DNA of 48,075 nucleotides from a virus. Positions within the stretch are counted from its first letter, which is position 1; each line of letters opens with the position of its first letter. The position numbers and the translations under genes are program-made. Under the pieces are notes generated by a model. It saw only the letters and a program-made list of their open reading frames with translations, was not told the DNA's origin and ran no database searches. Location of the stretch: the IMG/VR virus record IMGVR_UViG_3300024429_000014, positions 1 to 48,075 of that record; one strand, given 5' to 3'. This document shows, piece by piece, positions 1-48,075 of the stretch.

Positions 1-1
1 C

Positions 2-223
2 TTACGAAATAACTCCTACTGTGTTAGTAAGCCATTCAATGGCGTCATGTACTTCAGCAGGGGTAAGCAGGACGGCATGACTATCGCTATCGTCCGATAG
101 CATAATTTTTACACCATCGCCGCCGAGGTCTAACATACTAAGTTCGTAGCCTTCGCCCTTCTTGAGTGAAAACGGAGACTGAACTTGAATGTTCTCTTTT
201 GGTATTTTTTCGCTACTTTTCAT
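2..223 (-). CDS. Small acidic protein, unknown function
   Basis: 73 residues, not recognised. The middle is rich in Gly and Asp (LGGDGVKI, SDDSDSH) and looks like an alpha/beta fold with no membrane segment or signal peptide. The start has an AGGT ribosome site and overlaps the end of the upstream gene by 11 nt. The last codons and stop are also present in the right-end repeat, where the stop touches the next ATG. It belongs to the small-gene operon that continues across the join. Confidence 0.75.
   Translation of the reverse strand: MKSSEKIPKENIQVQSPFSLKKGEGYELSMLDLGGDGVKIMLSDDSDSHAVLLTPAEVHDAIEWLTNTVGVIS
6..110. repeat. Left copy of the 105-bp terminal direct repeat
   Basis: Bases 6-110 are identical to bases 47971-48075 at the other end. 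Just outside the repeat the two copies differ at one base (C at position 5, T at 47970), which is a silent Ser codon change in the gene that crosses it. The simplest reading is a circular or circularly permuted genome cut at an arbitrary point, with slight strain variation at the join. A true short terminal repeat is possible but less likely, because the repeat lies inside a gene. Confidence 0.9.
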
Positions 224-539
224 TTATACCTGAATATGCCCCACAACAAGCCATTCCTACCATTCCAAACTTAAAAGAGAGGACTGGATTAACAGTACAT
301 GGCAGTTCTTGCAGTTTACACCAGCACTTACCTCGCCGCTGGTCACAAGTATCACAACAGTCAGATACGCCTATCCACATTTTTGCCGCTTCTTTATTTT
401 TTTCCCGAGCTAATTTAAGCCATTGTGCCCATCTGTGCCGACGTGAATTTGCCGACATTTTTTTGGATACTCCGAAAATCTGCTCAAAAGGCGATGTTAA
501 GCAAACCGGTTGTAATTCATCTAATGTTAATTGTTCCAT
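213..539 (-). CDS. Cysteine-rich phage protein, probable metal binding
   Basis: 108 residues. The C-terminal half is dense in Cys (CCDTC, CWC, LPC and ACCG between about residues 60 and 101), which suggests one or two zinc sites; the N-terminal half is helical and basic (SRRHRWAQW). The pattern of CCDTC, then CWC, then FGMVGMACC resembles conserved small phage proteins of unknown role. AAGGAA lies upstream of the ATG. It sits in the early/replication transcript. Confidence 0.75.
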   Translation of the reverse strand: MEQLTLDELQPVCLTSPFEQIFGVSKKMSANSRRHRWAQWLKLAREKNKEAAKMWIGVSDCCDTCDQRRGKCWCKLQELPCTVNPVLSFKFGMVGMACCGAYSGINEK

Positions 540-603
540 TGACTACTATTCCTTATTTTTCATTTTAAATAGTTTACCAACTCCCTTGGAGTACGAGATA
601 AAG

Positions 604-909
604 TTATTCTGTTGAATCTTCTTTAACTGAAACTTTATCATCTTGTGGCGTGATAGTAATTACTACGCCCTTGCACTTGAATTTAATTTTACCATCGTCG
701 AGCCGTTGCAGCTTTGCCTCTCTTGCAAGTTTCAGTATTTTTTGTTTTAGCTCGACCTCCTCATTCAATGCTGCCAAGCGAGCAGCTTGAACTTTTTTAT
801 AGCGACGAGCTATAGGTATGATACTCTTCATATTTTCAGGATCAACATCGATCAAAGCAAGTTGGTCCCCGCTTGTCCCCGTTTTGGTTTTCCCTTTTTC
901 CTTTGCCAT
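604..909 (-). CDS. Small charged phage protein, unknown function
   Basis: 101 residues; Lys/Glu rich with a central helix (about residues 30-65) that is probably a coiled coil, then a short beta-rich end (KFKCKGVVITITP). No signal peptide. AAAGGAAT is placed correctly before the ATG. It lies next to the RuvC-like resolvase, so a DNA-metabolism accessory role is possible, but no motif shows it. Confidence 0.75.
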   Translation of the reverse strand: MAKEKGKTKTGTSGDQLALIDVDPENMKSIIPIARRYKKVQAARLAALNEEVELKQKILKLAREAKLQRLDDGKIKFKCKGVVITITPQDDKVSVKEDSTE

Positions 910-938
910 CTTTGTGATTCCTTTCTAAAATATAAATT

Positions 939-1421
939 TCAGTTCTTAGTCTTTTGAGTTTCTGAAAATGTAATAGCAATTGCCAACGCAGACCAAATAT
1001 CTTTACGAACCCCATACAAAGGGCCGGGTTGTTTTTTTGTGCCTATTTGCGGCGTTGCACCTCCTCCTGTTGCCGGATAGCGGTCGATAATAGCCTGCCT
1101 GATATTTCCATCTTTCGCCCGCATGGAATGACATAGGTGCATCTTGACGTCTTTGCGATAAACTTTGGTGTGAGGTTTTTTCCAGCCGACTTCGTGTGAT
1201 TCGATAAACCTGCCTGTCCACAGACAAGTCTCAAAGACTGCTTTACCAACGGCCATCCCATAACAAGCCACCATCTCTATTGCTAAGTGTTCATTGGAGG
1301 TTGTTCTAATAATACTTAACATATCTTCATTGGAGAAAATACCAAACTCTCTTAATCTATCGTGCTCATATACAACATAGGCACTCTTTTTAGTGCCCGG
1401 GTCTATCGCTAAAATTCTCAT
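939..1421 (-). CDS. RuvC-like Holliday junction resolvase
   Basis: 160 residues with an RNase H-like fold. The first strand carries the catalytic Asp in AIDPG (D7), a second acidic residue is in IEM (E49), and a C-terminal acid is in KDIWSALAIAI (D141); order and spacing fit RuvC-type nucleases. Such enzymes resolve or debranch four-way junctions before packaging. AAGGAAATCAC precedes the ATG. It shares a transcript with RecT and the SbcC-like ATPase, which supports a role in replication-recombination. E. coli RuvC is only slightly longer (173 residues). Confidence 0.85.
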   Translation of the reverse strand: MRILAIDPGTKKSAYVVYEHDRLREFGIFSNEDMLSIIRTTSNEHLAIEMVACYGMAVGKAVFETCLWTGRFIESHEVGWKKPHTKVYRKDVKMHLCHSMRAKDGNIRQAIIDRYPATGGGATPQIGTKKQPGPLYGVRKDIWSALAIAITFSETQKTKN

Positions 1422-1430
1422 GTGATTTCC

Positions 1431-1676
1431 TTATGGCGTAGGTTCTGACATTTTTTCTGGATTATTCAACGCAAATTGACGAAAATCTTCTATCGATTTC
1501 GTAACAGCGGCTTTTTGCGGCAAATGGTCTAATATCATATTGTAAGCAACAAGCGCAGCCAAAGCCTTACGATCTTTCGCTCGGAAAATAAACAAAGGTT
1601 CATTTTCCGGGACAAGTTCTCCATTGCTGCGTTTCTTTAATTGATTGTTTTCGATTTTATATTTTCTTTCGTGCAT
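1431..1676 (-). CDS. Small phage protein, unknown function
   Basis: 81 residues from the ATG at 1676, chosen because GAGGTAAGA lies directly before it; a longer form from 1700 would add eight residues and has a poorer site. The sequence has a short beta hairpin (ERKYKIENNQLKKR) and two helices. Not recognised. It starts 7 nt after the end of the upstream gene. Confidence 0.7.
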   Translation of the reverse strand: MHERKYKIENNQLKKRSNGELVPENEPLFIFRAKDRKALAALVAYNMILDHLPQKAAVTKSIEDFRQFALNNPEKMSEPTP

Positions 1677-1683
1677 TCTTACC

Positions 1684-1869
1684 TCACTTTCTTGTATCAC
1701 ATTGATTTACTTCATCCCAAAACCGCCCCGCTCGTTCTTTAGGGCTACAAACAGTGTTATTCCGTTCTTTTTCTTCCATAATATTATAATAGTGGGCTGT
1801 TTGAGATTTTCTTGGGTTTGATATACGCTTTCCTCTGGCTTCTTCCCAACATTTTTCACAACACGACAT
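1684..1869 (-). CDS. Small Cys-containing phage protein
   Basis: 61 residues starting MSCCEKCWEEA, with a later Cys in VCSPKERAG. Proteins with an N-terminal CEKCW and a C-terminal CSPxERAG segment are common near phage replication genes; their function is unknown and zinc binding is likely. GAGATAAGAA precedes the ATG and the gene is 3 nt from the end of the replisome-organiser-like gene. Confidence 0.75.
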   Translation of the reverse strand: MSCCEKCWEEARGKRISNPRKSQTAHYYNIMEEKERNNTVCSPKERAGRFWDEVNQCDTRK

Positions 1870-1872
1870 TTC

Positions 1873-2661
1873 TTATCTCGCTTTCTGCTCTAAAATTATT
1901 TTCTCTAATTTATTTACTGGAAGGTCGGCCCATGCCGCAAATTTCGTTTTCTTAAAAACCTCTCTGCATGAATCGCATAGATAAACCTTCTTGCCATTTT
2001 TATCGATCTGATATTTACTGGCAGGATTCCGGTCAATAACACATACTTTGGGCGTTTCTTTTTCCCTCCCATCCCGCCCACTCCATGTAATAACTTTCTG
2101 CTTCCAATTCCTGACACTATTGCCTTTTGAATCTACCCACCCACTCTCAGTAAAATACTCCATGAATTTTTTAGCATCCACGTCATAGCCTTTTTCCGAG
2201 ATATATTTTTGAACTTCACTAAGAATAGGTGGAATAAACTTCTTACCTTTACCTTTACCTTTACCTTTACCATAGCCCCTTGTAGAGGGGCTTGCGCCCT
2301 TTGTGATGGGGCTTGTAAGGGGCTTGTTTTGGAAGTTTTTATGAGAATTAAGACTTTGCAATATCGAATTATGAACACGATTTTCAGGGTTAAGAGGCCA
2401 ATTTCTTTGATGTTTCAGAAAATTAACCACACGAATATATTTACCATCACTTTCAACCTTACCCATAAGGGCCTCATAAGCCCCTTGTAGAGTCCTTAAA
2501 TTTAGCTTCGTAGAGAAAGCGGCTTGCCCCCAGTCAATTTCCCAGAAACCAGCTACATCACATTCATCACATAAATACAGAAACAGTAATTTTGCGCTGG
2601 GCTTGAGTCCCCGAAACCAGCAATCTTTCCATTTCTCTGTTACTGTAAACCGTCTTGGCAC
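1873..2661 (-). CDS. Replisome-organiser-like protein (phage replication)
   Basis: 262 residues from a GTG codon with GGAGA eight bases upstream. The N-terminal part (about 1-100, AKLLFLYLCDECD then QAAFSTKLNL) looks like the winged-helix DNA-binding domain of phage replisome organisers. A flexible Gly-Lys repeat (about 129-141) follows. The C-terminal part resembles DnaT/DnaD-type loader domains (YFTESGWVDSKGN, then NWKQKVITW) and ends with a CDSC zinc-like pair. Such proteins bind the origin and load a helicase, yet no helicase is seen here, so host DnaB is probably used. The repeat is coded by a six-base tandem repeat near 2236-2270. Confidence 0.7.
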   Translation of the reverse strand: MPRRFTVTEKWKDCWFRGLKPSAKLLFLYLCDECDVAGFWEIDWGQAAFSTKLNLRTLQGAYEALMGKVESDGKYIRVVNFLKHQRNWPLNPENRVHNSILQSLNSHKNFQNKPLTSPITKGASPSTRGYGKGKGKGKGKKFIPPILSEVQKYISEKGYDVDAKKFMEYFTESGWVDSKGNSVRNWKQKVITWSGRDGREKETPKVCVIDRNPASKYQIDKNGKKVYLCDSCREVFKKTKFAAWADLPVNKLEKIILEQKAR

Positions 2662-2692
2662 TTTATTTCTCCGCCATCCTTAGCTGTCCTGT

Positions 2693-3106
2693 TTAACCCA
2701 TTAAAAGCTTAGACATTTGTGTTTGTTCAAGTCTTTTTACATTTTCAGGTAATTTCATAAAATCACTAACTGTACTACCATCAGGCAAGGCCATATCGGC
2801 AAGAAATTGGTCATTAAAGCTTTTTAGACCAGCTTCAATTTCTTCAAGTTTGGCTTTAATAGAAAGCAACAATATTCGCCACCGTTGCCTGCAAGCCTGC
2901 TTATATTGCGCAGTTGTTATATTCTCGCAAGGTGGATTCGGCACGTTAATTTTGTACACCTTACCGTCGTTCTTGAAAATAATGCCTGCACCACGAGGAT
3001 TAACTCCAATACCAAATTCCTCAATACCATATCTTAATAAAGTATCTTCAATTTGAGATTTTGAGCGCGATATGGGAACGCTTGTATTTTTAGCGTACTG
3101 CGCCAT
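2693..3106 (-). CDS. Conserved phage protein of the replication cluster
   Basis: 137 residues. The layout is that of a widespread phage family: an N-terminal NTSVPISRSKSQIEDTL stretch, a middle that recognises the Cys/Arg-rich RQRWRILLLSIKAKLEEIEAG helix, and an end with LPDGSTVSDFM. These proteins occur next to recombination and replication genes; the activity is unknown. AAGGATTAAATA precedes the ATG, which overlaps the stop of the MBL-fold gene (TAATG), so the two are translationally coupled. Confidence 0.85.
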   Translation of the reverse strand: MAQYAKNTSVPISRSKSQIEDTLLRYGIEEFGIGVNPRGAGIIFKNDGKVYKINVPNPPCENITTAQYKQACRQRWRILLLSIKAKLEEIEAGLKSFNDQFLADMALPDGSTVSDFMKLPENVKRLEQTQMSKLLMG

Positions 3107-3819
3107 TATTTAATCCTTGTCTCTATAAAAAACTTCTTTTCAAACTCCGTTTTGGTTTGTTCTTTGTCGAGGTTGTCTCCGCTCATGTGCAGCAGATGTA
3201 TCTCCCTGCACTTCGACAGATCGCAAAACTCCGACAGATATCTCATTGCTTCGCGTTTTTCCATGTGCGAAGTTAAGAGTCTTCTTGCGAGCGATTCGTC
3301 AATGTCTTTGGTGTCAACTCGTTTTTGGAGGACGTCTTTGTCATAAGAACACTCGATAGCGATAATAGAAAAAGGTACTTTGAACCGCTGCGTAATGTGA
3401 CTGGTATCGGTAGCGAACAATAGAAACTTATGCGATTCTTTTACCCGAATAATAAAACCTAATGGCTGAACTGCATCATGGTTGACCGGAAAGAATAACA
3501 CTTCAAAACTATCGAGCCGTAGAAGCGTTTGTGAAGGCGTGGGGATTGCTCTGTGGTTATCAAGGACATCTAAAACATCCAGCGTGTCACAATCCGAGTA
3601 AACATCTATCCCGGCCTGCATGACCTTTTTAACAGCCTTGCTGTGGTCTGCGTGCTCATGGCTCACCAGACAGCCCACAATGCCGCCCAGGTTATAATCA
3701 AGGGCCTCCTGTAGCTTGGCCCAAGGCACGCCGCATTCGATCATAAGACGCTTGCCATTGGCCGCCGTGACCATGTAAAGATTGCCGAAACTCGAACTAT
3801 ATAGTTGCTGGAACTTCAT
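3106..3819 (-). CDS. MBL-fold metallo-hydrolase, possible nuclease
   Basis: 237 residues from the ATG at 3819. The metal-binding signature SHEHADH is at residues 53-59, followed by NHDAVQPLG and a DTSH motif (FATDTSH), and a late His near HLLHMSGDN, all typical of the metallo-beta-lactamase fold. Similar proteins sit next to RecT in phages and are thought to act as exonuclease or phosphodiesterase. No RecE, YqaJ or lambda-type exonuclease is present, so this enzyme is a candidate partner for RecT. The gene begins inside the end of the HD-domain gene (23-nt overlap). Confidence 0.85.
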   Translation of the reverse strand: MKFQQLYSSSFGNLYMVTAANGKRLMIECGVPWAKLQEALDYNLGGIVGCLVSHEHADHSKAVKKVMQAGIDVYSDCDTLDVLDVLDNHRAIPTPSQTLLRLDSFEVLFFPVNHDAVQPLGFIIRVKESHKFLLFATDTSHITQRFKVPFSIIAIECSYDKDVLQKRVDTKDIDESLARRLLTSHMEKREAMRYLSEFCDLSKCREIHLLHMSGDNLDKEQTKTEFEKKFFIETRIK

Positions 3820-4477
3820 TCTTTGCTTTTTCCTCAAACACTGCGAGTTCATCACAGAAATACATGAGCTTGACGATGGGATTGTGATACCAAGCGTTTC
3901 TCAGAGACTTGCCGTAACGGGCTTTTTGGCTTTCTTCTTTGGTCATTCCTTCGCACTTGGAGTGGTCGCCTCTTAACGGGTATTCTGCCGAAGTCTTGTA
4001 TTCCCAGGAATCTTCTTCGTAGAATTCATTAAGGCCGTAGACGCCCATGTGATACTTAATCATCAGCTCTTCGAGCTCAGTTAGTTCGATGTGCTTTTTG
4101 ATTCGCTCAATGGATAATAAGGCATGGCCTTTGGGTTGTTGTTTGTTCCACTTGTAAGGCGATTCGTCACCGATATAAGCACCGACCTTGCATACATCAT
4201 GTAGCAAGGCGGCGATGACGATAGCTTCTTCGGTGATTTCAAGCGGTTTTTGTCCAGGCGAAAAGTCTCGCCCAAGATTGAGCATACCACAACGATTATC
4301 CAACAGTTCGTAAACCCTCAGTGAATGCTCTGCTAGTCCTCCCTTGTGTGCCCCGTGAAACTTTGTCGATGCCGGACACTCGAAAAACCCGCTTTCTCTG
4401 AGATAGCAGACAAGGTCAGTCACGCCCTCTCTGTTTGTCGATTCCAATAGCTCTGTTATTCTTTTTTCTGTAGTCAT
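3797..4477 (-). CDS. HD-domain phosphohydrolase
   Basis: 226 residues. A first His lies in KGGLAEHSLRV (about 50), the HD pair in ALLHDVCKVG (about 92-93), a later His in KYHMG, and an Asp in YFCDEL near the end. This order is that of HD-superfamily phosphohydrolases, which cleave nucleotides or cyclic nucleotides. In a phage it may adjust nucleotide pools or counter host nucleotide signals; the substrate cannot be read from the sequence. AAAGGAAG precedes the ATG, and the gene lies between RecT and the MBL-fold enzyme. Confidence 0.85.
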   Translation of the reverse strand: MTTEKRITELLESTNREGVTDLVCYLRESGFFECPASTKFHGAHKGGLAEHSLRVYELLDNRCGMLNLGRDFSPGQKPLEITEEAIVIAALLHDVCKVGAYIGDESPYKWNKQQPKGHALLSIERIKKHIELTELEELMIKYHMGVYGLNEFYEEDSWEYKTSAEYPLRGDHSKCEGMTKEESQKARYGKSLRNAWYHNPIVKLMYFCDELAVFEEKAKNEVPATI

Positions 4478-4498
4478 TTTTGCTTCCTTTCTTAATTC

Positions 4499-5380
4499 TT
4501 AAACTTCCTCTGTTCTCCATGCAGACTTGTCCGCTTCTGTCTGCTCGGCCTGCTGTGGCTCATTGGCCGCCTCTGGATTTACTACCTCTGTATCTATAAT
4601 CTCGCTGCCGGCTTCGGCCTTGATAATTTCTTCTGCCGAAACCTGAGCCTCGACAAAAGTTTCATGCTCATCAATAGCGGCCCCTTTTGTAAAATCTTCA
4701 AGAGTTGACTTGGGCAGGTACTTTGCTAATTGCCGGATAGCTGTCTTTTTCGCCATTGCCTCGTAGTGATCCTTCCAGGCAGGTGAGTCCGGAGCTTTGG
4801 ATAGGCCCCTAAACTTCTCGATCTCATCAGTCCTTAGTACGGTTGTTTGCGGCCCAAGCCCCTCGACCTCAGCAGTTGCATAAACAGCGATCATGCTGCC
4901 CGTTGGCTTTTCGTAGCTAAAAGGATGTTTAACCGTGAATTGACCATCAATGCGTTTAATTTCAACCTCACCTTTCTCGCTATCGTAAACGCAGTGGGCG
5001 GAAATAGCCTTGACCTTACCAGACCGGTAGGCGAGTTCGATAAGGCCCAAATATCCGATCTGAAACTGGGCCTCTTTTACTTTTACATTACCTCGCTTAG
5101 TATTATAAGGAACCAAATACGCCAGTCCTCTTGTGTCAATGTCAAGATCAAGGCTTGCGGAAATACTCGCAGCCTTAATAATGCTCGCTACGCTGCACTG
5201 CTGCAAAGACGGATTCTGGCAAACAGCGGTGTAAACCATTTTGGCAAACCGCCTTGCGACCTCCTTTGCATGTTTGCCGGTAGCGCTTGGCAGATTATCG
5301 CTGAATATTGCCAACGCATCTGTAGACATCAGGCCGTTCTTGATAGACTCAATTGGTGTTATTTGATTTTGATTTACCAT
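4499..5380 (-). CDS. recT: RecT-family single-strand annealing protein
   Basis: 293 residues. The RecT core covers roughly residues 25-230: RFAKMVYTAVCQNPSLQQCS, SIIKAASISASLDLDI, LVPYNTKRG, EAQFQIGYLGLIELAYRSGKV and KDHYEAMAKKTAIRQLAKYLP are the family landmarks. The rest is an acidic low-complexity tail. RecT coats and anneals single strands in phage recombination. It starts two bases after the stop of the SbcC-like gene, so expression is probably coupled. Length is a little above that of E. coli Rac RecT (269). Confidence 0.95.
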   Translation of the reverse strand: MVNQNQITPIESIKNGLMSTDALAIFSDNLPSATGKHAKEVARRFAKMVYTAVCQNPSLQQCSVASIIKAASISASLDLDIDTRGLAYLVPYNTKRGNVKVKEAQFQIGYLGLIELAYRSGKVKAISAHCVYDSEKGEVEIKRIDGQFTVKHPFSYEKPTGSMIAVYATAEVEGLGPQTTVLRTDEIEKFRGLSKAPDSPAWKDHYEAMAKKTAIRQLAKYLPKSTLEDFTKGAAIDEHETFVEAQVSAEEIIKAEAGSEIIDTEVVNPEAANEPQQAEQTEADKSAWRTEEV

Positions 5381-5382
5381 AA

Positions 5383-7344
5383 TTACGCAACCGCCTTTCC
5401 GGCTTCTTTGACTTCAACGGAAATTTCCTTTTGCCCCCGCCGGGCGTAGAGTTCGATGGTTTGACTTGTCGCTTCGAGCGGAAGTGTCAGGCTCTCGGCG
5501 TTATCGATAAACAGCGGCACACTCAGGTCATAGTGAGCCGATAAGACGTTGATAATATCAACGCCGACAATAATCCTCTCACCGCAGCTCATACCTGAGT
5601 AAGGCGTGCCGTTAAGCGTTGCCTCGCAGCGTCTGTTGTCAAGGCTGTCATTAAGCTGTCGCTCGAATAACTTGAACTCTACGTACTTAAATTTATCGTT
5701 TACAGCGTCCTCGAGCATCCGGCCCTGGGCAGTCTTGAATTGCTCAATATCGGCAAGCTGCTTATCGACGGACGCTATCTTTTGAGCGAGTTCCTTTTCC
5801 TGGGCCTCGAGTTCCTTAATCCGGGTCTTATTTTTCTCCGCCTGATCAGCCCCGGCAAGGGCCTTGTCAAGTTTTGCCTTTTCGCCTACTTTTGCACTCC
5901 GAGCCGCATCTATAGCTACATACCGTTCTGACGGCGGATCGCCGATTTCGGCCTCGGCCTCTTTAATTTTGACATCGATAGCCTGCCAGACTCCATCTTG
6001 CTCTGGCGGAGTGGTTTTGTTGGCTGCAATATCCACATCGAGTTCAACGAACCGCTTGGCCCTGAAAGCCTCAGCTTCACTAAGTTCAGCTTGGGCTTTT
6101 GTTACCGCTTCGGACAGGTCTTTGCACTCATCCTCGAGGGCCGCTATTGCGTTTTTAACTTTTTTGACTTGAGTATAAATCTTATCGCCCCGCTGTGTGA
6201 TTGCGGCAAGCTTGGCCTGGCGGGACTTTTTCATCTCCTCAACTTTCCCTGCCAGCAAGGGTTGCTTGCAGGCATAGCATACTGTTTCGCTCGGCAACTT
6301 CTCGACCTGGCCGTACTCTGTCCTAACGGTTTCGAGGCTCGCACTTAATTGATCGAACTCAACAGCCTTGCTTTTGAGATCCACTTGCTTAGTGTCCAGG
6401 GCGTTTTGGGCCATTCGAGCAGCCAGCCTCTTGCCGCCAACCTCCGACTCAATCTCCATTTTTTCGTTGAGCAGGTGTTTGATACCGGAGGGATCGTTTT
6501 TAAGGAAAGCTTCTCGCTCGATTCTATCAGCCTTGAGCGAGCTGAGACGTTCGAGCTTTTTCTGCCGGGAAGTTTCCTGGTCGGCAACTTTCTGCCTGTC
6601 TTCGTCAAGATGTTTGATTTCCGCCTTGATAGCATCTCGCTGCTTTTCAAGCTCGGCAGTATCGGTCCCGGCGTATTCGTCCAGGTTCCGCTGGATCTCA
6701 TCGATCCGGGGATTGATTTCGCTGCGTTCTTTCTCGTGACGTTTTTTCTGCTCGGCCAGGACTTTCTTATATTCGTCAACCTCTCGGCCGTTAAGATCGC
6801 CAAGTAGTGCGTCAAAGCCTTTGGGTGTCCCGATTTCTCCGGCAATATCGGGCAGGATCGCCCTGCGTTCCGCCCAGCTCATCTTACTGTTGAAGTGATA
6901 CAGATCAGTCAGGAGTTTGAAAACGTCCTCCGGGATCAGGTCTGCGATGTAATCACTATAATCGTTGACACCCTTTGGCACTTCATCAATCCAGCAGAGC
7001 GTCTCGTAGCCTCTAAGCTGATGCCTAACGACCTTCTCGTGCCGTTCCTTACGGAATACATGAACCGTACCATCGAAGTCAAGTTTAGCCTCAACAGCTA
7101 CAACCAGCCCTTTAATCGGCTGGTTATTACCATCAAGACGCCCGACCTCGAATTTGCTCTTGCCGCTATCGGTTTTACCCTCGGAGTTCTTCCCAAATAA
7201 CAACCAGAGCCAGGCATCAAAGACAGTTGTTTTTCCCGCCTTATTTTGACCTTTTATAATAATGTTTTCTCCGTCCGGTTTTATTTCATAAGATTTTAAT
7301 CTTTTGAAATTTTCAAGTTTCAAGTTTATAAGCTCGATTTTCAT
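5383..7344 (-). CDS. SbcC/Rad50-like AAA ATPase with zinc hook
   Basis: 653 residues. The Walker A motif GQNKAGKTT is at 32-40; two long coiled-coil arms flank a central CYAC (C356, C359), which matches the CxxC zinc hook of Rad50/SbcC. A signature-like SGMSCGERI and a Walker B strand VPLFIDNAES lie near the C-terminus, with Asn where a catalytic Glu often sits. Such phage proteins usually work with a nuclease on DNA ends; no SbcD-type nuclease is seen next to it, so the MBL-fold enzyme or a host nuclease may be the partner. AAAGGAG precedes the start. Confidence 0.9.
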   Translation of the reverse strand: MKIELINLKLENFKRLKSYEIKPDGENIIIKGQNKAGKTTVFDAWLWLLFGKNSEGKTDSGKSKFEVGRLDGNNQPIKGLVVAVEAKLDFDGTVHVFRKERHEKVVRHQLRGYETLCWIDEVPKGVNDYSDYIADLIPEDVFKLLTDLYHFNSKMSWAERRAILPDIAGEIGTPKGFDALLGDLNGREVDEYKKVLAEQKKRHEKERSEINPRIDEIQRNLDEYAGTDTAELEKQRDAIKAEIKHLDEDRQKVADQETSRQKKLERLSSLKADRIEREAFLKNDPSGIKHLLNEKMEIESEVGGKRLAARMAQNALDTKQVDLKSKAVEFDQLSASLETVRTEYGQVEKLPSETVCYACKQPLLAGKVEEMKKSRQAKLAAITQRGDKIYTQVKKVKNAIAALEDECKDLSEAVTKAQAELSEAEAFRAKRFVELDVDIAANKTTPPEQDGVWQAIDVKIKEAEAEIGDPPSERYVAIDAARSAKVGEKAKLDKALAGADQAEKNKTRIKELEAQEKELAQKIASVDKQLADIEQFKTAQGRMLEDAVNDKFKYVEFKLFERQLNDSLDNRRCEATLNGTPYSGMSCGERIIVGVDIINVLSAHYDLSVPLFIDNAESLTLPLEATSQTIELYARRGQKEISVEVKEAGKAVA

Positions 7345-7375
7345 GTTAATATTCTCCTTTTACTTTTCTTCACAT

Positions 7376-7579
7376 TCATATTCTTTGCATAAGCAGCGGA
7401 CATGGCCCGCCCGTCAATTTGGTTTTCAATTCTTCGTAGCGAGATTCTACGTGCACCGCGGTATCGCCAATTATGCAAATGGTTTTTATTTCCCCGTCGT
7501 CAACATAGGCAACGTGTATAAAATAGTTCCATGTACCATCGCTGCAATCCCATTTTCTGGTAACTTTGCTTCTTATCAT
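7376..7579 (-). CDS. Small phage protein, unknown function
   Basis: 67 residues starting at the ATG at 7579, which has GGAG six bases before it. The sequence looks beta-rich (RKWDCSDGTWNYFIHVAYV, then IKTICIIGDTAVHVES), perhaps a small beta-sheet domain with a C-terminal Cys. It overlaps the stop of the 40-residue gene upstream. Not recognised. Confidence 0.7.
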   Translation of the reverse strand: MIRSKVTRKWDCSDGTWNYFIHVAYVDDGEIKTICIIGDTAVHVESRYEELKTKLTGGPCPLLMQRI

Positions 7580-7698
7580 TTTTTTCTCCATTCTTTATAT
7601 CCCATCTTCACAGCCCCGCCGCAGTCGGGGACAATACCAAAAACAGTCAGGCCTATGAATTTTGCGATTGCCGATAAAATCCTTTTTAACAACTCCAC
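7576..7698 (-). CDS. Very small protein with GTG start
   Basis: 40 residues. AAGGAG lies seven bases before the GTG at 7698, and the TGA stop overlaps the ATG of the next gene. The first 25 residues form an amphipathic or weakly hydrophobic helix (LLKRILSAIAKFIGLTVFG). Function unknown; the clean ribosome site and the overlap make it likely to be translated. Confidence 0.6.
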   Translation of the reverse strand: MELLKRILSAIAKFIGLTVFGIVPDCGGAVKMGYKEWRKK

Positions 7699-7716
7699 TT
7701 CAAGACTCCTTTCAAA

Positions 7717-7950
7717 TCATCGTCTGGCTTTAGTTCTCAGTGTCTTTCCCTCAAACCCTTTCGGGACCGACATCTTGTGATTTTTCATAAAACAGATAAG
7801 CTCAGCTTTCTGGATACGCCTGTCTTTTCCGCCTGGCAGGATGTAACCCTTGAGTAAGCCGAGGTCGAACCACTTTTGCACTGTTCCGTACGAGACGCCG
7901 CAAATTTGTGCGACTTGTCCGGTAGTCAGTATATCTTTACCTTTTGCCAT
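7717..7950 (-). CDS. Helix-turn-helix DNA-binding protein (excisionase/MerR-like)
   Basis: 77 residues from the ATG at 7950, preceded by AAAGGGGAAATT. Residues 8-55 form a MerR/excisionase-type helix-turn-helix: LTTGQVAQICGVSYGTVQKW then GGKDRRIQKAELICFM. The variant with PGGKDRRI is common in PVC-group bacteria, which hints at the host. It heads the replication transcript and lies near the integrase, so it could be an excisionase or an early regulator; both are inferences. Confidence 0.8.
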   Translation of the reverse strand: MAKGKDILTTGQVAQICGVSYGTVQKWFDLGLLKGYILPGGKDRRIQKAELICFMKNHKMSVPKGFEGKTLRTKARR

Positions 7951-8004
7951 AATTTCCCCTTTCAAAATATGGCGGTTTAACCTATACAGCCGCCAAGTTC
8001 ATTC

Positions 8005-8121
8005 TTAACTTTTCAAAATCTTGATTGCTTCTTTAATAAGCGATGCTTTGCTTTTACCTGAATGACCACTCAGGGCTTCTTCTAAAATTTCAATTGCCCG
8101 CTTGTCTTTTGTTTTTGCCAT
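8005..8121 (-). CDS. Small basic protein, first gene of the replication transcript
   Basis: 38 residues (MAKTKDKRAIEILEEAL at the start), helical and basic. AAAGGAAAAATCAA precedes the ATG. The leader resembles that of the next gene, the helix-turn-helix protein, including a CCGCC...TTTTGAAAGG segment. The end (KASLIKEAIKILK) could be the second helix of a ribbon-helix-helix fold, but the protein is too short for a firm call. Confidence 0.6.
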   Translation of the reverse strand: MAKTKDKRAIEILEEALSGHSGKSKASLIKEAIKILKS

Positions 8122-8500
8122 TTGATTTTTCCTTTCAAAAATTCAGGCGGAGGGAGGTGATTGGGGGGAAAACAATCAAAGCTCCCGTGCCGCCTGAATA
8201 GTTCAAAAATGGCAGGCGGTTTTGTTCATTTGTGCCGCCTTAACACCCCCGCTTGTGCAGCGGATGCGCTCATTTTTTTAGGAGGTATTCTTATGAGTAT
8301 TTTGAAAAAAGTGTGATAGTGAGATTTCTTCGCAGTAATGCCTACTATACACGGGGTCATAGGCCCAGCCTCGCCCGCTTACCCTCGGCGTACTTACTTG
8401 CCACATTCTTTTCTCACGTAGTCTCCGGAGGACTAAGGTATCTCGGATGGCAACTCCGCGTTTCACACACGCCGCGATTCACACTTTTTGTTTTCTAAAA

Positions 8501-8528
8501 GCCAGACCCGAATGTTCCCGAATCTGGC
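8501..8528 (-). terminator. Possible terminator hairpin (minus strand)
   Basis: Read on the minus strand, GCCAGA and TCTGGC pair across a 16-base loop with extra Gs next to the stem, and TTTTAG follows directly. The tail is short, so it may instead be part of a folded RNA. Confidence 0.4.
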
Positions 8529-8729
8529 TTCGGAGGAGGGCGGTTACATTTATTATTGCTGCCAGCGGACGGAGTAGAGGCGGACATCTCCATAAAAGCT
8601 GCCTTGCCTCCACCCCCACTCCTGGCCCTGACCAGGGCTCCGCTGACTGATCACGGAATATGCTGCTTACAACAGCCGGTTATTTGTGTCTGATAATTTG
8701 TTTCATAATAGAGGTAATTGGTTTGATAA

Positions 8730-8743
8730 GTTGTATGCACAAC
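8730..8743. promoter_or_regulatory. Candidate integrase attachment or binding site
   Basis: GTTGT-ATGC-ACAAC is a perfect palindrome with 5-bp arms, lying six bases beyond the integrase stop codon and itself flanked by ATAAG and CTTAT. Attachment sites of tyrosine recombinases often lie beside the gene and have short inverted core arms. There is no T-run, which argues against a terminator. Without the host junctions this is only a candidate. Confidence 0.4.
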
Positions 8744-8748
8744 ATATC

Positions 8749-9729
8749 TTATGGGACCAATGAGACATAATGTTCAAGCGTCTCATTTACCCTTGCAACC
8801 AACTCCTGCTCCTCAATATTCACATAAAATTTTGCTGTGGTGTCAATCGAGGCATGACGCAGTAGCGTCTGTAGCTCTTTAAGACTGTAACCCTTCTCAA
8901 TCAAGTTGCCCGCGAAAGTTCTCCGTAGATCGTGGAAGCTCTTTGACTTTATCGCAGCACGCTTAAGTAATGCCCTGAAGTCTCTGTTGAAGTTTCCCCA
9001 GGGACAGAGAGCTTTGCGAAAATACAGATTGCCTTGGCGTTTCCGCTCAAGCAACATTGGGTAGTAATTAGGTCTGACGCAAACGTAGGGCTGATTCGCC
9101 GGCAACGTTGAGATGAGTTTGGCAACTATCTTGTGAACCGGGATCACAATATCCGGCAACACAAGGCATTCAGGCAACGGTGCGTAGGCAGCCTTGCGAT
9201 TCTTTATTCGCCAGGCCCACGTTGTCGGCGAGTCCTTTTTCGGCCTTATCAAGATATAGCCCTTATCGAAGTACAGATCGTCACGAACCAAATTCAAGGC
9301 CTCGCCCTCACGCAAGCCGAGCAAGCCCAAAGTTACCAGAACTCTCCATCGCAGATCGGCACAATTATATATCCTGACAATTTCGTCGTCGGAAAAAACG
9401 GGCATCTTTTTATCTTCGGCCTTGAGCAGTCTTAATCCAAAGAATGGATTCTGATCGATGTATCTCCGTTTTACGGCCCAATTAAAAAACGTGTGCATGT
9501 GGACAGTGTGAAGATTGACTGTCTTTGGCGACCTTCGTTTCTTGTCGCCCCGCAGTAAGACACATTGATAATCTTCGCCATGACCATAAGTTACACTATC
9601 CACCGGCACGTCTCCAAAGGCCTTGATAAAGTACATAGCTGCTCTCTGTTTGCTGTCAATCGTCGATGCGGCATAATCGCCGCTTTTGATATGGATTTTG
9701 ATTAAATCCGAAATAACCGGCTGTCCCAT
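8749..9729 (-). CDS. int: Tyrosine-type integrase
   Basis: 326 residues. The N-terminal SAM-like core-binding domain covers about 5-110; the catalytic domain has the first Arg in LLGLREGEALNL, the H-x-x-R box in FHDLRRTFA, a His in LLRHASIDTTAKFY and the nucleophile Tyr in that last segment. All five expected residues are present, so it is probably active in integrating the phage. The ATG at 9729 has GGAGG six bases upstream and a good promoter (9772-9800). This gene is the main evidence that the phage is temperate. Confidence 0.95.
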   Translation of the reverse strand: MGQPVISDLIKIHIKSGDYAASTIDSKQRAAMYFIKAFGDVPVDSVTYGHGEDYQCVLLRGDKKRRSPKTVNLHTVHMHTFFNWAVKRRYIDQNPFFGLRLLKAEDKKMPVFSDDEIVRIYNCADLRWRVLVTLGLLGLREGEALNLVRDDLYFDKGYILIRPKKDSPTTWAWRIKNRKAAYAPLPECLVLPDIVIPVHKIVAKLISTLPANQPYVCVRPNYYPMLLERKRQGNLYFRKALCPWGNFNRDFRALLKRAAIKSKSFHDLRRTFAGNLIEKGYSLKELQTLLRHASIDTTAKFYVNIEEQELVARVNETLEHYVSLVP

Positions 9730-9771
9730 ATGTATCCTCCTTTCTTATAACCGGCCACTGTAAGCGGCCAG

Positions 9772-9800
9772 ATTATAATTAGGCAGGACGCCGGTTGCAA
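9772..9800 (-). promoter_or_regulatory. Integrase promoter
   Basis: On the minus strand TTGCAA and TATAAT are separated by exactly 17 bases. The leader then contains GGCC-N9-GGCC, a short inverted repeat that could be an operator or a hairpin, followed by the integrase ribosome site. Confidence 0.75.
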
Positions 9801-9877
9801 TCATTTTATGCTATGTTTCATCCTCATATTAAATTGTAAAAGAACACTCTTTTAACCCCCCTGCCGAGCCTGCGACT

Positions 9878-10099
9878 CTATTTCGAGTCCGCTATAGCTT
9901 CGGAGGCGGGATTTTCGCTTCTATTGCAAGATTCGCATATATTATCTTCTGGGCATTCGCTTATTTCGTACATTTGGCCGCCGCATACGAAACAGGGTAC
10001 GACGTCAGGTTCCGAGACAAAGGCGTCCTCTCTGGCCTCTTGCTGTAAAGCCTGCTCGTATTCTTCGTCTGTGGAATAATCTACTCTTTCGACTGGCAT
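9878..10099 (-). CDS. Small acidic zinc-ribbon protein
   Basis: 73 residues. Two pairs, CFVC and CESC, about 20 residues apart (around 36-58), make a zinc ribbon; the first third is very acidic (YSTDEEYEQAL). Its ATG (GGAGAAGAA before it) overlaps the end of the YopX-like gene upstream by 19 nt. Function unknown; it is the last gene of the 11.95-9.88 kb transcript. Confidence 0.75.
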   Translation of the reverse strand: MPVERVDYSTDEEYEQALQQEAREDAFVSEPDVVPCFVCGGQMYEISECPEDNICESCNRSENPASEAIADSK

Positions 10100-10515
10100 T
10101 TCTTCTCCAGTAGTTTCGGGTTCTCATGGATATTGCCAATTATGATTTTTCCACCTTCGCTGATTTTATCACAATCATATATCTCACCATCATCGCGTCG
10201 CTTTTGGAATCGAGCTAATCCTTCATTGTAAAAATAAACAAACTTAGACAGTTTGATGTCGCCTTTAGTTACCAACTGAGACACCGTTCCCTCGTATATC
10301 TCTTTGCCGTTCTTGTCCTTTAGGCCGGTGCAAAATAGAGGAATTAACTTTGTATATTTCTTTTCGGGATTTGGGTCAATTTCCCCGTTCGGCCCAAATG
10401 TCATTAGTTTTCCAGTTTGTGCTAAAACGAACCAGTCATCTTCCGTAGCCATCTCTGTAAACGATTTCCCATCTATTACATATTCACACCAAACTTTGAA
10501 TTTATGCTCTCTCAT
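10081..10515 (-). CDS. YopX-like phage protein (1)
   Basis: 144 residues. The YopX family landmarks are clear: an N-terminal KFKVWCEYVIDGKSF, the central FCTGLKDKNGKEIYEGT strand-turn, and the C-terminal IIGNIHENPKLL. YopX proteins are widespread phage and plasmid proteins of unknown activity. GGAGG precedes the ATG, which overlaps the stop of the second YopX-like gene (ATGA). Confidence 0.85.
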   Translation of the reverse strand: MREHKFKVWCEYVIDGKSFTEMATEDDWFVLAQTGKLMTFGPNGEIDPNPEKKYTKLIPLFCTGLKDKNGKEIYEGTVSQLVTKGDIKLSKFVYFYNEGLARFQKRRDDGEIYDCDKISEGGKIIIGNIHENPKLLEKKCQSKE

Positions 10516-10988
10516 TGTGCGGCCTCCAATAATTCTGGGTTGTCTGTTTGGTTGCCGATGACCTCGTATTTATTTTTCTCGCCCTTTGGCGTTTCTTCGT
10601 CCTCAAACATGTATTGATAAAACTTAGGCAATATAACCTTTTCTGGCTTGTTAGTTAGCCACCTCTTTGGGTAATCTGGGTATCCCAGAACAAACCAGTG
10701 GGTTAATGTTATTATATCCCCGCCCTTTGTCATCTTGTCGTCAATCTCGATTGAGCCGTAAATCTCTACTTTATTTTTGTCATTTATAGTAGTGTACATT
10801 GCAATGGTTTCGGGGATGACTTCGACCCAGCCTGCAAAAATAATCGGAGGTTCACAGCCCCGATTGCACATTTCGCACGCACAGCAATTTGCTTCTAAGA
10901 TATAAGGTATATTGTCTCCGCTACAGACAAACAAAAATCCCTTAATCTCTTCCCCATTATCTTTCCGCTTAGCTCTGAACTTTATCAT
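10512..10988 (-). CDS. YopX-like phage protein (2)
   Basis: 158 residues, starting IKFRAKRKDNGEEIKGFLF and ending YEVIGNQTDNPELLE, the two ends typical of YopX. The middle differs: CCACEMCNRGC suggests a bound metal, and the usual GLKDKNGKEIYEGD box is replaced by a related NDKNKVEIYGSIEIDDK stretch. The tandem pair with the gene below suggests duplication and divergence. The ribosome site is weak (AAAGAGAAT). Confidence 0.8.
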   Translation of the reverse strand: MIKFRAKRKDNGEEIKGFLFVCSGDNIPYILEANCCACEMCNRGCEPPIIFAGWVEVIPETIAMYTTINDKNKVEIYGSIEIDDKMTKGGDIITLTHWFVLGYPDYPKRWLTNKPEKVILPKFYQYMFEDEETPKGEKNKYEVIGNQTDNPELLEAAQ

Positions 10989-10999
10989 TTTGATTCTCT

Positions 11000-11164
11000 T
11001 TATTGTTCCGTAACTTCGATTGTAATTTTTAAGTCTTTATCACCACCTGAATTGATTATTATTTTATCATCACTCTCGGCCACGCCTGCAAAACCAAAAG
11101 CCCCGCTACATTTCTGCACGGCAAATTTTTTAATTTCCTGCATAACTTCTTTTTCTTTATTCAT
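11000..11164 (-). CDS. Small protein, unknown function
   Basis: 54 residues from the ATG at 11164, chosen because GAGGGGGTGGA lies before it and the ATGA overlaps the upstream stop. A helix (MQEIKKFAVQKC) is followed by two beta strands (DKIIINSGG, DLKITIEVTE). Not recognised. Confidence 0.7.
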   Translation of the reverse strand: MNKEKEVMQEIKKFAVQKCSGAFGFAGVAESDDKIIINSGGDKDLKITIEVTEQ

Positions 11165-11436
11165 TCCACCCCCTCTTTTGCTTCTGCGATTATTGTTTTG
11201 GCTTTTTCCCACGCCTCCGGTATAAGCGATTCAGGAATTGGTTCTTTTAGAATTGCCAATAATTCATTAACCAGCCCGTCCTTTTCAAAGGCGTTCCAGC
11301 AATCGGCAATACGCTCGGCCCGCTCAATCGACATTTGCATAGAAAAAGATATATTGTCCCCATCTTTTTCTACGAGAAGGCAATGTCCGGGACTTGAACA
11401 AGGCTGAGTTGTTAATTTGGTTCCTGTGCGTTCCAT
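11161..11436 (-). CDS. Small phage protein, unknown function
   Basis: 91 residues. A Cys-containing start (PCSSPGHCLL) and a helix AERIADCWNAFE occur in many phage proteins that have no assigned role. AAAGGTTAAAT precedes the ATG. It is one of a chain of small genes (11.95-9.88 kb) that are probably early in infection. Confidence 0.75.
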   Translation of the reverse strand: MERTGTKLTTQPCSSPGHCLLVEKDGDNISFSMQMSIERAERIADCWNAFEKDGLVNELLAILKEPIPESLIPEAWEKAKTIIAEAKEGVE

Positions 11437-11438
11437 AT

Positions 11439-11705
11439 TTAACCTTTCTTTGCTTCTGCGAGGACTTGCTCGGCTTTGAGAATTTCAGAATACACCTTTT
11501 TATCAAGATTTCCGTATTTCACCCTGCATAGCCCCGTCATTATTTCGCACGCTTCCAGCAAGTTATCATGGCAATTACATCTATGAACTATTTCCGGCAA
11601 CCAATCTGTTAAAAGATTGATTTCATTAGGATCATCCGGGGCGATAACAGGATAAGTTCCCTCAGTGCAAGGCGCTAAGTCTACTTTTAGTTTTGGAATC
11701 TTCAT
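11439..11705 (-). CDS. Small phage protein, unknown function
   Basis: 88 residues: a beta-like N-terminus (KIPKLKVDLAPC), then helices with CNCHDNLLEACEIM and LKAEQVLAEAKK. The AAAGGTGAAAA ribosome site overlaps the stop of the upstream 80-residue gene, so the two are probably coupled. The ends LLKEAK/AEAKKG resemble those of the next gene, which may point to an old duplication. Confidence 0.7.
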   Translation of the reverse strand: MKIPKLKVDLAPCTEGTYPVIAPDDPNEINLLTDWLPEIVHRCNCHDNLLEACEIMTGLCRVKYGNLDKKVYSEILKAEQVLAEAKKG

Positions 11706-11708
11706 TTT

Positions 11709-11951
11709 TCACCTTTTTGTTAAAATAGGCAAACTTTTCCCTTGCAATCCAACCTTATCTATATTAACATTCCTGCCATGCGAGTTATAAATACGGCACT
11801 GGCGAGCAAGAATGCGAGTTTTATCCCAAAGGCAGTTAAAAAAGAACCCGCAACCTATGCCACGACAGCCGGCATGCAAGACGGATGTGAGTGGATTAAA
11901 AATTGCGGGCCCCGGAACTCTTTTTTCAATTGGGATTACTGAGTCTTGCAT
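11709..11951 (-). CDS. Cys-rich small protein at the head of the minus transcript
   Basis: 80 residues from the ATG at 11951 (GAAAGGA eight bases upstream). Four Cys lie between residues 29 and 52 (CRGIGCG, NCLW, RQC), suggesting metal binding. The frame stays open further upstream, but that part overlaps the promoters and the divergent gene, so the shorter form is preferred. The next ribosome site overlaps its stop, which supports translation. A 13-bp inverted repeat lies inside the gene. The coding call is only moderate. Confidence 0.5.
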   Translation of the reverse strand: MQDSVIPIEKRVPGPAIFNPLTSVLHAGCRGIGCGFFFNCLWDKTRILARQCRIYNSHGRNVNIDKVGLQGKSLPILTKR

Positions 11952-11955
11952 GCCG
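11870..11955. repeat. 13-bp inverted repeat
   Basis: CGGCATGCAAGAC (11870-11882) and its exact reverse complement (11943-11955) flank 60 bases. The right arm covers the start codon of the 80-residue gene, so pairing in the transcript would hide or expose that start. Confidence 0.7.
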
Positions 11956-12030
11956 TGTATCCTTTCAAGCGTATTATCGACAGTTGCCGGTGAAAAGTCA
12001 AGACAAAAATGTACAAAATAATACACAGGC

Positions 12031-12066
12031 GTACATAAATGTACATAAATGTTTATTATATAAACA
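12031..12066. promoter_or_regulatory. Operator region between divergent genes
   Basis: Two tandem copies of GTACATAAAT (12031-12050) run into the palindrome TGTTTAT-TAT-ATAAACA (12050-12066). A further GTACAAAATAA lies at 12011. On the minus strand TATAAT (12055-12060) lies inside the palindrome and could be the -10 box for the small-gene transcript. The layout is that of a control region where one regulator affects both directions. Confidence 0.65.
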
Positions 12067-12067
12067 C

Positions 12068-12095
12068 TTGCAAAAGAAAAAAAAATTGTTAAAAT
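12068..12095 (+). promoter_or_regulatory. Promoter of the 116-residue plus-strand gene
   Basis: TTGCAA, 16 bases, TAAAAT; the ATG follows ten bases after the -10 box and there is no ribosome site, so the mRNA would be leaderless or nearly so. Confidence 0.55.
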
Positions 12096-12105
12096 TCTAA
12101 TAATT

Positions 12106-12456
12106 ATGGCAAAAAGAATTGAAGTATTACTGAATAAAATTGTATGGCCAATTGCTTTTAGGCTTGAAAAGTTATATAAAAAACAGGAAATATGGCTTTC
12201 GGCAGCAGTTTTAGCATTGGTTCGATTAAGTCCAGAAGACAGAGAAGAAATATTCAATGAAATCAACGAAGAAAGACTATATAAACTTTCCGAATTTAAG
12301 CGCCTTTATGATTCGATGTCTGAGGATGAACAAAATCAAGCAATCGAGTCGCTTCATAATGATAATAATATTGCAACAACTCTTGTTCATGAAGCAAAAG
12401 CTGGTGAAGTAGAGATTTGCAAAAAGAAAATCGACAAGGCCGCAAAATCTCGCTAA
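12106..12456 (+). CDS. Helical protein, possible lysogeny gene (leaderless)
   Basis: 116 residues, almost all helix and highly charged; no membrane segment, Cys or known DNA-binding motif. Regions such as VWPIAFRLEKLYKKQEIW and LSPEDREEIFNEINEERLY suggest a helical bundle. It is the first gene of the plus island, divergent from the small-gene transcript with operator-like repeats between, a place often held by a repressor in temperate phages; several known repressors (lambda cI) are translated from leaderless mRNA. Identity not recognised. Confidence 0.75.
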   Translation: MAKRIEVLLNKIVWPIAFRLEKLYKKQEIWLSAAVLALVRLSPEDREEIFNEINEERLYKLSEFKRLYDSMSEDEQNQAIESLHNDNNIATTLVHEAKAGEVEICKKKIDKAAKSR

Positions 12457-12594
12457 TTTTATATATTATTTGTTCTTTTTCAAAATCAATAATGATTGGT
12501 TCTTCAGTATCTGGCATAATGTATTCCCTCCATAAGGGCCAGATTACAGATTTTGCACGATATAGTCAACAAGGAAAAAACTATATAAGACTGA

Positions 12595-12633
12595 GGCTTT
12601 TCCTGTGGAGCTATGGGAGAAAGCCCTGTTTTT
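12595..12633 (+). terminator. Possible terminator or attenuator before the barrel gene
   Basis: GGCTTT (12595-12600) pairs with AAAGCC (12620-12625) and nearby CC/GG, followed by CTGTTTTTGG. It would end the 116-residue gene transcript before the outer-membrane gene, or reduce read-through. Confidence 0.45.
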
Positions 12634-12732
12634 GGAGAAATTATGAGCAAATTACTATGTACAGTATTGACAAATGCCCTTGTTTATGTTAAAGAAATTA
12701 TAGGCTTAATATTATTTCAAAAGGAGAAAATT

Positions 12733-13485
12733 ATGAAAAAAGTAATTGTTGTAATGATGGCTGTTGTATTGTGGAACACAAGCGTTTTTGCCTTCGATCC
12801 GATGGGGCCTCCGACAGCAGGACTCAAACAGGGTCAATACAGTATTGGAATAGAGCATTTGCGCGGCGAAATGGATATTGATTATGACAATATCACTGTT
12901 GGCGGCGTTTCGTTTGGTTCATTGACGTTAGATGATATAAAGATCACTAAAGCTTACGCTAATTTTGGCTTCGGTGTTACCGATAACTTGGAAGTCTTTT
13001 TGCGACCGGGAATTGTTAAAGACGAAGACAGCGATTCCGGATTTGCTATCGGGGCCGGTGTAAAGGCAACATTTTTTGAATCTGCCGATGGTAAGGGAAA
13101 ATGGGGAATTTTGGCCCAATTGAGTTGGGCGAGCCTTGAGTATGACGATGAAAGTGGTTTTGTCGGAGCCACGCCTGTATCTATTACCAACCAAGAAGCT
13201 GATATTATTGAAGTCCAGATCGCATTAGGACCGACTTATCAATTAGATGAAAATATTTCTATTTACGGCGGCCCGTTTCTTCATTTTATCAATGGTGATA
13301 CGGATGCTATATTTACTGTATCCGGAGTTCCCTATGAAGCATCTGCCGATATTGAACAAGACTCGATATTCGGCGGCTATATCGGTATGGAAATCAAATT
13401 AGCAGAAAATACAAATGGTAATATCGAACTTCAAGGAACTGGTAGTGGTTATGCTTTAGGTGCAGGCTTAATCTGGAAATTCTGA
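12733..13485 (+). CDS. Outer-membrane beta-barrel protein (phage cargo)
   Basis: 250 residues from the ATG at 12733 (AAAAGGAGAAAATT before it). A Sec signal peptide (about 1-20, cleavage after SVFA) is followed by alternating strands and turns (ANFGFGV, GAGVKATFF, WGILAQLSW, ALGPTYQL, IYGGPFLHF) and a final Phe (LIWKF), the usual assembly signal of outer-membrane barrels. It resembles host surface proteins rather than virion proteins. A second ATG in frame at 12643, with its own GGAGAAATT, would add 30 residues ahead of the signal peptide and is less likely. The role could be blocking other phages or altering the surface of the lysogen. Confidence 0.85.
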   Translation: MKKVIVVMMAVVLWNTSVFAFDPMGPPTAGLKQGQYSIGIEHLRGEMDIDYDNITVGGVSFGSLTLDDIKITKAYANFGFGVTDNLEVFLRPGIVKDEDSDSGFAIGAGVKATFFESADGKGKWGILAQLSWASLEYDDESGFVGATPVSITNQEADIIEVQIALGPTYQLDENISIYGGPFLHFINGDTDAIFTVSGVPYEASADIEQDSIFGGYIGMEIKLAENTNGNIELQGTGSGYALGAGLIWKF

Positions 13486-13504
13486 TCAATATTACTGATT
13501 TAAC

Positions 13505-13533
13505 TTGACAAATTCTATTAACCTTTATAGAAT
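13505..13533 (+). promoter_or_regulatory. Strong promoter of the small membrane-protein pair
   Basis: TTGACA, 17 bases, TAGAAT, 39 bases before the ATG at 13573. Close to consensus, and independent of the neighbouring genes, so it may be active in the lysogen. Confidence 0.8.
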
Positions 13534-13572
13534 ATATTTTAGTGATGAAAATAATATTCTATTGAGGGTAAA

Positions 13573-13734
13573 ATGACAACCCAAGCGATAAGAAACTTAA
13601 TTGTAGCGGTGGCTATAACAGCTTTATCAATTTTTATTTTTAGCGAATACCTTTCGTTGAGAAAAAGTAACAATGAATATGCCAGGCGGTTGGGTTACGG
13701 CCCTGATTGGCGTAAAGTCTTGGAGCAGAAATGA
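13573..13734 (+). CDS. Small membrane protein
   Basis: 53 residues with one N-terminal membrane segment (about 8-28, LIVAVAITALSIFIF) and a basic tail (ARRLGYGPDWRKV). GAGGG lies before the ATG. The stop overlaps the start of the next gene (ATGA). Small membrane proteins next to lysogenic genes often act in exclusion of other phages or in lysis control; which applies here is not shown. Confidence 0.75.
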   Translation: MTTQAIRNLIVAVAITALSIFIFSEYLSLRKSNNEYARRLGYGPDWRKVLEQK

Positions 13735-13877
13735 ATCTTGAAGAAAATATGAAAACCGCATTATTGAAATTACTAACCCGGTTTTTATATATATTAAGCA
13801 TCATCCTTTATATATTTGCTTTACCTTTCTTATTTTTAGACACATTTGTTGCTATGTTTGAAGAAAAAGATAAATAA
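13731..13877 (+). CDS. Small membrane protein
   Basis: 48 residues with a long hydrophobic segment (about 16-42, FLYILSIILYIFALPFLFL) and a charged C-terminus. Coupled to the upstream gene by a 4-nt overlap. It ends 12 nt before the convergent XhlA-like gene. Confidence 0.7.
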   Translation: MNLEENMKTALLKLLTRFLYILSIILYIFALPFLFLDTFVAMFEEKDK

Positions 13878-13889
13878 GAAAGAAATTGA

Positions 13890-14129
13890 TTATTTCTTAG
13901 TCCCCCATAGATAACAGAACGCGCCTATGATAGCCGTGCAGGCTATTCTGACAATACCGCCAATAAGAACCCGTTTCCATGTTCTCCCGGATTCTCTGTG
14001 TTCTTTTATATGACCGTCCATTTTTTCGCCGAGGGATTCCAATTTTATCTCTACGGCCACCAAGCTCTTTGTGATTGGTTCGAGTTTGTCGTAAATTCGG
14101 TTAATGGCCTGATTGGTTACTTCATCCAT
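13890..14129 (-). CDS. XhlA-like membrane protein, holin accessory candidate
   Basis: 79 residues: a coiled coil (about 5-45, with HIKEHRES) then a C-terminal membrane segment (WKRVLIGGIVRIACTAIIGA). This order matches the haemolysin XhlA family, found in phage lysis cassettes. It is the last gene of the structural transcript, a usual place for lysis genes, although the candidate lysin lies elsewhere (46316). AAAAGGAA precedes the ATG. Confidence 0.7.
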   Translation of the reverse strand: MDEVTNQAINRIYDKLEPITKSLVAVEIKLESLGEKMDGHIKEHRESGRTWKRVLIGGIVRIACTAIIGAFCYLWGTKK

Positions 14130-14175
14130 TTTTAATTTCCTTTTCGTCCAGCATTACCAATATTATTTGTGCCAT
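14122..14175 (-). CDS. Possible 17-residue peptide
   Basis: GGAG precedes the ATG at 14175 and the TGA stop overlaps the start of the XhlA-like gene by eight bases. It may only serve to bring ribosomes to the next gene. Confidence 0.35.
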   Translation of the reverse strand: MAQIILVMLDEKEIKNG

Positions 14176-14185
14176 TATTTATCTC

Positions 14186-15988
14186 CTATTTGGTAGTTGT
14201 TGTACGACTTCCAGCCGTATTCATTTCTGCATGAAAACCAACCGCTAAGGCAAATGGATGAGCTGCCGGTTCACCGTTACCATGCGCTGTTGCAATTCTG
14301 TCTAATCGCCAGCAAATATATGCGTTAATTTTTAGGTTAGTTCCGTCTATTGTAGTATCGAAATCTGTCATATAATGCGTCCTGTCAGGTGTATCCGCCG
14401 GGATCGTAGCGTCAACAACCGATGTTACTTGAGCAGAAAATGTTTCATCCGTATCGCTAATAGTGAACTTGAGTTGCCATTGAACACCCTGGGCCGTACC
14501 CTCGCTTCCATTAGTAGCCCAGTGAATATGAGGTATTATTATTGTCCCCTCTTTCCACTTATGCGTAATTTCCGTTGCTCCAATCACATAATCATTAGTA
14601 GCATCGAATGTGTATTGTTGAATGTCGGTTATAAATGTGGTCAGAGTCGGGGCTGTAGAACCCAATTTTGCGCCAATAATCGGCGAAGGCGGAAAATCAT
14701 CAAAAACGGGGAATATTCTTTCGGTCTTATGTTCTTTATTAGTTTCATAAAAACTCTTAATTTCCTCTGCACTAAGCGCTCGGCTGAATATCATTACTTC
14801 GTCCATTTGGCCGTCAAAATTATTCGGCCTTATGAAATTATCCGCGAATCTAACTGGCGAAGTAGAATGAAATAATGTTCCGCTTTCTACTTCGGAATCC
14901 TCTAATACACCATCGACATAAACCTTGACATTTGTACCGTCATAAGTACCTACAATATGATGCCATAAGCCGTCACTTGCCGAAGATGTTCCTATGGCGC
15001 TTTTTATAGTTCCAGTAGTTCCATCAGTAGTAATCGAGAAAATTATTTTACCATCGCCATCGCCATTATTAAGCGCCCAGCTTCGCTGATCTCCGCCTTG
15101 CCATTCTCTGCCAAAATCCTGGTCGCCGGCAATTGTTTTAATCCACATAGAAACCGTAATATTATCCATGTCCAGACTGTCGCTATGTGGTACTATTATC
15201 GTATCAGGATTAGTCGAATCGAAATCCAACGCCGCCCCGAATTTTCCTGCAACCGTGGTAGTTCCTGTTATAGTGCCGTCATTGCCATAACCGGAATAAT
15301 CATCAGCGTCTCCGTCAAACGGCCAATATGCGACCAATAAATAAGACGAAATTGCATTATCATTTGGGTGAAAAATTCCTGATTTTATAATATTATTTAT
15401 ATATAAATTATTCCAGTAAACAGAAGAAGTTCCTAAGTCATCTGTCGAATCCGTATCTGAAACAATATTCCCCCCCGATAAAATGCCGCCTGTTGCTGTC
15501 GTTAAGCCTGTTATGCCGAGAGTCGAGGATATAAGGCCCGCTCCCGTTACGTCAAGTGTTACTGTCGGAGCGACGGCAGAACCTATTCGCGTATTACCTA
15601 CAAGGAATATGTCGCCACCGTCTTTATTAAGATAGGTATCTGAATAAACTCCGCTGACCGCGTTGCCGATTTCTATGTCCGTTACAGCACCGGCTGTATA
15701 TTTTCCTGTTAAATCATCGGATGTCAAAATTCCGCTAACAGTAACATTGGTAAAAATTCCATTGCCTGAGGTTATATTGACGTTAGTCATATCCTGACTA
15801 TCAAAATCTATCGCTCCTGTGGCCGTCCACGAACCGATAGTGACTATTTCCAGTTTTCGCCATTTTAAGTCCGAAGTTCCGAGGTCGTAAGTATCAGTAT
15901 CCCAGGGCTTTATATGGTCTTTAACAAATTCGCCAAAAGCGATAGTCGATAATAACAAAAATATAATTATTTTAAGCTTCGTATTCAT
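14186..15988 (-). CDS. Secreted-type fibre protein with LamG domain
   Basis: 600 residues. It starts with a Sec-type signal peptide (LKIIIFLLLSTIAFG, cleavage near 19). Then come fibre repeats with DLGTSDLKWRKLEI (about 36) and DDLGTSSVYWNNLYI (about 185), a LamG/concanavalin-like sugar-binding domain (about 218-410: AYWPFDGDADDYSGYGNDG, LWHHIVGTYDG, GQMDEVMIFSRAL) and a C-terminal beta domain that may be the tip. Position after the ejection proteins suits a tail fibre or receptor-binding protein, yet virion fibres rarely have signal peptides. Confidence 0.8.
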   Translation of the reverse strand: MNTKLKIIIFLLLSTIAFGEFVKDHIKPWDTDTYDLGTSDLKWRKLEIVTIGSWTATGAIDFDSQDMTNVNITSGNGIFTNVTVSGILTSDDLTGKYTAGAVTDIEIGNAVSGVYSDTYLNKDGGDIFLVGNTRIGSAVAPTVTLDVTGAGLISSTLGITGLTTATGGILSGGNIVSDTDSTDDLGTSSVYWNNLYINNIIKSGIFHPNDNAISSYLLVAYWPFDGDADDYSGYGNDGTITGTTTVAGKFGAALDFDSTNPDTIIVPHSDSLDMDNITVSMWIKTIAGDQDFGREWQGGDQRSWALNNGDGDGKIIFSITTDGTTGTIKSAIGTSSASDGLWHHIVGTYDGTNVKVYVDGVLEDSEVESGTLFHSTSPVRFADNFIRPNNFDGQMDEVMIFSRALSAEEIKSFYETNKEHKTERIFPVFDDFPPSPIIGAKLGSTAPTLTTFITDIQQYTFDATNDYVIGATEITHKWKEGTIIIPHIHWATNGSEGTAQGVQWQLKFTISDTDETFSAQVTSVVDATIPADTPDRTHYMTDFDTTIDGTNLKINAYICWRLDRIATAHGNGEPAAHPFALAVGFHAEMNTAGSRTTTTK

Positions 15989-16142
15989 TTTTCGTACCTT
16001 CGGTTTTGTGTCTTATAATCAAATCACCCGCTACCTTCGCGCGACCGGCAGATACATCAGCGGCGTTGGCTTCTTCTATAACCCAATTTGAAGTTTCTCC
16101 TATCTTCTTATTCGATTTTGGACTATATCTGCCTCTTAACAT
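15972..16142 (-). CDS. Small protein between ejection and fibre genes
   Basis: 56 residues (LRGRYSPKSNKKIGETSNW at the start), hydrophilic, with basic ends and no known motif. It overlaps the fibre start by 17 nt. The ribosome site is weak, but a reading frame continuing from the large ejection gene ends exactly at its ATG (TAATG), so coupled translation is possible. Confidence 0.55.
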   Translation of the reverse strand: MLRGRYSPKSNKKIGETSNWVIEEANAADVSAGRAKVAGDLIIRHKTEGTKNEYEA

Positions 16143-16204
16143 TATTTGCCCAACTCTTTCCTTAATTCTTCAAAATGAATCACGTATAGATTTAAGATAT
16201 AGTT

Positions 16205-19111
16205 TTATTTAATCTTTCGGGACTCAATACGTATTAGAGTCCTTGCTTTTGCTTTAGATATTTCTATTGCCTTCTCGATAAAAAGTATTTGTTCTTCATT
16301 CGACTTTGTTTTCCATTCAGCCTCTTTCATTACTGGCGATAATTGTTTTTGTAATTCTTTGGTGATATATGTTTTGTATTTCTCGTATCGTTCATCGTTC
16401 AAAGTCCAATCCCCAAAAGAACGAGGCAGACTGCCGACCCGTATTTTCAATCGTTCCATTTCTTTTTGAGTGTTTTTCAAAAGGCCGCCTTCTACATCTA
16501 ATCCTGCTACTAATTGTTCTTTTTTTATTTCTTCTAAAAAAGGGAATACTGTCCGCTCGTATGCAGCTTCCCGTTTCAAGTTGTCTAATAATTTATCATC
16601 CCGCCTCAGTAAATCCTGTTCGACTTCATTGAGATTGTCCCATTCTTTGCCATAAGTTGCATTTGCTAAATAATCTTGTTCTCTTGACAATAATTCCCAT
16701 TTAGATGGTTCCCATGTTCCCACGCCCAAACCAAAAAAAGCGGTAGTCGATGTTATAGGTAATACCCCATCCAAACCCTGAAAACGTATAGCATCACTTA
16801 TATCCTGCATAACCATAGGAACAGTTCTTTCCAAAATATTCTTGCCTATGAAAGTTGGTTCAAATACCATTTCTTCTCCCAAAAAAGTCTGCCCTTCAAG
16901 AACGTCCACAGCAAATCCGGCTGGCGGTGAAAGTTTTGTGCGCAAATAGCGCTCTATAATTTCGGCCCTATTTATATTATATAATTTCCCTCGTGGAGTT
17001 TTTGATTGCCCCGACGCTGTTTGTGCTATCAATCTTGAGATTTGGGAATAACCAGCCCAAAAATCATACCGCGTATTTTTATACTTTACTTTGCCAAAAT
17101 TAGAAGAACGTGGGTCTACTTCAACATCAACGCCCTCTATTTGATTAAGTAAAAATAATGCGGTCGATCCTGTGCCTACAAATTTGACCAAATCTCCTAT
17201 AATAATTTTTCTTGCGGCAGGGTTTTTAAGGCTGATAAAAGCATCATAAACTATCTGTGGTCGGGATAGTTGATAACGTGGCGAAAAGAAAAGGGCGTTA
17301 AGATGTGGTGTAATCCCGACATATCGTTCTGGAATAGTGCCTCTGCCGGTAGCATGATTAAGAAATGCAGCCAATCGCGTATATTCTTCCGGATGAGACG
17401 ACCATGACATACCAGCTTTTTCCCAATTTCGAGCAATATCATCAAATACGTTAATTCTTAGTTGGTTACTCATTGTTGTAAATGTCCTCTCAGACCATTT
17501 CACACCAGGTATCAATTCCGCCCAAGACGACAAAAAGGGTTCTTCTCTTGCCGTTATATCTGTCAAACCCCATTGAGTAATTTCTAATTTAGCATGATGT
17601 CGCAATCCGGCATAGCGACTACTTTCTGCCATATCTTCTAAATATCTTGCGTAATTTTTTCCTTTGTCTCCGGGCACGGCCGATTTCATCATCTGTCCGA
17701 AGGATTTTATCCATTGTTTAGGATGGCCCGGTAAAAGCATGATACCTTGTCGCAAAGGGAAAGATAAATCCCACGAAGCCAAAGTAGCACGAGGGATGTT
17801 TAATATGTCCAAAGTATTCTGCCATGCTTTTATGCCAAATGTTCTTTTTTGAAGTATAGCCTTCGCCAGACCAGAACCAAAATGCTTTTCAAGTAAGACT
17901 ACCTCACCCCTTGTTGGCATATCACCACGAAGGGTTTTCAGTAATGCTTCCCCTGTATTGTTATATCGAAAATAAGGCATTTTTGAAGTACGAAGAGACT
18001 CAAACATATAATATCTATCTGTTGGAGATATTTCCGGTGCGGTAAAAGCCGGAACTGAGTATTCGCCCTTTAACGGCCCACGAGATACCATGATCGCCTT
18101 TTCGCCCGTTTGGGCTTTACGGATTTGTTGCGATATTGCTACCCGCCTTGATTTTTCCAAACTAATCATTTTTTCTTTTTTAGGATGTAAACGTTTTGCC
18201 CTCTTTATTCCCGCCGTAAGTCTATCTACGGCTTGTTTGGTAGCAGACGCAAGATTTTGTTTTGACGCAGACTCAATAAGCGGAACATCATCTATTACTT
18301 GATATGCGTCTAAAGGTGTCATATTTTGTATTTGTATTGGCTTATAACCCCTCTTGAGCAGTTGGGCCTTTTCTGCCTTACTTAAAACAATAATTGCGGA
18401 TTCTTTTGCCAAAGTGGTTCTTACCTGCGCAGGTTTCATTTTTGCAACAGTTTTAGAAGAATAAATTCTTTTAGCGGCTTTGATTTCAGTAGACGTCAAT
18501 TTTGCATTACTGAATGTAGAATGTGCTACTCGACTTGCCCGTTGCGCGGCAGGGCCGGATATTAAAAGAGTTTCAAAAGCTACATCCATAACCGGTGTAT
18601 ACCACCAAGGCGGTTTTTCTCTCGATAATGGTTCATACCAATCCTTTGCCATTGCTTCGCCAAAAGTCCTCAATTCCTTTGCAGAACCAGGTACAGGATA
18701 AAGTGCCTTTCTTGACGCCCATATTGACGGAAAAATATCTTTTAGCGCATTAGGGTTTAATATAGCCGTTGTTTTCATTATTTCTGGAATAGGTGATATT
18801 TCTGTTATGAATTTATTTGCTCTATTTATGATAGAACCAACACCTTTTAAGGCGGTCTTAATTGGCCATTTGGTAATATTATGAAATTTTTCGTATCTAT
18901 CAGGTTTTGTCCAACGGGTTTCATCTCTTGGCAAAAAATATTCTCTCCATTTTTGCCCGAAAGTACGCTCCGGCGCAGCGCGAAAGGCCATTTGTTCAGG
19001 AATATCCTCAAATGGAATTGCTGGAACGGCAACTTCTTTAAGCGACTCAATATCCTCGAATGATTCAATGCCACTTATTTCAATTTCTTCAAATGTTTCA
19101 ATTTCGGCCAT
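16205..19111 (-). CDS. Large internal virion / DNA-ejection protein
   Basis: 968 residues, largely helical. Acidic repeats at the N-terminus (IETFEEIEISGIESFEDIE) are followed by helical and coiled regions and a hydrophobic stretch near 650-670 (VGTGSTALFLLNQI). Size and place (last of three genes after the nozzle, like T7 gp14-gp15-gp16) suggest the large ejection protein that enters the cell with the DNA. No lytic transglycosylase motif was seen. Sequence similarity to T7 gp16 is not apparent, so the call rests on order and size. It overlaps the upstream gene by one base (ATG/stop). Confidence 0.65.
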   Translation of the reverse strand: MAEIETFEEIEISGIESFEDIESLKEVAVPAIPFEDIPEQMAFRAAPERTFGQKWREYFLPRDETRWTKPDRYEKFHNITKWPIKTALKGVGSIINRANKFITEISPIPEIMKTTAILNPNALKDIFPSIWASRKALYPVPGSAKELRTFGEAMAKDWYEPLSREKPPWWYTPVMDVAFETLLISGPAAQRASRVAHSTFSNAKLTSTEIKAAKRIYSSKTVAKMKPAQVRTTLAKESAIIVLSKAEKAQLLKRGYKPIQIQNMTPLDAYQVIDDVPLIESASKQNLASATKQAVDRLTAGIKRAKRLHPKKEKMISLEKSRRVAISQQIRKAQTGEKAIMVSRGPLKGEYSVPAFTAPEISPTDRYYMFESLRTSKMPYFRYNNTGEALLKTLRGDMPTRGEVVLLEKHFGSGLAKAILQKRTFGIKAWQNTLDILNIPRATLASWDLSFPLRQGIMLLPGHPKQWIKSFGQMMKSAVPGDKGKNYARYLEDMAESSRYAGLRHHAKLEITQWGLTDITAREEPFLSSWAELIPGVKWSERTFTTMSNQLRINVFDDIARNWEKAGMSWSSHPEEYTRLAAFLNHATGRGTIPERYVGITPHLNALFFSPRYQLSRPQIVYDAFISLKNPAARKIIIGDLVKFVGTGSTALFLLNQIEGVDVEVDPRSSNFGKVKYKNTRYDFWAGYSQISRLIAQTASGQSKTPRGKLYNINRAEIIERYLRTKLSPPAGFAVDVLEGQTFLGEEMVFEPTFIGKNILERTVPMVMQDISDAIRFQGLDGVLPITSTTAFFGLGVGTWEPSKWELLSREQDYLANATYGKEWDNLNEVEQDLLRRDDKLLDNLKREAAYERTVFPFLEEIKKEQLVAGLDVEGGLLKNTQKEMERLKIRVGSLPRSFGDWTLNDERYEKYKTYITKELQKQLSPVMKEAEWKTKSNEEQILFIEKAIEISKAKARTLIRIESRKIK

Positions 19112-20685
19112 TATTTCTTAAAAGTTCCTATCCAGGCATTATAATATTCTTCTGCCTTTTTCATATCCACGCTCTTTAACCTTGAAACTTCTGCCCTAAA
19201 TTCCGGATAAGTCGCTGGTTTAACCTCAATTGGTTTAAGAGGTACTTTGATGCCCTCGACAGGCACTTCGATCACCGGCGGGACTGCTGGTGGCTCTGGT
19301 GGTTCTTTTATCTCTTCTCCTAACGCCAATTCCATCATTCGTGCTATATTCGTATCAGATGGCAATACCGTCTTTAAATGTTCAAGAAAATAAGGTCGTG
19401 CAATAGACCTTCCGATTTCTATAATTTTTTCTCCTGTGGCATCCTGTCTTTTGATTTCCGATTCCCATTCTCTCAATGTTTTTTCGTACAAGAATGACGA
19501 TAATTCATTTTCAAAACCAAGTTCCGGTGACCATCCGAAAATTCTTTTAAAGAATTGTTCAGAGTCTTTTTTATACGGTTCTCGTATTTCTTTCTTTATA
19601 CGTTGTGCCGTAACAGGACTAAGCCCCTTGCCAACCATAGTATCTAATTCATCAGTAAGCCTGCCTGTGTCAATTTTGTTATAAATATCCGCTAATACTT
19701 CACCCTTATCTGTAAATGCTTCTTTGAGTTCTCCTTCAGAATAATTATCAAATGTACGCAACAATGATTCCCATTTCAGTTTTGCATCAAGTGAAAGGCC
19801 TGAAGCAGTAATTGTATCGAATGTTAATTGTGGTTGAGCAGGATTTAATTTATTTATTAGCAAATCTAAAAATCCTGTGCCTATTGCTTCATCTTTTTGA
19901 TCTATTGCCAGTTTTTTTGTTGTTTCAATCATATTTTTGGATGCTTCTACTCTACTACGCATCAATCTTTCAGTTTCAGCATCTAAATTAGTTGTGGTAT
20001 TAAGAAGTTCTTCAGCTTGTGCAATAATATTAGAAGAAGCAATAAAATCACCCACGGATGCTTCCTGACTTGCCTGATTAAGCAGTGTTTGTATTAAAGT
20101 TCCATCTATCTTGCCCGGTACTTTAATTCTTTCAATAGCGGCCTCTTCCGGTGTTATTACGCCAATCTGTTCGGCTTCGTCAATAATCCTGTTGACTTCC
20201 TGAGAATTTCCGGTAAGGTAAGCGCTTGAAAGATTCGTTATATACGCACCCTCTGCTATTTGAACTACTTTTCTATTGGCGAGTTTAGCTACTCCAACTC
20301 TCCACAAAGCCTCCTGACCTTTAAGCCATTCATCGTATCTTTTAGCACCTGTTAGATTCTTAGGCCTATGAACATTCATCCCTTCAAATGCTTCAGTAAA
20401 TCTGTCCTGATATGAATCCGGGTCTACATTGGTTTTTTGTGCCAGTTCAAATGCCTGTATGTCCGCATTAGCGAGATTCCTTGCGGTAGCAAATTGACTT
20501 ATGCCTTCTGCTTGCTCTATTTTGAACAAAGCTTCACCCAATGTACCTATACCTCGACCCAAAGCACCTAAGCCCCTTGCCTCTATCTCTGCACCGGTAT
20601 CTGCTATGTCAAAGGGTATAGGTACACCACCTACCCTGCCGGATGGTGTTACACGTCTTGAAATTCGTCTTGGTATTCGTGCCAT
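19111..20685 (-). CDS. Internal virion / ejection protein
   Basis: 524 residues, helical, with a conserved-looking start (RRVTPSGRVGGVPIPFDIADTGAEIEARG), a coiled middle, and a proline-rich hinge (about 455-475, EPPEPPAVPPVIEVPVEG) before the end. The start resembles internal proteins of other short-tailed phages, and the position matches T7 gp15. It begins three bases after the stop of the gp14-like gene. Confidence 0.7.
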   Translation of the reverse strand: MARIPRRISRRVTPSGRVGGVPIPFDIADTGAEIEARGLGALGRGIGTLGEALFKIEQAEGISQFATARNLANADIQAFELAQKTNVDPDSYQDRFTEAFEGMNVHRPKNLTGAKRYDEWLKGQEALWRVGVAKLANRKVVQIAEGAYITNLSSAYLTGNSQEVNRIIDEAEQIGVITPEEAAIERIKVPGKIDGTLIQTLLNQASQEASVGDFIASSNIIAQAEELLNTTTNLDAETERLMRSRVEASKNMIETTKKLAIDQKDEAIGTGFLDLLINKLNPAQPQLTFDTITASGLSLDAKLKWESLLRTFDNYSEGELKEAFTDKGEVLADIYNKIDTGRLTDELDTMVGKGLSPVTAQRIKKEIREPYKKDSEQFFKRIFGWSPELGFENELSSFLYEKTLREWESEIKRQDATGEKIIEIGRSIARPYFLEHLKTVLPSDTNIARMMELALGEEIKEPPEPPAVPPVIEVPVEGIKVPLKPIEVKPATYPEFRAEVSRLKSVDMKKAEEYYNAWIGTFKK

Positions 20686-20688
20686 CTT

Positions 20689-21219
20689 TTAACGCTTCCC
20701 TGGAAAAAATGGTTTTAATCCTCGTTCAAATCTTGATTGCCTTGCAGTCCCAACAGTAGTAAGTATTGTACCGGCAGCGGCTAAAGTTCCAGCTCTTGCC
20801 GCAGCCACGCCTCTGGCTCTGGCAGCAGCACCTCGTGCCCTAAATATGCCAGCCTCAGCCCTGCGCTGTTCGGCACTTATAATGCCTTCCCTTAAAATAG
20901 TCAGGCGTTCAGCCTCTAAGATTTCAGCGGTCTCTACAAGTACCGATAGAGGCGTCCCACGTACCTGCACGCCTGCTTTAGCTATAGCGGCCCTTTGCCT
21001 GCCCTTTAAAGCCTTTCCCTCTCTTTCCTGTCTTCTGGCGGCTTCTACAGCAGCCTGTTGCTCTGCCTCGGCCTGCCGTTCGGCTAATAAAGCGTTTCTC
21101 TGAGCTATGGCCTCTTGAGTCTTGCCTGCTGCTCTCGCTGCTCGGCCTGCCTGGACCTGGCTAACAGCAGTAGTAACACCGCCTGCGATTATCATACCTA
21201 TTATTACCGCTTCTGCCAT
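20689..21219 (-). CDS. gp14-like internal virion protein
   Basis: 176 residues from the ATG at 21219. The N-terminus is a membrane-like segment (AVIIGMIIAGGVTTAVS), followed by an Ala/Arg/Gln-rich coiled helix and the box AGVQVRGTPLSVLVETAEI, which is found in gp14-type core proteins of podoviruses. Such proteins form part of the ejection channel in the outer membrane. The ATG overlaps the stop of the GNAT gene, with AAAGGTGG before it. Confidence 0.8.
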   Translation of the reverse strand: MAEAVIIGMIIAGGVTTAVSQVQAGRAARAAGKTQEAIAQRNALLAERQAEAEQQAAVEAARRQEREGKALKGRQRAAIAKAGVQVRGTPLSVLVETAEILEAERLTILREGIISAEQRRAEAGIFRARGAAARARGVAAARAGTLAAAGTILTTVGTARQSRFERGLKPFFPGKR

Positions 21220-21698
21220 TATTCCACCTTTGCGTAACTTATACAATCAACCTTATCAGGCGTTAACTTCCTGGCTATACCTTCGATCTTAAAACCTAAG
21301 TGCCTCAATAATGTATGAGCCTCAGGTACACCGATTCGCGCGTGAGCTTCGAGTCTGTGCAGATTATTGTCTTTTATCAACTTACCCAAACCATCTTTTA
21401 TAACTTCGTAAGCGCCCATTGGATATTTATCGACTTCGTAAGATAGCATTAACCATACCTCCGCTACACCCGGCCATTTCCAATCTATTCCGCCGCAACC
21501 TACTATATTGTCTTTTACAACGCCTGTAATACACTTGCCATTAGCTTCTCTTGTCTTTGCCAGTTCCTGCAAATTATCATCGCCATAAGCCTTTAATCCA
21601 AATTCTTTAATACCATTTTCGATAACCCAAATCATATCTTCGGCACGGAAAGATCGTATCCCTGTAAATAAATTTATTTTTTCCTTTACAGTTTCCAT
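21219..21698 (-). CDS. GNAT-like protein (T7 gp13 position)
   Basis: 159 residues with a GNAT fold: an N-terminal FRAEDMIWVIENGI, the strand pair ITGVVKDNIVGCGGI and VAEVWLMLSYEV, and the end AHTLLRHLGFKIEG. Phage proteins of this kind (gp13 of T7-like phages) act in virion assembly and probably lack acetyltransferase activity. No ribosome site precedes the ATG; TTGAAC-N17-TGGAAT lies just upstream on the minus strand and overlaps the promoter of the divergent 77-residue gene. Confidence 0.8.
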   Translation of the reverse strand: METVKEKINLFTGIRSFRAEDMIWVIENGIKEFGLKAYGDDNLQELAKTREANGKCITGVVKDNIVGCGGIDWKWPGVAEVWLMLSYEVDKYPMGAYEVIKDGLGKLIKDNNLHRLEAHARIGVPEAHTLLRHLGFKIEGIARKLTPDKVDCISYAKVE

Positions 21699-21713
21699 TT
21701 TTTATGCTAAATT
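21685..21713 (+). promoter_or_regulatory. Promoter of the 77-residue plus-strand gene
   Basis: TTTACA, 17 bases, TAAATT with a TGC just before the -10 (extended -10). The ATG is six bases after it, with no ribosome site. Confidence 0.5.
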
Positions 21714-21719
21714 CCAAAT

Positions 21720-21953
21720 ATGATAAAATTTAAGTTCAAAAAATGGTGGTATAATTTAATACCAAAGTATCGCAAATGGTTGAGAGATTGTGAAAAAGTC
21801 ATAAATTCACCCGAAGTCCAAAAGGACATTGAAAACCAACATCGCGAAGCAATGTACAATTTTGCAGTATTCGGACAACATCCTCGACCACCCAAAAAAG
21901 CTATTGGGCAATTTCTCAATAAAGACATTAAAGACATTTTTGAAGTCTCCTAA
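21720..21953 (+). CDS. Plus-strand cargo gene in the tail cluster (1)
   Basis: 77 residues, basic and rich in Trp and Lys at the start (FKFKKWWYNLIPKYRKWLR), then a helical middle and a Pro-rich KKAIGQF box. Not recognised. It lies between the nozzle C-terminal piece and the GNAT gene, opposite to all neighbours; its stop overlaps the convergent stop at 21950 by 4 nt. It has its own promoter and seems leaderless, so it is probably expressed separately from the virion genes. Confidence 0.65.
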   Translation: MIKFKFKKWWYNLIPKYRKWLRDCEKVINSPEVQKDIENQHREAMYNFAVFGQHPRPPKKAIGQFLNKDIKDIFEVS

Positions 21954-22603
21954 TCCGCATTTGCATTAACGTCCAAATTAAACGACAATATCGTCATAGG
22001 CAAAGGTTGGGTCTGCTGTGCCAATATATCGCCAGACCTTGAATAGCCGTCCTTAAGTGGTATCTCTTTGTAGCCTGTAAATAGAGCAGCAGTTCCAGTT
22101 GGAATATCCTGCATGGTGCTCGTACTACCTCCTACCTCTCCGCCTATCGTTTCAAAGACATTAAATACACCCCTGTTTATTTTCTTGGTAACGGTTAATC
22201 CCATACCTTGTAAATCTAATTTCATAGGCTTGACAATAGATGTATACGTCATGCCAACCATTGGATTAGTCAATGAAGTTACAGGGGCTGTAATAGAACC
22301 ATTGGAAACTATCTCCGTACTTATAACTATTCCTTGCTGCATTACCGACACGGATTTACCTTCTAAATGCTCTAAGCCGGTAATGGTAGCACTTCCAGCA
22401 ACTACAGACTGAACTACGTAACCCTCTGATACGGTCTCTGTAAACTGAACATAATCAGAACCGGCACTTTCAATAGCTAATTTGAAAGAATCTGTATCTT
22501 CATCGGCTGTGTAGTAAAAAGCATCCAGCCACGATACATAAACGTAAGTATTACTTGCTGTTGCATAACCATGGTTAGGGATGTAAATGACCAAATCCGC
22601 CAT
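21950..22603 (-). CDS. Tail nozzle protein, C-terminal piece (gp12-like, split)
   Basis: 217 residues. From about residue 74 it matches the C-terminal part of T7 gp12-type nozzle proteins: ITGLEHLEGKSVSVM, VGMTYTSIVKPMKL, KKINRGVFNVFET, and a closing SGDILAQQTQPLPMTILSF. That part normally follows directly after the middle domain of the same protein, which here is a separate gene ending at 23279. The first 70 residues (IPNHGYATASNTYVYVS) resemble insert domains also present in the other half. It has its own ATG with AAGGAA. Confidence 0.8.
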   Translation of the reverse strand: MADLVIYIPNHGYATASNTYVYVSWLDAFYYTADEDTDSFKLAIESAGSDYVQFTETVSEGYVVQSVVAGSATITGLEHLEGKSVSVMQQGIVISTEIVSNGSITAPVTSLTNPMVGMTYTSIVKPMKLDLQGMGLTVTKKINRGVFNVFETIGGEVGGSTSTMQDIPTGTAALFTGYKEIPLKDGYSRSGDILAQQTQPLPMTILSFNLDVNANAD

Positions 22604-22646
22604 CGTTAAATTCCTTAGATTTTATTCATTTTCTGGCATTTTAATC

Positions 22647-22673
22647 TTGACAGCCATTATTTCTTACTATATT
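22647..22673 (+). promoter_or_regulatory. Promoter of the 59-residue plus-strand gene
   Basis: TTGACA, 15 bases, TATATT; ATG eight bases later without a ribosome site. The spacing is shorter than ideal. Confidence 0.5.
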
Positions 22674-22681
22674 TTTGTGTT

Positions 22682-22861
22682 ATGAAAAAATATTTATACG
22701 GTTATAACATTTCAGGCGAACAAGTAATTTCGGCGGATATTACAGATTGGCCGAAAGATAGTATTGAAAATCTTAAAGCCGAAATACAAAGAGGCCCTAT
22801 CGGTAGAAAATTGGGCGAAATCAATTTTACAGAAACTGCTGAGCATAATACATCTCCTTAA
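22682..22861 (+). CDS. Plus-strand cargo gene in the tail cluster (2)
   Basis: 59 residues: a beta hairpin (KYLYGYNISGEQVISADIT) then a helix with LKAEIQRGPIGRKLGEI. Not recognised. It lies inside the split nozzle locus, reads against its neighbours and ends one base before the stop of the fibre-tip gene. Its own promoter and leaderless start resemble those of the other plus-strand genes. Confidence 0.6.
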   Translation: MKKYLYGYNISGEQVISADITDWPKDSIENLKAEIQRGPIGRKLGEINFTETAEHNTSP

Positions 22862-22862
22862 T

Positions 22863-23261
22863 TTAATATCCCCATGCCTGCCAATGAATACTCGTAAAAC
22901 CCGGATTGTTAGGTTGAAAAAAAACAAGCGCTGATGTTGTCGCCGTTTTAAGATATGGTGGAAATTTTTGTAAAGCATCGTTTTTAAACCCAGTGCCTGA
23001 AGCGCTTATAATAGCAGTTTCAAAAGCAGTACCAAATGTAACAGTGGCGCCTGTTCCGCTTTGGGCCACGACGCCATGTTTAAAAACTAAACCGTTAGGA
23101 AAAGTGACACTTTCTTCTCCAGCATATGTTGTTGGCGACCATTCCATATCCGTAAGCATCTGGGTCTTTTTGTGTGTACCATCGGCGTCGTGTCCAACGT
23201 CAATGTTAGCTTTCATTTTTGTATTCCAGTCTGTAACACCGTTACTTGGCCATTCTGCCAT
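22863..23261 (-). CDS. Short tail-fibre protein (gp53-like C-terminus)
   Basis: 132 residues. The end resembles the receptor-binding tip of gp53-type tail fibres: FPNGLVFKHGVV, a strand with VTFGTAF, and the closing FTSIHWQAWGY. The start (WPSNGVTDWNTKMKANIDVGHDADGTH) looks like a short attachment segment. It probably binds to the tail end as a small fibre. AAAGGAG lies before the ATG; it sits between the two pieces of the nozzle gene. Confidence 0.75.
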   Translation of the reverse strand: MAEWPSNGVTDWNTKMKANIDVGHDADGTHKKTQMLTDMEWSPTTYAGEESVTFPNGLVFKHGVVAQSGTGATVTFGTAFETAIISASGTGFKNDALQKFPPYLKTATTSALVFFQPNNPGFTSIHWQAWGY

Positions 23262-23278
23262 AATAAATCTCCTTTTAA

Positions 23279-25780
23279 TTAAGCGGCTACTCCGCCAGCT
23301 AATCCATTATTGCAAGACCCATCGTTGCATCTCACTGTATCAGATGCGTTATTTACATTATTTTGGGTATACGCAAGGTCGGAAAGTTTCGCACCATCCA
23401 AAAATACAAAGTCGCCCATATAAGTAAATTTCTGACTTGTAAATCTTTCTACATACCTCACTATTTCATTGTTTATAGTTCTCTTTACCGTAACCCACAC
23501 TTCATCTTCGCTATTAACTCCACCGTAAACTATAGCTACAGACTCAAATAAACCGTCTGTTACTACCCTCGCCCAACTAAATACGTTCTGGTCTCTCTCA
23601 TAAGTCATTATAGCCATTACGCCGTCATTTCTGACGCACCACAACATCGGGTCAGGAGTTCTCTGAAATGCCATATCAACTATTCCTGATTTGGTGATGT
23701 GTTCTGCAAATACCGTTAAGTCATCAGCTTTATGGGCATCGGCTTCATAGTTATATAAAAATTCCCTTATCTTCCTGCCGCCTCGCTGCACGAATAGTAT
23801 CGCCTGATTGACTATTAAAGCTCTTATATTTTCAGATCCGTAAGTAGTTTGTAGTTTAGCTTGAACATTGGTCGGAGTAAGAGCTTCACTATCTTTGGAT
23901 GCGCCAAGTAAATGTTCACCACCGACCGTACCTAAAACCACAGATGCTTTCGGTACAGACCATTGTATTTCATTCTGCTGACCAGAACCCACTAAAGAAA
24001 ATGTAATTGGATCACTATCGTCTGTGCCTCTTAAATAATTAATCCAATCCCCAATCTCCGAACCCCAGACATTCAGAGGTTCAGACGAGTTGCCTGCAAA
24101 AATAAGTCTGTCCTCTGGCGACATCGTAACAGACTTAGGCCAACCTCTGTAATTACTCCAAGCTCCTTCAGCCCATGCTGAAGTAGCGGTTGTAGCATCA
24201 ACAGCCGCCTTGACTATACCAGTAGCTACAGTTACACTGGTGTAACCAGTTATTTCAACTATTCCATGATTTTTTATACTTCTGGAATAGAACTTAACCT
24301 CACAATTTTCCCCATCATCACCAGTATCATACAAAACAAGTCTATAATCGGCTTCCTGTATTTCCTCTGTCTCTGACGCTGATATATTTTTATTGTCTGC
24401 ACTAATTGCAATATGAACAACTTCCCAGCCAGCAGCATCATGAGCAGCACCTAAAGTCTCGTTTCTTTCTAATTTCAAAGTACCAGTCCAAGTTTCTAAA
24501 GTTGTTAAATCCCATTTCTGGTTCTTTTTGAGTCGAAGAGGGCCGGCCCAACTTGTGTTTTCTACAACGCTTTGTCCGCCACCAGTTCCGTATTCATTAG
24601 TCAAGGTTTGTATCACAGAACCGCCTGTTACTGTTTGGATAATATCAAACAATGCGCCCGTATGGGCTTTTTCTACGACTTCAGTAACTTCGCCGGTAGC
24701 ATCATTAGCTACATAATCCATTAAGATATAAAAAGTATCAGCGGCTACTTTTGTTATATTCCATTGTCCATCATAACTTGTTGTTCCTGTTATTTGTACA
24801 ATATCAGCCGTACTCAATAAGTGCGCCGCAGATGTAGTAACCAAAGTAGACGTACCAAAAGTGTGAGAAGCAAATGCACTTATTGAAATCGTTGGACTAC
24901 TTGCCTTATGCCCTGCCGTTACACCATCTACAAATAAAGCCTTTGAAGACGTTAAAGTCGTTGCGCCACCTAAAGTTAAAGTTCCTGAAGGCGTTATTGT
25001 CCATGCGGTATCTACGTTCTGGTCTCTGAACGGGCCGGTACGGTAATCTGTAACTTCAAAAGTCCAGTTTGTATCTCCCGTTCTTGATAGTTTTCTCGGC
25101 TCGTAATCATCGTGTGTGATATACATAACATCAGCAGAATGTTCTACTTTCAAATCAGGTATGTCAGCAGTCAGATACGGCGTGATTATCTCATAAACTG
25201 TAGCAACAGAGTCGTCATCATCGGCAGTGTAAGCCGTAGGAAAATCTGTGGCGCCAGCAGTCCCATCTAATGAAAATGTAGTAGCGGTAATAACAGTTAT
25301 AGTGTATTCAGTTGCATGATTGCCATTGTAATTGGCTTCTGTAGGCCCCACAAGACCATCAAATCTAACTACATCACCGGTAGAGTACCCGTGGTCTGCG
25401 GCAGTCGTAACAACAGATACACCGGCAGGCTTCGTAAAGCCACTCACATTTACACTGGTATTCATTACTCTATTACCAGACTTGAATACCCTAATCTTTT
25501 GGTTCTCGAAACATAATGTGTAAACATTAGATATCGACCTCTCAAATGCTACCATTCTGCCTTTAGCAGTATCGTCGCCAGGTGCGTTTTGTGCCGTAGC
25601 TGACTGAGTGGCAATATATTCTAATCCAGGTCGTCTTTGCGCCCCACCGTAAACTAATGGAAAGAAGTTCTCCATTATCCGACAACCAGCAACATGTTTT
25701 TGCTGGTCGCTTCTGTCGGCCATCAATCCTGATAATTCGCCGGCACCAAAGGACTGAATTATTTTATGTGTTTTTGGCAT
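23279..25780 (-). CDS. Tail nozzle protein, main piece (gp12-like, lacks the C-terminus)
   Basis: 833 residues from the ATG at 25780, which overlaps the upstream stop (TAATG). The start is typical of T7 gp12/tail tubular B proteins (IIQSFGAGELSGLMADRSD, then CRIMENFFPLVYGGAQRRPG), and the middle has the usual IFAGNSSEPLNVWGSEIGDW and VPKASVVLGTVGGEHLLG boxes. It stops shortly after RYVERFTSQKF...GDFVFLDG, where complete family members go on with a GLDHLEGK-type domain; that part is the separate gene 21950-22603. It has extra domains (about 105-420). Confidence 0.85.
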   Translation of the reverse strand: MPKTHKIIQSFGAGELSGLMADRSDQQKHVAGCRIMENFFPLVYGGAQRRPGLEYIATQSATAQNAPGDDTAKGRMVAFERSISNVYTLCFENQKIRVFKSGNRVMNTSVNVSGFTKPAGVSVVTTAADHGYSTGDVVRFDGLVGPTEANYNGNHATEYTITVITATTFSLDGTAGATDFPTAYTADDDDSVATVYEIITPYLTADIPDLKVEHSADVMYITHDDYEPRKLSRTGDTNWTFEVTDYRTGPFRDQNVDTAWTITPSGTLTLGGATTLTSSKALFVDGVTAGHKASSPTISISAFASHTFGTSTLVTTSAAHLLSTADIVQITGTTSYDGQWNITKVAADTFYILMDYVANDATGEVTEVVEKAHTGALFDIIQTVTGGSVIQTLTNEYGTGGGQSVVENTSWAGPLRLKKNQKWDLTTLETWTGTLKLERNETLGAAHDAAGWEVVHIAISADNKNISASETEEIQEADYRLVLYDTGDDGENCEVKFYSRSIKNHGIVEITGYTSVTVATGIVKAAVDATTATSAWAEGAWSNYRGWPKSVTMSPEDRLIFAGNSSEPLNVWGSEIGDWINYLRGTDDSDPITFSLVGSGQQNEIQWSVPKASVVLGTVGGEHLLGASKDSEALTPTNVQAKLQTTYGSENIRALIVNQAILFVQRGGRKIREFLYNYEADAHKADDLTVFAEHITKSGIVDMAFQRTPDPMLWCVRNDGVMAIMTYERDQNVFSWARVVTDGLFESVAIVYGGVNSEDEVWVTVKRTINNEIVRYVERFTSQKFTYMGDFVFLDGAKLSDLAYTQNNVNNASDTVRCNDGSCNNGLAGGVAA

Positions 25781-26343
25781 TAGAATAATCCGTAAAAACA
25801 TGCTGCCAAAGTAGCTGGGTTAGTAACTGGTAGTGTTATTTCCATTTTCCAGTATCGATAACCGCAAGTGTCCATCCAAAGTTTTGATATACTATTCCCG
25901 CCCGTTGCAGTAGCTTCTATTTCTTTCATCCAGTATTCGTTGGTAATTACAATATTATCACACCAAAAAGCTGTTGCAGTAGTAACTCCGTGCGGATATG
26001 TAATTACCGCCTGTGTTCCTGTCTCAGCCGTTCCATCAGCTACTATCTCGGCAGGGCCATTTCCGTTTCGCCATGCAAGTAATCGCCAGTCTATATTCTT
26101 ACTGTGAGCGGCAGTGGCAGCGAAAATAAAACAGATACCATTAACTTTCGATTCCGGAAGCAAGGGAACATCTACAGGAGATATAATGTCTTTCTTAAAC
26201 AAATCAAGTACATCGCTCGGTAACTGCGCGAAGTCTCCCTCTGTAGTAAGGTCTATCGGTGTATCTGCACCAGCCAAACCTCTGGCTACAAAATACGGGT
26301 ACGAAAGTGTTGTCAGATAATTATTCAAACTCCATACCTCCAC
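25780..26343 (-). CDS. Tail-cluster protein, unknown function
   Basis: 187 residues, beta-rich (VNGICFIFAATAAHSKNIDW, ALLAWRNG region, YWKMEITLPV). No signal peptide. GAGGTGGAGGT precedes the ATG. Similar proteins occur beside the nozzle gene in podoviruses with unknown function; it could be a tail appendage or chaperone. Confidence 0.7.
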   Translation of the reverse strand: MEVWSLNNYLTTLSYPYFVARGLAGADTPIDLTTEGDFAQLPSDVLDLFKKDIISPVDVPLLPESKVNGICFIFAATAAHSKNIDWRLLAWRNGNGPAEIVADGTAETGTQAVITYPHGVTTATAFWCDNIVITNEYWMKEIEATATGGNSISKLWMDTCGYRYWKMEITLPVTNPATLAACFYGLF

Positions 26344-27299
26344 CTCGTCTGTTCGTATAAATCTCTAATATTCGCAGTAGTTCGGACTAAACTATAAAGT
26401 CTTACATCTGATATTGCTCCGTCAAAATAGCTTGTTGTCGGCGGGATGATTTCTTTAACACTTACTTCGTCCAGGATAACATCAGTAGTCTGTACACCAT
26501 CACTTAGCACCTGGACAGTGAGCGCGTTAGTATTGGTCGCTGTTACATCCCATGAATTAGCACCCTGCGACGCTTCGTTGCCTACCCCGCCGAGAAACAC
26601 GACGACAGCACCGTCTGTAACTGTCAGATTATCAAATTCGGTGGTTACTCTATACTTGTGTGTAGCAATAATATTGGTAATCATTGTGGCTGACAAAATA
26701 TCATTACCGCCGTACCCGACTTGGGTATGATTCGCAGCGTTCGCCTGTGCAACTGAATCCTCCCAGAAATTTCCATAAGTCCAGCCGCCGCCGCTTTCAA
26801 GAAGAGTTGCGTTCTCGACTTTCTCACTACCCAAATCCGCCGTCGCCCGTGCTATACTAAGACCGGAGGCGTTCCTTGCCGTTGTACTTGTAATCCCTAT
26901 TAAATGCCAGTTAGCTGTTATAGCGGTTGCCACTGCACCATCGACATATAGAACATTCGTACCACCAGAAAAGCCGCCCTTGGTAAGTACACCATTAACG
27001 ATAGATAAAAAATTAAGATTCAAATCTATCGGATAATCGGTTACGTTGATGGCATTAGGCTTGACCCATAAAGTGACTGTCTTAACACTCGTCGGGCCGG
27101 TGCCAATATCTATATACTGAGTATTGGCGGCAATGAAATCAAAACCAGGAGGCGATGAAACCGGAGTACCAGTACTACCGGATAGAGTTCCGGTGTAACC
27201 ACCAAAAGGATAATCAAATATAGTTCCTTCCCATAATTTCAGATGCAGGACTTCTGAGGCGTCCGAAACCTCTGGCGGATGTAAACGTCTTTTATCCAT
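26325..27299 (-). CDS. LamG-like tail protein
   Basis: 324 residues. The ends form a concanavalin/LamG-like fold (LWEGTIFDYPFGGYTGTLSG, then TVTLWVKPNAI, NWHLIGITSTT, and FDGAISDVRLYSLVRTTANI at the end), split by an extra beta domain (about 155-280, with a CBM-like ITNIIATHKYRVTTEFDNL). It probably binds sugars and is part of the tail or its appendages. GGAG precedes the ATG. It is the second LamG protein of this phage (the other is at 14186). Confidence 0.75.
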   Translation of the reverse strand: MDKRRLHPPEVSDASEVLHLKLWEGTIFDYPFGGYTGTLSGSTGTPVSSPPGFDFIAANTQYIDIGTGPTSVKTVTLWVKPNAINVTDYPIDLNLNFLSIVNGVLTKGGFSGGTNVLYVDGAVATAITANWHLIGITSTTARNASGLSIARATADLGSEKVENATLLESGGGWTYGNFWEDSVAQANAANHTQVGYGGNDILSATMITNIIATHKYRVTTEFDNLTVTDGAVVVFLGGVGNEASQGANSWDVTATNTNALTVQVLSDGVQTTDVILDEVSVKEIIPPTTSYFDGAISDVRLYSLVRTTANIRDLYEQTRWRYGV

Positions 27300-27300
27300 T

Positions 27301-27678
27301 CTAAACTCCTCTAAGAGTTACGGCAACTGTTGCAGTTGCCTGCGGATCATCAAAGGCTAATACTACATTCACTTCATGCGCAAGCGGTTCGCTAACACTG
27401 TAGATATATGTATCACTCTCAGCCAAGTCAGTTACAGACCAAATCGTATTGTCGCCGTTGTCAGTCAAAGATACGTCCGTAGTACCTTCTGCATTTGCCA
27501 TATCAGTCAAAGTAACAATTATTTTCTGCAACAATCCATTTACAACAACAACCGCGGTTCCTGTTGTGTCGCCACTTATCAAAGAGAATGTCGTTATTTT
27601 TTCCCAAACAGGATGCCTTTCCAATGTATCCGTACGTCTATCGTACGAAGCCACAACTCCCGTACTTACTGTTGGCAT
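27301..27678 (-). CDS. Small beta-rich structural protein
   Basis: 125 residues, almost entirely beta strands rich in Val and Thr (TGTAVVVVNGLLQKIIVTLTD, ending TATVAVTLRG). Position between the gp11-like adaptor and the LamG protein suggests a minor virion or decoration protein. AAGGAG precedes the ATG. Confidence 0.7.
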   Translation of the reverse strand: MPTVSTGVVASYDRRTDTLERHPVWEKITTFSLISGDTTGTAVVVVNGLLQKIIVTLTDMANAEGTTDVSLTDNGDNTIWSVTDLAESDTYIYSVSEPLAHEVNVVLAFDDPQATATVAVTLRGV

Positions 27679-27688
27679 AATAAACTCC

Positions 27689-28501
27689 TTATTCTATCGT
27701 TTGTCTTGTATGTCCGGCAGCAATCCAGCTATCGCTGAACTCCTGGACATATTTTTCCCTGTTATCCATACCAATTGCTCTTGGTAAAATTATTTCTTCA
27801 TATTCTCGCAACAGTCTGTCTCCCAACGCGCTGTTCTGAACCAAATCATAAGCCAGATCAGCGGCAAGTTTCAATCTAAGCGCATTTACAAAATGGGCGG
27901 GAAAGTTTGCAACATCAAGAGTAGCACTGGTGTGAGAAAAAATATAATCCATATCAACTTCAGTATCTTCCTGGTTGGTAAGTATCCAATCGCCTTTTCT
28001 TACCCAGTCGGTCAATTCCACGCCGCCAACTTTGACTGAAGTTACCCTTGTGCAGGTAGGACGTGCAAAACGAGCCAAATACTTTTCAGAAGTCCAGTAT
28101 GCTGTTCCGGTATCCGTAGCCGTAAAAACAGCGTCTATAGCAAAAGACACAGTTGTCAATACCGAATTAACATCATAGTCACCATCAATATTAGTATCGT
28201 CAAGTAACACCCTATCACCAGCGATAAGAGTATGAGTCCCAGTTACAGTAGTTGTAGAACCCGTTACCAAATCAGCCAGCGCCGTTATCGTTATGGAATC
28301 TCTGTCGATACCGTGAAAAGTCCTGTTAGCAAATTGCCAACCCTTTTCAGGGCCGCTGTCAAGAATATCTTCAAGAGTCAAATCCCAAATAGCATTGACC
28401 TTATCTGCCGTGGCCGTACCGTCAGTATCAACGTCAGTAAAGATAGCCTCACCGACTTTGAGCATCGCCCAGTTGGCAATTGAAGTTTTTGACGTTGCGA
28501 T
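27689..28501 (-). CDS. gp11-like tail adaptor (tail tubular A), non-ATG start
   Basis: 270 residues if translation starts at ATC (28499-28501) as proposed. A perfect AGGAGG (28507-28512) lies five bases before this codon, while the first ATG in frame (28465) has no ribosome site and would remove 12 residues (ATSKTSIANWA and neighbours) that belong to the usual N-terminus of this family. The C-terminal helix with LRLKLAADLAYDLVQNSALGDRL is typical of tail tubular A proteins, which join portal and nozzle. Two beta insert domains lie between (about 60-130). ATT at 28504 is an alternative start. Confidence 0.8.
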   Translation of the reverse strand: MATSKTSIANWAMLKVGEAIFTDVDTDGTATADKVNAIWDLTLEDILDSGPEKGWQFANRTFHGIDRDSITITALADLVTGSTTTVTGTHTLIAGDRVLLDDTNIDGDYDVNSVLTTVSFAIDAVFTATDTGTAYWTSEKYLARFARPTCTRVTSVKVGGVELTDWVRKGDWILTNQEDTEVDMDYIFSHTSATLDVANFPAHFVNALRLKLAADLAYDLVQNSALGDRLLREYEEIILPRAIGMDNREKYVQEFSDSWIAAGHTRQTIE

Positions 28502-28510
28502 AATAACCTC

Positions 28511-28828
28511 CTATTCTGTTATATCTTTAGGGTCTTCAACTGCTGACATAAATGGCGCAGGCATCGGCGGATTCGGCTTTATAGGTTGAGCAACTTTCGG
28601 CTGACTGGATGCAACGTTCATTTGTTGCTGATAATTAAGTAACTTTGACCGTTGTTCAATAATCGCAATTTCTACCGCTTGCCTCTGTGCAAATCTGACG
28701 AGCAACTTGTACTCTGCCTTTTTTATCCGTACATCTTTAGTAAAGACAAGCCACCATATCGAACCGGCAGCAACCACCAATACACATATGACAATAATAA
28801 TTTTCTTCAAGCTCACATTAACACTCAT
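28511..28828 (-). CDS. Membrane-anchored protein, spanin-like layout
   Basis: 105 residues from the ATG at 28828 (GGAG before it). One membrane segment (about 9-31, IIIVICVLVVAAGSIWWLVF), a helical coiled region, then a Pro-rich end (PIKPNPPMPAPF). Inner-membrane anchor, coil and proline tail recall i-spanins, but no overlapping lipoprotein gene is present, so the role is open. Its stop overlaps the AGGAGG of the adaptor gene. A terminator lies upstream. Confidence 0.65.
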   Translation of the reverse strand: MSVNVSLKKIIIVICVLVVAAGSIWWLVFTKDVRIKKAEYKLLVRFAQRQAVEIAIIEQRSKLLNYQQQMNVASSQPKVAQPIKPNPPMPAPFMSAVEDPKDITE

Positions 28829-28841
28829 TTCTTTCTCCATT

Positions 28842-28874
28842 AAAAAGATAAAAGGGGCAACTCGTTGCTGCCCC
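28842..28874 (-). terminator. Rho-independent terminator after the 1010-residue gene
   Basis: On the minus strand GGGGCA and TGCCCC pair (28854-28874), followed by TTTTATCTTTTT. It lies just after the stop of the long fibre-like gene, so expression of the following tail genes must rely on read-through or anti-termination, or on another promoter. Confidence 0.85.
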
Positions 28875-28886
28875 TTAAATTAAACA

Positions 28887-31800
28887 TTAAACACCATCAG
28901 GCGTAATCGCTCCAGTAAAAGCACCGGCATAAGTATAGTTTACCAATGTCCAAGCATTAGCCGTATAACAGGTAAATACAGAAATTGTATTTGCTGGAAT
29001 AGCGGCCTCGTTAGTATCACCACCAGAGCAATCGACTTGATTTATCGTAGGTGCGTTCAAATCTGGTGTCTGCATTTCAAATCCATTTGCACCAACATAT
29101 ACTGTGATTATATTACCAACTACGGCTACAGGAAGTGAGCAGATGTTATTTGCCGCTCCCGATGTTACCGTAACATACGCTGCACCAGATGGTATTACCG
29201 AAGTTCCACCCTCGAAAGCGGCATTAGCTTCTCGTGCAATAGAAGAACTTTGAATACCTGCTGTTGCTGTAGCAACACCAGTCAAAGTGGTGGTGCCCGT
29301 ACTGACAATACTTGTTGTAACTGTAAGAGTATCGTCAATCAGAGCGCCGCCGGTATCAATCCATAATCCTTTGTTGTTGGCAGAAGCTATACTTACAGCA
29401 TATTCAGTACCGCCACCGGAAGTTGTGCCATCAATAAATCGGGCACAAATACCAGTTTGACCTGATATGTTAGTACCGGTTGCGGCAATATATAGCATAG
29501 TAGCACTCGTTTGGGCAGCAGTACCGTCGTTGAGTATATGAATCAACCCTTTGTTTGCAGCACCAATCCAACCGGCACCAGCAGAGGCCGTCATCGCAAA
29601 TTGCGGGACGGTTGAACTTGCTACACCAACAATGTGAATACCCCCAGCAGTCGTGGCATTAGGTGTAACCTGAAGAACATCAGCAGAACCAGCGCCAGTA
29701 AGCTGTACAGTATCAGAATCGATATCTGCACTTGTAATAGCCAAAAGCGTTCCATCAGTTGCGCCTTGTCCATTTATGACCATAGGGCCGTTCAATGACA
29801 GGTTTCCTGTAGTAGCAGTTGCATCTATCTCTACTGCGTAAGCACCTGCTCTTGCCGTACCACTATCAACAAATCGAGCGAGATAACCCATTGCAGCGGC
29901 CTTTGGTTGCCCTGTGGTATTCGTACAAATCAACAAAGATGCGTCAACGTGAGCTAAAGCAGAATCACTCTTAATGTGTACAAGTCCAACATTACTTGCA
30001 CCAGACCAACCGGCAGTTCCATCAAATACTGCATCAGACGTAGTTCCGCTTGCCTTAGCGGTACAAGTAAGACCGATAGCAGTTGTAGCATTAGGTATTA
30101 ACGCAAGAACAGAGGCAGTACCAACACCTGTAAGTTCTACAGTATTGTTATCAGTATCAGCACTTACGATGTCTAAAAGAACGCCGTCAGTAGCACCCTG
30201 ACCAGCAATACTCATCTGGCCATTTAGCATCAGGCACGGCGTAGTAGCAGTCACCTCTATTTCCATCGCATAAGCGTCAGTTACGGCAGCACCGGTCTTC
30301 TGCTCAAGACGAAGCAAGAAACCTTCGGAAGCAGCTTTAGGTGCTGCTACCTGTTGTATGAATAATAAAGAAGCACCTTCGTGGTCGTTCGCCGTATCGG
30401 CCTTCAGATGCAGCATACCAATGTCGTCTGCACCAATCCAGTTGCCAGTCGCACCGTCAATTACCTGAACCCATACTGTTTGACTTGCGGCAGATACCAA
30501 TTCTAAAACTTGTGAATCAGCTTCACCCGCGGTCATTTTCAAAGCAGCGCCAGCACCCTTATGAGTAACAACGATAGTATCAGAGTCTGTACCCTGATCA
30601 ATACCGGTTACGGCCAGTAACGTACCAGCACTGTTAGCACCAGCTATAGTCATATTGTTGTTCAAGTTCAAGCAACCTTGAGTATTGGCGGTTTCTATCT
30701 CCACCGCCCAACTCGTTGCCGTAGCCGAGCCAGTATGAATAAAACGAGCCAAGAAACCTTCGGAAGATGCCGCCGGAGTGCAGGCACTTGTAATGGCGAA
30801 CAGTCCGCCACCGGCATTAGCATTAGCCGTAGCGCCGCCAATAATCTCTACCATAGCAACATCGTCAGAACCACCTACCCAATCGCCGGTATCACCATCA
30901 ATATGCACAACAGTAACGGTGGAATTAGCCTTGCCAACAATATTCAGAGCAACAGTATCGGTGTCGTCGCAAGTAATTTGCACAGCATCACCAGTGCCTT
31001 CGTTGTGTATGTCAACTGCATCTGCATTACCGTTGGTATCATTGCCCACTATCTGTACTAAAGCTGCACCAGGCTGGTCTTGACCGGTGATGGCCAAAAT
31101 ACCATTCATCACAAGAGCGGGCTGTGTGGCAGGTACTTCAATCTCAACAGCACTACCATTTGTTCTTGCGGTCCCCGTAGAGACAAATCGAGCGAGAAAA
31201 CCTTCGGCGCCAGTTACCGGCTGGCCTGTCTGGTGAAAGACCATCAAACCGGTAGCCCCGGCGTGATTATATGCGGCATCCGAGTTAATAAGAATCTGGC
31301 CGACATTATCACCAAGATTCATATTGTTGGTAGTTGAATCCAAAGTAATAAGAGCAGTAGTTCCCGCAGCTTTGCCTATCATATTGATACCACCACCAGT
31401 TGTCGCACCAGGCGAAATCTGTATAGCATCTCCGGTGTTAGTATTTACAATAGTCATGGCATCAGTGTTTCCAGTCGTATCGTCTTGCGTCAAAATCAAC
31501 AGAACATTATTGTCAGTTGTATCATTGTCTAACGTAACGGCACTTCCATCGACATCAATAGTATTACCAGCATCATACGCCTCGTCTAATGTAGACGACG
31601 TAGAGGCAGCAATTGTTTGCCACGAAGATGTGTAATATTTCAAGTTGCTCGTGTCGCTGTCGTAGAAGATAGTTCCTGCAGTTGTCAATGCTTCGCCGGT
31701 TGCTGTGTCGAGACCGGAGAAATACAGAGAACCAATACCAGTTGTACCATCTATAGCGTCCTCAACTTCTACGCACCAATCCAAAAATTTATCCTTAGGC

Positions 31801-31919
31801 TTTCCCGTGAATCGGTATGCGTTTTTCCAGGTCTTTTTAGAATCGATACTTGGGTCTAACGCGCTAAAAGCAGGCAAGGCCATAAAGACAATGAAGAGCA
31901 AAATTAATAACTTTTTCAT
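28887..31919 (-). CDS. Long repetitive fibre-like protein with signal peptide
   Basis: 1010 residues. A Sec-type signal peptide (about 1-20, cleavage after AFS) starts it. After SSTLDEAYDAGNTIDVDG comes a set of about six repeats of roughly 120 residues built of motifs such as TGAALKM, GWIGA, GLVHIKSD, GYLARFVDSGTA, YAVEI and LNGPMVINGQGATDG; these look like a beta-helical stalk. The end (ISVFTCYTANAWTLVNYTY) resembles phage fibre and decoration tips. Position after the glycosyltransferase among head genes is odd for a tail fibre; it may be a head fibre or a secreted/adhesive protein. Confidence 0.75.
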   Translation of the reverse strand: MKKLLILLFIVFMALPAFSALDPSIDSKKTWKNAYRFTGKPKDKFLDWCVEVEDAIDGTTGIGSLYFSGLDTATGEALTTAGTIFYDSDTSNLKYYTSSWQTIAASTSSTLDEAYDAGNTIDVDGSAVTLDNDTTDNNVLLILTQDDTTGNTDAMTIVNTNTGDAIQISPGATTGGGINMIGKAAGTTALITLDSTTNNMNLGDNVGQILINSDAAYNHAGATGLMVFHQTGQPVTGAEGFLARFVSTGTARTNGSAVEIEVPATQPALVMNGILAITGQDQPGAALVQIVGNDTNGNADAVDIHNEGTGDAVQITCDDTDTVALNIVGKANSTVTVVHIDGDTGDWVGGSDDVAMVEIIGGATANANAGGGLFAITSACTPAASSEGFLARFIHTGSATATSWAVEIETANTQGCLNLNNNMTIAGANSAGTLLAVTGIDQGTDSDTIVVTHKGAGAALKMTAGEADSQVLELVSAASQTVWVQVIDGATGNWIGADDIGMLHLKADTANDHEGASLLFIQQVAAPKAASEGFLLRLEQKTGAAVTDAYAMEIEVTATTPCLMLNGQMSIAGQGATDGVLLDIVSADTDNNTVELTGVGTASVLALIPNATTAIGLTCTAKASGTTSDAVFDGTAGWSGASNVGLVHIKSDSALAHVDASLLICTNTTGQPKAAAMGYLARFVDSGTARAGAYAVEIDATATTGNLSLNGPMVINGQGATDGTLLAITSADIDSDTVQLTGAGSADVLQVTPNATTAGGIHIVGVASSTVPQFAMTASAGAGWIGAANKGLIHILNDGTAAQTSATMLYIAATGTNISGQTGICARFIDGTTSGGGTEYAVSIASANNKGLWIDTGGALIDDTLTVTTSIVSTGTTTLTGVATATAGIQSSSIAREANAAFEGGTSVIPSGAAYVTVTSGAANNICSLPVAVVGNIITVYVGANGFEMQTPDLNAPTINQVDCSGGDTNEAAIPANTISVFTCYTANAWTLVNYTYAGAFTGAITPDGV

Positions 31920-32548
31920 TGTTTTTTTCCTTTCATAATATAAGTATTTGCAATACCTAATAAATCAACCATCTTGAAGTGACCGCATTTGATTTTCGGG
32001 TCTACCCAAAGGTCGAAACCCGCAGCTTTTGCTTTCTCGCAGAAATATATATCCGCCCCGGTTTTAATGCCGCCATTACCATAATCAGTTCTCCAGTAAG
32101 GCCATTCAAGTTTGTCGAAAACTTCCATTTTTACCAACATCATCCCATTACAGGCCACATGCACCTTGAATGGATTATTCGGCAAATCTTCAATTTCCAT
32201 CAGCTTGAATTGTTCTTCTCTTGATATGCACCAAGTTAGTTTGAATTTCTGTATTGTTGGATACACGCCGGATATAATATCCTTATCGTGCTCGAGAAGT
32301 TTTACTAATGTATTACTTCTTGGCAAAACGTCATAATCAACAAACAGAATATGCGTAGGCTTAGGGGTTATCCTTTTTGCAAACGAAACAATCATATCGT
32401 AACCAATTTCGGCTGCACCGGACGATGGATAATAAGTTATCAAGTTTTTTGACCGCCACGCCTCAAGCATACCAACCGTTCTGGCATCAGCCCGAAAAGT
32501 AGGCGATAACGGACAGCCAACTAAAACAAAAGCGTCTTTAAGTTTCAT
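31916..32548 (-). CDS. GT-A type glycosyltransferase
   Basis: 210 residues. A Rossmann-like start, the metal-binding DYD (D71-D73) in HILFVDYDVLP, and later ACNGMMLVKMEVFDKL with GADIYFCEKAKAAGFDLWVD fit a family-2-like glycosyltransferase. Among capsid genes it may glycosylate virion proteins or alter host surface sugars; the acceptor is unknown. The stop overlaps the start of the long fibre-like gene (ATGA), so the two are translated together and the fibre is a plausible acceptor. Confidence 0.8.
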   Translation of the reverse strand: MKLKDAFVLVGCPLSPTFRADARTVGMLEAWRSKNLITYYPSSGAAEIGYDMIVSFAKRITPKPTHILFVDYDVLPRSNTLVKLLEHDKDIISGVYPTIQKFKLTWCISREEQFKLMEIEDLPNNPFKVHVACNGMMLVKMEVFDKLEWPYWRTDYGNGGIKTGADIYFCEKAKAAGFDLWVDPKIKCGHFKMVDLLGIANTYIMKGKKQ

Positions 32549-32571
32549 AAACGGTCTCTCTTTCTCTGGTT

Positions 32572-33033
32572 TTAAATATTAGATGCACTCACTTGAGTGT
32601 CGTAACTTGATTGTGGTCCGTGGTCAATAAATGCATCTACAGTTCCTGCAGTAGATGCGTGCGCACCAATCGTATAGAGAAGTCCTACATAAGCATCTTC
32701 GTCCACGTTGTACGGAAGAGGCATACGCAGTATCGGATAGCCAGCAACAAGAGTGGCCTTGGCAATCGCCCCTGTTTGATAAATAACTGTAGAGCTACTA
32801 TCGACAGTACCATCAGTATCACGACACAAAGCGACTGTAAGAGTGGCAGCGCCAGTGCTTAGCAATGCCTCCGTTCCCATTCTTACATTCAGCCACAACG
32901 GTTCACCAGCACCCATTTCAAGGTCTGACTGTGTGAAATTTATTACATGAGTCGAAGCCTCGGTACTGGAAGCGGAGTTAGCTCCAATATCCTGATCGTC
33001 ACTAAGTTCAAATAAAGCATCAAAAATCGCCAT
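32572..33033 (-). CDS. Bbp16-type capsid cement protein
   Basis: 153 residues. The start FDALFELSDDQDI, then a DLEMGAGEPLWLNV box and an LPYNVDEDAYVGLLY segment match the Bbp16/epsilon15 gp10 cement-protein family, which binds outside the capsid and stabilises it. Located directly after the capsid gene, as usual. AAGGAG precedes the ATG. Confidence 0.85.
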   Translation of the reverse strand: MAIFDALFELSDDQDIGANSASSTEASTHVINFTQSDLEMGAGEPLWLNVRMGTEALLSTGAATLTVALCRDTDGTVDSSSTVIYQTGAIAKATLVAGYPILRMPLPYNVDEDAYVGLLYTIGAHASTAGTVDAFIDHGPQSSYDTQVSASNI

Positions 33034-33056
33034 AATTTTTCTCCTTATATTTTTTT

Positions 33057-34088
33057 TTAACTAATCACTGGCTCAACATTTGTGATACGGTCGCAACGAC
33101 GTACCGGCATATCGAGGAAGTTGAATTGAGGTCTACCGAACGGGTCTTCACCAGTCCAGTTTACGTTGGTTTTGTCTTTGGCAAGAATCTGCAACTGCGT
33201 AAAAACGGTCTCGTTGCAATACATATAGATTTTGTCATTGCCTTTGAAGTTATTCCTGATTTGGATAATCTTATCCTCGTCAAGAGTATTATCAGCGGTA
33301 TGGTCAGGATCGATATTGCAAAGTCGTTTTACCGAACGCTGGTCTTCTATAGCAAGACCGACATTCCAACTAAACTCAGTGATATAAGCCCATAGGTGCT
33401 TATTCTTCTGCGGAATCGTCGGAGTGCCAGAAGCGTCATCGCCAACTGTGTAAACTAAGCCCTTGTCCTCTTTCTTGAGACCGCCACCTTCCATATTGCG
33501 AGGCGTAATGAGATAGACTTTAGTAGGCGACCACTGAATGAACCAAATAGAAGTATTCGTATCGTCGTCAGTGGTATGACCGTTACTGAGAACATACGCA
33601 GTATCAGCCGTGCTTAAAGCGTTATATCTGTACTGGAATCCGGCAAACTCTTCTGGAGGATTCGTAGTTGGTGAAAGTGCACCGGCAGAAACATTGCCAA
33701 ATAAAGTATTGGAAAGTTCCTGCCCCATCGACTCGACATAAGCACGTTCCTGATTGGCACGATACTTATCAGGATTGGCCTGAATGTCCATTACATCCTG
33801 CGGGGCCAGGAATCTGGCCTTCAACATCCCGATTTCTTCTCTGGCCTGATTAGTTAAACCAACAGTAGCGTCCCAGCCATTGCCAACTTTAACCCAGCTA
33901 ACTGCCGGAAGTCTGCTCCTGCGTGTAACCAAGTGAGAAGTAATATCGGTAGACTTCTGGACTATCGCGTCTTCGATTACGTGGTTTGTTTCGTTTAATA
34001 CTTCCGCAACGTCAACTATCATACCGTTAGCCGTTTGACGTGCGGCGGTAATTAAACTTTCCCTTGTGGTAATATCTTTTGTAGCCAT
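33057..34088 (-). CDS. Major capsid protein (gp7 type)
   Basis: 343 residues from the ATG at 34088, chosen for AGAAGGAG eight bases upstream; longer forms into the leader are unlikely. The N-terminus (TRESLITAARQTANGMIVDVAEVLNETN) and the middle/late boxes (RRSRLPAVSWVKVGNGWDA, ITEFSWNVGLAIEDQRSVKRLCNI, PFGRPQFNFLDMPVRRCD) fit the epsilon15-like capsid family. It forms the shell with the cement protein downstream and the scaffold upstream. Its leader is strongly structured and preceded by a terminator. Confidence 0.9.
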   Translation of the reverse strand: MATKDITTRESLITAARQTANGMIVDVAEVLNETNHVIEDAIVQKSTDITSHLVTRRSRLPAVSWVKVGNGWDATVGLTNQAREEIGMLKARFLAPQDVMDIQANPDKYRANQERAYVESMGQELSNTLFGNVSAGALSPTTNPPEEFAGFQYRYNALSTADTAYVLSNGHTTDDDTNTSIWFIQWSPTKVYLITPRNMEGGGLKKEDKGLVYTVGDDASGTPTIPQKNKHLWAYITEFSWNVGLAIEDQRSVKRLCNIDPDHTADNTLDEDKIIQIRNNFKGNDKIYMYCNETVFTQLQILAKDKTNVNWTGEDPFGRPQFNFLDMPVRRCDRITNVEPVIS

Positions 34089-34103
34089 TTTGGTAACTCC
34101 TTC

Positions 34104-34132
34104 TGAAATTAAATTAACTTGATTTAATTTCA
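34104..34132 (-). promoter_or_regulatory. Hairpin before the capsid ribosome site
   Basis: A perfect 10-bp inverted repeat TGAAATTAAA/TTTAATTTCA with a 9-base loop ends three bases before the AGAAGGAG of the capsid gene. It could stabilise the mRNA end or affect translation. Confidence 0.75.
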
Positions 34133-34136
34133 CAGG

Positions 34137-34258
34137 AGCTACCCGTTCTTGTCGGACTACTGCTGACGTTTATGCTCGCTCAGCAACCAATTTTAAGTTT
34201 TGGCAAACTGCTCGGACCCTTTCGAGCTACCCCAGTCTTAAAACAAACTAAGCTACCC
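34137..34258 (-). promoter_or_regulatory. Structured capsid leader with three GGGTAGCT copies
   Basis: On the minus strand GGGTAGCT occurs three times (34251-34258, 34225-34232, 34137-34144). Between them lie the hairpins GCTCG-N8-CGAGC and TGCTGA-N13-TCAGCA. The first copy is in the loop of the terminator hairpin. The arrangement suggests a folded RNA element, perhaps bound by a phage protein. Confidence 0.5.
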
Positions 34259-34275
34259 CGCAGGACTTAGTTTGT
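34240..34275 (-). terminator. Terminator between scaffold and capsid genes
   Basis: Perfect 10-bp stem ACAAACTAAG/CTTAGTTTGT (arms 34243-34252 and 34266-34275 on the plus strand) followed by TTTT on the minus strand. It overlaps the scaffold stop codon. Partial termination here would not raise capsid over scaffold, so it may instead act as a 5' processing or stabilising element. Confidence 0.75.
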
Positions 34276-35045
34276 CAGTCTTTTCTTTCATATTGATGAC
34301 CCTTGCTACGAAAATATGCTCTTGCCTTTACTCCTTCTTCACCATCCATATTGGCATACATACTCGGTGAATTTGGCGAATTAGGGACATAATCATCTTT
34401 CTTTCCTACCGGACCTTCACCCGGAATAAAGGTATCATCCATATTCTTTTTACCTATTTCTACCAGCATGTCTATAAAGGCAGGCTCATTCATTAAACCT
34501 ATAAACTTATCAGTAGCAAGCAATTCTTTCAAATCATCGCCTGCGTATTCCGTATAAGCCCTTTTCGATAATTCGATATTCTTATCATAATCTACACCAT
34601 AATCCTCGTGCAGTTTGCGGTCGGCCTCTTCGCGATAACGATTAAACTCTACAACTTCAGCTTCTTTTATCTGTTTCTCAAATTCGACATATCTATCAAC
34701 TATTTTATCGAATTGCACACCGGACATTCCTGCTTCATGCGCACCCGCTGCCATTTCATTGAAGAATTCTTTGTTTACTTCCTGTCCTTCGTCAAGCACC
34801 GGTACTTTGTACCCTTCAACAGTATCCGGGCGGCCTAATTGCTTATAAAAGGCACTTACCTCTTCTGCCGGAGAATCGGCAGTAGGAATCTTCGTACTAC
34901 TACCCATCTTAGAAAATAACTCGCTATATCCCTTTGCAAGTTCTGCTTTGCTCTGGAAAGCCGATACGGCACTAATATGCTCTTCGGCAATACCTTCTTT
35001 CCAATCGGTAGTTCCAGTTTCTGATAATGTGTCTTGTTCTGCCAT
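34275..35045 (-). CDS. Capsid scaffolding protein
   Basis: 256 residues, acidic and helical (AEQDTLSETGTTDWKEGI at the start; FNRYREEADRKLHEDYG in the middle), with a GEGVK-like charged end (ARAYFRSKGHQYERK). Composition, GPDTVEGYKVP-like segment and place just before the capsid gene fit phage scaffold proteins, which guide shell assembly and are removed. AAAGGAAT precedes the ATG. Confidence 0.85.
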   Translation of the reverse strand: MAEQDTLSETGTTDWKEGIAEEHISAVSAFQSKAELAKGYSELFSKMGSSTKIPTADSPAEEVSAFYKQLGRPDTVEGYKVPVLDEGQEVNKEFFNEMAAGAHEAGMSGVQFDKIVDRYVEFEKQIKEAEVVEFNRYREEADRKLHEDYGVDYDKNIELSKRAYTEYAGDDLKELLATDKFIGLMNEPAFIDMLVEIGKKNMDDTFIPGEGPVGKKDDYVPNSPNSPSMYANMDGEEGVKARAYFRSKGHQYERKD

Positions 35046-35049
35046 TTTG

Positions 35050-35388
35050 TTATTCCTTTATAATCTTTTTATATGCGGTTTCAAAATTTGATAAACCATT
35101 CGCAAAATCAGTAAGAGACGTCCAGACTATTCGAGATGCCTCAGTATCGTTGCAATCAACTTTTTCAATATATAAACATTCATTTGCATCGATATTGAAA
35201 ATAACTCTTTTGTGTCCCATAGTAAATTCTAACATAATCTCATTAGCATCCCTGTTTTCATAAGACGGATACTGCGAAATAACCAAATCATTAGAATCTT
35301 CTGATTCGTTTGTTGGGAATATTTCCGACACATCATCTTCACATCCAACTATAAATATTAATAATAATAAAACAACTATCGTCCTCAT
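35050..35388 (-). CDS. Phage lipoprotein
   Basis: 112 residues with a lipoprotein signal (TIVVLLLLIFIVGC; lipobox IVGC, Cys16) followed by an acidic, soluble domain with two further Cys (ANECLY, KVDCND). It should be anchored in the host envelope. Position in the head cluster is unusual; roles such as superinfection exclusion or lysis (outer-membrane spanin) are possible. GGAG precedes the ATG. Confidence 0.8.
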   Translation of the reverse strand: MRTIVVLLLLIFIVGCEDDVSEIFPTNESEDSNDLVISQYPSYENRDANEIMLEFTMGHKRVIFNIDANECLYIEKVDCNDTEASRIVWTSLTDFANGLSNFETAYKKIIKE

Positions 35389-35407
35389 TACTGCTTCTCC
35401 GTCTTTT

Positions 35408-35596
35408 TTACAAACCTCTGACGCTTTTACTTTTGCCTAAAGCCGCTACGATGCGGTCGATACGCCTTTCGAGGGCAGTTATGCGGTTCGCTTGTTTGCA
35501 TATTACGTCCCTGTCTTCTTTTAATTGAACCAATATATATTCATTGGAACTTTCCTCTTTTGTTTCTTCAACTTTCTTTGTTTCTTTCTTAGCCAT
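35408..35596 (-). CDS. Small coiled-coil protein
   Basis: 62 residues: a Lys/Glu-rich start (KKETKKVEETKEESS) and a coiled helix (QANRITALERRIDRIVAAL). It may be a head-assembly accessory. GGAG precedes the ATG. Confidence 0.7.
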   Translation of the reverse strand: MAKKETKKVEETKEESSNEYILVQLKEDRDVICKQANRITALERRIDRIVAALGKSKSVRGL

Positions 35597-35598
35597 TT

Positions 35599-35856
35599 TT
35601 AATACTCCATCTTCATTTCTGTCAACTTATTAACGAATAAATCTATCCGTTCCTTACTCGACCTTTTCTCTATCGGGTAACTTCCCGTCCAGCCAAGTAC
35701 GATCTTCATAAAATTCTCAACTGCCTGCTCTTCGGGTGTATGAATCACAGCGAAGAATTTAGCCTCAGTAAGCATATTGGCAAGAGTTCTTTTGCCTGCA
35801 CCCGAACCCAGGAGGCAAGTTCTTGCATCGGTAACAATATGACTATCTATTGACAT
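35599..35856 (-). CDS. Small head-cluster protein, unknown function
   Basis: 85 residues from the ATG at 35856, preceded by AGGAAAAGGA; a longer GTG form (35910) would overlap the upstream gene. Contains TCLLGSGAGKRTLANMLTEA, which looks like a weak P-loop but lacks other ATPase features. Not recognised. Confidence 0.65.
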   Translation of the reverse strand: MSIDSHIVTDARTCLLGSGAGKRTLANMLTEAKFFAVIHTPEEQAVENFMKIVLGWTGSYPIEKRSSKERIDLFVNKLTEMKMEY

Positions 35857-35864
35857 TCCTTTTC

Positions 35865-36158
35865 CTATGTAAATATTCTTGACTTTGTACCAGAATAAAC
35901 TTTCCCACACTTACATTCATAAACATATTCTTTTACTCCATCAGTACATCTCAATTTATTCCCACAATCACAATCAACCTTAAATTCATATATCCCCAAA
36001 ATCCATATCAATCGCCACTTTATCCAATGCAACCATGTCTCTCTCGGCGACTTACTAAGTTGGCATTTAGTCCGACGAAAAATTGTAGGATATGCGTCAA
36101 GCGAATCTATGGTTTCCTGACTCACTCCTACATCTATTAACATTTGTTTTGTTATCAT
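35865..36158 (-). CDS. Small zinc-ribbon protein
   Basis: 97 residues. Helical start (MLIDVGVSQETIDSLDAYP), a Trp-rich middle (WLHWIKWRLIWILG), then CDCG and CKCG pairs 20 residues apart forming a zinc ribbon. Function unknown; it lies in a run of small genes between portal and scaffold. Confidence 0.7.
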   Translation of the reverse strand: MITKQMLIDVGVSQETIDSLDAYPTIFRRTKCQLSKSPRETWLHWIKWRLIWILGIYEFKVDCDCGNKLRCTDGVKEYVYECKCGKVYSGTKSRIFT

Positions 36159-36163
36159 TTCTC

Positions 36164-36343
36164 TTAATTGCTTTCCTGTATCTTATCTGTATCTGGTAAT
36201 ACTCCAGTAGTTTGAACTGCCATACCACATTTTGGACAATCTAATAGAAAATTAGCTTGAGGCCAAGGCTCTCCGACAATGACCGTACTTTCACACATTA
36301 AAGATACGGTGCCGTTTCGATATGCCTTCCGGTGTTTAGTCAT
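36164..36343 (-). CDS. Small protein with CPKCG zinc motif
   Basis: 59 residues; a Cys at MCES and a CPKCG pair 23 residues later suggest zinc binding. The TAA stop of the preceding gene lies three bases before its ATG. Short but complete. Confidence 0.65.
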   Translation of the reverse strand: MTKHRKAYRNGTVSLMCESTVIVGEPWPQANFLLDCPKCGMAVQTTGVLPDTDKIQESN

Positions 36344-36346
36344 TAT

Positions 36347-36463
36347 TTATTTTTTCCTTTTTCTGGCAGGCAACTTTTTACCTTTCGATTCCCTTAAATG
36401 CCTCTCGAGTTCTGCAATAGTCATACCTTTGAAACGAACTATTTTGCGTTTTTTCTTTGCCAT
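36347..36463 (-). CDS. Very basic small protein (1)
   Basis: 38 residues with many Lys/Arg at both ends (AKKKRKIVRFKG, KLPARKRKK) around a short helix (MTIAELERHLRES). Its ATG overlaps the stop of the gene before (TAATG). Likely binds nucleic acid or packs with DNA; not recognised. Confidence 0.65.
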   Translation of the reverse strand: MAKKKRKIVRFKGMTIAELERHLRESKGKKLPARKRKK

Positions 36464-36582
36464 TATTTTGCCTTTTTCCGTCTTCGCCTTAATTCCGCAC
36501 CCATTGCTCCTCTTTGCGCTTTTGAGACTATCGGAGTATGCTTTCTGTGCTTGCTTTTTTTAGGACAACCTTTTCCTGGCAT
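36463..36582 (-). CDS. Very basic small protein (2)
   Basis: 39 residues (PGKGCPKKSKHRKHTP at the start, LRRRRKKAK at the end). ATG overlaps the upstream stop and its own stop overlaps the next ATG, both as TAATG. GGGG(A) lies before the start. Confidence 0.65.
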   Translation of the reverse strand: MPGKGCPKKSKHRKHTPIVSKAQRGAMGAELRRRRKKAK

Positions 36583-36896
36583 TATTTGCTCCCCTTTATC
36601 ATTGGCATAATTGCAGTGGCTACATCCATAGCACAATCTGAAAATTGTTTATGTGTCATTACAAACACAATTTCTTCATCAGGAGCTTCATATCTTAACC
36701 GTCTTTCCAAAAATACTCCTTCTAAGATTTCGTGGACAAGAGTAGTGAACCTACGGTGCGAAGAACTGTCTTGGGCAGTTCCTACTACAATCTTCTGGCT
36801 GCCTGTTGAGCAAGAACCACCCCACCGATTCTTATCACTGTGGACGCTGTAAGTCTTTCCACAGATATTTACTGCTTTAGGTAATTTTATTTTCAT
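36582..36896 (-). CDS. Small protein with metallopeptidase-like motif
   Basis: 104 residues. LVHEILEGVFLE (about 53-64) resembles the HExxx(H/E) helix of zinc peptidases, but a later ligand is not obvious (THKQFSD is a candidate). It lies immediately after the portal gene (overlapping ATG), where a small protease or a structural relic could act in head maturation. Weakly supported. Confidence 0.6.
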   Translation of the reverse strand: MKIKLPKAVNICGKTYSVHSDKNRWGGSCSTGSQKIVVGTAQDSSSHRRFTTLVHEILEGVFLERRLRYEAPDEEIVFVMTHKQFSDCAMDVATAIMPMIKGSK

Positions 36897-38575
36897 TATG
36901 CTACCGCCTCCTGTAATGCCTCACCCGCACTTCCGGCTTCCGGAGCTTTTAACAAATTTGGCGACTTGCCGGCCTCTATCATCATCTGTTGCTGCTGAAG
37001 TCTTGCAGCTTCGGCGGCCCTTGCGTCCCTGATTGCCTGACGCTTTTCTTTTGAGTTCATCGCTATTTGAGGATAAGAACCGGCTTCTACGATAATTTCC
37101 GCTAATTCGTCTTTATCGATAACATCTAACATTTCCGGTCCTAACACGGCGGCGGCTTCCGAAAGATTCCCTAAAGTCTTTTGGATAGGCTCTAATTCTC
37201 TAATCTCTCTCTGGGCCTGTGCTAAGGGGCCGGTCAAGATAAAGTTAATCCTGCCGCCTGATTCTATAATCTCGTCTGGAACAGGAGGCATACCGGCCTC
37301 TTCAGTGAAAGAACCTCGATGGTCTTCAATATCAGAGACTATATCGAATATACTTCTTAATCCCTCGATATAAAGCATATCGACCTGTGCAATTAAAAGG
37401 CCTGCCTGCTCGCTCTTAATTGCCAGGATTTCCTCTCTTGTAGCTTCACCGGTACGCCCTATAAATGCGTTAAAAAACTTAACCCTGAACTTGTCCTGCA
37501 TCGATTCTCTGACTTCTTCGCGTTCTTTTGCGCCGACCGGATAGTTTATACCGGAATTAAACGTAGTAATAACACGCTTCGGATCGTCATAATAATTATT
37601 ACCGCCGGGGTTAGTTCTTACTCTGCCTCGCATCTCGACAGGGACATTCCTGGCAGGCTCTACAGCTAAATGGGCCGCCGAAATCAAAGTCTTGGAAAAT
37701 TGATTCAAACTAAAAACTTCGGTCATGGCATCGGCAGCCGGACTCCTGCCATAAACTTCGTCTGAGTTCTTTCTGAATCTCCATGTCGTATAAGGACTCG
37801 TATCAAAACCGGAATCTCTAACTATCTGACCGACCTTGCCTCTATCGCCGCCTTTTGATTCCATATATATACTTCGGAACTTCTTATTCCTTGCGGTTCG
37901 CTTGCCGAAAACTATCTCGTCATTCGGATATACGGCGTGAATAAATTCATATTTCTTTTCAGGATGCTCTTCGGAGTCTTTTTTTAATTGTTCGGAAACC
38001 TTATCTTTGAACTTTTGAAAAGCACTTCTGGCAGTCATTTCAAACTTTCGATGCCATGTATCGACTTCTCCGAATCGATTCTCCGATATGAAGACTTCTC
38101 TCGGATGAACAGAAGTATGTGAGATTTTTCCAGTACCTATAACTTCTTCAGTGAATACCGTAGCAGTTCCGATAGAACCGCCGTCCCTCATCCACTGCGG
38201 CAGCATTGCATAAAAATTACCTCTGTCAAAAGCAGAATACATCTTTAAATCGTAAATTTGCAGCCACTCTCTTACGCGATCTATCTTATTCAAAAGAGGA
38301 TTGTCTATTACGCTTCTAAACCAGCGATTAGATATTAAAAGGCCCTGCATACCGTCTGCCCATGTATTCAATGCACCTAATGGAGAACCATCATATATAC
38401 TTGTTCCGAGATTGCGGCCCTTATCATTAGTTGCAGAAGACAGAATAATATCCTTTCTTCTCGGATTTACAAATTTTCCAATATCATTCCATAAGCCGGT
38501 TTCGTAAGGTTCACGGACAGTCTCCATCTGCTTCTGTCTGAGTAGTATTTTTTCTTCTATAGTTTTTTCAGCCAT
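36896..38575 (-). CDS. Portal (head-to-tail connector) protein
   Basis: 559 residues. The start (LRQKQMETVREPYETGLWNDIGKFV, then RKDIILSS and LGTSIYDGSPLGALNTWADG) and the later boxes (WMRDGGSIGTATVFTEE, FIHAVYPND, SPAADAMTEVFSLNQFSKT, GRTGEATREEILAIKSEQ) are those of T7/epsilon15-type connectors. It forms the ring through which DNA enters and leaves. The C-terminus is Ala/Gln rich. The gene starts three bases after the end of a 44-residue gene. Confidence 0.95.
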   Translation of the reverse strand: MAEKTIEEKILLRQKQMETVREPYETGLWNDIGKFVNPRRKDIILSSATNDKGRNLGTSIYDGSPLGALNTWADGMQGLLISNRWFRSVIDNPLLNKIDRVREWLQIYDLKMYSAFDRGNFYAMLPQWMRDGGSIGTATVFTEEVIGTGKISHTSVHPREVFISENRFGEVDTWHRKFEMTARSAFQKFKDKVSEQLKKDSEEHPEKKYEFIHAVYPNDEIVFGKRTARNKKFRSIYMESKGGDRGKVGQIVRDSGFDTSPYTTWRFRKNSDEVYGRSPAADAMTEVFSLNQFSKTLISAAHLAVEPARNVPVEMRGRVRTNPGGNNYYDDPKRVITTFNSGINYPVGAKEREEVRESMQDKFRVKFFNAFIGRTGEATREEILAIKSEQAGLLIAQVDMLYIEGLRSIFDIVSDIEDHRGSFTEEAGMPPVPDEIIESGGRINFILTGPLAQAQREIRELEPIQKTLGNLSEAAAVLGPEMLDVIDKDELAEIIVEAGSYPQIAMNSKEKRQAIRDARAAEAARLQQQQMMIEAGKSPNLLKAPEAGSAGEALQEAVA

Positions 38576-38578
38576 AAT

Positions 38579-38713
38579 TTATTCCAACAAGAAATCCCAC
38601 AATCCACCTGGATTCGCTTTAATAAAATCCATAAGCTCCCTGTCTTTTTGCTTATACTTTTCGAGGTCTTTTTTCATTTGTTCATGTATTTCTTTTAATG
38701 TCTTTTCAGCCAT
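38579..38713 (-). CDS. Small charged helical protein
   Basis: 44 residues, mostly a charged helix (KEIHEQMKKDLEKYKQKDRE) ending in GGLWDFLLE. GGAGAG lies 11 bases before the ATG, a long spacing, so translation may be weak. It sits between the terminase accessory gene and the portal. Confidence 0.6.
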   Translation of the reverse strand: MAEKTLKEIHEQMKKDLEKYKQKDRELMDFIKANPGGLWDFLLE

Positions 38714-38719
38714 CCGTAA

Positions 38720-39007
38720 TTACTCTCCCACAATTCCAAGTATAGGACTCTTAGTTCGTGCAGTTGCGCCTAAAGTATCTACTTCCGTTAGAATAGTACC
38801 CAGTCTGCCTCTGAGGCCGCGCAATCTCCTGCGCTCGGCCTCGCCTTTTTGCATAGCTTGTAATTCAACATCTTCCGGCGTAGGCACAGGGTCGGGGGGA
38901 GGTGGCAATTTGGGTTTCGACGGGCCGCCGCCGAGAAATCTTACATAAGGCCTGTCGGGGTCGTATTGGAACCAGTATCCGTTTGTTCGCCATACCTTAA
39001 TTATCAT
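38720..39007 (-). CDS. Small Pro-rich packaging-cluster protein
   Basis: 95 residues. A short folded start (IKVWRTNGYWFQYDP), a Pro-rich linker (LPPPPDPVPTPEDVE) and a basic end with LRGRLGTILTEVD. Small proteins with this R-G-R-x-x-TILT box lie between terminase and portal in many phages; the function is unknown. Confidence 0.75.
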   Translation of the reverse strand: MIIKVWRTNGYWFQYDPDRPYVRFLGGGPSKPKLPPPPDPVPTPEDVELQAMQKGEAERRRLRGLRGRLGTILTEVDTLGATARTKSPILGIVGE

Positions 39008-39023
39008 TAAAAACCATCCATTT

Positions 39024-40688
39024 CTAAAGTCCGTAAGTCAATGGTTCGTACGAATCACTTTCTTCTCCGGCTAAAATCGGAACCATTCCTATCTGATAAT
39101 CATGCAGATTCAGTAAAGCCAGTTTAAGATAATTTACACAATGCCTGTAATGGTCGCCGCCAGTACCGACTTCTCTATACCTATAGACTCTATCGCCGGT
39201 CTTTTCGTTAGTCTCTAAGGTCTTGGCTGTATTACAGCATTCCTTGGCAAAAACCTTAACTTCTTCGCATTTACGCGGTATTTCCAGTTTGCCGCTTCTT
39301 ATCCATGTCTGACTGCCATCCATTGCCTCAGTACGATGTAAAGCGTATATTCCGCTCTCTTCGTCGGTTTTTAAGAGATTCCTCTGTTTGTCGCGATATT
39401 CCACGCCAAAGACAGTAACCCTATCCGCTCGCTTAGCGCACTTTTCCTGAAACTTTCTAAAGCTCTCTTCGTAAGGTCTTAGACATACAACGGCACTTCT
39501 GACATTAAATCTTTCGACTAAATCGTATAGCGAATCAAACCCCGAAACTCTCGCCATATAAATTATCTTAGCCCCGCCATTTCTCTTCTTCTCCGCTATG
39601 ATGACGCGGTTTGTCTTCATTATATCGGCACCCATCGCAGTGCCAGCAGTGGAAGTCGTAGCCATTTGGTAATCACCGCAGCAATCAAATATATCCTGCT
39701 GCCTTAATCTGTCTTCTATGGCAATATATGGAAAGCCTAAGAATCTATTATAGAACAACCCCATCTTGCTGGTATCGTTTTGAGCCTCATCCCATTTACT
39801 CATTACTATATTGAGATTACAGTTCGGTGTTATAAAATGACTTACATGGTAACCAGATATACCCTCCATCGGATGCTTAGGGTTATAACGATCAGGAAAT
39901 TTAGCTACATATTCTCCATGTCTTGGGTAAATCTCTTTGCCACATTTAATACACGCAAGATAAGGAATGAATCTTGAATCTTCTTTTCTGAATTTAACAG
40001 AATTAGGAAATTCTTCCGCTATACAAGTATATTTATTGCAGGATTCGCATTTTATCATACGAAACTTCTGGTCGCTGAGACTAAAGACCCTGTGAATCCC
40101 AATATCGGGAATAGTTGGAGAACCTAAGTCAACTTCTTTTTTGAACGCCGAGTTCAGCAGGCGGTCGAATGTCATCTCGGCCATATCATCATCGAACAAA
40201 TCTCTCTCATCCCTTACAATCTCATCAGCTGGTGTAGACCTTACACTTGTTCCATCTTTCTTACCCTCTATCAAAGAAGTTGCACTTGCTCCTAAAAGAG
40301 AAATAAATGCTTTGCCAACCTGTTTTATATTGACACTATTAGTTTGCCTAAGATATTTTTTAATACATGGATTGTTGGCTATCAACGGGCCGAATCTGGT
40401 CTTACTGAAATTTTCGACAGCTTCTTTCTTTGGAAAATAGTAAATCCCGCCCTGTGGATATTTACCGTACCTGACAGAATGTATCATTCTTAGCATGAAC
40501 GCCGTAGTAATACGCGCTTGAGTGCCCTTCATTACAGCAATGTAACGAGCCTCATCACACATTATATCCTGCATGTACCCGCAACCACTAAGAGTGAATG
40601 TAGTACCTCCCATAAGTTGAATCTTATTCTTAACAGCCCAGTAACATGGGTCAACCATCATCATTTCATCTATATCAGGTGCTATCAT
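39024..40688 (-). CDS. Terminase large subunit (GpA-like)
   Basis: 554 residues from the ATG at 40688. The N-terminal ATPase has a deviant Walker A (KGTQARIT, 54-61) followed by YYFPKKEAVENFSKTR, and an acidic Walker B region (STPADEIVRDERDLFDDD). A zinc segment with two C-x-x-C pairs (about 210-265) follows, then the RNase H-like nuclease (TAMGADIMKTNRVIIAEK), all in the GpA/large-terminase order. The enzyme pumps and cuts the DNA. No clear ribosome site, and the upstream 130 bases hold the G-rich tract. Confidence 0.9.
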   Translation of the reverse strand: MIAPDIDEMMMVDPCYWAVKNKIQLMGGTTFTLSGCGYMQDIMCDEARYIAVMKGTQARITTAFMLRMIHSVRYGKYPQGGIYYFPKKEAVENFSKTRFGPLIANNPCIKKYLRQTNSVNIKQVGKAFISLLGASATSLIEGKKDGTSVRSTPADEIVRDERDLFDDDMAEMTFDRLLNSAFKKEVDLGSPTIPDIGIHRVFSLSDQKFRMIKCESCNKYTCIAEEFPNSVKFRKEDSRFIPYLACIKCGKEIYPRHGEYVAKFPDRYNPKHPMEGISGYHVSHFITPNCNLNIVMSKWDEAQNDTSKMGLFYNRFLGFPYIAIEDRLRQQDIFDCCGDYQMATTSTAGTAMGADIMKTNRVIIAEKKRNGGAKIIYMARVSGFDSLYDLVERFNVRSAVVCLRPYEESFRKFQEKCAKRADRVTVFGVEYRDKQRNLLKTDEESGIYALHRTEAMDGSQTWIRSGKLEIPRKCEEVKVFAKECCNTAKTLETNEKTGDRVYRYREVGTGGDHYRHCVNYLKLALLNLHDYQIGMVPILAGEESDSYEPLTYGL

Positions 40689-40752
40689 ATAACTTACCCA
40701 AATTAACAATTAAAGATAACGGTAGTCGGAAATTTGGAATGTGGGATATATA

Positions 40753-40812
40753 CAGAGGGGGATGGTACTGTATTCACGCACCAGCAGACGAACCCCTCCC
40801 CCCACCCCCTTC
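40753..40812 (-). other. G-rich element before the terminase gene
   Basis: On the minus strand three G-runs of 5, 6 and 4 (in 40793-40809, separated by T and A) are followed by CCATCCCCCTC (40754-40764), so a hairpin or a G-quadruplex could form. It lies in the non-coding 40710-40841 gap, a place where packaging signals are common. Confidence 0.6.
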
Positions 40813-40841
40813 CTTTTTCAAAATAGCATTTTCTTTTCATT

Positions 40842-41066
40842 TTAAGCGAATCCTATGTCTTTCTTGCTACTCTCTAAGACCCTTAAGTCCATAAAGCACA
40901 GTATTAGTGGTACTTTTTGGACATCAACTAATGGATCGGTGTAGGTGTCAACGGTTGCTGTCAACTTATCTTTATTGGCCTTTGACAATAGTAATATTGT
41001 TGGGTTGTTTGTGTGGCTACATATCCATTCAGCGTAAGCCTTATTTATCTCATCAACTATATCCAT
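40842..41066 (-). CDS. Small phage protein, unknown function
   Basis: 74 residues: a helix (VDEINKAYAEWICSHTNNP) and beta strands (TILLLSKANKDKL, PLILCFMDLRVLES). No signal peptide. It precedes the terminase gene, with a weak ribosome site (GGAT). Confidence 0.65.
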   Translation of the reverse strand: MDIVDEINKAYAEWICSHTNNPTILLLSKANKDKLTATVDTYTDPLVDVQKVPLILCFMDLRVLESSKKDIGFA

Positions 41067-41069
41067 CTG

Positions 41070-41237
41070 TTATCCATTTAGATTGATTACAGGGCAACCT
41101 GGTGCGTCTAAGCTATGCTGTGTCAGGCGTTGTAACTTAGCAAGTCGCCTGCTCTTAATAGCCATGTTGCGGTAATGCACTTGTTGACGCTTAGAACTAC
41201 TATATCCGTACCATGAATAATACACTGATTCGCACAT
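41070..41237 (-). CDS. Small basic protein, unknown function
   Basis: 55 residues, rich in Ser, Arg and Gln (YSSSKRQQVHYRNMAIKSRRL). AGGA lies upstream; the leader repeats the ACAGGATAAAAT found before the 66-residue gene. Not recognised. Confidence 0.6.
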   Translation of the reverse strand: MCESVYYSWYGYSSSKRQQVHYRNMAIKSRRLAKLQRLTQHSLDAPGCPVINLNG

Positions 41238-41299
41238 TCTATTTTATCCTGTTACATAAATTGAACTCACTTACTGTTGTGGTGGCACATAGCCTACCA

Positions 41300-41500
41300 T
41301 CATAGGGTTGTGGCTTTGCGGTTCAGGCTCATCGGTCTAACAGGGGTCTTACTCACTGAAGCCTTTACAGGACATCCTCGTGCGTTTCCTGATGTACGTT
41401 TTGGGGTTAAAAATGCACTATCCTTATTTTTAGCCTCTAAACGCCGCTTACGCATGTACTCCCGTTGATAATCTGTTTTAGCCTTACCTTTTAATGCCAT
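41300..41500 (-). CDS. Small basic phage protein
   Basis: 66 residues with the widespread phage segment TDYQREYMRKRRLEAKNK, an arginine-rich helix probably for nucleic-acid binding, and a TPVRPMSLNRKATTL tail. AGGATAAA precedes the ATG. It lies just after the terminase small subunit. Confidence 0.7.
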   Translation of the reverse strand: MALKGKAKTDYQREYMRKRRLEAKNKDSAFLTPKRTSGNARGCPVKASVSKTPVRPMSLNRKATTL

Positions 41501-41501
41501 T

Positions 41502-41942
41502 TTATCCTGTTTCTCCTAACTCGTTATTTGTTAATAACTTAAGGTTAGACTTGGCTTGAGCTTTAGCATTTTCTATCTCCTCGGCTGTAAGTTCAGGGGG
41601 CGAATCATCAATATTCCTGATATTGTCCGTAAAATCGGCTTGAGACTTACCCAAAAGCTCACTGGCACGCAATCTATCGCCCATATTAGCCTTAGTATCA
41701 AGATATACTGTTGTCCAAAACTGCTGTCTTTCGGCTTTATCTGCGATATGTTCTGTTTTTGTTTTGTCATCTATAGTTTTGATGGCGACAATAAGTTGAA
41801 CATTAGTAAACAATTTCAACCCTGCACGTTCGCTGTAATATTTACTATATCCACCCGCTTGCAATGCTCTACTTTTGCATCTATGCTCACAAAATGCTGT
41901 TGCTATTGCTCCAACTGTGCTTTGGTCTTTTATGCTTGGCAT
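41502..41942 (-). CDS. Terminase small subunit (Terminase_2 type)
   Basis: 146 residues. A helix-turn-helix start (STVGAIATAFCEHRCKSRALQAGGYSK), middle with AERQQFWTTVYLDTKANMGDRLRASELLGKSQADF, which is the hallmark of the Terminase_2 family, and an acidic end. The small subunit recognises the packaging site and works with the large subunit (39024-40688). AAAGGAAAAA precedes the ATG. Confidence 0.85.
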   Translation of the reverse strand: MPSIKDQSTVGAIATAFCEHRCKSRALQAGGYSKYYSERAGLKLFTNVQLIVAIKTIDDKTKTEHIADKAERQQFWTTVYLDTKANMGDRLRASELLGKSQADFTDNIRNIDDSPPELTAEEIENAKAQAKSNLKLLTNNELGETG

Positions 41943-41967
41943 TTTTTCCTTTTTCCAGGCAACAAAA

Positions 41968-42011
41968 AAACACAGCAGATAAGGTGGTAAAGCCCTTTAC
42001 CGGCTGTGTTT
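41968..42011 (-). terminator. Terminator-like hairpin before the terminase genes
   Basis: AAACACAGC (41968-41976) and GCTGTGTTT (42003-42011) pair perfectly, with an inner GGTAAAG/CTTTACC stem; on the minus strand a run of seven T follows. It lies between the late promoter and the terminase genes, so it may be a control point for late transcription (terminator or anti-termination site). Confidence 0.75.
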
Positions 42012-42074
42012 GATTGTTCTTGGCGCCCTCAAGCTGGCCTGCTATCGGGCGAACCTGTTTATTTAGTTGTTAAT

Positions 42075-42260
42075 TCAGGAGGTTTTTGCGGATTCCCCGC
42101 AAGTATGTTCCTCCGTCCTCGCTTCCATAGCATCCAATCTATCCGCAGCGTCAGCAAGCTGCCTGTATGCTCTAATCCAGTGGTTGTTGGGAACGGCCTT
42201 AGCATTTTCTTCAGCTTTCTTGCACAAATTTTGCAATTCCTCTCTTGTAAATTCTTTCAT
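42075..42260 (-). CDS. Small phage protein, first in the late transcript
   Basis: 61 residues: helical (EELQNLCKKAEENAKAVP) with NNHWIRAYRQLADAADRLDAM, a block found in many phage proteins of unknown function. Its start follows the stop of the 26-codon leader frame by one base; no good ribosome site exists, so translation is probably coupled. Confidence 0.75.
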   Translation of the reverse strand: MKEFTREELQNLCKKAEENAKAVPNNHWIRAYRQLADAADRLDAMEARTEEHTCGESAKTS

Positions 42261-42261
42261 C

Positions 42262-42342
42262 TTAAAAAGTCCTTAAATGATGATTTACCCCTTTATGTTC
42301 CCCTTTTTCAACACTCCTTTGCTTCTTTTTCTCAACGCTCAT
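42262..42342 (-). CDS. 26-residue leaderless peptide at the late promoter
   Basis: ATG at 42342 lies seven bases after a perfect TATAAT, so the mRNA starts at or next to the codon. The peptide is very basic (SVEKKKQRSVEKGEHKGV). Its stop ends one base before the next start. It may bring ribosomes to the next gene or act as a regulatory leader peptide. Confidence 0.5.
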   Translation of the reverse strand: MSVEKKKQRSVEKGEHKGVNHHLRTF

Positions 42343-42349
42343 GTTGCGG

Positions 42350-42378
42350 ATTATAGACGCGTCCGTTCAAACTGTCAA
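42350..42378 (-). promoter_or_regulatory. Consensus late promoter
   Basis: On the minus strand TTGACA, exactly 17 bases, TATAAT: a perfect sigma-70 type promoter. It directs transcription into the terminase and head genes. Confidence 0.9.
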
Positions 42379-42472
42379 GATAAATGATTTATTTTTTTGG
42401 AAAACGTTTTAATATGCTTGAGCGGGCAAGAAGATGTAAGGGGTTTTTCACCTTTGCACTGAAAGACTGAAA

Positions 42473-42637
42473 TTACCAATTCACAAATTCCGAGAATTCG
42501 GGGGAGTCTATTATAGCTTGCTCAAGCTCGCAATCATCTTGCGACTTGCCAGCCCAAAACCAGCTAATCGAAACCACACCTATAACTATTGCTACGATAA
42601 TCGTATTTCGTATTTCTCGTATTTCCTTTTTATTCAT
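42473..42637 (-). CDS. Small single-span membrane protein
   Basis: 54 residues: a charged start (NKKEIREIRN), one membrane segment (about 12-31, TIIVAIVIGVVSISWFWAG) and an acidic tail. Good promoter upstream (42693-42721). It may act in exclusion or lysis; not recognised. Confidence 0.65.
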   Translation of the reverse strand: MNKKEIREIRNTIIVAIVIGVVSISWFWAGKSQDDCELEQAIIDSPEFSEFVNW

Positions 42638-42692
42638 TGCCTATCTTTCTATTTTCATAATTCTTATCTTTCTTCATTCTGCATTTTAAGCT

Positions 42693-42721
42693 ATTATCCT
42701 TGTTTTTGGGGTGATAAGCAA
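42693..42721 (-). promoter_or_regulatory. Promoter of the 54-residue membrane protein
   Basis: TTGCTT, 17 bases, GATAAT on the minus strand, about 55 bases before the ATG. Confidence 0.65.
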
Positions 42722-42754
42722 GGTTTCTTATCTTTGGCTAAAAGGCTTTAGGTT

Positions 42755-42782
42755 CTTCGAAGGCAAAACTTCGAAGGCAAAA
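42755..42782. repeat. Two tandem 14-bp repeats
   Basis: CTTCGAAGGCAAAA is repeated exactly (42755-42768 and 42769-42782). Each copy starts with the palindrome CTTCGAAG, so this is a candidate protein-binding site. Confidence 0.85.
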
Positions 42783-42815
42783 AAGCTACCTTTTCTATGA
42801 TGATCCACTCATTAC

Positions 42816-42852
42816 TACTAATCATATACTAATTTATAACAAATTAGTATAT
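42816..42852. promoter_or_regulatory. Operator-like repeats with a perfect 12-bp inverted repeat
   Basis: ATATACTAATTT (42824-42835) and its exact reverse complement (42841-42852) flank five bases. A further TACTAAT lies at 42816-42822, so the half-site occurs three times. There is no T-run; an operator is more likely than a terminator. Confidence 0.65.
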
Positions 42853-42861
42853 CTTCACTAC

Positions 42862-43005
42862 TCAGGCAAAATACACAGTTATACCATCTGACATATGCGA
42901 TTCAATTCCGTCCGTGAAATGAAAATCTTTACCCACTCTCAATACAATACTATAGTCAAATTTCTCTGCCAAGTACCAAAATAGTCGTCTCATTATTTTA
43001 TTCAT
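42862..43005 (-). CDS. Small protein, leaderless gene
   Basis: 47 residues (NKIMRRLFWYLAEKFDYSIV at the start, then beta strands), not recognised. The ATG at 43005 is seven bases after the -10 box of a good promoter (43013-43041) and there is no ribosome site. The frame is open further upstream, but that part includes the promoter itself. Confidence 0.6.
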   Translation of the reverse strand: MNKIMRRLFWYLAEKFDYSIVLRVGKDFHFTDGIESHMSDGITVYFA

Positions 43006-43012
43006 AACAGTC

Positions 43013-43041
43013 ATTATCCCCGGTCCCGCCCAAATAATCAA
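43013..43041 (-). promoter_or_regulatory. Promoter of the 47-residue gene
   Basis: TTGATT, 17 bases, GATAAT on the minus strand. It faces away from the plus-strand promoter at 43074. Confidence 0.7.
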
Positions 43042-43073
43042 GGGAAAATTTTTATTATTTCTCAAGATTTCTC

Positions 43074-43101
43074 TTGACAACGCCGATATATACTGTATAC
43101 T
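43074..43101 (+). promoter_or_regulatory. Promoter of the plus-strand regulatory operon
   Basis: TTGACA, 16 bases, TATACT. The -10 box is overlapped by the palindrome TACTAT-TAT-ATAGTA (43098-43112), which could be the operator of this promoter. Confidence 0.8.
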
Positions 43102-43112
43102 ATTATATAGTA
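43098..43112. promoter_or_regulatory. Operator-like palindrome on the -10 box
   Basis: TACTAT and ATAGTA with a 3-base spacer, overlapping the -10 of the plus promoter. It shares the TACTA half-site with the repeats at 42816-42852. Confidence 0.6.
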
Positions 43113-43139
43113 ATATCAACCTTTTTAGGAGACTGGAAA

Positions 43140-43433
43140 ATGAAAATTACAATCAATCACAACGGTTACCACGGTTGGCATAGAGTTGGGATAACTGGTG
43201 AGCCTGAGGAGCTTAGCAAGGCAGGGAGCTACCGCGTAATAGTATCCGCCAGGACAGCCCGACGGGTCAATAATACGGTCTGCGGTCATGCCGATTGTCA
43301 GTGCGGCGAGGCAATAGCCTCAATACCCGATGATCTCCGCGATACTGATTGCACAGATCAAGCTGTCTATTATCCCTCGGAGGACGACGGCAAGACTGGT
43401 GAGATAAGTGGCAACTACCCGCAAGGCTCTTAG
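43140..43433 (+). CDS. First gene of plus-strand operon, unknown function
   Basis: 97 residues from the ATG at 43140 (GGAGACTGGAAA before it). Beta-rich start (KITINHNGYHGWHRVGIT), then SARTARRVNNTVCGHADCQC with three Cys and one His that may bind a metal, and an acidic end. Not recognised. Confidence 0.75.
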   Translation: MKITINHNGYHGWHRVGITGEPEELSKAGSYRVIVSARTARRVNNTVCGHADCQCGEAIASIPDDLRDTDCTDQAVYYPSEDDGKTGEISGNYPQGS

Positions 43434-43500
43434 GTTGCTCCGAACGGCGGAAGACTGAAAAAATTCTACAAAGAAAACCCTTAATACAGGAGATAGGAAA

Positions 43501-43779
43501 ATGGAAACTAATATGAATGCCGAAATACATACAACGTTAAGAACCAAAGGTCAAAAATTGATAAACGCAGCGCGGGCTTTTTGGAAAGTACACCAAAAAT
43601 TGGCTGGACCAAGGGCAGTAGTGTGGTTAAAAGCTACAGATGGCCATTTTATATTATTCACAAGGTGTGAATATTTAGAACGCATACAAAGCGTTATAAA
43701 CCCAATAAGCGAGGAAACTCCCCTTGACGAGCCTTTTATAGAAAAGACTAAAACTGATCTCCCTTGCGTTATCGATTAA
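43501..43779 (+). CDS. Plus-strand operon gene 2, unknown function
   Basis: 92 residues, with a helix (GQKLINAARAFWKVHQKL) and a strand (AVVWLKATDGHFILFTRCEYL). GGAGATAGG precedes the ATG. The pattern is that of many phage proteins of unknown role. Confidence 0.75.
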   Translation: METNMNAEIHTTLRTKGQKLINAARAFWKVHQKLAGPRAVVWLKATDGHFILFTRCEYLERIQSVINPISEETPLDEPFIEKTKTDLPCVID

Positions 43780-43884
43780 CCCCTTAAATCGTTCCGGAGA
43801 AGCCCGTTTTGCGCAGTTTAGCCCGAATACAGGCATAAATGACAATTTAATAGTGGACTGAAAAGTCCGGAAAGTGAGGTAATT

Positions 43885-44289
43885 ATGAGTTATTACAATT
43901 TACGAATAAGCTACAATTACACCGTTGCAAACAAAAAAGAGGAAGCTGAAGTTCTTAGCGCTTACGAGGAAGCTGGCAAAGGATTAGAATTGCTGCCTTA
44001 TTTTGAAGTAAAAGAAACAAGCCAACAAACAAAACAACAGATTGATGATGACTGTAGTCAGCGAACGCCCGAACAGTGGCTGGAAGCTGTACCAAGTCTC
44101 ACAAAATTAGAGGCGATACTGACCTCCTATTATTGGAGCGTAGACAATGTTGATCAATCCCACATAGATTATTTAAATGCACATTTAGACGAGATCAAAA
44201 ACAAGTATAATGATTCCGCAGGTGACGAGTGTGCCTTGGGCGGAGTCTGTTTCCTCGAAATTACAGAAAGTGAGGACAAAAATGGCTAA
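43885..44289 (+). CDS. Plus-strand operon gene 3, unknown function
   Basis: 134 residues, acidic and helical. Starts with a strand YYNLRISYNYTV, and has WLEAVPSLTKLEAIL and a Cys-containing CALGGVCFLE near the end. GAGGT precedes the ATG. It overlaps the next gene by eight bases. Confidence 0.75.
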   Translation: MSYYNLRISYNYTVANKKEEAEVLSAYEEAGKGLELLPYFEVKETSQQTKQQIDDDCSQRTPEQWLEAVPSLTKLEAILTSYYWSVDNVDQSHIDYLNAHLDEIKNKYNDSAGDECALGGVCFLEITESEDKNG

Positions 44290-44455
44290 AACAGAATCTA
44301 CATATATGAGAGTTCATAAAGACACGTTAGAACAACTTAAAAAACGACTCGCTGAATATATCGGGAAAACCGGTAAGCTGATGAGTATGCCGGCTTTTCT
44401 TGACGTACTCTCGCGGGTCAAACTCAAGGATTTGCCGGAAAAAGATTCAAGTTAA
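44282..44455 (+). CDS. Ribbon-helix-helix-like protein (regulator candidate)
   Basis: 57 residues from the ATG at 44282 (GAGGA before it). The sequence fits the ribbon-helix-helix pattern: a short strand (STYMRVH), helix 1 (KDTLEQLKKRLAEYIG) and helix 2 (SMPAFLDVLSRV). Arc- and CopG-like proteins of this size repress promoters; the palindrome in its own promoter is a possible target. Its stop overlaps the stop of the convergent 72-residue gene. Confidence 0.65.
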   Translation: MAKTESTYMRVHKDTLEQLKKRLAEYIGKTGKLMSMPAFLDVLSRVKLKDLPEKDSS

Positions 44456-44670
44456 TTGAATCCATGTATCCATTTTTCCATCTCAAGTCTACTATCTAAA
44501 TGGCCGCCAAACAAAAGCGCGGCCCCCAATACTAACCCTGGATGATTCATCGTCTCAGAATGTTTCGACATATCTGAAACAAAAGAAGCATATGCTTGAG
44601 TTGTTTCTCCATCATTAACATATTCTATCGCTCTATCTTTACACCATTGTAAGTGCTCTGCTCTATTCAT
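44452..44670 (-). CDS. Conserved small phage protein
   Basis: 72 residues beginning NRAEHLQWCKDRAIEYV, with ASFVSDMSKHSET and LFGGHLDSRLEMEKWIHGF. This family is common in phages of very different hosts; its function is unknown. It ends the transcript that crosses the join. Confidence 0.85.
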   Translation of the reverse strand: MNRAEHLQWCKDRAIEYVNDGETTQAYASFVSDMSKHSETMNHPGLVLGAALLFGGHLDSRLEMEKWIHGFN

Positions 44671-44721
44671 TACTTTGCCTCGTTTTCAAAATGTAATAAT
44701 CCCTCTCTCAAAACTTTCAAT

Positions 44722-45159
44722 TCAATCTTTGAGTTTCTTATTTTCAGCTTCAAGTTGTTTGATTTTACCCAAGGCCATTTTCACTTTAGCTGCGTAAGTT
44801 CTAAACCATCCGCCGCTAATAACATGCCTCCCATAACTTGCGAGCATACACAGATATTCAATATCAGATTCCACAAATTCAGCCTTGATTTTTTCATTAC
44901 GTATATCATCTTCACTTTTTATTCTATCTTTTGCTGTTTTCAGTTCCGCTTTAAGGCTGTTGTTTTCAGTCTCAAGCTGCCCAATATAGCACCCCTCTTT
45001 ATGTCCAGCCTCATCGGTCTCAAAACATTCTGAGCAACCGCCCGACTCCTGAAACTCGGTTGCTTGCTCCATCCATGCGTCAGATTTCTCAAGTTGCTCA
45101 ATCCTTTTCCCCATTTTTATAATCGTTGCCGCGTTTTGTTGCTCTGTTGTATCAGTCAT
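44722..45159 (-). CDS. Coiled-coil protein with Cys cluster
   Basis: 145 residues: two coiled-coil regions (about 15-35 and 65-105, then a C-terminal QLEAENKKLK) around a CSECFETDEAGHKEGC segment that may bind zinc. No membrane segment. Function unknown. Confidence 0.7.
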   Translation of the reverse strand: MTDTTEQQNAATIIKMGKRIEQLEKSDAWMEQATEFQESGGCSECFETDEAGHKEGCYIGQLETENNSLKAELKTAKDRIKSEDDIRNEKIKAEFVESDIEYLCMLASYGRHVISGGWFRTYAAKVKMALGKIKQLEAENKKLKD

Positions 45160-45176
45160 TATTTCACCTGTCCTTT

Positions 45177-45392
45177 CTAAGGCCTCAAGTGTTTTTGCAA
45201 ATCAATAATTGTATAAGTTCCTTTTTTTCTACAGGCCTTCGAGCAGAATTTATAAATCTTTTCATCATCTAAGTCTTTATAACTCCCAAACCACGACCAG
45301 TTTTCATCCCAAATACCATATCGCTTGCATATATGACATTGATGTAGTTGCCTGCCCTCTAAGTTCTCTCCCAATACCAATTTCAAGGGCAT
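45177..45392 (-). CDS. Small zinc-finger protein
   Basis: 71 residues. HQCHICKRYG (about 17-26) and FCSKACRKKG (about 49-58) form a treble-clef-like pair. GGTGAG lies upstream. Perhaps an accessory of DNA metabolism. Confidence 0.75.
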   Translation of the reverse strand: MPLKLVLGENLEGRQLHQCHICKRYGIWDENWSWFGSYKDLDDEKIYKFCSKACRKKGTYTIIDLQKHLRP

Positions 45393-45410
45393 TTCTTACT
45401 CACCGCCTTT

Positions 45411-45638
45411 CTACTTTTTCAAAAGGAGGAATTTAAGAATATCCTCGAAGAAAGATGTTTCTCTGCTATCGACGACTATCTTAATGCCGTTGCTCTCGAC
45501 CTCTATTTTCATAGGCCTGTCCAAAATAGCTTCGATATGGTTCGGATCGTGTATTATCACTTCCCCTTTGTGCTGTTTGACTCCACAGCCCGCGCAGAAT
45601 AAGATGAGCATGATAAGAATTGTTAGAATTGTTTTCAT
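45411..45638 (-). CDS. Putative small lipoprotein
   Basis: 75 residues from the ATG at 45638 (GAGAGAA before it). Hydrophobic signal (TILTILIMLILFCAGC) with a modified lipobox, since Cys stands at the third position before the target Cys. The soluble part (VIIHDPNHIEAIL, IKIVVDSRE) is short. It could be an outer-membrane spanin, near the candidate lysin. Confidence 0.65.
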   Translation of the reverse strand: MKTILTILIMLILFCAGCGVKQHKGEVIIHDPNHIEAILDRPMKIEVESNGIKIVVDSRETSFFEDILKFLLLKK

Positions 45639-45643
45639 TTCTC

Positions 45644-45823
45644 TCAATCTCCCAAGACCTCGCTTTCCACTAAACTAAGACTGTCTATAAAAGCTATGGG
45701 TTTATCATCTACAACAACCAACCTTGGCAAAGAGGCGGAAATATTATCAAACATAATTTCGCCAATATCTTTAGGCAGAGAATCGGCATCTACTTCAAAT
45801 TCAATTTTAAGTGATACTTTCAT
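45644..45823 (-). CDS. Small acidic protein
   Basis: 59 residues from the ATG at 45823 (GGAGG five bases before). Starts with a strand KVSLKIEFEVDADSLP, then an acidic end. ATGA overlaps the upstream stop. Not recognised. Confidence 0.7.
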   Translation of the reverse strand: MKVSLKIEFEVDADSLPKDIGEIMFDNISASLPRLVVVDDKPIAFIDSLSLVESEVLGD

Positions 45824-46056
45824 GGCGACCTCCATAACTTCCAGCCCTTACGGCGATAATGCGAGCAACGCTTAATTTCAGCTTCATTAACCCAAGCATT
45901 CTGCATGTCACAATTGACTGGCTGGTAGTGTGTACGAGCAAAGAAAGCACAATGCTTACAATCCCTGCACCGTCTCGGCTTTCTGCGTAGATAAGACAAT
46001 AGACAAAAAGCCATACCGATAAAGCTAACCACAATAAATATGCCATTGATAATCAT
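45820..46056 (-). CDS. Membrane-anchored Cys-rich protein
   Basis: 78 residues: an N-terminal membrane segment (about 2-23, IINGIFIVVSFIGMAFCLLSY) and a basic Cys-rich domain (CRDCKHCAFFARTHY, then VNCDM and KRCSHY) that probably binds zinc. GAGG lies upstream. The other frame in this place is a shadow. Confidence 0.75.
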   Translation of the reverse strand: MIINGIFIVVSFIGMAFCLLSYLRRKPRRCRDCKHCAFFARTHYQPVNCDMQNAWVNEAEIKRCSHYRRKGWKLWRSP

Positions 46057-46078
46057 TTTGGCCTCACACTTAAAATTT

Positions 46079-46291
46079 TTACTCTTCTTGGCTTTCTTTG
46101 TGTGCCCTTACAAGCCATTCATAAGTTTCTTTTGTACCCAAGATAAATTCGCCGTGCGGTGGAAGTATATCCATATAAGATAGAGTATCAGTAACTTCAT
46201 CAATGCCGCCATTCCCATAAACAGAAAACCATAAATCATTGTTTTTTGCATAGTTAAGGAACAATCTTAAATAATCTTTGCGTTTTTTCAT
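46079..46291 (-). CDS. Small phage protein, unknown function
   Basis: 70 residues from the ATG at 46291 (GAGGAT before it). Contains NNDLWFSVYGNGGIDEVTD, a likely small alpha/beta fold. Not recognised. Confidence 0.7.
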   Translation of the reverse strand: MKKRKDYLRLFLNYAKNNDLWFSVYGNGGIDEVTDTLSYMDILPPHGEFILGTKETYEWLVRAHKESQEE

Positions 46292-46315
46292 TTTATCCTC
46301 GCACTTCAAAAATTC

Positions 46316-46888
46316 TTATACTAACGGTTTAGGTTCTCCGTATTTCTTTGCCAGAATATAAGCAAGTCTGCGTGGCGATATTCGCTTAAACTGCTTAGGA
46401 ATAATCCCCCATAAGTACCCCACCCATGCACATATCTCACTACATGCCCAAGCAAACTTGCTTTGGATAATAAATGGTTGCATGAAACTCAGGATATATC
46501 CATAGTCATACCTGCCGCCGATAAGTCTCTTTGCTTCGGCAAGCTCTACTTCATACCGCTCAGGGTCAACTTCGACCTCGATATATTCCCATCGTTCAGG
46601 ATGTTTAAGAACTTTATTGGCAGGAGCGAATCTGACACCGTTGGCATCACCTCTTGTAGTCGATGAGAAGCATTGGCCAAAATAACTGCGTCGAATACCT
46701 TTTTTTGTCATAAACTCCAGTGATTCAAATCTCCCAGTTTCGTCAGGTATCCAAATTTCCACGTGGCTAAAATTATACTTCAATACTTTCCAGTTGTAGA
46801 AACATCCAAGTAACCACGTCCAACCAACAATGAGTTTGCCAACTCCACGTTCACCTAACGGAGTATGAAACAAAAATCTAACTTTCAT
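46316..46888 (-). CDS. Permuted NlpC/P60-like (YiiX-type) hydrolase, lysin candidate
   Basis: 190 residues. A first catalytic-type His lies in NFSHVEIWIPDE (H42), and the Cys in FAWACSEICAW (C149) comes at the C-terminal side; this reversed order is that of permuted papain-like amidases. Conserved-looking boxes are CFSSTTRGDANGVRF, RLIGGRYDYGYI. Such enzymes may cut peptidoglycan peptides or lipids. No other lysin was recognised, so it is the best candidate for lysis, but its place among early genes is unusual for that job. Confidence 0.75.
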   Translation of the reverse strand: MKVRFLFHTPLGERGVGKLIVGWTWLLGCFYNWKVLKYNFSHVEIWIPDETGRFESLEFMTKKGIRRSYFGQCFSSTTRGDANGVRFAPANKVLKHPERWEYIEVEVDPERYEVELAEAKRLIGGRYDYGYILSFMQPFIIQSKFAWACSEICAWVGYLWGIIPKQFKRISPRRLAYILAKKYGEPKPLV

Positions 46889-47067
46889 TTTTCATTTGCC
46901 TTTCGGAAATTCGCCAAACATTTTTTGCACACATGACACTCTTTTATATATTTCAGATTCTTATTTGAAGCAAATATATCGCCCTTTTTGAAATTGCGGC
47001 TACAAAGCGCGATAACTGGTTTTTTATTATCAAAATATATATGTACTTTTCTCGTTTCAGTTCCCAT
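46885..47067 (-). CDS. Small zinc-binding protein
   Basis: 60 residues with ECHVCKKC and an earlier Cys in IALCSRNF. AAGGAT precedes the ATG and its TGA overlaps the start of the hydrolase gene. Not recognised. Confidence 0.7.
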   Translation of the reverse strand: MGTETRKVHIYFDNKKPVIALCSRNFKKGDIFASNKNLKYIKECHVCKKCLANFRKANEK

Positions 47068-47212
47068 TTTTATCCTTTTTTCTTTTCCAATTTTCCGTTA
47101 CCCTGTTTAGAAGTGCCGTCAAAATCATTATAAAAAACATACCCAACATACATCCCAAACCCAGCATTTCAACTTCGTTTCCGCCACAGGCGGATTTCGC
47201 TTCACTCAACAT
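47057..47212 (-). CDS. Small membrane protein
   Basis: 51 residues with one membrane segment (about 16-36, MLGLGCMLGMFFIMILTALL) and a basic tail (RKKDKNGN). AAAGGTG precedes the ATG. It overlaps the next gene by 11 bases. A holin role is possible because of the hydrolase downstream. Confidence 0.6.
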   Translation of the reverse strand: MLSEAKSACGGNEVEMLGLGCMLGMFFIMILTALLNRVTENWKRKKDKNGN

Positions 47213-47236
47213 TTTTCACCTTTCGGCCTCTATTCA

Positions 47237-47599
47237 TTATGGCGACAAATCAGAAAGTTCGTAATATCCGGCTGTAAGTGTTTCTATTAAATAAGGAGTA
47301 ATTTCGTGTGCGTCTCCCGTTCCCAAGCCACCGAACTTTAAGCCTGCTGTTAAGCCGCATTGTTTTACAATTTCCCACATTTTAGGATGGTCTTTATCCC
47401 CTTTTCCCTCAACCATGCCTATTTGTTCAGGATGGCCACAAATGACTTTATACGGTGCTTTTGGGGTAAAAAAACCAAACCAAAATCCGTTTTTTAGTCT
47501 CATACTCAATGGAACTTGGGGATTCCGTATAAAAATTGTCACTTTTTCATAACCAGCCTGTTTACACTTTAATAGAAGCTCTCTTGTTTTTTTAGTCAT
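47237..47599 (-). CDS. Small phage protein, unknown function
   Basis: 120 residues: a helix (TRELLLKCKQAGYE), strands (KVTIFIRNPQVP), a GFWFGFFTPKAPYKVICG box, then an end with FGGLGTGDAHEITPYLIETL. No known motif. AAGGAG precedes the ATG. Confidence 0.75.
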   Translation of the reverse strand: MTKKTRELLLKCKQAGYEKVTIFIRNPQVPLSMRLKNGFWFGFFTPKAPYKVICGHPEQIGMVEGKGDKDHPKMWEIVKQCGLTAGLKFGGLGTGDAHEITPYLIETLTAGYYELSDLSP

Positions 47600-47762
47600 T
47601 ATCAGTCTCCTTTTTTGTTTTCGTATCTTCTCGCCCGTGCTTTGCGCCGTGAATAAACGCCATTATAAACGCAGGCCTAAAAACTTTATCGCAAAGAAAA
47701 TCAGCGTGTTTTTCGGCTAATACTCTATATTCCCTTTCTTTTCCCGATGATAGTTCTGTCAT
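47592..47762 (-). CDS. Small phage protein, unknown function
   Basis: 56 residues, helical, with FLCDKVFRPAFIMAFIHGAKHGRED, a pattern seen in small phage proteins. AAGGAG... precedes the ATG; it overlaps the next gene by eight bases. Confidence 0.7.
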   Translation of the reverse strand: MTELSSGKEREYRVLAEKHADFLCDKVFRPAFIMAFIHGAKHGREDTKTKKETDND

Positions 47763-47772
47763 TATAATCTCC

Positions 47773-47823
47773 TTAATTCAAATGAATATGCTTGTATTTG
47801 GTTTTTAGTTCTTGTTTACTCAT
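47773..47823 (-). CDS. Possible 16-residue peptide
   Basis: A strong GGAGG lies six bases before the ATG, the ATG overlaps the upstream stop and the stop is followed directly by the ribosome site of the next gene. The peptide (SKQELKTKYKHIHLN) is too short to judge. Confidence 0.45.
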   Translation of the reverse strand: MSKQELKTKYKHIHLN

Positions 47824-47966
47824 TTTTTACCTCCACGCAGTTTGTCTTTTAATTCTTCCAACTCTTGCTTGAATTCTTTCAACCGCCCGCCGAATACATA
47901 CATTGTCGATAATGCGGCTATGCACGAAACGGCGGCAAAAACCAAAGCCCAAATTTCCAGCTTCAT
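47820..47966 (-). CDS. Small membrane protein with coiled tail
   Basis: 48 residues: a membrane segment (about 5-25, IWALVFAAVSCIAALSTMYVF) and a coiled helix (GRLKEFKQELEELKDKLR). Small proteins of this layout occur in phage lysis regions, but the role is not shown. The ATG touches the stop of the gene that crosses the join. Confidence 0.7.
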   Translation of the reverse strand: MKLEIWALVFAAVSCIAALSTMYVFGGRLKEFKQELEELKDKLRGGKK

Positions 47967-48075
47967 TTATGAAATAACTCCTACTGTGTTAGTAAGCCAT
48001 TCAATGGCGTCATGTACTTCAGCAGGGGTAAGCAGGACGGCATGACTATCGCTATCGTCCGATAGCATAATTTTT
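47967..48075 (-). CDS. C-terminal part of the 73-residue gene (second copy at the join)
   Basis: Same gene as the one at 2-223, cut by the end of the window: the last 35 or so codons and the stop. The complete gene is recovered when the ends are joined. The final Ser codon is TCA here and TCG at the left end. Confidence 0.85.
   Translation of the reverse strand, partial: KIMLSDDSDSHAVLLTPAEVHDAIEWLTNTVGVIS
47971..48075. repeat. Right copy of the 105-bp terminal direct repeat
   Basis: Exact copy of bases 6-110. Closing the circle here restores one continuous gene whose stop codon abuts the ATG of the next gene (47966), as expected for tightly packed phage genes. Confidence 0.9.

Follow-up and report, generated by a model that had tools for sequence, protein, structure and literature searches.

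Predicted Sec signal peptides on two fibre-like proteins of an epsilon15/BPP-1-like podovirus and on tail proteins of its relatives

Assembly of tailed phages takes place, in the textbook account, wholly in the cytoplasm. The described phages closest to the one studied here, the epsilon15- and BPP-1-like podoviruses (Uetakevirus, Rauchvirus), encode a portal, scaffold/protease, capsid, cement protein, tail tubular proteins A and B, ejection proteins and a fibre in a fixed order; their own structural proteins lack signal peptides, and the slot between their cement and tail tubular A genes holds short proteins. None of the 59 structural genes examined across epsilon15, BPP-1, HTVC010P and Microcystis phage Mel-JY33 was signal-peptide-like. 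Phage DGR target proteins, unlike bacterial ones, have also been described without signals (PMC6199706).

Our study analysed the whole 48,075-nucleotide stretch, hereafter the window, of the virus record IMGVR_UViG_3300024429_000014 (IMG/VR, 48 kb). Its structural genes lie on the minus strand in the epsilon15/BPP-1 order, starting with terminase (phrog_675), portal (phrog_332), scaffold/protease (phrog_3742/458), capsid and a cement-type protein, and continuing with a glycosyltransferase-like protein, the fibre-like protein P0002, a spanin-like gene, tail tubular protein A, the nozzle, internal virion proteins and a second fibre-like protein, P0001. The window phage is an epsilon15/BPP-1-like podovirus, with capsid, portal, cement and tail tubular proteins A and B homologous and in order, although its capsid is only ~30% identical to those of epsilon15 and BPP-1. 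The genes around the two fibre-like proteins are placed as follows:

33057..34088, minus strand: major capsid protein, epsilon15/BPP-1-like (phrog_212)
32572..33033, minus strand: cement-type protein at the BPP-1 Bbp16 position (phrog_427)
31916..32548, minus strand: glycosyltransferase-like protein of the phrog_1574 family, immediately upstream of P0002
27689..28465, minus strand: tail tubular protein A without signal peptide (phrog_394)
23279..25780, minus strand: tail tubular protein B, or nozzle, without signal peptide in the window phage (start MPKTHK; phrog_376)
16205..21246, minus strand: internal virion (ejection) protein genes (20689 is phrog_418; 19111 and 16205 by position)

The nozzle family is split in the window between two minus-strand ORFs, 23279-25780 (family positions 1-548) and 21950-22603 (positions 525-710), and a small gene at 22863-23261 sits between them; the split looks real, because the C-terminal piece (MxDLxxxxxxHGYS...) is encoded separately in three relatives too (L019, L025 and L034). 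From its tyrosine integrase (PF00589; 8749-9729, minus strand), the phage is probably temperate. Just downstream of P0001, a small protein with one C-terminal membrane helix and no Pfam match (13893-14129, minus strand) is a possible XhlA-type holin. Defence-system models gave no match, and a host search with the capsid profile and an outer-membrane barrel as its sole markers returned no relatives in 84,980 genomes (one per species).

The initial annotation had assigned signal peptides to two proteins, one of 600 residues with a LamG domain and one of 1010 residues with repeats. Both open reading frames and both signals were confirmed, on the minus strand, as were the domain and the repeats. 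Their features are listed here, a slash marking the predicted cut as in the rest of the text:

28887..31919, minus strand: P0002, a 1010-aa fibre-like protein between the cement/glycosyltransferase-like genes and tail tubular protein A, with syntenic homologues in ~20 distinct relatives
31928..31932, minus strand: Shine-Dalgarno AAGGA, 8 nt 5' of the ATG of the P0002 signal peptide
31863..31919, minus strand: predicted signal peptide of P0002, MKKLLILLFIVFMALPAFS/, mature chain from ALDPS
31734..31862, minus strand: conserved mature N-terminal domain of P0002 (xxxxSxDxxKTxxNxYxxTGxPKDxxLDWxxExE), from alignments, common to signal-less orthologues
29184..31382, minus strand: five ~145-aa repeats of P0002 (fibre shaft), period 145-148 aa
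14186..15988, minus strand: P0001, fibre-like, 600 aa, in the tail-fibre position that follows the internal virion genes
15997..16000, minus strand: Shine-Dalgarno AAGG, 8 nt 5' of the P0001 ATG
15932..15988, minus strand: predicted signal peptide of P0001, MNTKLKIIIFLLLSTIAFG/, mature chain from EFVKD
14756..15202, minus strand: LamG/concanavalin-like domain of P0001, residues 263-411 (PF13385, 4e-28)
14189..14710, minus strand: C-terminal tip domain of P0001, a beta sandwich with weak TNF/C1q-like fold matches, common to signal-less phage proteins

Signal peptides were recognised by our own heuristic (n-, h- and c-regions plus the -3,-1 rule), not by SignalP; by this rule, both N-termini have a positive n-region, a hydrophobic h-region and small residues at -3/-1. 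Random N-termini drawn from the same proteins matched the observed score in 0 of 20,000 trials for P0002 and in 5 of 20,000 for P0001. Given this rarity and the Shine-Dalgarno sequence at each signal start, we consider the observation sound, and the idea that fibre-like proteins of a tailed phage bear real Sec-type signals is supported. The starts do not lie downstream of the hydrophobic stretch, a possibility raised at the outset, since AAGGA and AAGG stand 8 nt before the signal-peptide ATGs; no plausible alternative start was found between signal and conserved domain, and codon 46 of P0002, a TTG that is likewise preceded by a TAAGGA, lies within that domain. Wrong start choice was therefore rejected. 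A lipoprotein anchor was rejected as well, because P0001 and P0002 have no lipobox, [LVI][ASTVI][GAS]C, where the h-region ends; the 35050-35388 protein has it. The net charge of the first 15 mature residues is -2 in P0001, which is normal, and +1 in P0002, whose family has a mean of ~+1, an unusual value for efficient export. P0002 also retains 11 cysteines, an odd number if its compartment is an oxidising one.

Fibre-type features are present in both proteins: the repeats in P0002, and in P0001 the LamG domain and a TNF-like tip. The tip model is modest (pLDDT 64, pTM 0.64), and its best matches are viral collagen-like proteins and tail-fibre tips (including the SETP3 tail fibre), TNF-like folds being weak matches. 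It also resembles collagen-repeat proteins of the giant viruses Catovirus and Klosneuvirus (~20% identity, TM 0.6), the model suggesting a tip domain common to phages and giant viruses. P0002 shows in alignments the conserved N-terminal domain and exchangeable C-terminal parts looked for in a virion fibre. PDB sequence searches with P0002 and with the P0001 tip domain found nothing; P0002 has no PHROG match and hence no known virion-attachment domain of its own, and none was found in P0001, whose PHROG matches are confined to the LamG region.

Two scans with the capsid protein yielded ~45 loci from relatives, all key genomes being metagenomic. After the cement gene, and the glycosyltransferase gene where present, these relatives have a slot with a fibre-like gene that combines a conserved N-terminal block with exchangeable parts, whose structure, as read from the letters, includes long repeats, beta-helix-like and jelly-roll-like regions, coiled coils and a short tip. 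Of the 29 relatives with a readable slot gene, 19 have the signal peptide (SP+) and 10 lack it (SP-); the AlphaFold model of one short SP- orthologue (L016) has a pLDDT of 44. The SP- proteins begin at the SP+ cut position, as in (M)AFTNSADTP versus G/AFTNSADN, or in ...AATSFG/AFTNSADNSRATFRNGYAW (L022, SP+) versus MAFTNSADTPRETFHNGYQW (L024, SP-). Nearly all SP+ proteins have a Shine-Dalgarno sequence before the signal, with the AAGGA motif and 8-nt spacing of P0002 in most SP+ relatives, and every SP- protein has one before its mature N-terminus. Mapped on the capsid tree, signal state switches a minimum of 4 times, and 7 times on the best tree, with clustering no greater than that of shuffled labels; near relatives therefore exchange the two forms, for example L016 (SP-) and L018 (SP+). 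The adjacent glycosyltransferase gene occurs with both forms and shows no link with signal state.

The slot is also filled by a signal-bearing protein in two independent lineages, L082 and vir555. In vir555, a deposited environmental genome, 5 of 16 proteins are signal-bearing, among them the slot protein and large fibre-like ones; of these five, one is probably an ordinary membrane protein. This genome (L088, BK063671) is assigned to Methanomicrobiales and has three signal-bearing fibre-like proteins after the tail fibre and one in the cement/tail tubular A slot. A second deposited environmental genome, MW202898, has a signal on its last fibre gene, read from Met12 with a good Shine-Dalgarno sequence.

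The comparison of SP+ and SP- forms bears on the suggestion that the N-terminus is a signal-like anchor. The segment would then stay uncut and either tether the proteins to the inner membrane as the site of particle assembly or act as a membrane-active peptide in the virion, which would agree with the very hydrophobic h-regions (best 11 residues mostly at mean Kyte-Doolittle 3-4) and with the positive charge after the segment in the P0002 family. However, every family member has allowed -3/-1 residues, and the segment is entirely missing from 10 of the 29 orthologues. Moreover, an allowed signal peptidase I-type site after the h-region falls at the Met+1 equivalent of the SP- orthologues exactly in 13 of 22 SP+ proteins and to within one residue in 18 of 22; ~3.5 allowed sites per 18 positions would give ~19% exact coincidence by chance, and the proteins are related, not independent. 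The anchor is accordingly disfavoured, and we judge an uncut segment to be improbable.

In related phages, signals were also found on recognisable tail proteins. The fibre-position gene of L048 encodes MKKLIIVLLLIVCSYSVA/TMSSQSAKTS..., an 18-aa signal on a phrog_1640/phrog_13893 tail-fibre attachment domain, and from residue 19 onward the protein aligns with these tail-fibre families from profile position 2; the same domain has a signal in L103 and L104 (AAFA/TVST versus (M)TVSS). Signals on this domain are rare in general, at 3 of 78 decidable cases: among its best 80 loci, 75 lack a signal ((M)TVSST...), three have one (L048, L103 and L104) and two are undecidable. The phrog_376 nozzle has a signal in L048 (MIKRVLIFLLLCSNLFG/ATSIINAFNAGE; family match E 4e-209), in the two assemblies L037/L038 (...LTGVLLA/VKTFKIIQTFNAGE versus (M)PKTHKIIQSFGAGE in the window) and in L180, which is L103 (MKKVIFILLLCSLCFA/ETLTPIQLNFNSGE). 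Three of these phages (L048, L038 and L180) also bear a signal on the fibre-position protein, L037 being too short to tell. No signal peptides were found on capsid, portal, scaffold, tail tubular protein A or the large ejection proteins; the N-terminus of ejection gene 20689 (phrog_418) is hydrophobic, as across its family, and those of the two large ejection proteins are not.

Two of the nozzle-signal phages have further peculiarities. In L048 (G001:15865-23624), five genes that make up nearly the whole tail region except tail tubular protein A encode signal-bearing proteins, and the protein at 19804-21039 has dockerin-like DLN..W repeats, which we take as a hint at planctomycetes. The L038 nozzle (G002:11359-14991), besides its signal-like N-terminus, has an inserted LamG domain and measures 1210 aa versus ~710.

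It is important to consider that hydrophobic N-termini can be produced by a wrong start, an assembly error or chance. Every locus is a metagenomic contig, and the nozzle start has no Shine-Dalgarno sequence in L048 and a weak one in L038. Against an artefact of this kind stand the conserved Shine-Dalgarno sequence at the signal start, the random trials described above, the ~20 distinct loci and the slot signals of L037/L038 and of L048/L049, each present in two separate assemblies. We strongly disfavour this reading and regard it as very improbable.

The envelope genes to which the initial annotation had drawn attention proved real, both the lipoprotein at 35050-35388 and the outer-membrane barrel:

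12733..13485, plus strand: outer-membrane barrel with its own signal peptide (PF13505, 6e-7; strong Shine-Dalgarno AAGGAG)

This barrel gene lies on the opposite strand, is moron-like, and had no relative in the bacterial genomes searched (84,980, one per species). The main rival explanation is that P0001 and P0002 are exported and are not virion parts: an infected or lysogenic cell would carry them on its surface or release them, and they would serve as adhesins, as decoy receptors, to block superinfection, or as secreted fibres that degrade polysaccharides and aid spread, with borrowed virion-type domains. Such a role would agree with real signal peptides in a phage that also has an outer-membrane barrel and lipoproteins, with the beta-helix SP+ proteins of relatives, with Lom as an exported phage barrel (PMC12309495), and with the cellular precedents of the Bdellovibrio MAT fibres (PMC10769870) and of WceF, a Tat-exported tailspike-like enzyme (PMC7949094). 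On the other hand, the genes sit inside the structural operon, and the same slot and N-terminal domain occur with and without the signal. Display on the infected cell, as first proposed, could still apply to P0001 and P0002 taken alone; it is not the best reading, because related phages join the same signal to the tail-fibre attachment domain and the nozzle, which have no obvious use at the cell surface, and we consider non-virion export unlikely.

The data are better explained by Sec signals that are cleaved from distal parts of the virion than by membrane anchors or by surface proteins that are not in the virion. We propose, at about even chances, that P0001 and P0002 belong to the virion as appendages and are synthesised as precursors whose Sec/SRP signal peptides are cleavable, P0001 being a tail fibre and P0002 perhaps attached to the head or cement. 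In support, SP+ and SP- genes of the P0002 type share both the slot and the mature N-terminal domain inside the structural operon; the signal-less nozzle of the window phage, the positive start of the mature P0002-family chain, the 11 cysteines of P0002 and the rarity of signals on the tail-fibre attachment domain weigh against it. That related phages join the same kind of signal onto known tail parts suggests that the particle receives its outermost pieces late, after they have been made outside the cytoplasm. The precursors would be translated late from the structural operon, the gene position and Shine-Dalgarno sequences being seen directly and the timing presumed. After targeting to SecYEG, signal peptidase I would trim them to the N-terminus of the signal-less orthologues minus Met, as the site coincidence implies, and they would then fold outside the cytoplasm, probably as trimers. 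Heads with portal, tail tubular protein A and ejection proteins, whose genes lack signals, would be built in the cytoplasm. Least certain is the final step, in which the exported distal parts would be added to the particle either at lysis, once the inner membrane has been breached, or across that membrane. For some relatives the dividing line would shift one step inwards, with the nozzle exported too. To our knowledge, no tailed phage finishes its tail outside the cytoplasm.

A broader proposal, which we offer tentatively and with some doubt, is that these phages form a two-compartment podovirus group. Heads, portal and inner tail ring would be cytoplasmic; fibres, and in some members the nozzle, would be periplasmic after Sec export and signal removal; the halves would be joined late, at or across the inner membrane, and the distal parts may be glycosylated in the periplasm. 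The last point refers to a gene of the Wzy_C (O-antigen ligase) superfamily found directly after the SP+ slot gene at L041:13315-14865, L042:13281-14825 and L082:1870-3060, within the structural operon of two distant phage lineages; the L041 and L042 membrane proteins also have TPR. Wzy_C relatives act on the periplasmic side, and the gene would suit glycosylation of an exported fibre. It could instead serve serotype conversion, because epsilon15 also has a gene of the O-antigen ligase family. A wider scan gave no new loci; as a marker of the compartment the gene was set aside, its three occurrences, all after SP+ and none seen after SP- slot genes, being too few.

The kinds of component described here, podovirus fibres, a nozzle and Sec signals, are already known. 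A search of open literature turned up no account of Sec signals on the virion proteins of tailed phages, fibres and tail tubular proteins included. Three virion proteins unrelated to each other, the slot fibre, the tail fibre and the nozzle, have signals placed at their native N-terminus, and these have been gained or lost repeatedly; if the proposed export is true, whether virion parts are exported is open to selection, and mature N-termini in virions and unfinished particles before lysis are to be expected. It would bear on the evolution of receptor binding, on fibre glycosylation and on annotation, since such genes are easily filed as host-surface morons.

Among known systems, podovirus tail fibres with a phrog_1640-type attachment domain share that domain with L048, L103 and L104; in these three the initiator Met gives way to an N-terminal Sec-type signal, whereas 75 of 78 decidable homologues have no signal, and P0001 and P0002 themselves lack the domain. 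The MAT fibres of Bdellovibrio are likewise phage-fibre-like trimeric adhesins in which a signal peptide is followed directly by a conserved domain and by variable tips, but they are bacterial genes outside any phage structural operon and not virion parts. The exported morons of lambdoid phages of the Lom/Bor type are phage-encoded, have signals and are bound for the host envelope; unlike P0001 and P0002 they are neither virion-like nor located among structure genes, and their true analogue is the window barrel at 12733-13485. Coat proteins of filamentous phages are virion proteins that are synthesised as Sec precursors and serve outside the cytoplasm. Those phages, however, are membrane-extruded filaments, whereas the window phage is a podovirus, tailed and with dsDNA, that encodes a spanin-like protein for lysis.

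Follow-up and report, generated by a model that had tools for sequence, protein, structure and literature searches.

Gene layout and the two nozzle chains

The window, by which we mean the whole stretch of DNA that was analysed, is a 48,075-bp IMG/VR virus record. It probably derives from a temperate short-tailed phage of an uncultured group; it contains an integrase gene at 8749-9729 and also encodes a terminase, a head-tail connector, and a capsid protein. In short-tailed phages, the nozzle closes the DNA channel. In the window, the nozzle lies downstream of the adaptor gene on that gene's strand, separated from it by other ORFs; this is the gene order expected for a gp12-type nozzle. However, a gp12-type nozzle is a single polypeptide, whereas the window has two ORFs. 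The features of the region are as follows.

27689-28465, minus strand: gp11-type adaptor (PHROG 394 tail protein), upstream of the nozzle region
23279-25780, minus strand: nozzle N chain, 833 aa (PHROG 376, 8CK1, AF2 model)
23282-23398, minus strand: C-terminal tail of the N chain, residues 795-833, common to split loci
22863-23261, minus strand: short fibre, 132 aa, gp53-like (PF21882)
22682-22861, plus strand: ORF of 59 aa
21950-22603, minus strand: nozzle C chain, 217 aa (PHROG 376, 8CK1, AF2 model)
22400-22603, minus strand: HGY (FCCH-type) domain, C-chain residues 1-68 (alignment, hhalign)
21953-22399, minus strand: platform domain, C-chain residues 69-217 (structural alignment of the model)

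The first-pass annotation had proposed that the nozzle gene is split into two genes, and the ORFs, together with their tiling of PHROG 376 and of the Carin-1 nozzle (8CK1), confirmed this. The N chain (833 aa, or 840 aa from a further-upstream in-frame ATG) covers positions 1-548 of the 712 positions of PHROG 376 (E 8e-135) and matches residues 10-580 of 8CK1 in sequence; aligned to complete nozzles, it is not full length, as had been suspected. The C chain covers PHROG 376 positions 525-710 (E 4e-23) and matches 8CK1 residues 670-820 in sequence. Jointly, the two chains cover positions 1-710. The annotation had also placed the C-terminal domain in a separate gene about 0.7 kb further along, with its own ribosome site and with a fibre gene and a plus-strand gene between. 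All of this held: the gap is 675 bp and contains the gene for the 132-aa PF21882 protein and the 59-aa ORF, and the C gene has its own ATG start, preceded by the Shine-Dalgarno-like TAAGGA.

The N chain begins with N-terminal platform strands, continues through the propeller core, and stops after the propeller with a 39-residue tail. Its AF2 model (pLDDT 77.5, with low confidence for the first residues and for the tail, which falls below 50 when the N chain is modelled alone) aligned to 8CK1 with a Z of 35.5 and to T7 gp12 with a Z of 22.9. The C-chain model (pLDDT 85.6) matched the platform of the LME-1 nozzle over residues ~68-217 (Z 9.6, VIA-align), and its platform matched both 8CK1 and residues 611-790 of T7 gp12 (6R21) with a Z of 8.0; the first eleven rows of the structural alignment were all nozzle proteins. 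By prediction, the C chain corresponds to the platform of solved nozzles, and on the predicted models the propeller core and C-terminal platform of the gp12-type fold are both present. The relatedness of the 217-aa protein to gp12 claimed in the annotation is in agreement with its PHROG 376 match and with the similarity of its model to T7 gp12.

Two claims stood in part. The 833-aa protein was said to stop before the C-terminal domain; it does lack the platform, but it carries a C-terminal extension of its own, the 39-residue tail. The 217-aa protein was said to be the missing C-terminal domain; its platform matches, but the chain starts with an extra domain of ~68 residues before the GLEHLEG part. 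This HGY domain is distantly related to FCCH domains of some unsplit nozzles (hhalign probability 87%, E 4e-6), in which the FCCH domains occupy the equivalent position. It lies between the propeller and the platform, where T7 has its dock, a small jelly roll that binds the fibre; the structural comparison covered residues ~70-217. A comparison of the HGY domain with the fibre found no similarity.

Distribution and phylogeny of the split

Using the 217-aa protein as query, we fetched 80 contigs, 76 of which have both nozzle parts in one ORF. Among the remaining four, overlapping frames break L038 at another place, L044 is a fragment, and L079 and L080 had a C match below threshold. A single nozzle CDS was also present in all ten cultured or reference phage records that we checked (HTVC028P, HTVC010P, vir555, ct8d5349, AF, MZH0603, BPP-1, Carin1, YA3, and LS06-2018-MD07). 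Since an unsplit nozzle prevails among the contigs found by the C chain, only a minority of the family has the split.

The 833-aa N chain as sole query found no close relatives in viral_contigs. A search with the fibre identified three contigs with the order nozzle N, fibre, nozzle C (L082, L083, and L084); a profile built from four N chains added L102, L107, and others, and L172 and L176 emerged from an HGY-domain scan. This arrangement is found in 15 IMG/VR contigs besides the window, a count that leaves out the near-copy L138; in L139 and L106 the N chain and a fibre or spike are followed by the contig end. Where measured, the N chains of the split loci are ~31-53% identical to that of the window. 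In the split loci a small fibre-like gene starts at the N stop or within about 20 nt of it, and the C-chain start often overlaps the preceding stop (TAATG), which is consistent with coupled translation. A literature search, with most subscription journals outside its reach, found no report of a split nozzle.

The recurrence bears on the possibility that an assembly error, a frameshift, or a self-splicing intron interrupts an ordinary nozzle gene. The contig is metagenomic, and the relative L038 looks frame-broken, as this explanation would have it. However, the 15 other contigs are arranged alike, the insert is itself a gene that has its own start, and the N stop comes after a conserved tail; a search for a self-splicing intron over 21900-25900 gave no Rfam match with E up to 1. 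We regard an artefact as practically refuted. The split is real and conserved, and is more than a broken gene. For annotation this is a warning, as a truncated nozzle can form a functional pair with a "hypothetical tail protein" encoded close by.

The N-core and platform phylogenies are congruent, recovering the same two clades. Clade I comprises the window, L082, and L102, with L103 and L104; the other sequences form clade II. L108 and L112 nest inside clade II in both trees and are like the split loci in tree position and platform type, but their junction is continuous and lacks the tail, the fibre gene, and the HGY domain. L108 is a single intact ORF, whereas L112 is broken further upstream. 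With these two inside a clade of split sequences, the split is not required. The tree that grouped all split loci into one clade was rejected (p 3e-112); L103/L104, L108, and L112 fall among them. One clade including these four was not rejected (p 0.50), and clade II without L108 and L112 was marginal (p 0.036). These topology tests are compatible both with one old split lineage and later losses and with repeated gains.

The mean identity of the N cores is 37% between the clades, versus 64 and 56 within them, and that of the platforms is 30 between, versus 47 and 50 within. The tail (54 between, versus 52 and 59 within) and the HGY domain (48 between, versus 54 and 47 within) do not drop in identity between the clades, indicating that they were exchanged, or are constrained, independently of the nozzle.

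The agreement between the N-core and platform trees also speaks against a departure of the C chain from the nozzle, in which it would have become a separate factor, for example a fibre chaperone, and the N chain alone would be the nozzle. So does its retention in every split locus with enough downstream sequence, as does the fact that in T7 the platform is the part that meets the adaptor (PMC6702177). L103 and L104, which have platform-type domains twice, on separate proteins, fit such a departure, which we nevertheless consider very improbable.

The tail peptide and the fibre anchor

As far as its sequence indicates, the N chain is more than a truncation, since it ends in a conserved tail of its own. 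The N chains of the split loci share the end ASDTVRΦxxGxΦxSxxΦGG, in which the three Φ positions usually hold one and the same residue, Cys, Tyr, or Phe. The tail is composed of three pentads, with key residues at 0, +5, and +10; its Tyr form reads YGSGS-YGSGL-YGG. The window has the motif ASDTVRCNDGSCNNGLAGG at N-chain residues 812-830 (about 23291-23347), with C, C, and A as key residues. The three Φ residues are alike in 15 of 18 tails, versus 4.3 expected by independent column shuffling, a figure that ignores relatedness; the search pattern itself also dictated several of the tail residues. A set of three alike residues, spaced along one segment of the nozzle, is also what characterizes the SU10-type dock.

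We searched for further tails with a DNA pattern for the common N-chain end. All 15 matches in IMG/VR were nozzle-N tails or the mini-gene of L101 described below. In 257 Gb of GTDB genomes, bacterial and archaeal, the pattern also matched 15 times, apparently at unrelated places; at these loci no nozzle, fibre, or platform match was found, and the listed translated matches were in unrelated frames. These matches therefore do not allow a host to be named and serve as a negative control. The tail peptide, the HGY protein of L101, and the window fibre had no match in 50,697 phage records, in a search that may overlook short low-complexity queries.

The fibre of the window matches PF21882 (E 6e-7) with its gp53-like C-terminal domain. 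Its N-terminal anchor, MAEWPSNGVTDWNTKM..GHDADGTHK, is kept in other split loci. The fibre anchors fall into two types, WPxNGxxDWNT or GTWGTEL-like, while the C-terminal part is variable. In 15 of 16 loci, a Cys tail goes with a WPxNG..DWNT anchor or an aromatic tail with the other anchor type (Fisher 0.0014), the sole exception being L102; the tail and anchor classes were defined after viewing these first 16 loci. L172 and L176, seen after the rule was made, both obey it, giving 17/18. On the N-core tree, all three independent tail/anchor contrasts are in accord with the rule, a number too small for significance. The association could reflect plain linkage of neighbouring genes; it supports docking of the fibre by the tail, short of proof.

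The same data weigh on a further explanation, which accepts a two-chain nozzle but in which the fibre gene lies there only because the interdomain loop tolerates inserts. The fibre would then attach elsewhere, and the tail and HGY domain would be ends that aid the fit of the two chains. Other genes do occur here: L130 has an endonuclease VII gene, several split loci have a further gene of ~75 aa, and the window has the plus-strand ORF. However, the fibre is the first gene after N in 15/16 loci, with the exception of L130, where the endonuclease VII gene comes first, and the tail type tracks the anchor type. L101 also argues against a merely tolerated insert. This 11.9-kb contig, from an unrelated phage, has an SU10-type portal match just under the Pfam cut-off and carries, upstream of the terminase, three consecutive genes: an ORF for a tail peptide of 34 residues, one for a fibre whose anchor is the same, and one for an HGY protein of 92 aa. 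Its nozzle is not on the contig stretch examined, so tail peptide, fibre, and HGY domain co-occur without an adjacent nozzle gene. We consider a tolerated insertion unlikely, though deserving of some weight.

Proposed assembly of the nozzle and fibre dock

The chain of T7 gp12 runs from propeller to fibre dock to platform, with three platform strands contributed by its first 45 residues (PMC6702177). By this order, the break falls where the dock lies, and the platform on the C chain should still be completed by the N chain. The SU10 fibre trimer is docked by a loop of the nozzle that bears three Trp residues, one for each subunit (PMC9509320).

We think it probable that the two chains form one nozzle subunit and that the tail and HGY domain, at the dock, mount a trimeric fibre. 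The nozzle would be made from two co-translated polypeptides, the N chain supplying the propeller core and the C chain the platform that meets the gp11-type adaptor. Non-covalent association would rejoin the chains into a single nozzle subunit, in which strands from the start of the N chain complete the platform barrel, as in T7. The three pentads of the tail would dock the trimeric fibre with one key residue per fibre subunit, like the Trp of SU10, and the HGY domain on the C chain would complete the dock. The concerted Cys/Tyr/Phe changes would fit three identical pockets. Tail, fibre, and HGY domain may form an exchangeable fibre-mounting cassette.

The first-pass annotation had suggested both that the nozzle may be assembled from two polypeptides and that the fibre may be held by the split. 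The recurrence in 15 contigs and the congruent trees lend support to both suggestions, and the predicted platform, the break at the place of the T7 dock, and the tail/anchor pairing point in the same direction.

A broader version, in which a mobile cassette of dock peptide, trimeric fibre, and HGY domain inserts at the podophage nozzle dock and makes the nozzle two-chain, with the three-repeat peptide reading identical fibre subunits, is held more tentatively, its chances falling slightly short of even. If it is true, the key tail residues change in concert upon exchange of the fibre anchor.

The Carin-1 nozzle (gp36, PDB 8CK1; PHROG 376) resembles that of the window in sequence, predicted fold, and gene order after the adaptor, but is one chain, whereas the window has two with a fibre gene between. 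T7 gp12 (PDB 6R21) is alike in the predicted propeller and platform fold, and its fibre dock corresponds in place to the break; the T7 protein is also one chain and has no detectable tail motif, and the HGY domain is likened to its dock by position. With the SU10 nozzle (gp17) and short tail fibre (gp16), the proposed shared principle is that three spaced residues meet three fibre chains. In SU10, these are Trp residues in a propeller loop of a single-chain nozzle, whereas in the window group they would be Cys, Tyr, or Phe residues with a spacing of 5 in a C-terminal tail, a putative dock.

The solved and cultured relatives that we checked have a one-chain nozzle; a two-chain lineage would show where this machine can be cut and rejoined. 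At the sequence level, the tail is a candidate for the means by which a nozzle of six-fold symmetry holds a probably trimeric fibre, and its concerted Cys/Tyr/Phe changes make this symmetry-matching problem testable with short peptides.

In L103 and L104, the sisters of the window group, the N chain stops one strand earlier (..RYIEYFSTRSF in L103), and each carries two platform-type proteins. Between its first strand and its platform, the larger of these has a stretch that is propeller-like (DUF5122, just under the Pfam cut-off) or of GLUG type, as if a surface domain were borne on the platform chain itself, a related solution.

Genes beside the fibre and nozzle genes

In L130, one of the contigs with the split order (nozzle N chain, fibre, nozzle C chain), an endonuclease VII family gene has the N-chain gene on one side and the fibre gene on the other. 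This gene is possibly a homing-type element.

L130:9889-10802, the endonuclease gene, matching PF02945 with E 2.7e-23

Between the fibre and nozzle C genes, L082, L084, L129, L135, L136, L141, and L176 carry a gene of about 75 aa. Its product has the pattern MIKIG..VxLTxxEF..DG.., found no match in a PHROG search, and is perhaps an assembly helper.

Additional reading frames in the window

Three more ORFs separate the adaptor and nozzle genes. The 324-aa product is weakly Laminin-G-like, and relatives of the 187-aa protein sit ahead of the nozzle in several split loci.

25780-27678, minus strand, ORFs of 125, 324, and 187 aa

Small plus-strand ORFs flank the nozzle-C gene; a family search with both matched nothing convincing.

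22682-22861, plus strand, 59-aa ORF
22647-22675, its sigma-70-like promoter, ending 6 nt before the ATG
21720-21953, plus strand, 77-aa ORF
21685-21713, its sigma-70-like promoter, ending 6 nt before the ATG

Given this spacing, the predicted promoters would produce leaderless messages, a likeness to moron genes. Promoter-like sites numbered 11 versus 6.4 in shuffled sequence, where they are only a little less common.

Variant nozzles in related contigs

The N chain of L106 has a tail unlike the other N-chain tails, ending ..AQDIGFVSYEPIWNEGDMDDGVWH; directly after it comes an apparent beta-helix tailspike with a WGT-type anchor. The arrangement is a putative alternative mount.

L106:7100-7692, N-chain and apparent tailspike region

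In L103 and L104, sisters of the window's group, the platform domain occurs in two separate proteins. The larger copy bears a DUF5122-like or GLUG stretch, which is perhaps receptor-binding.

L103:7070-9558, two platform-domain proteins
L104:7603-9761, two platform-domain proteins
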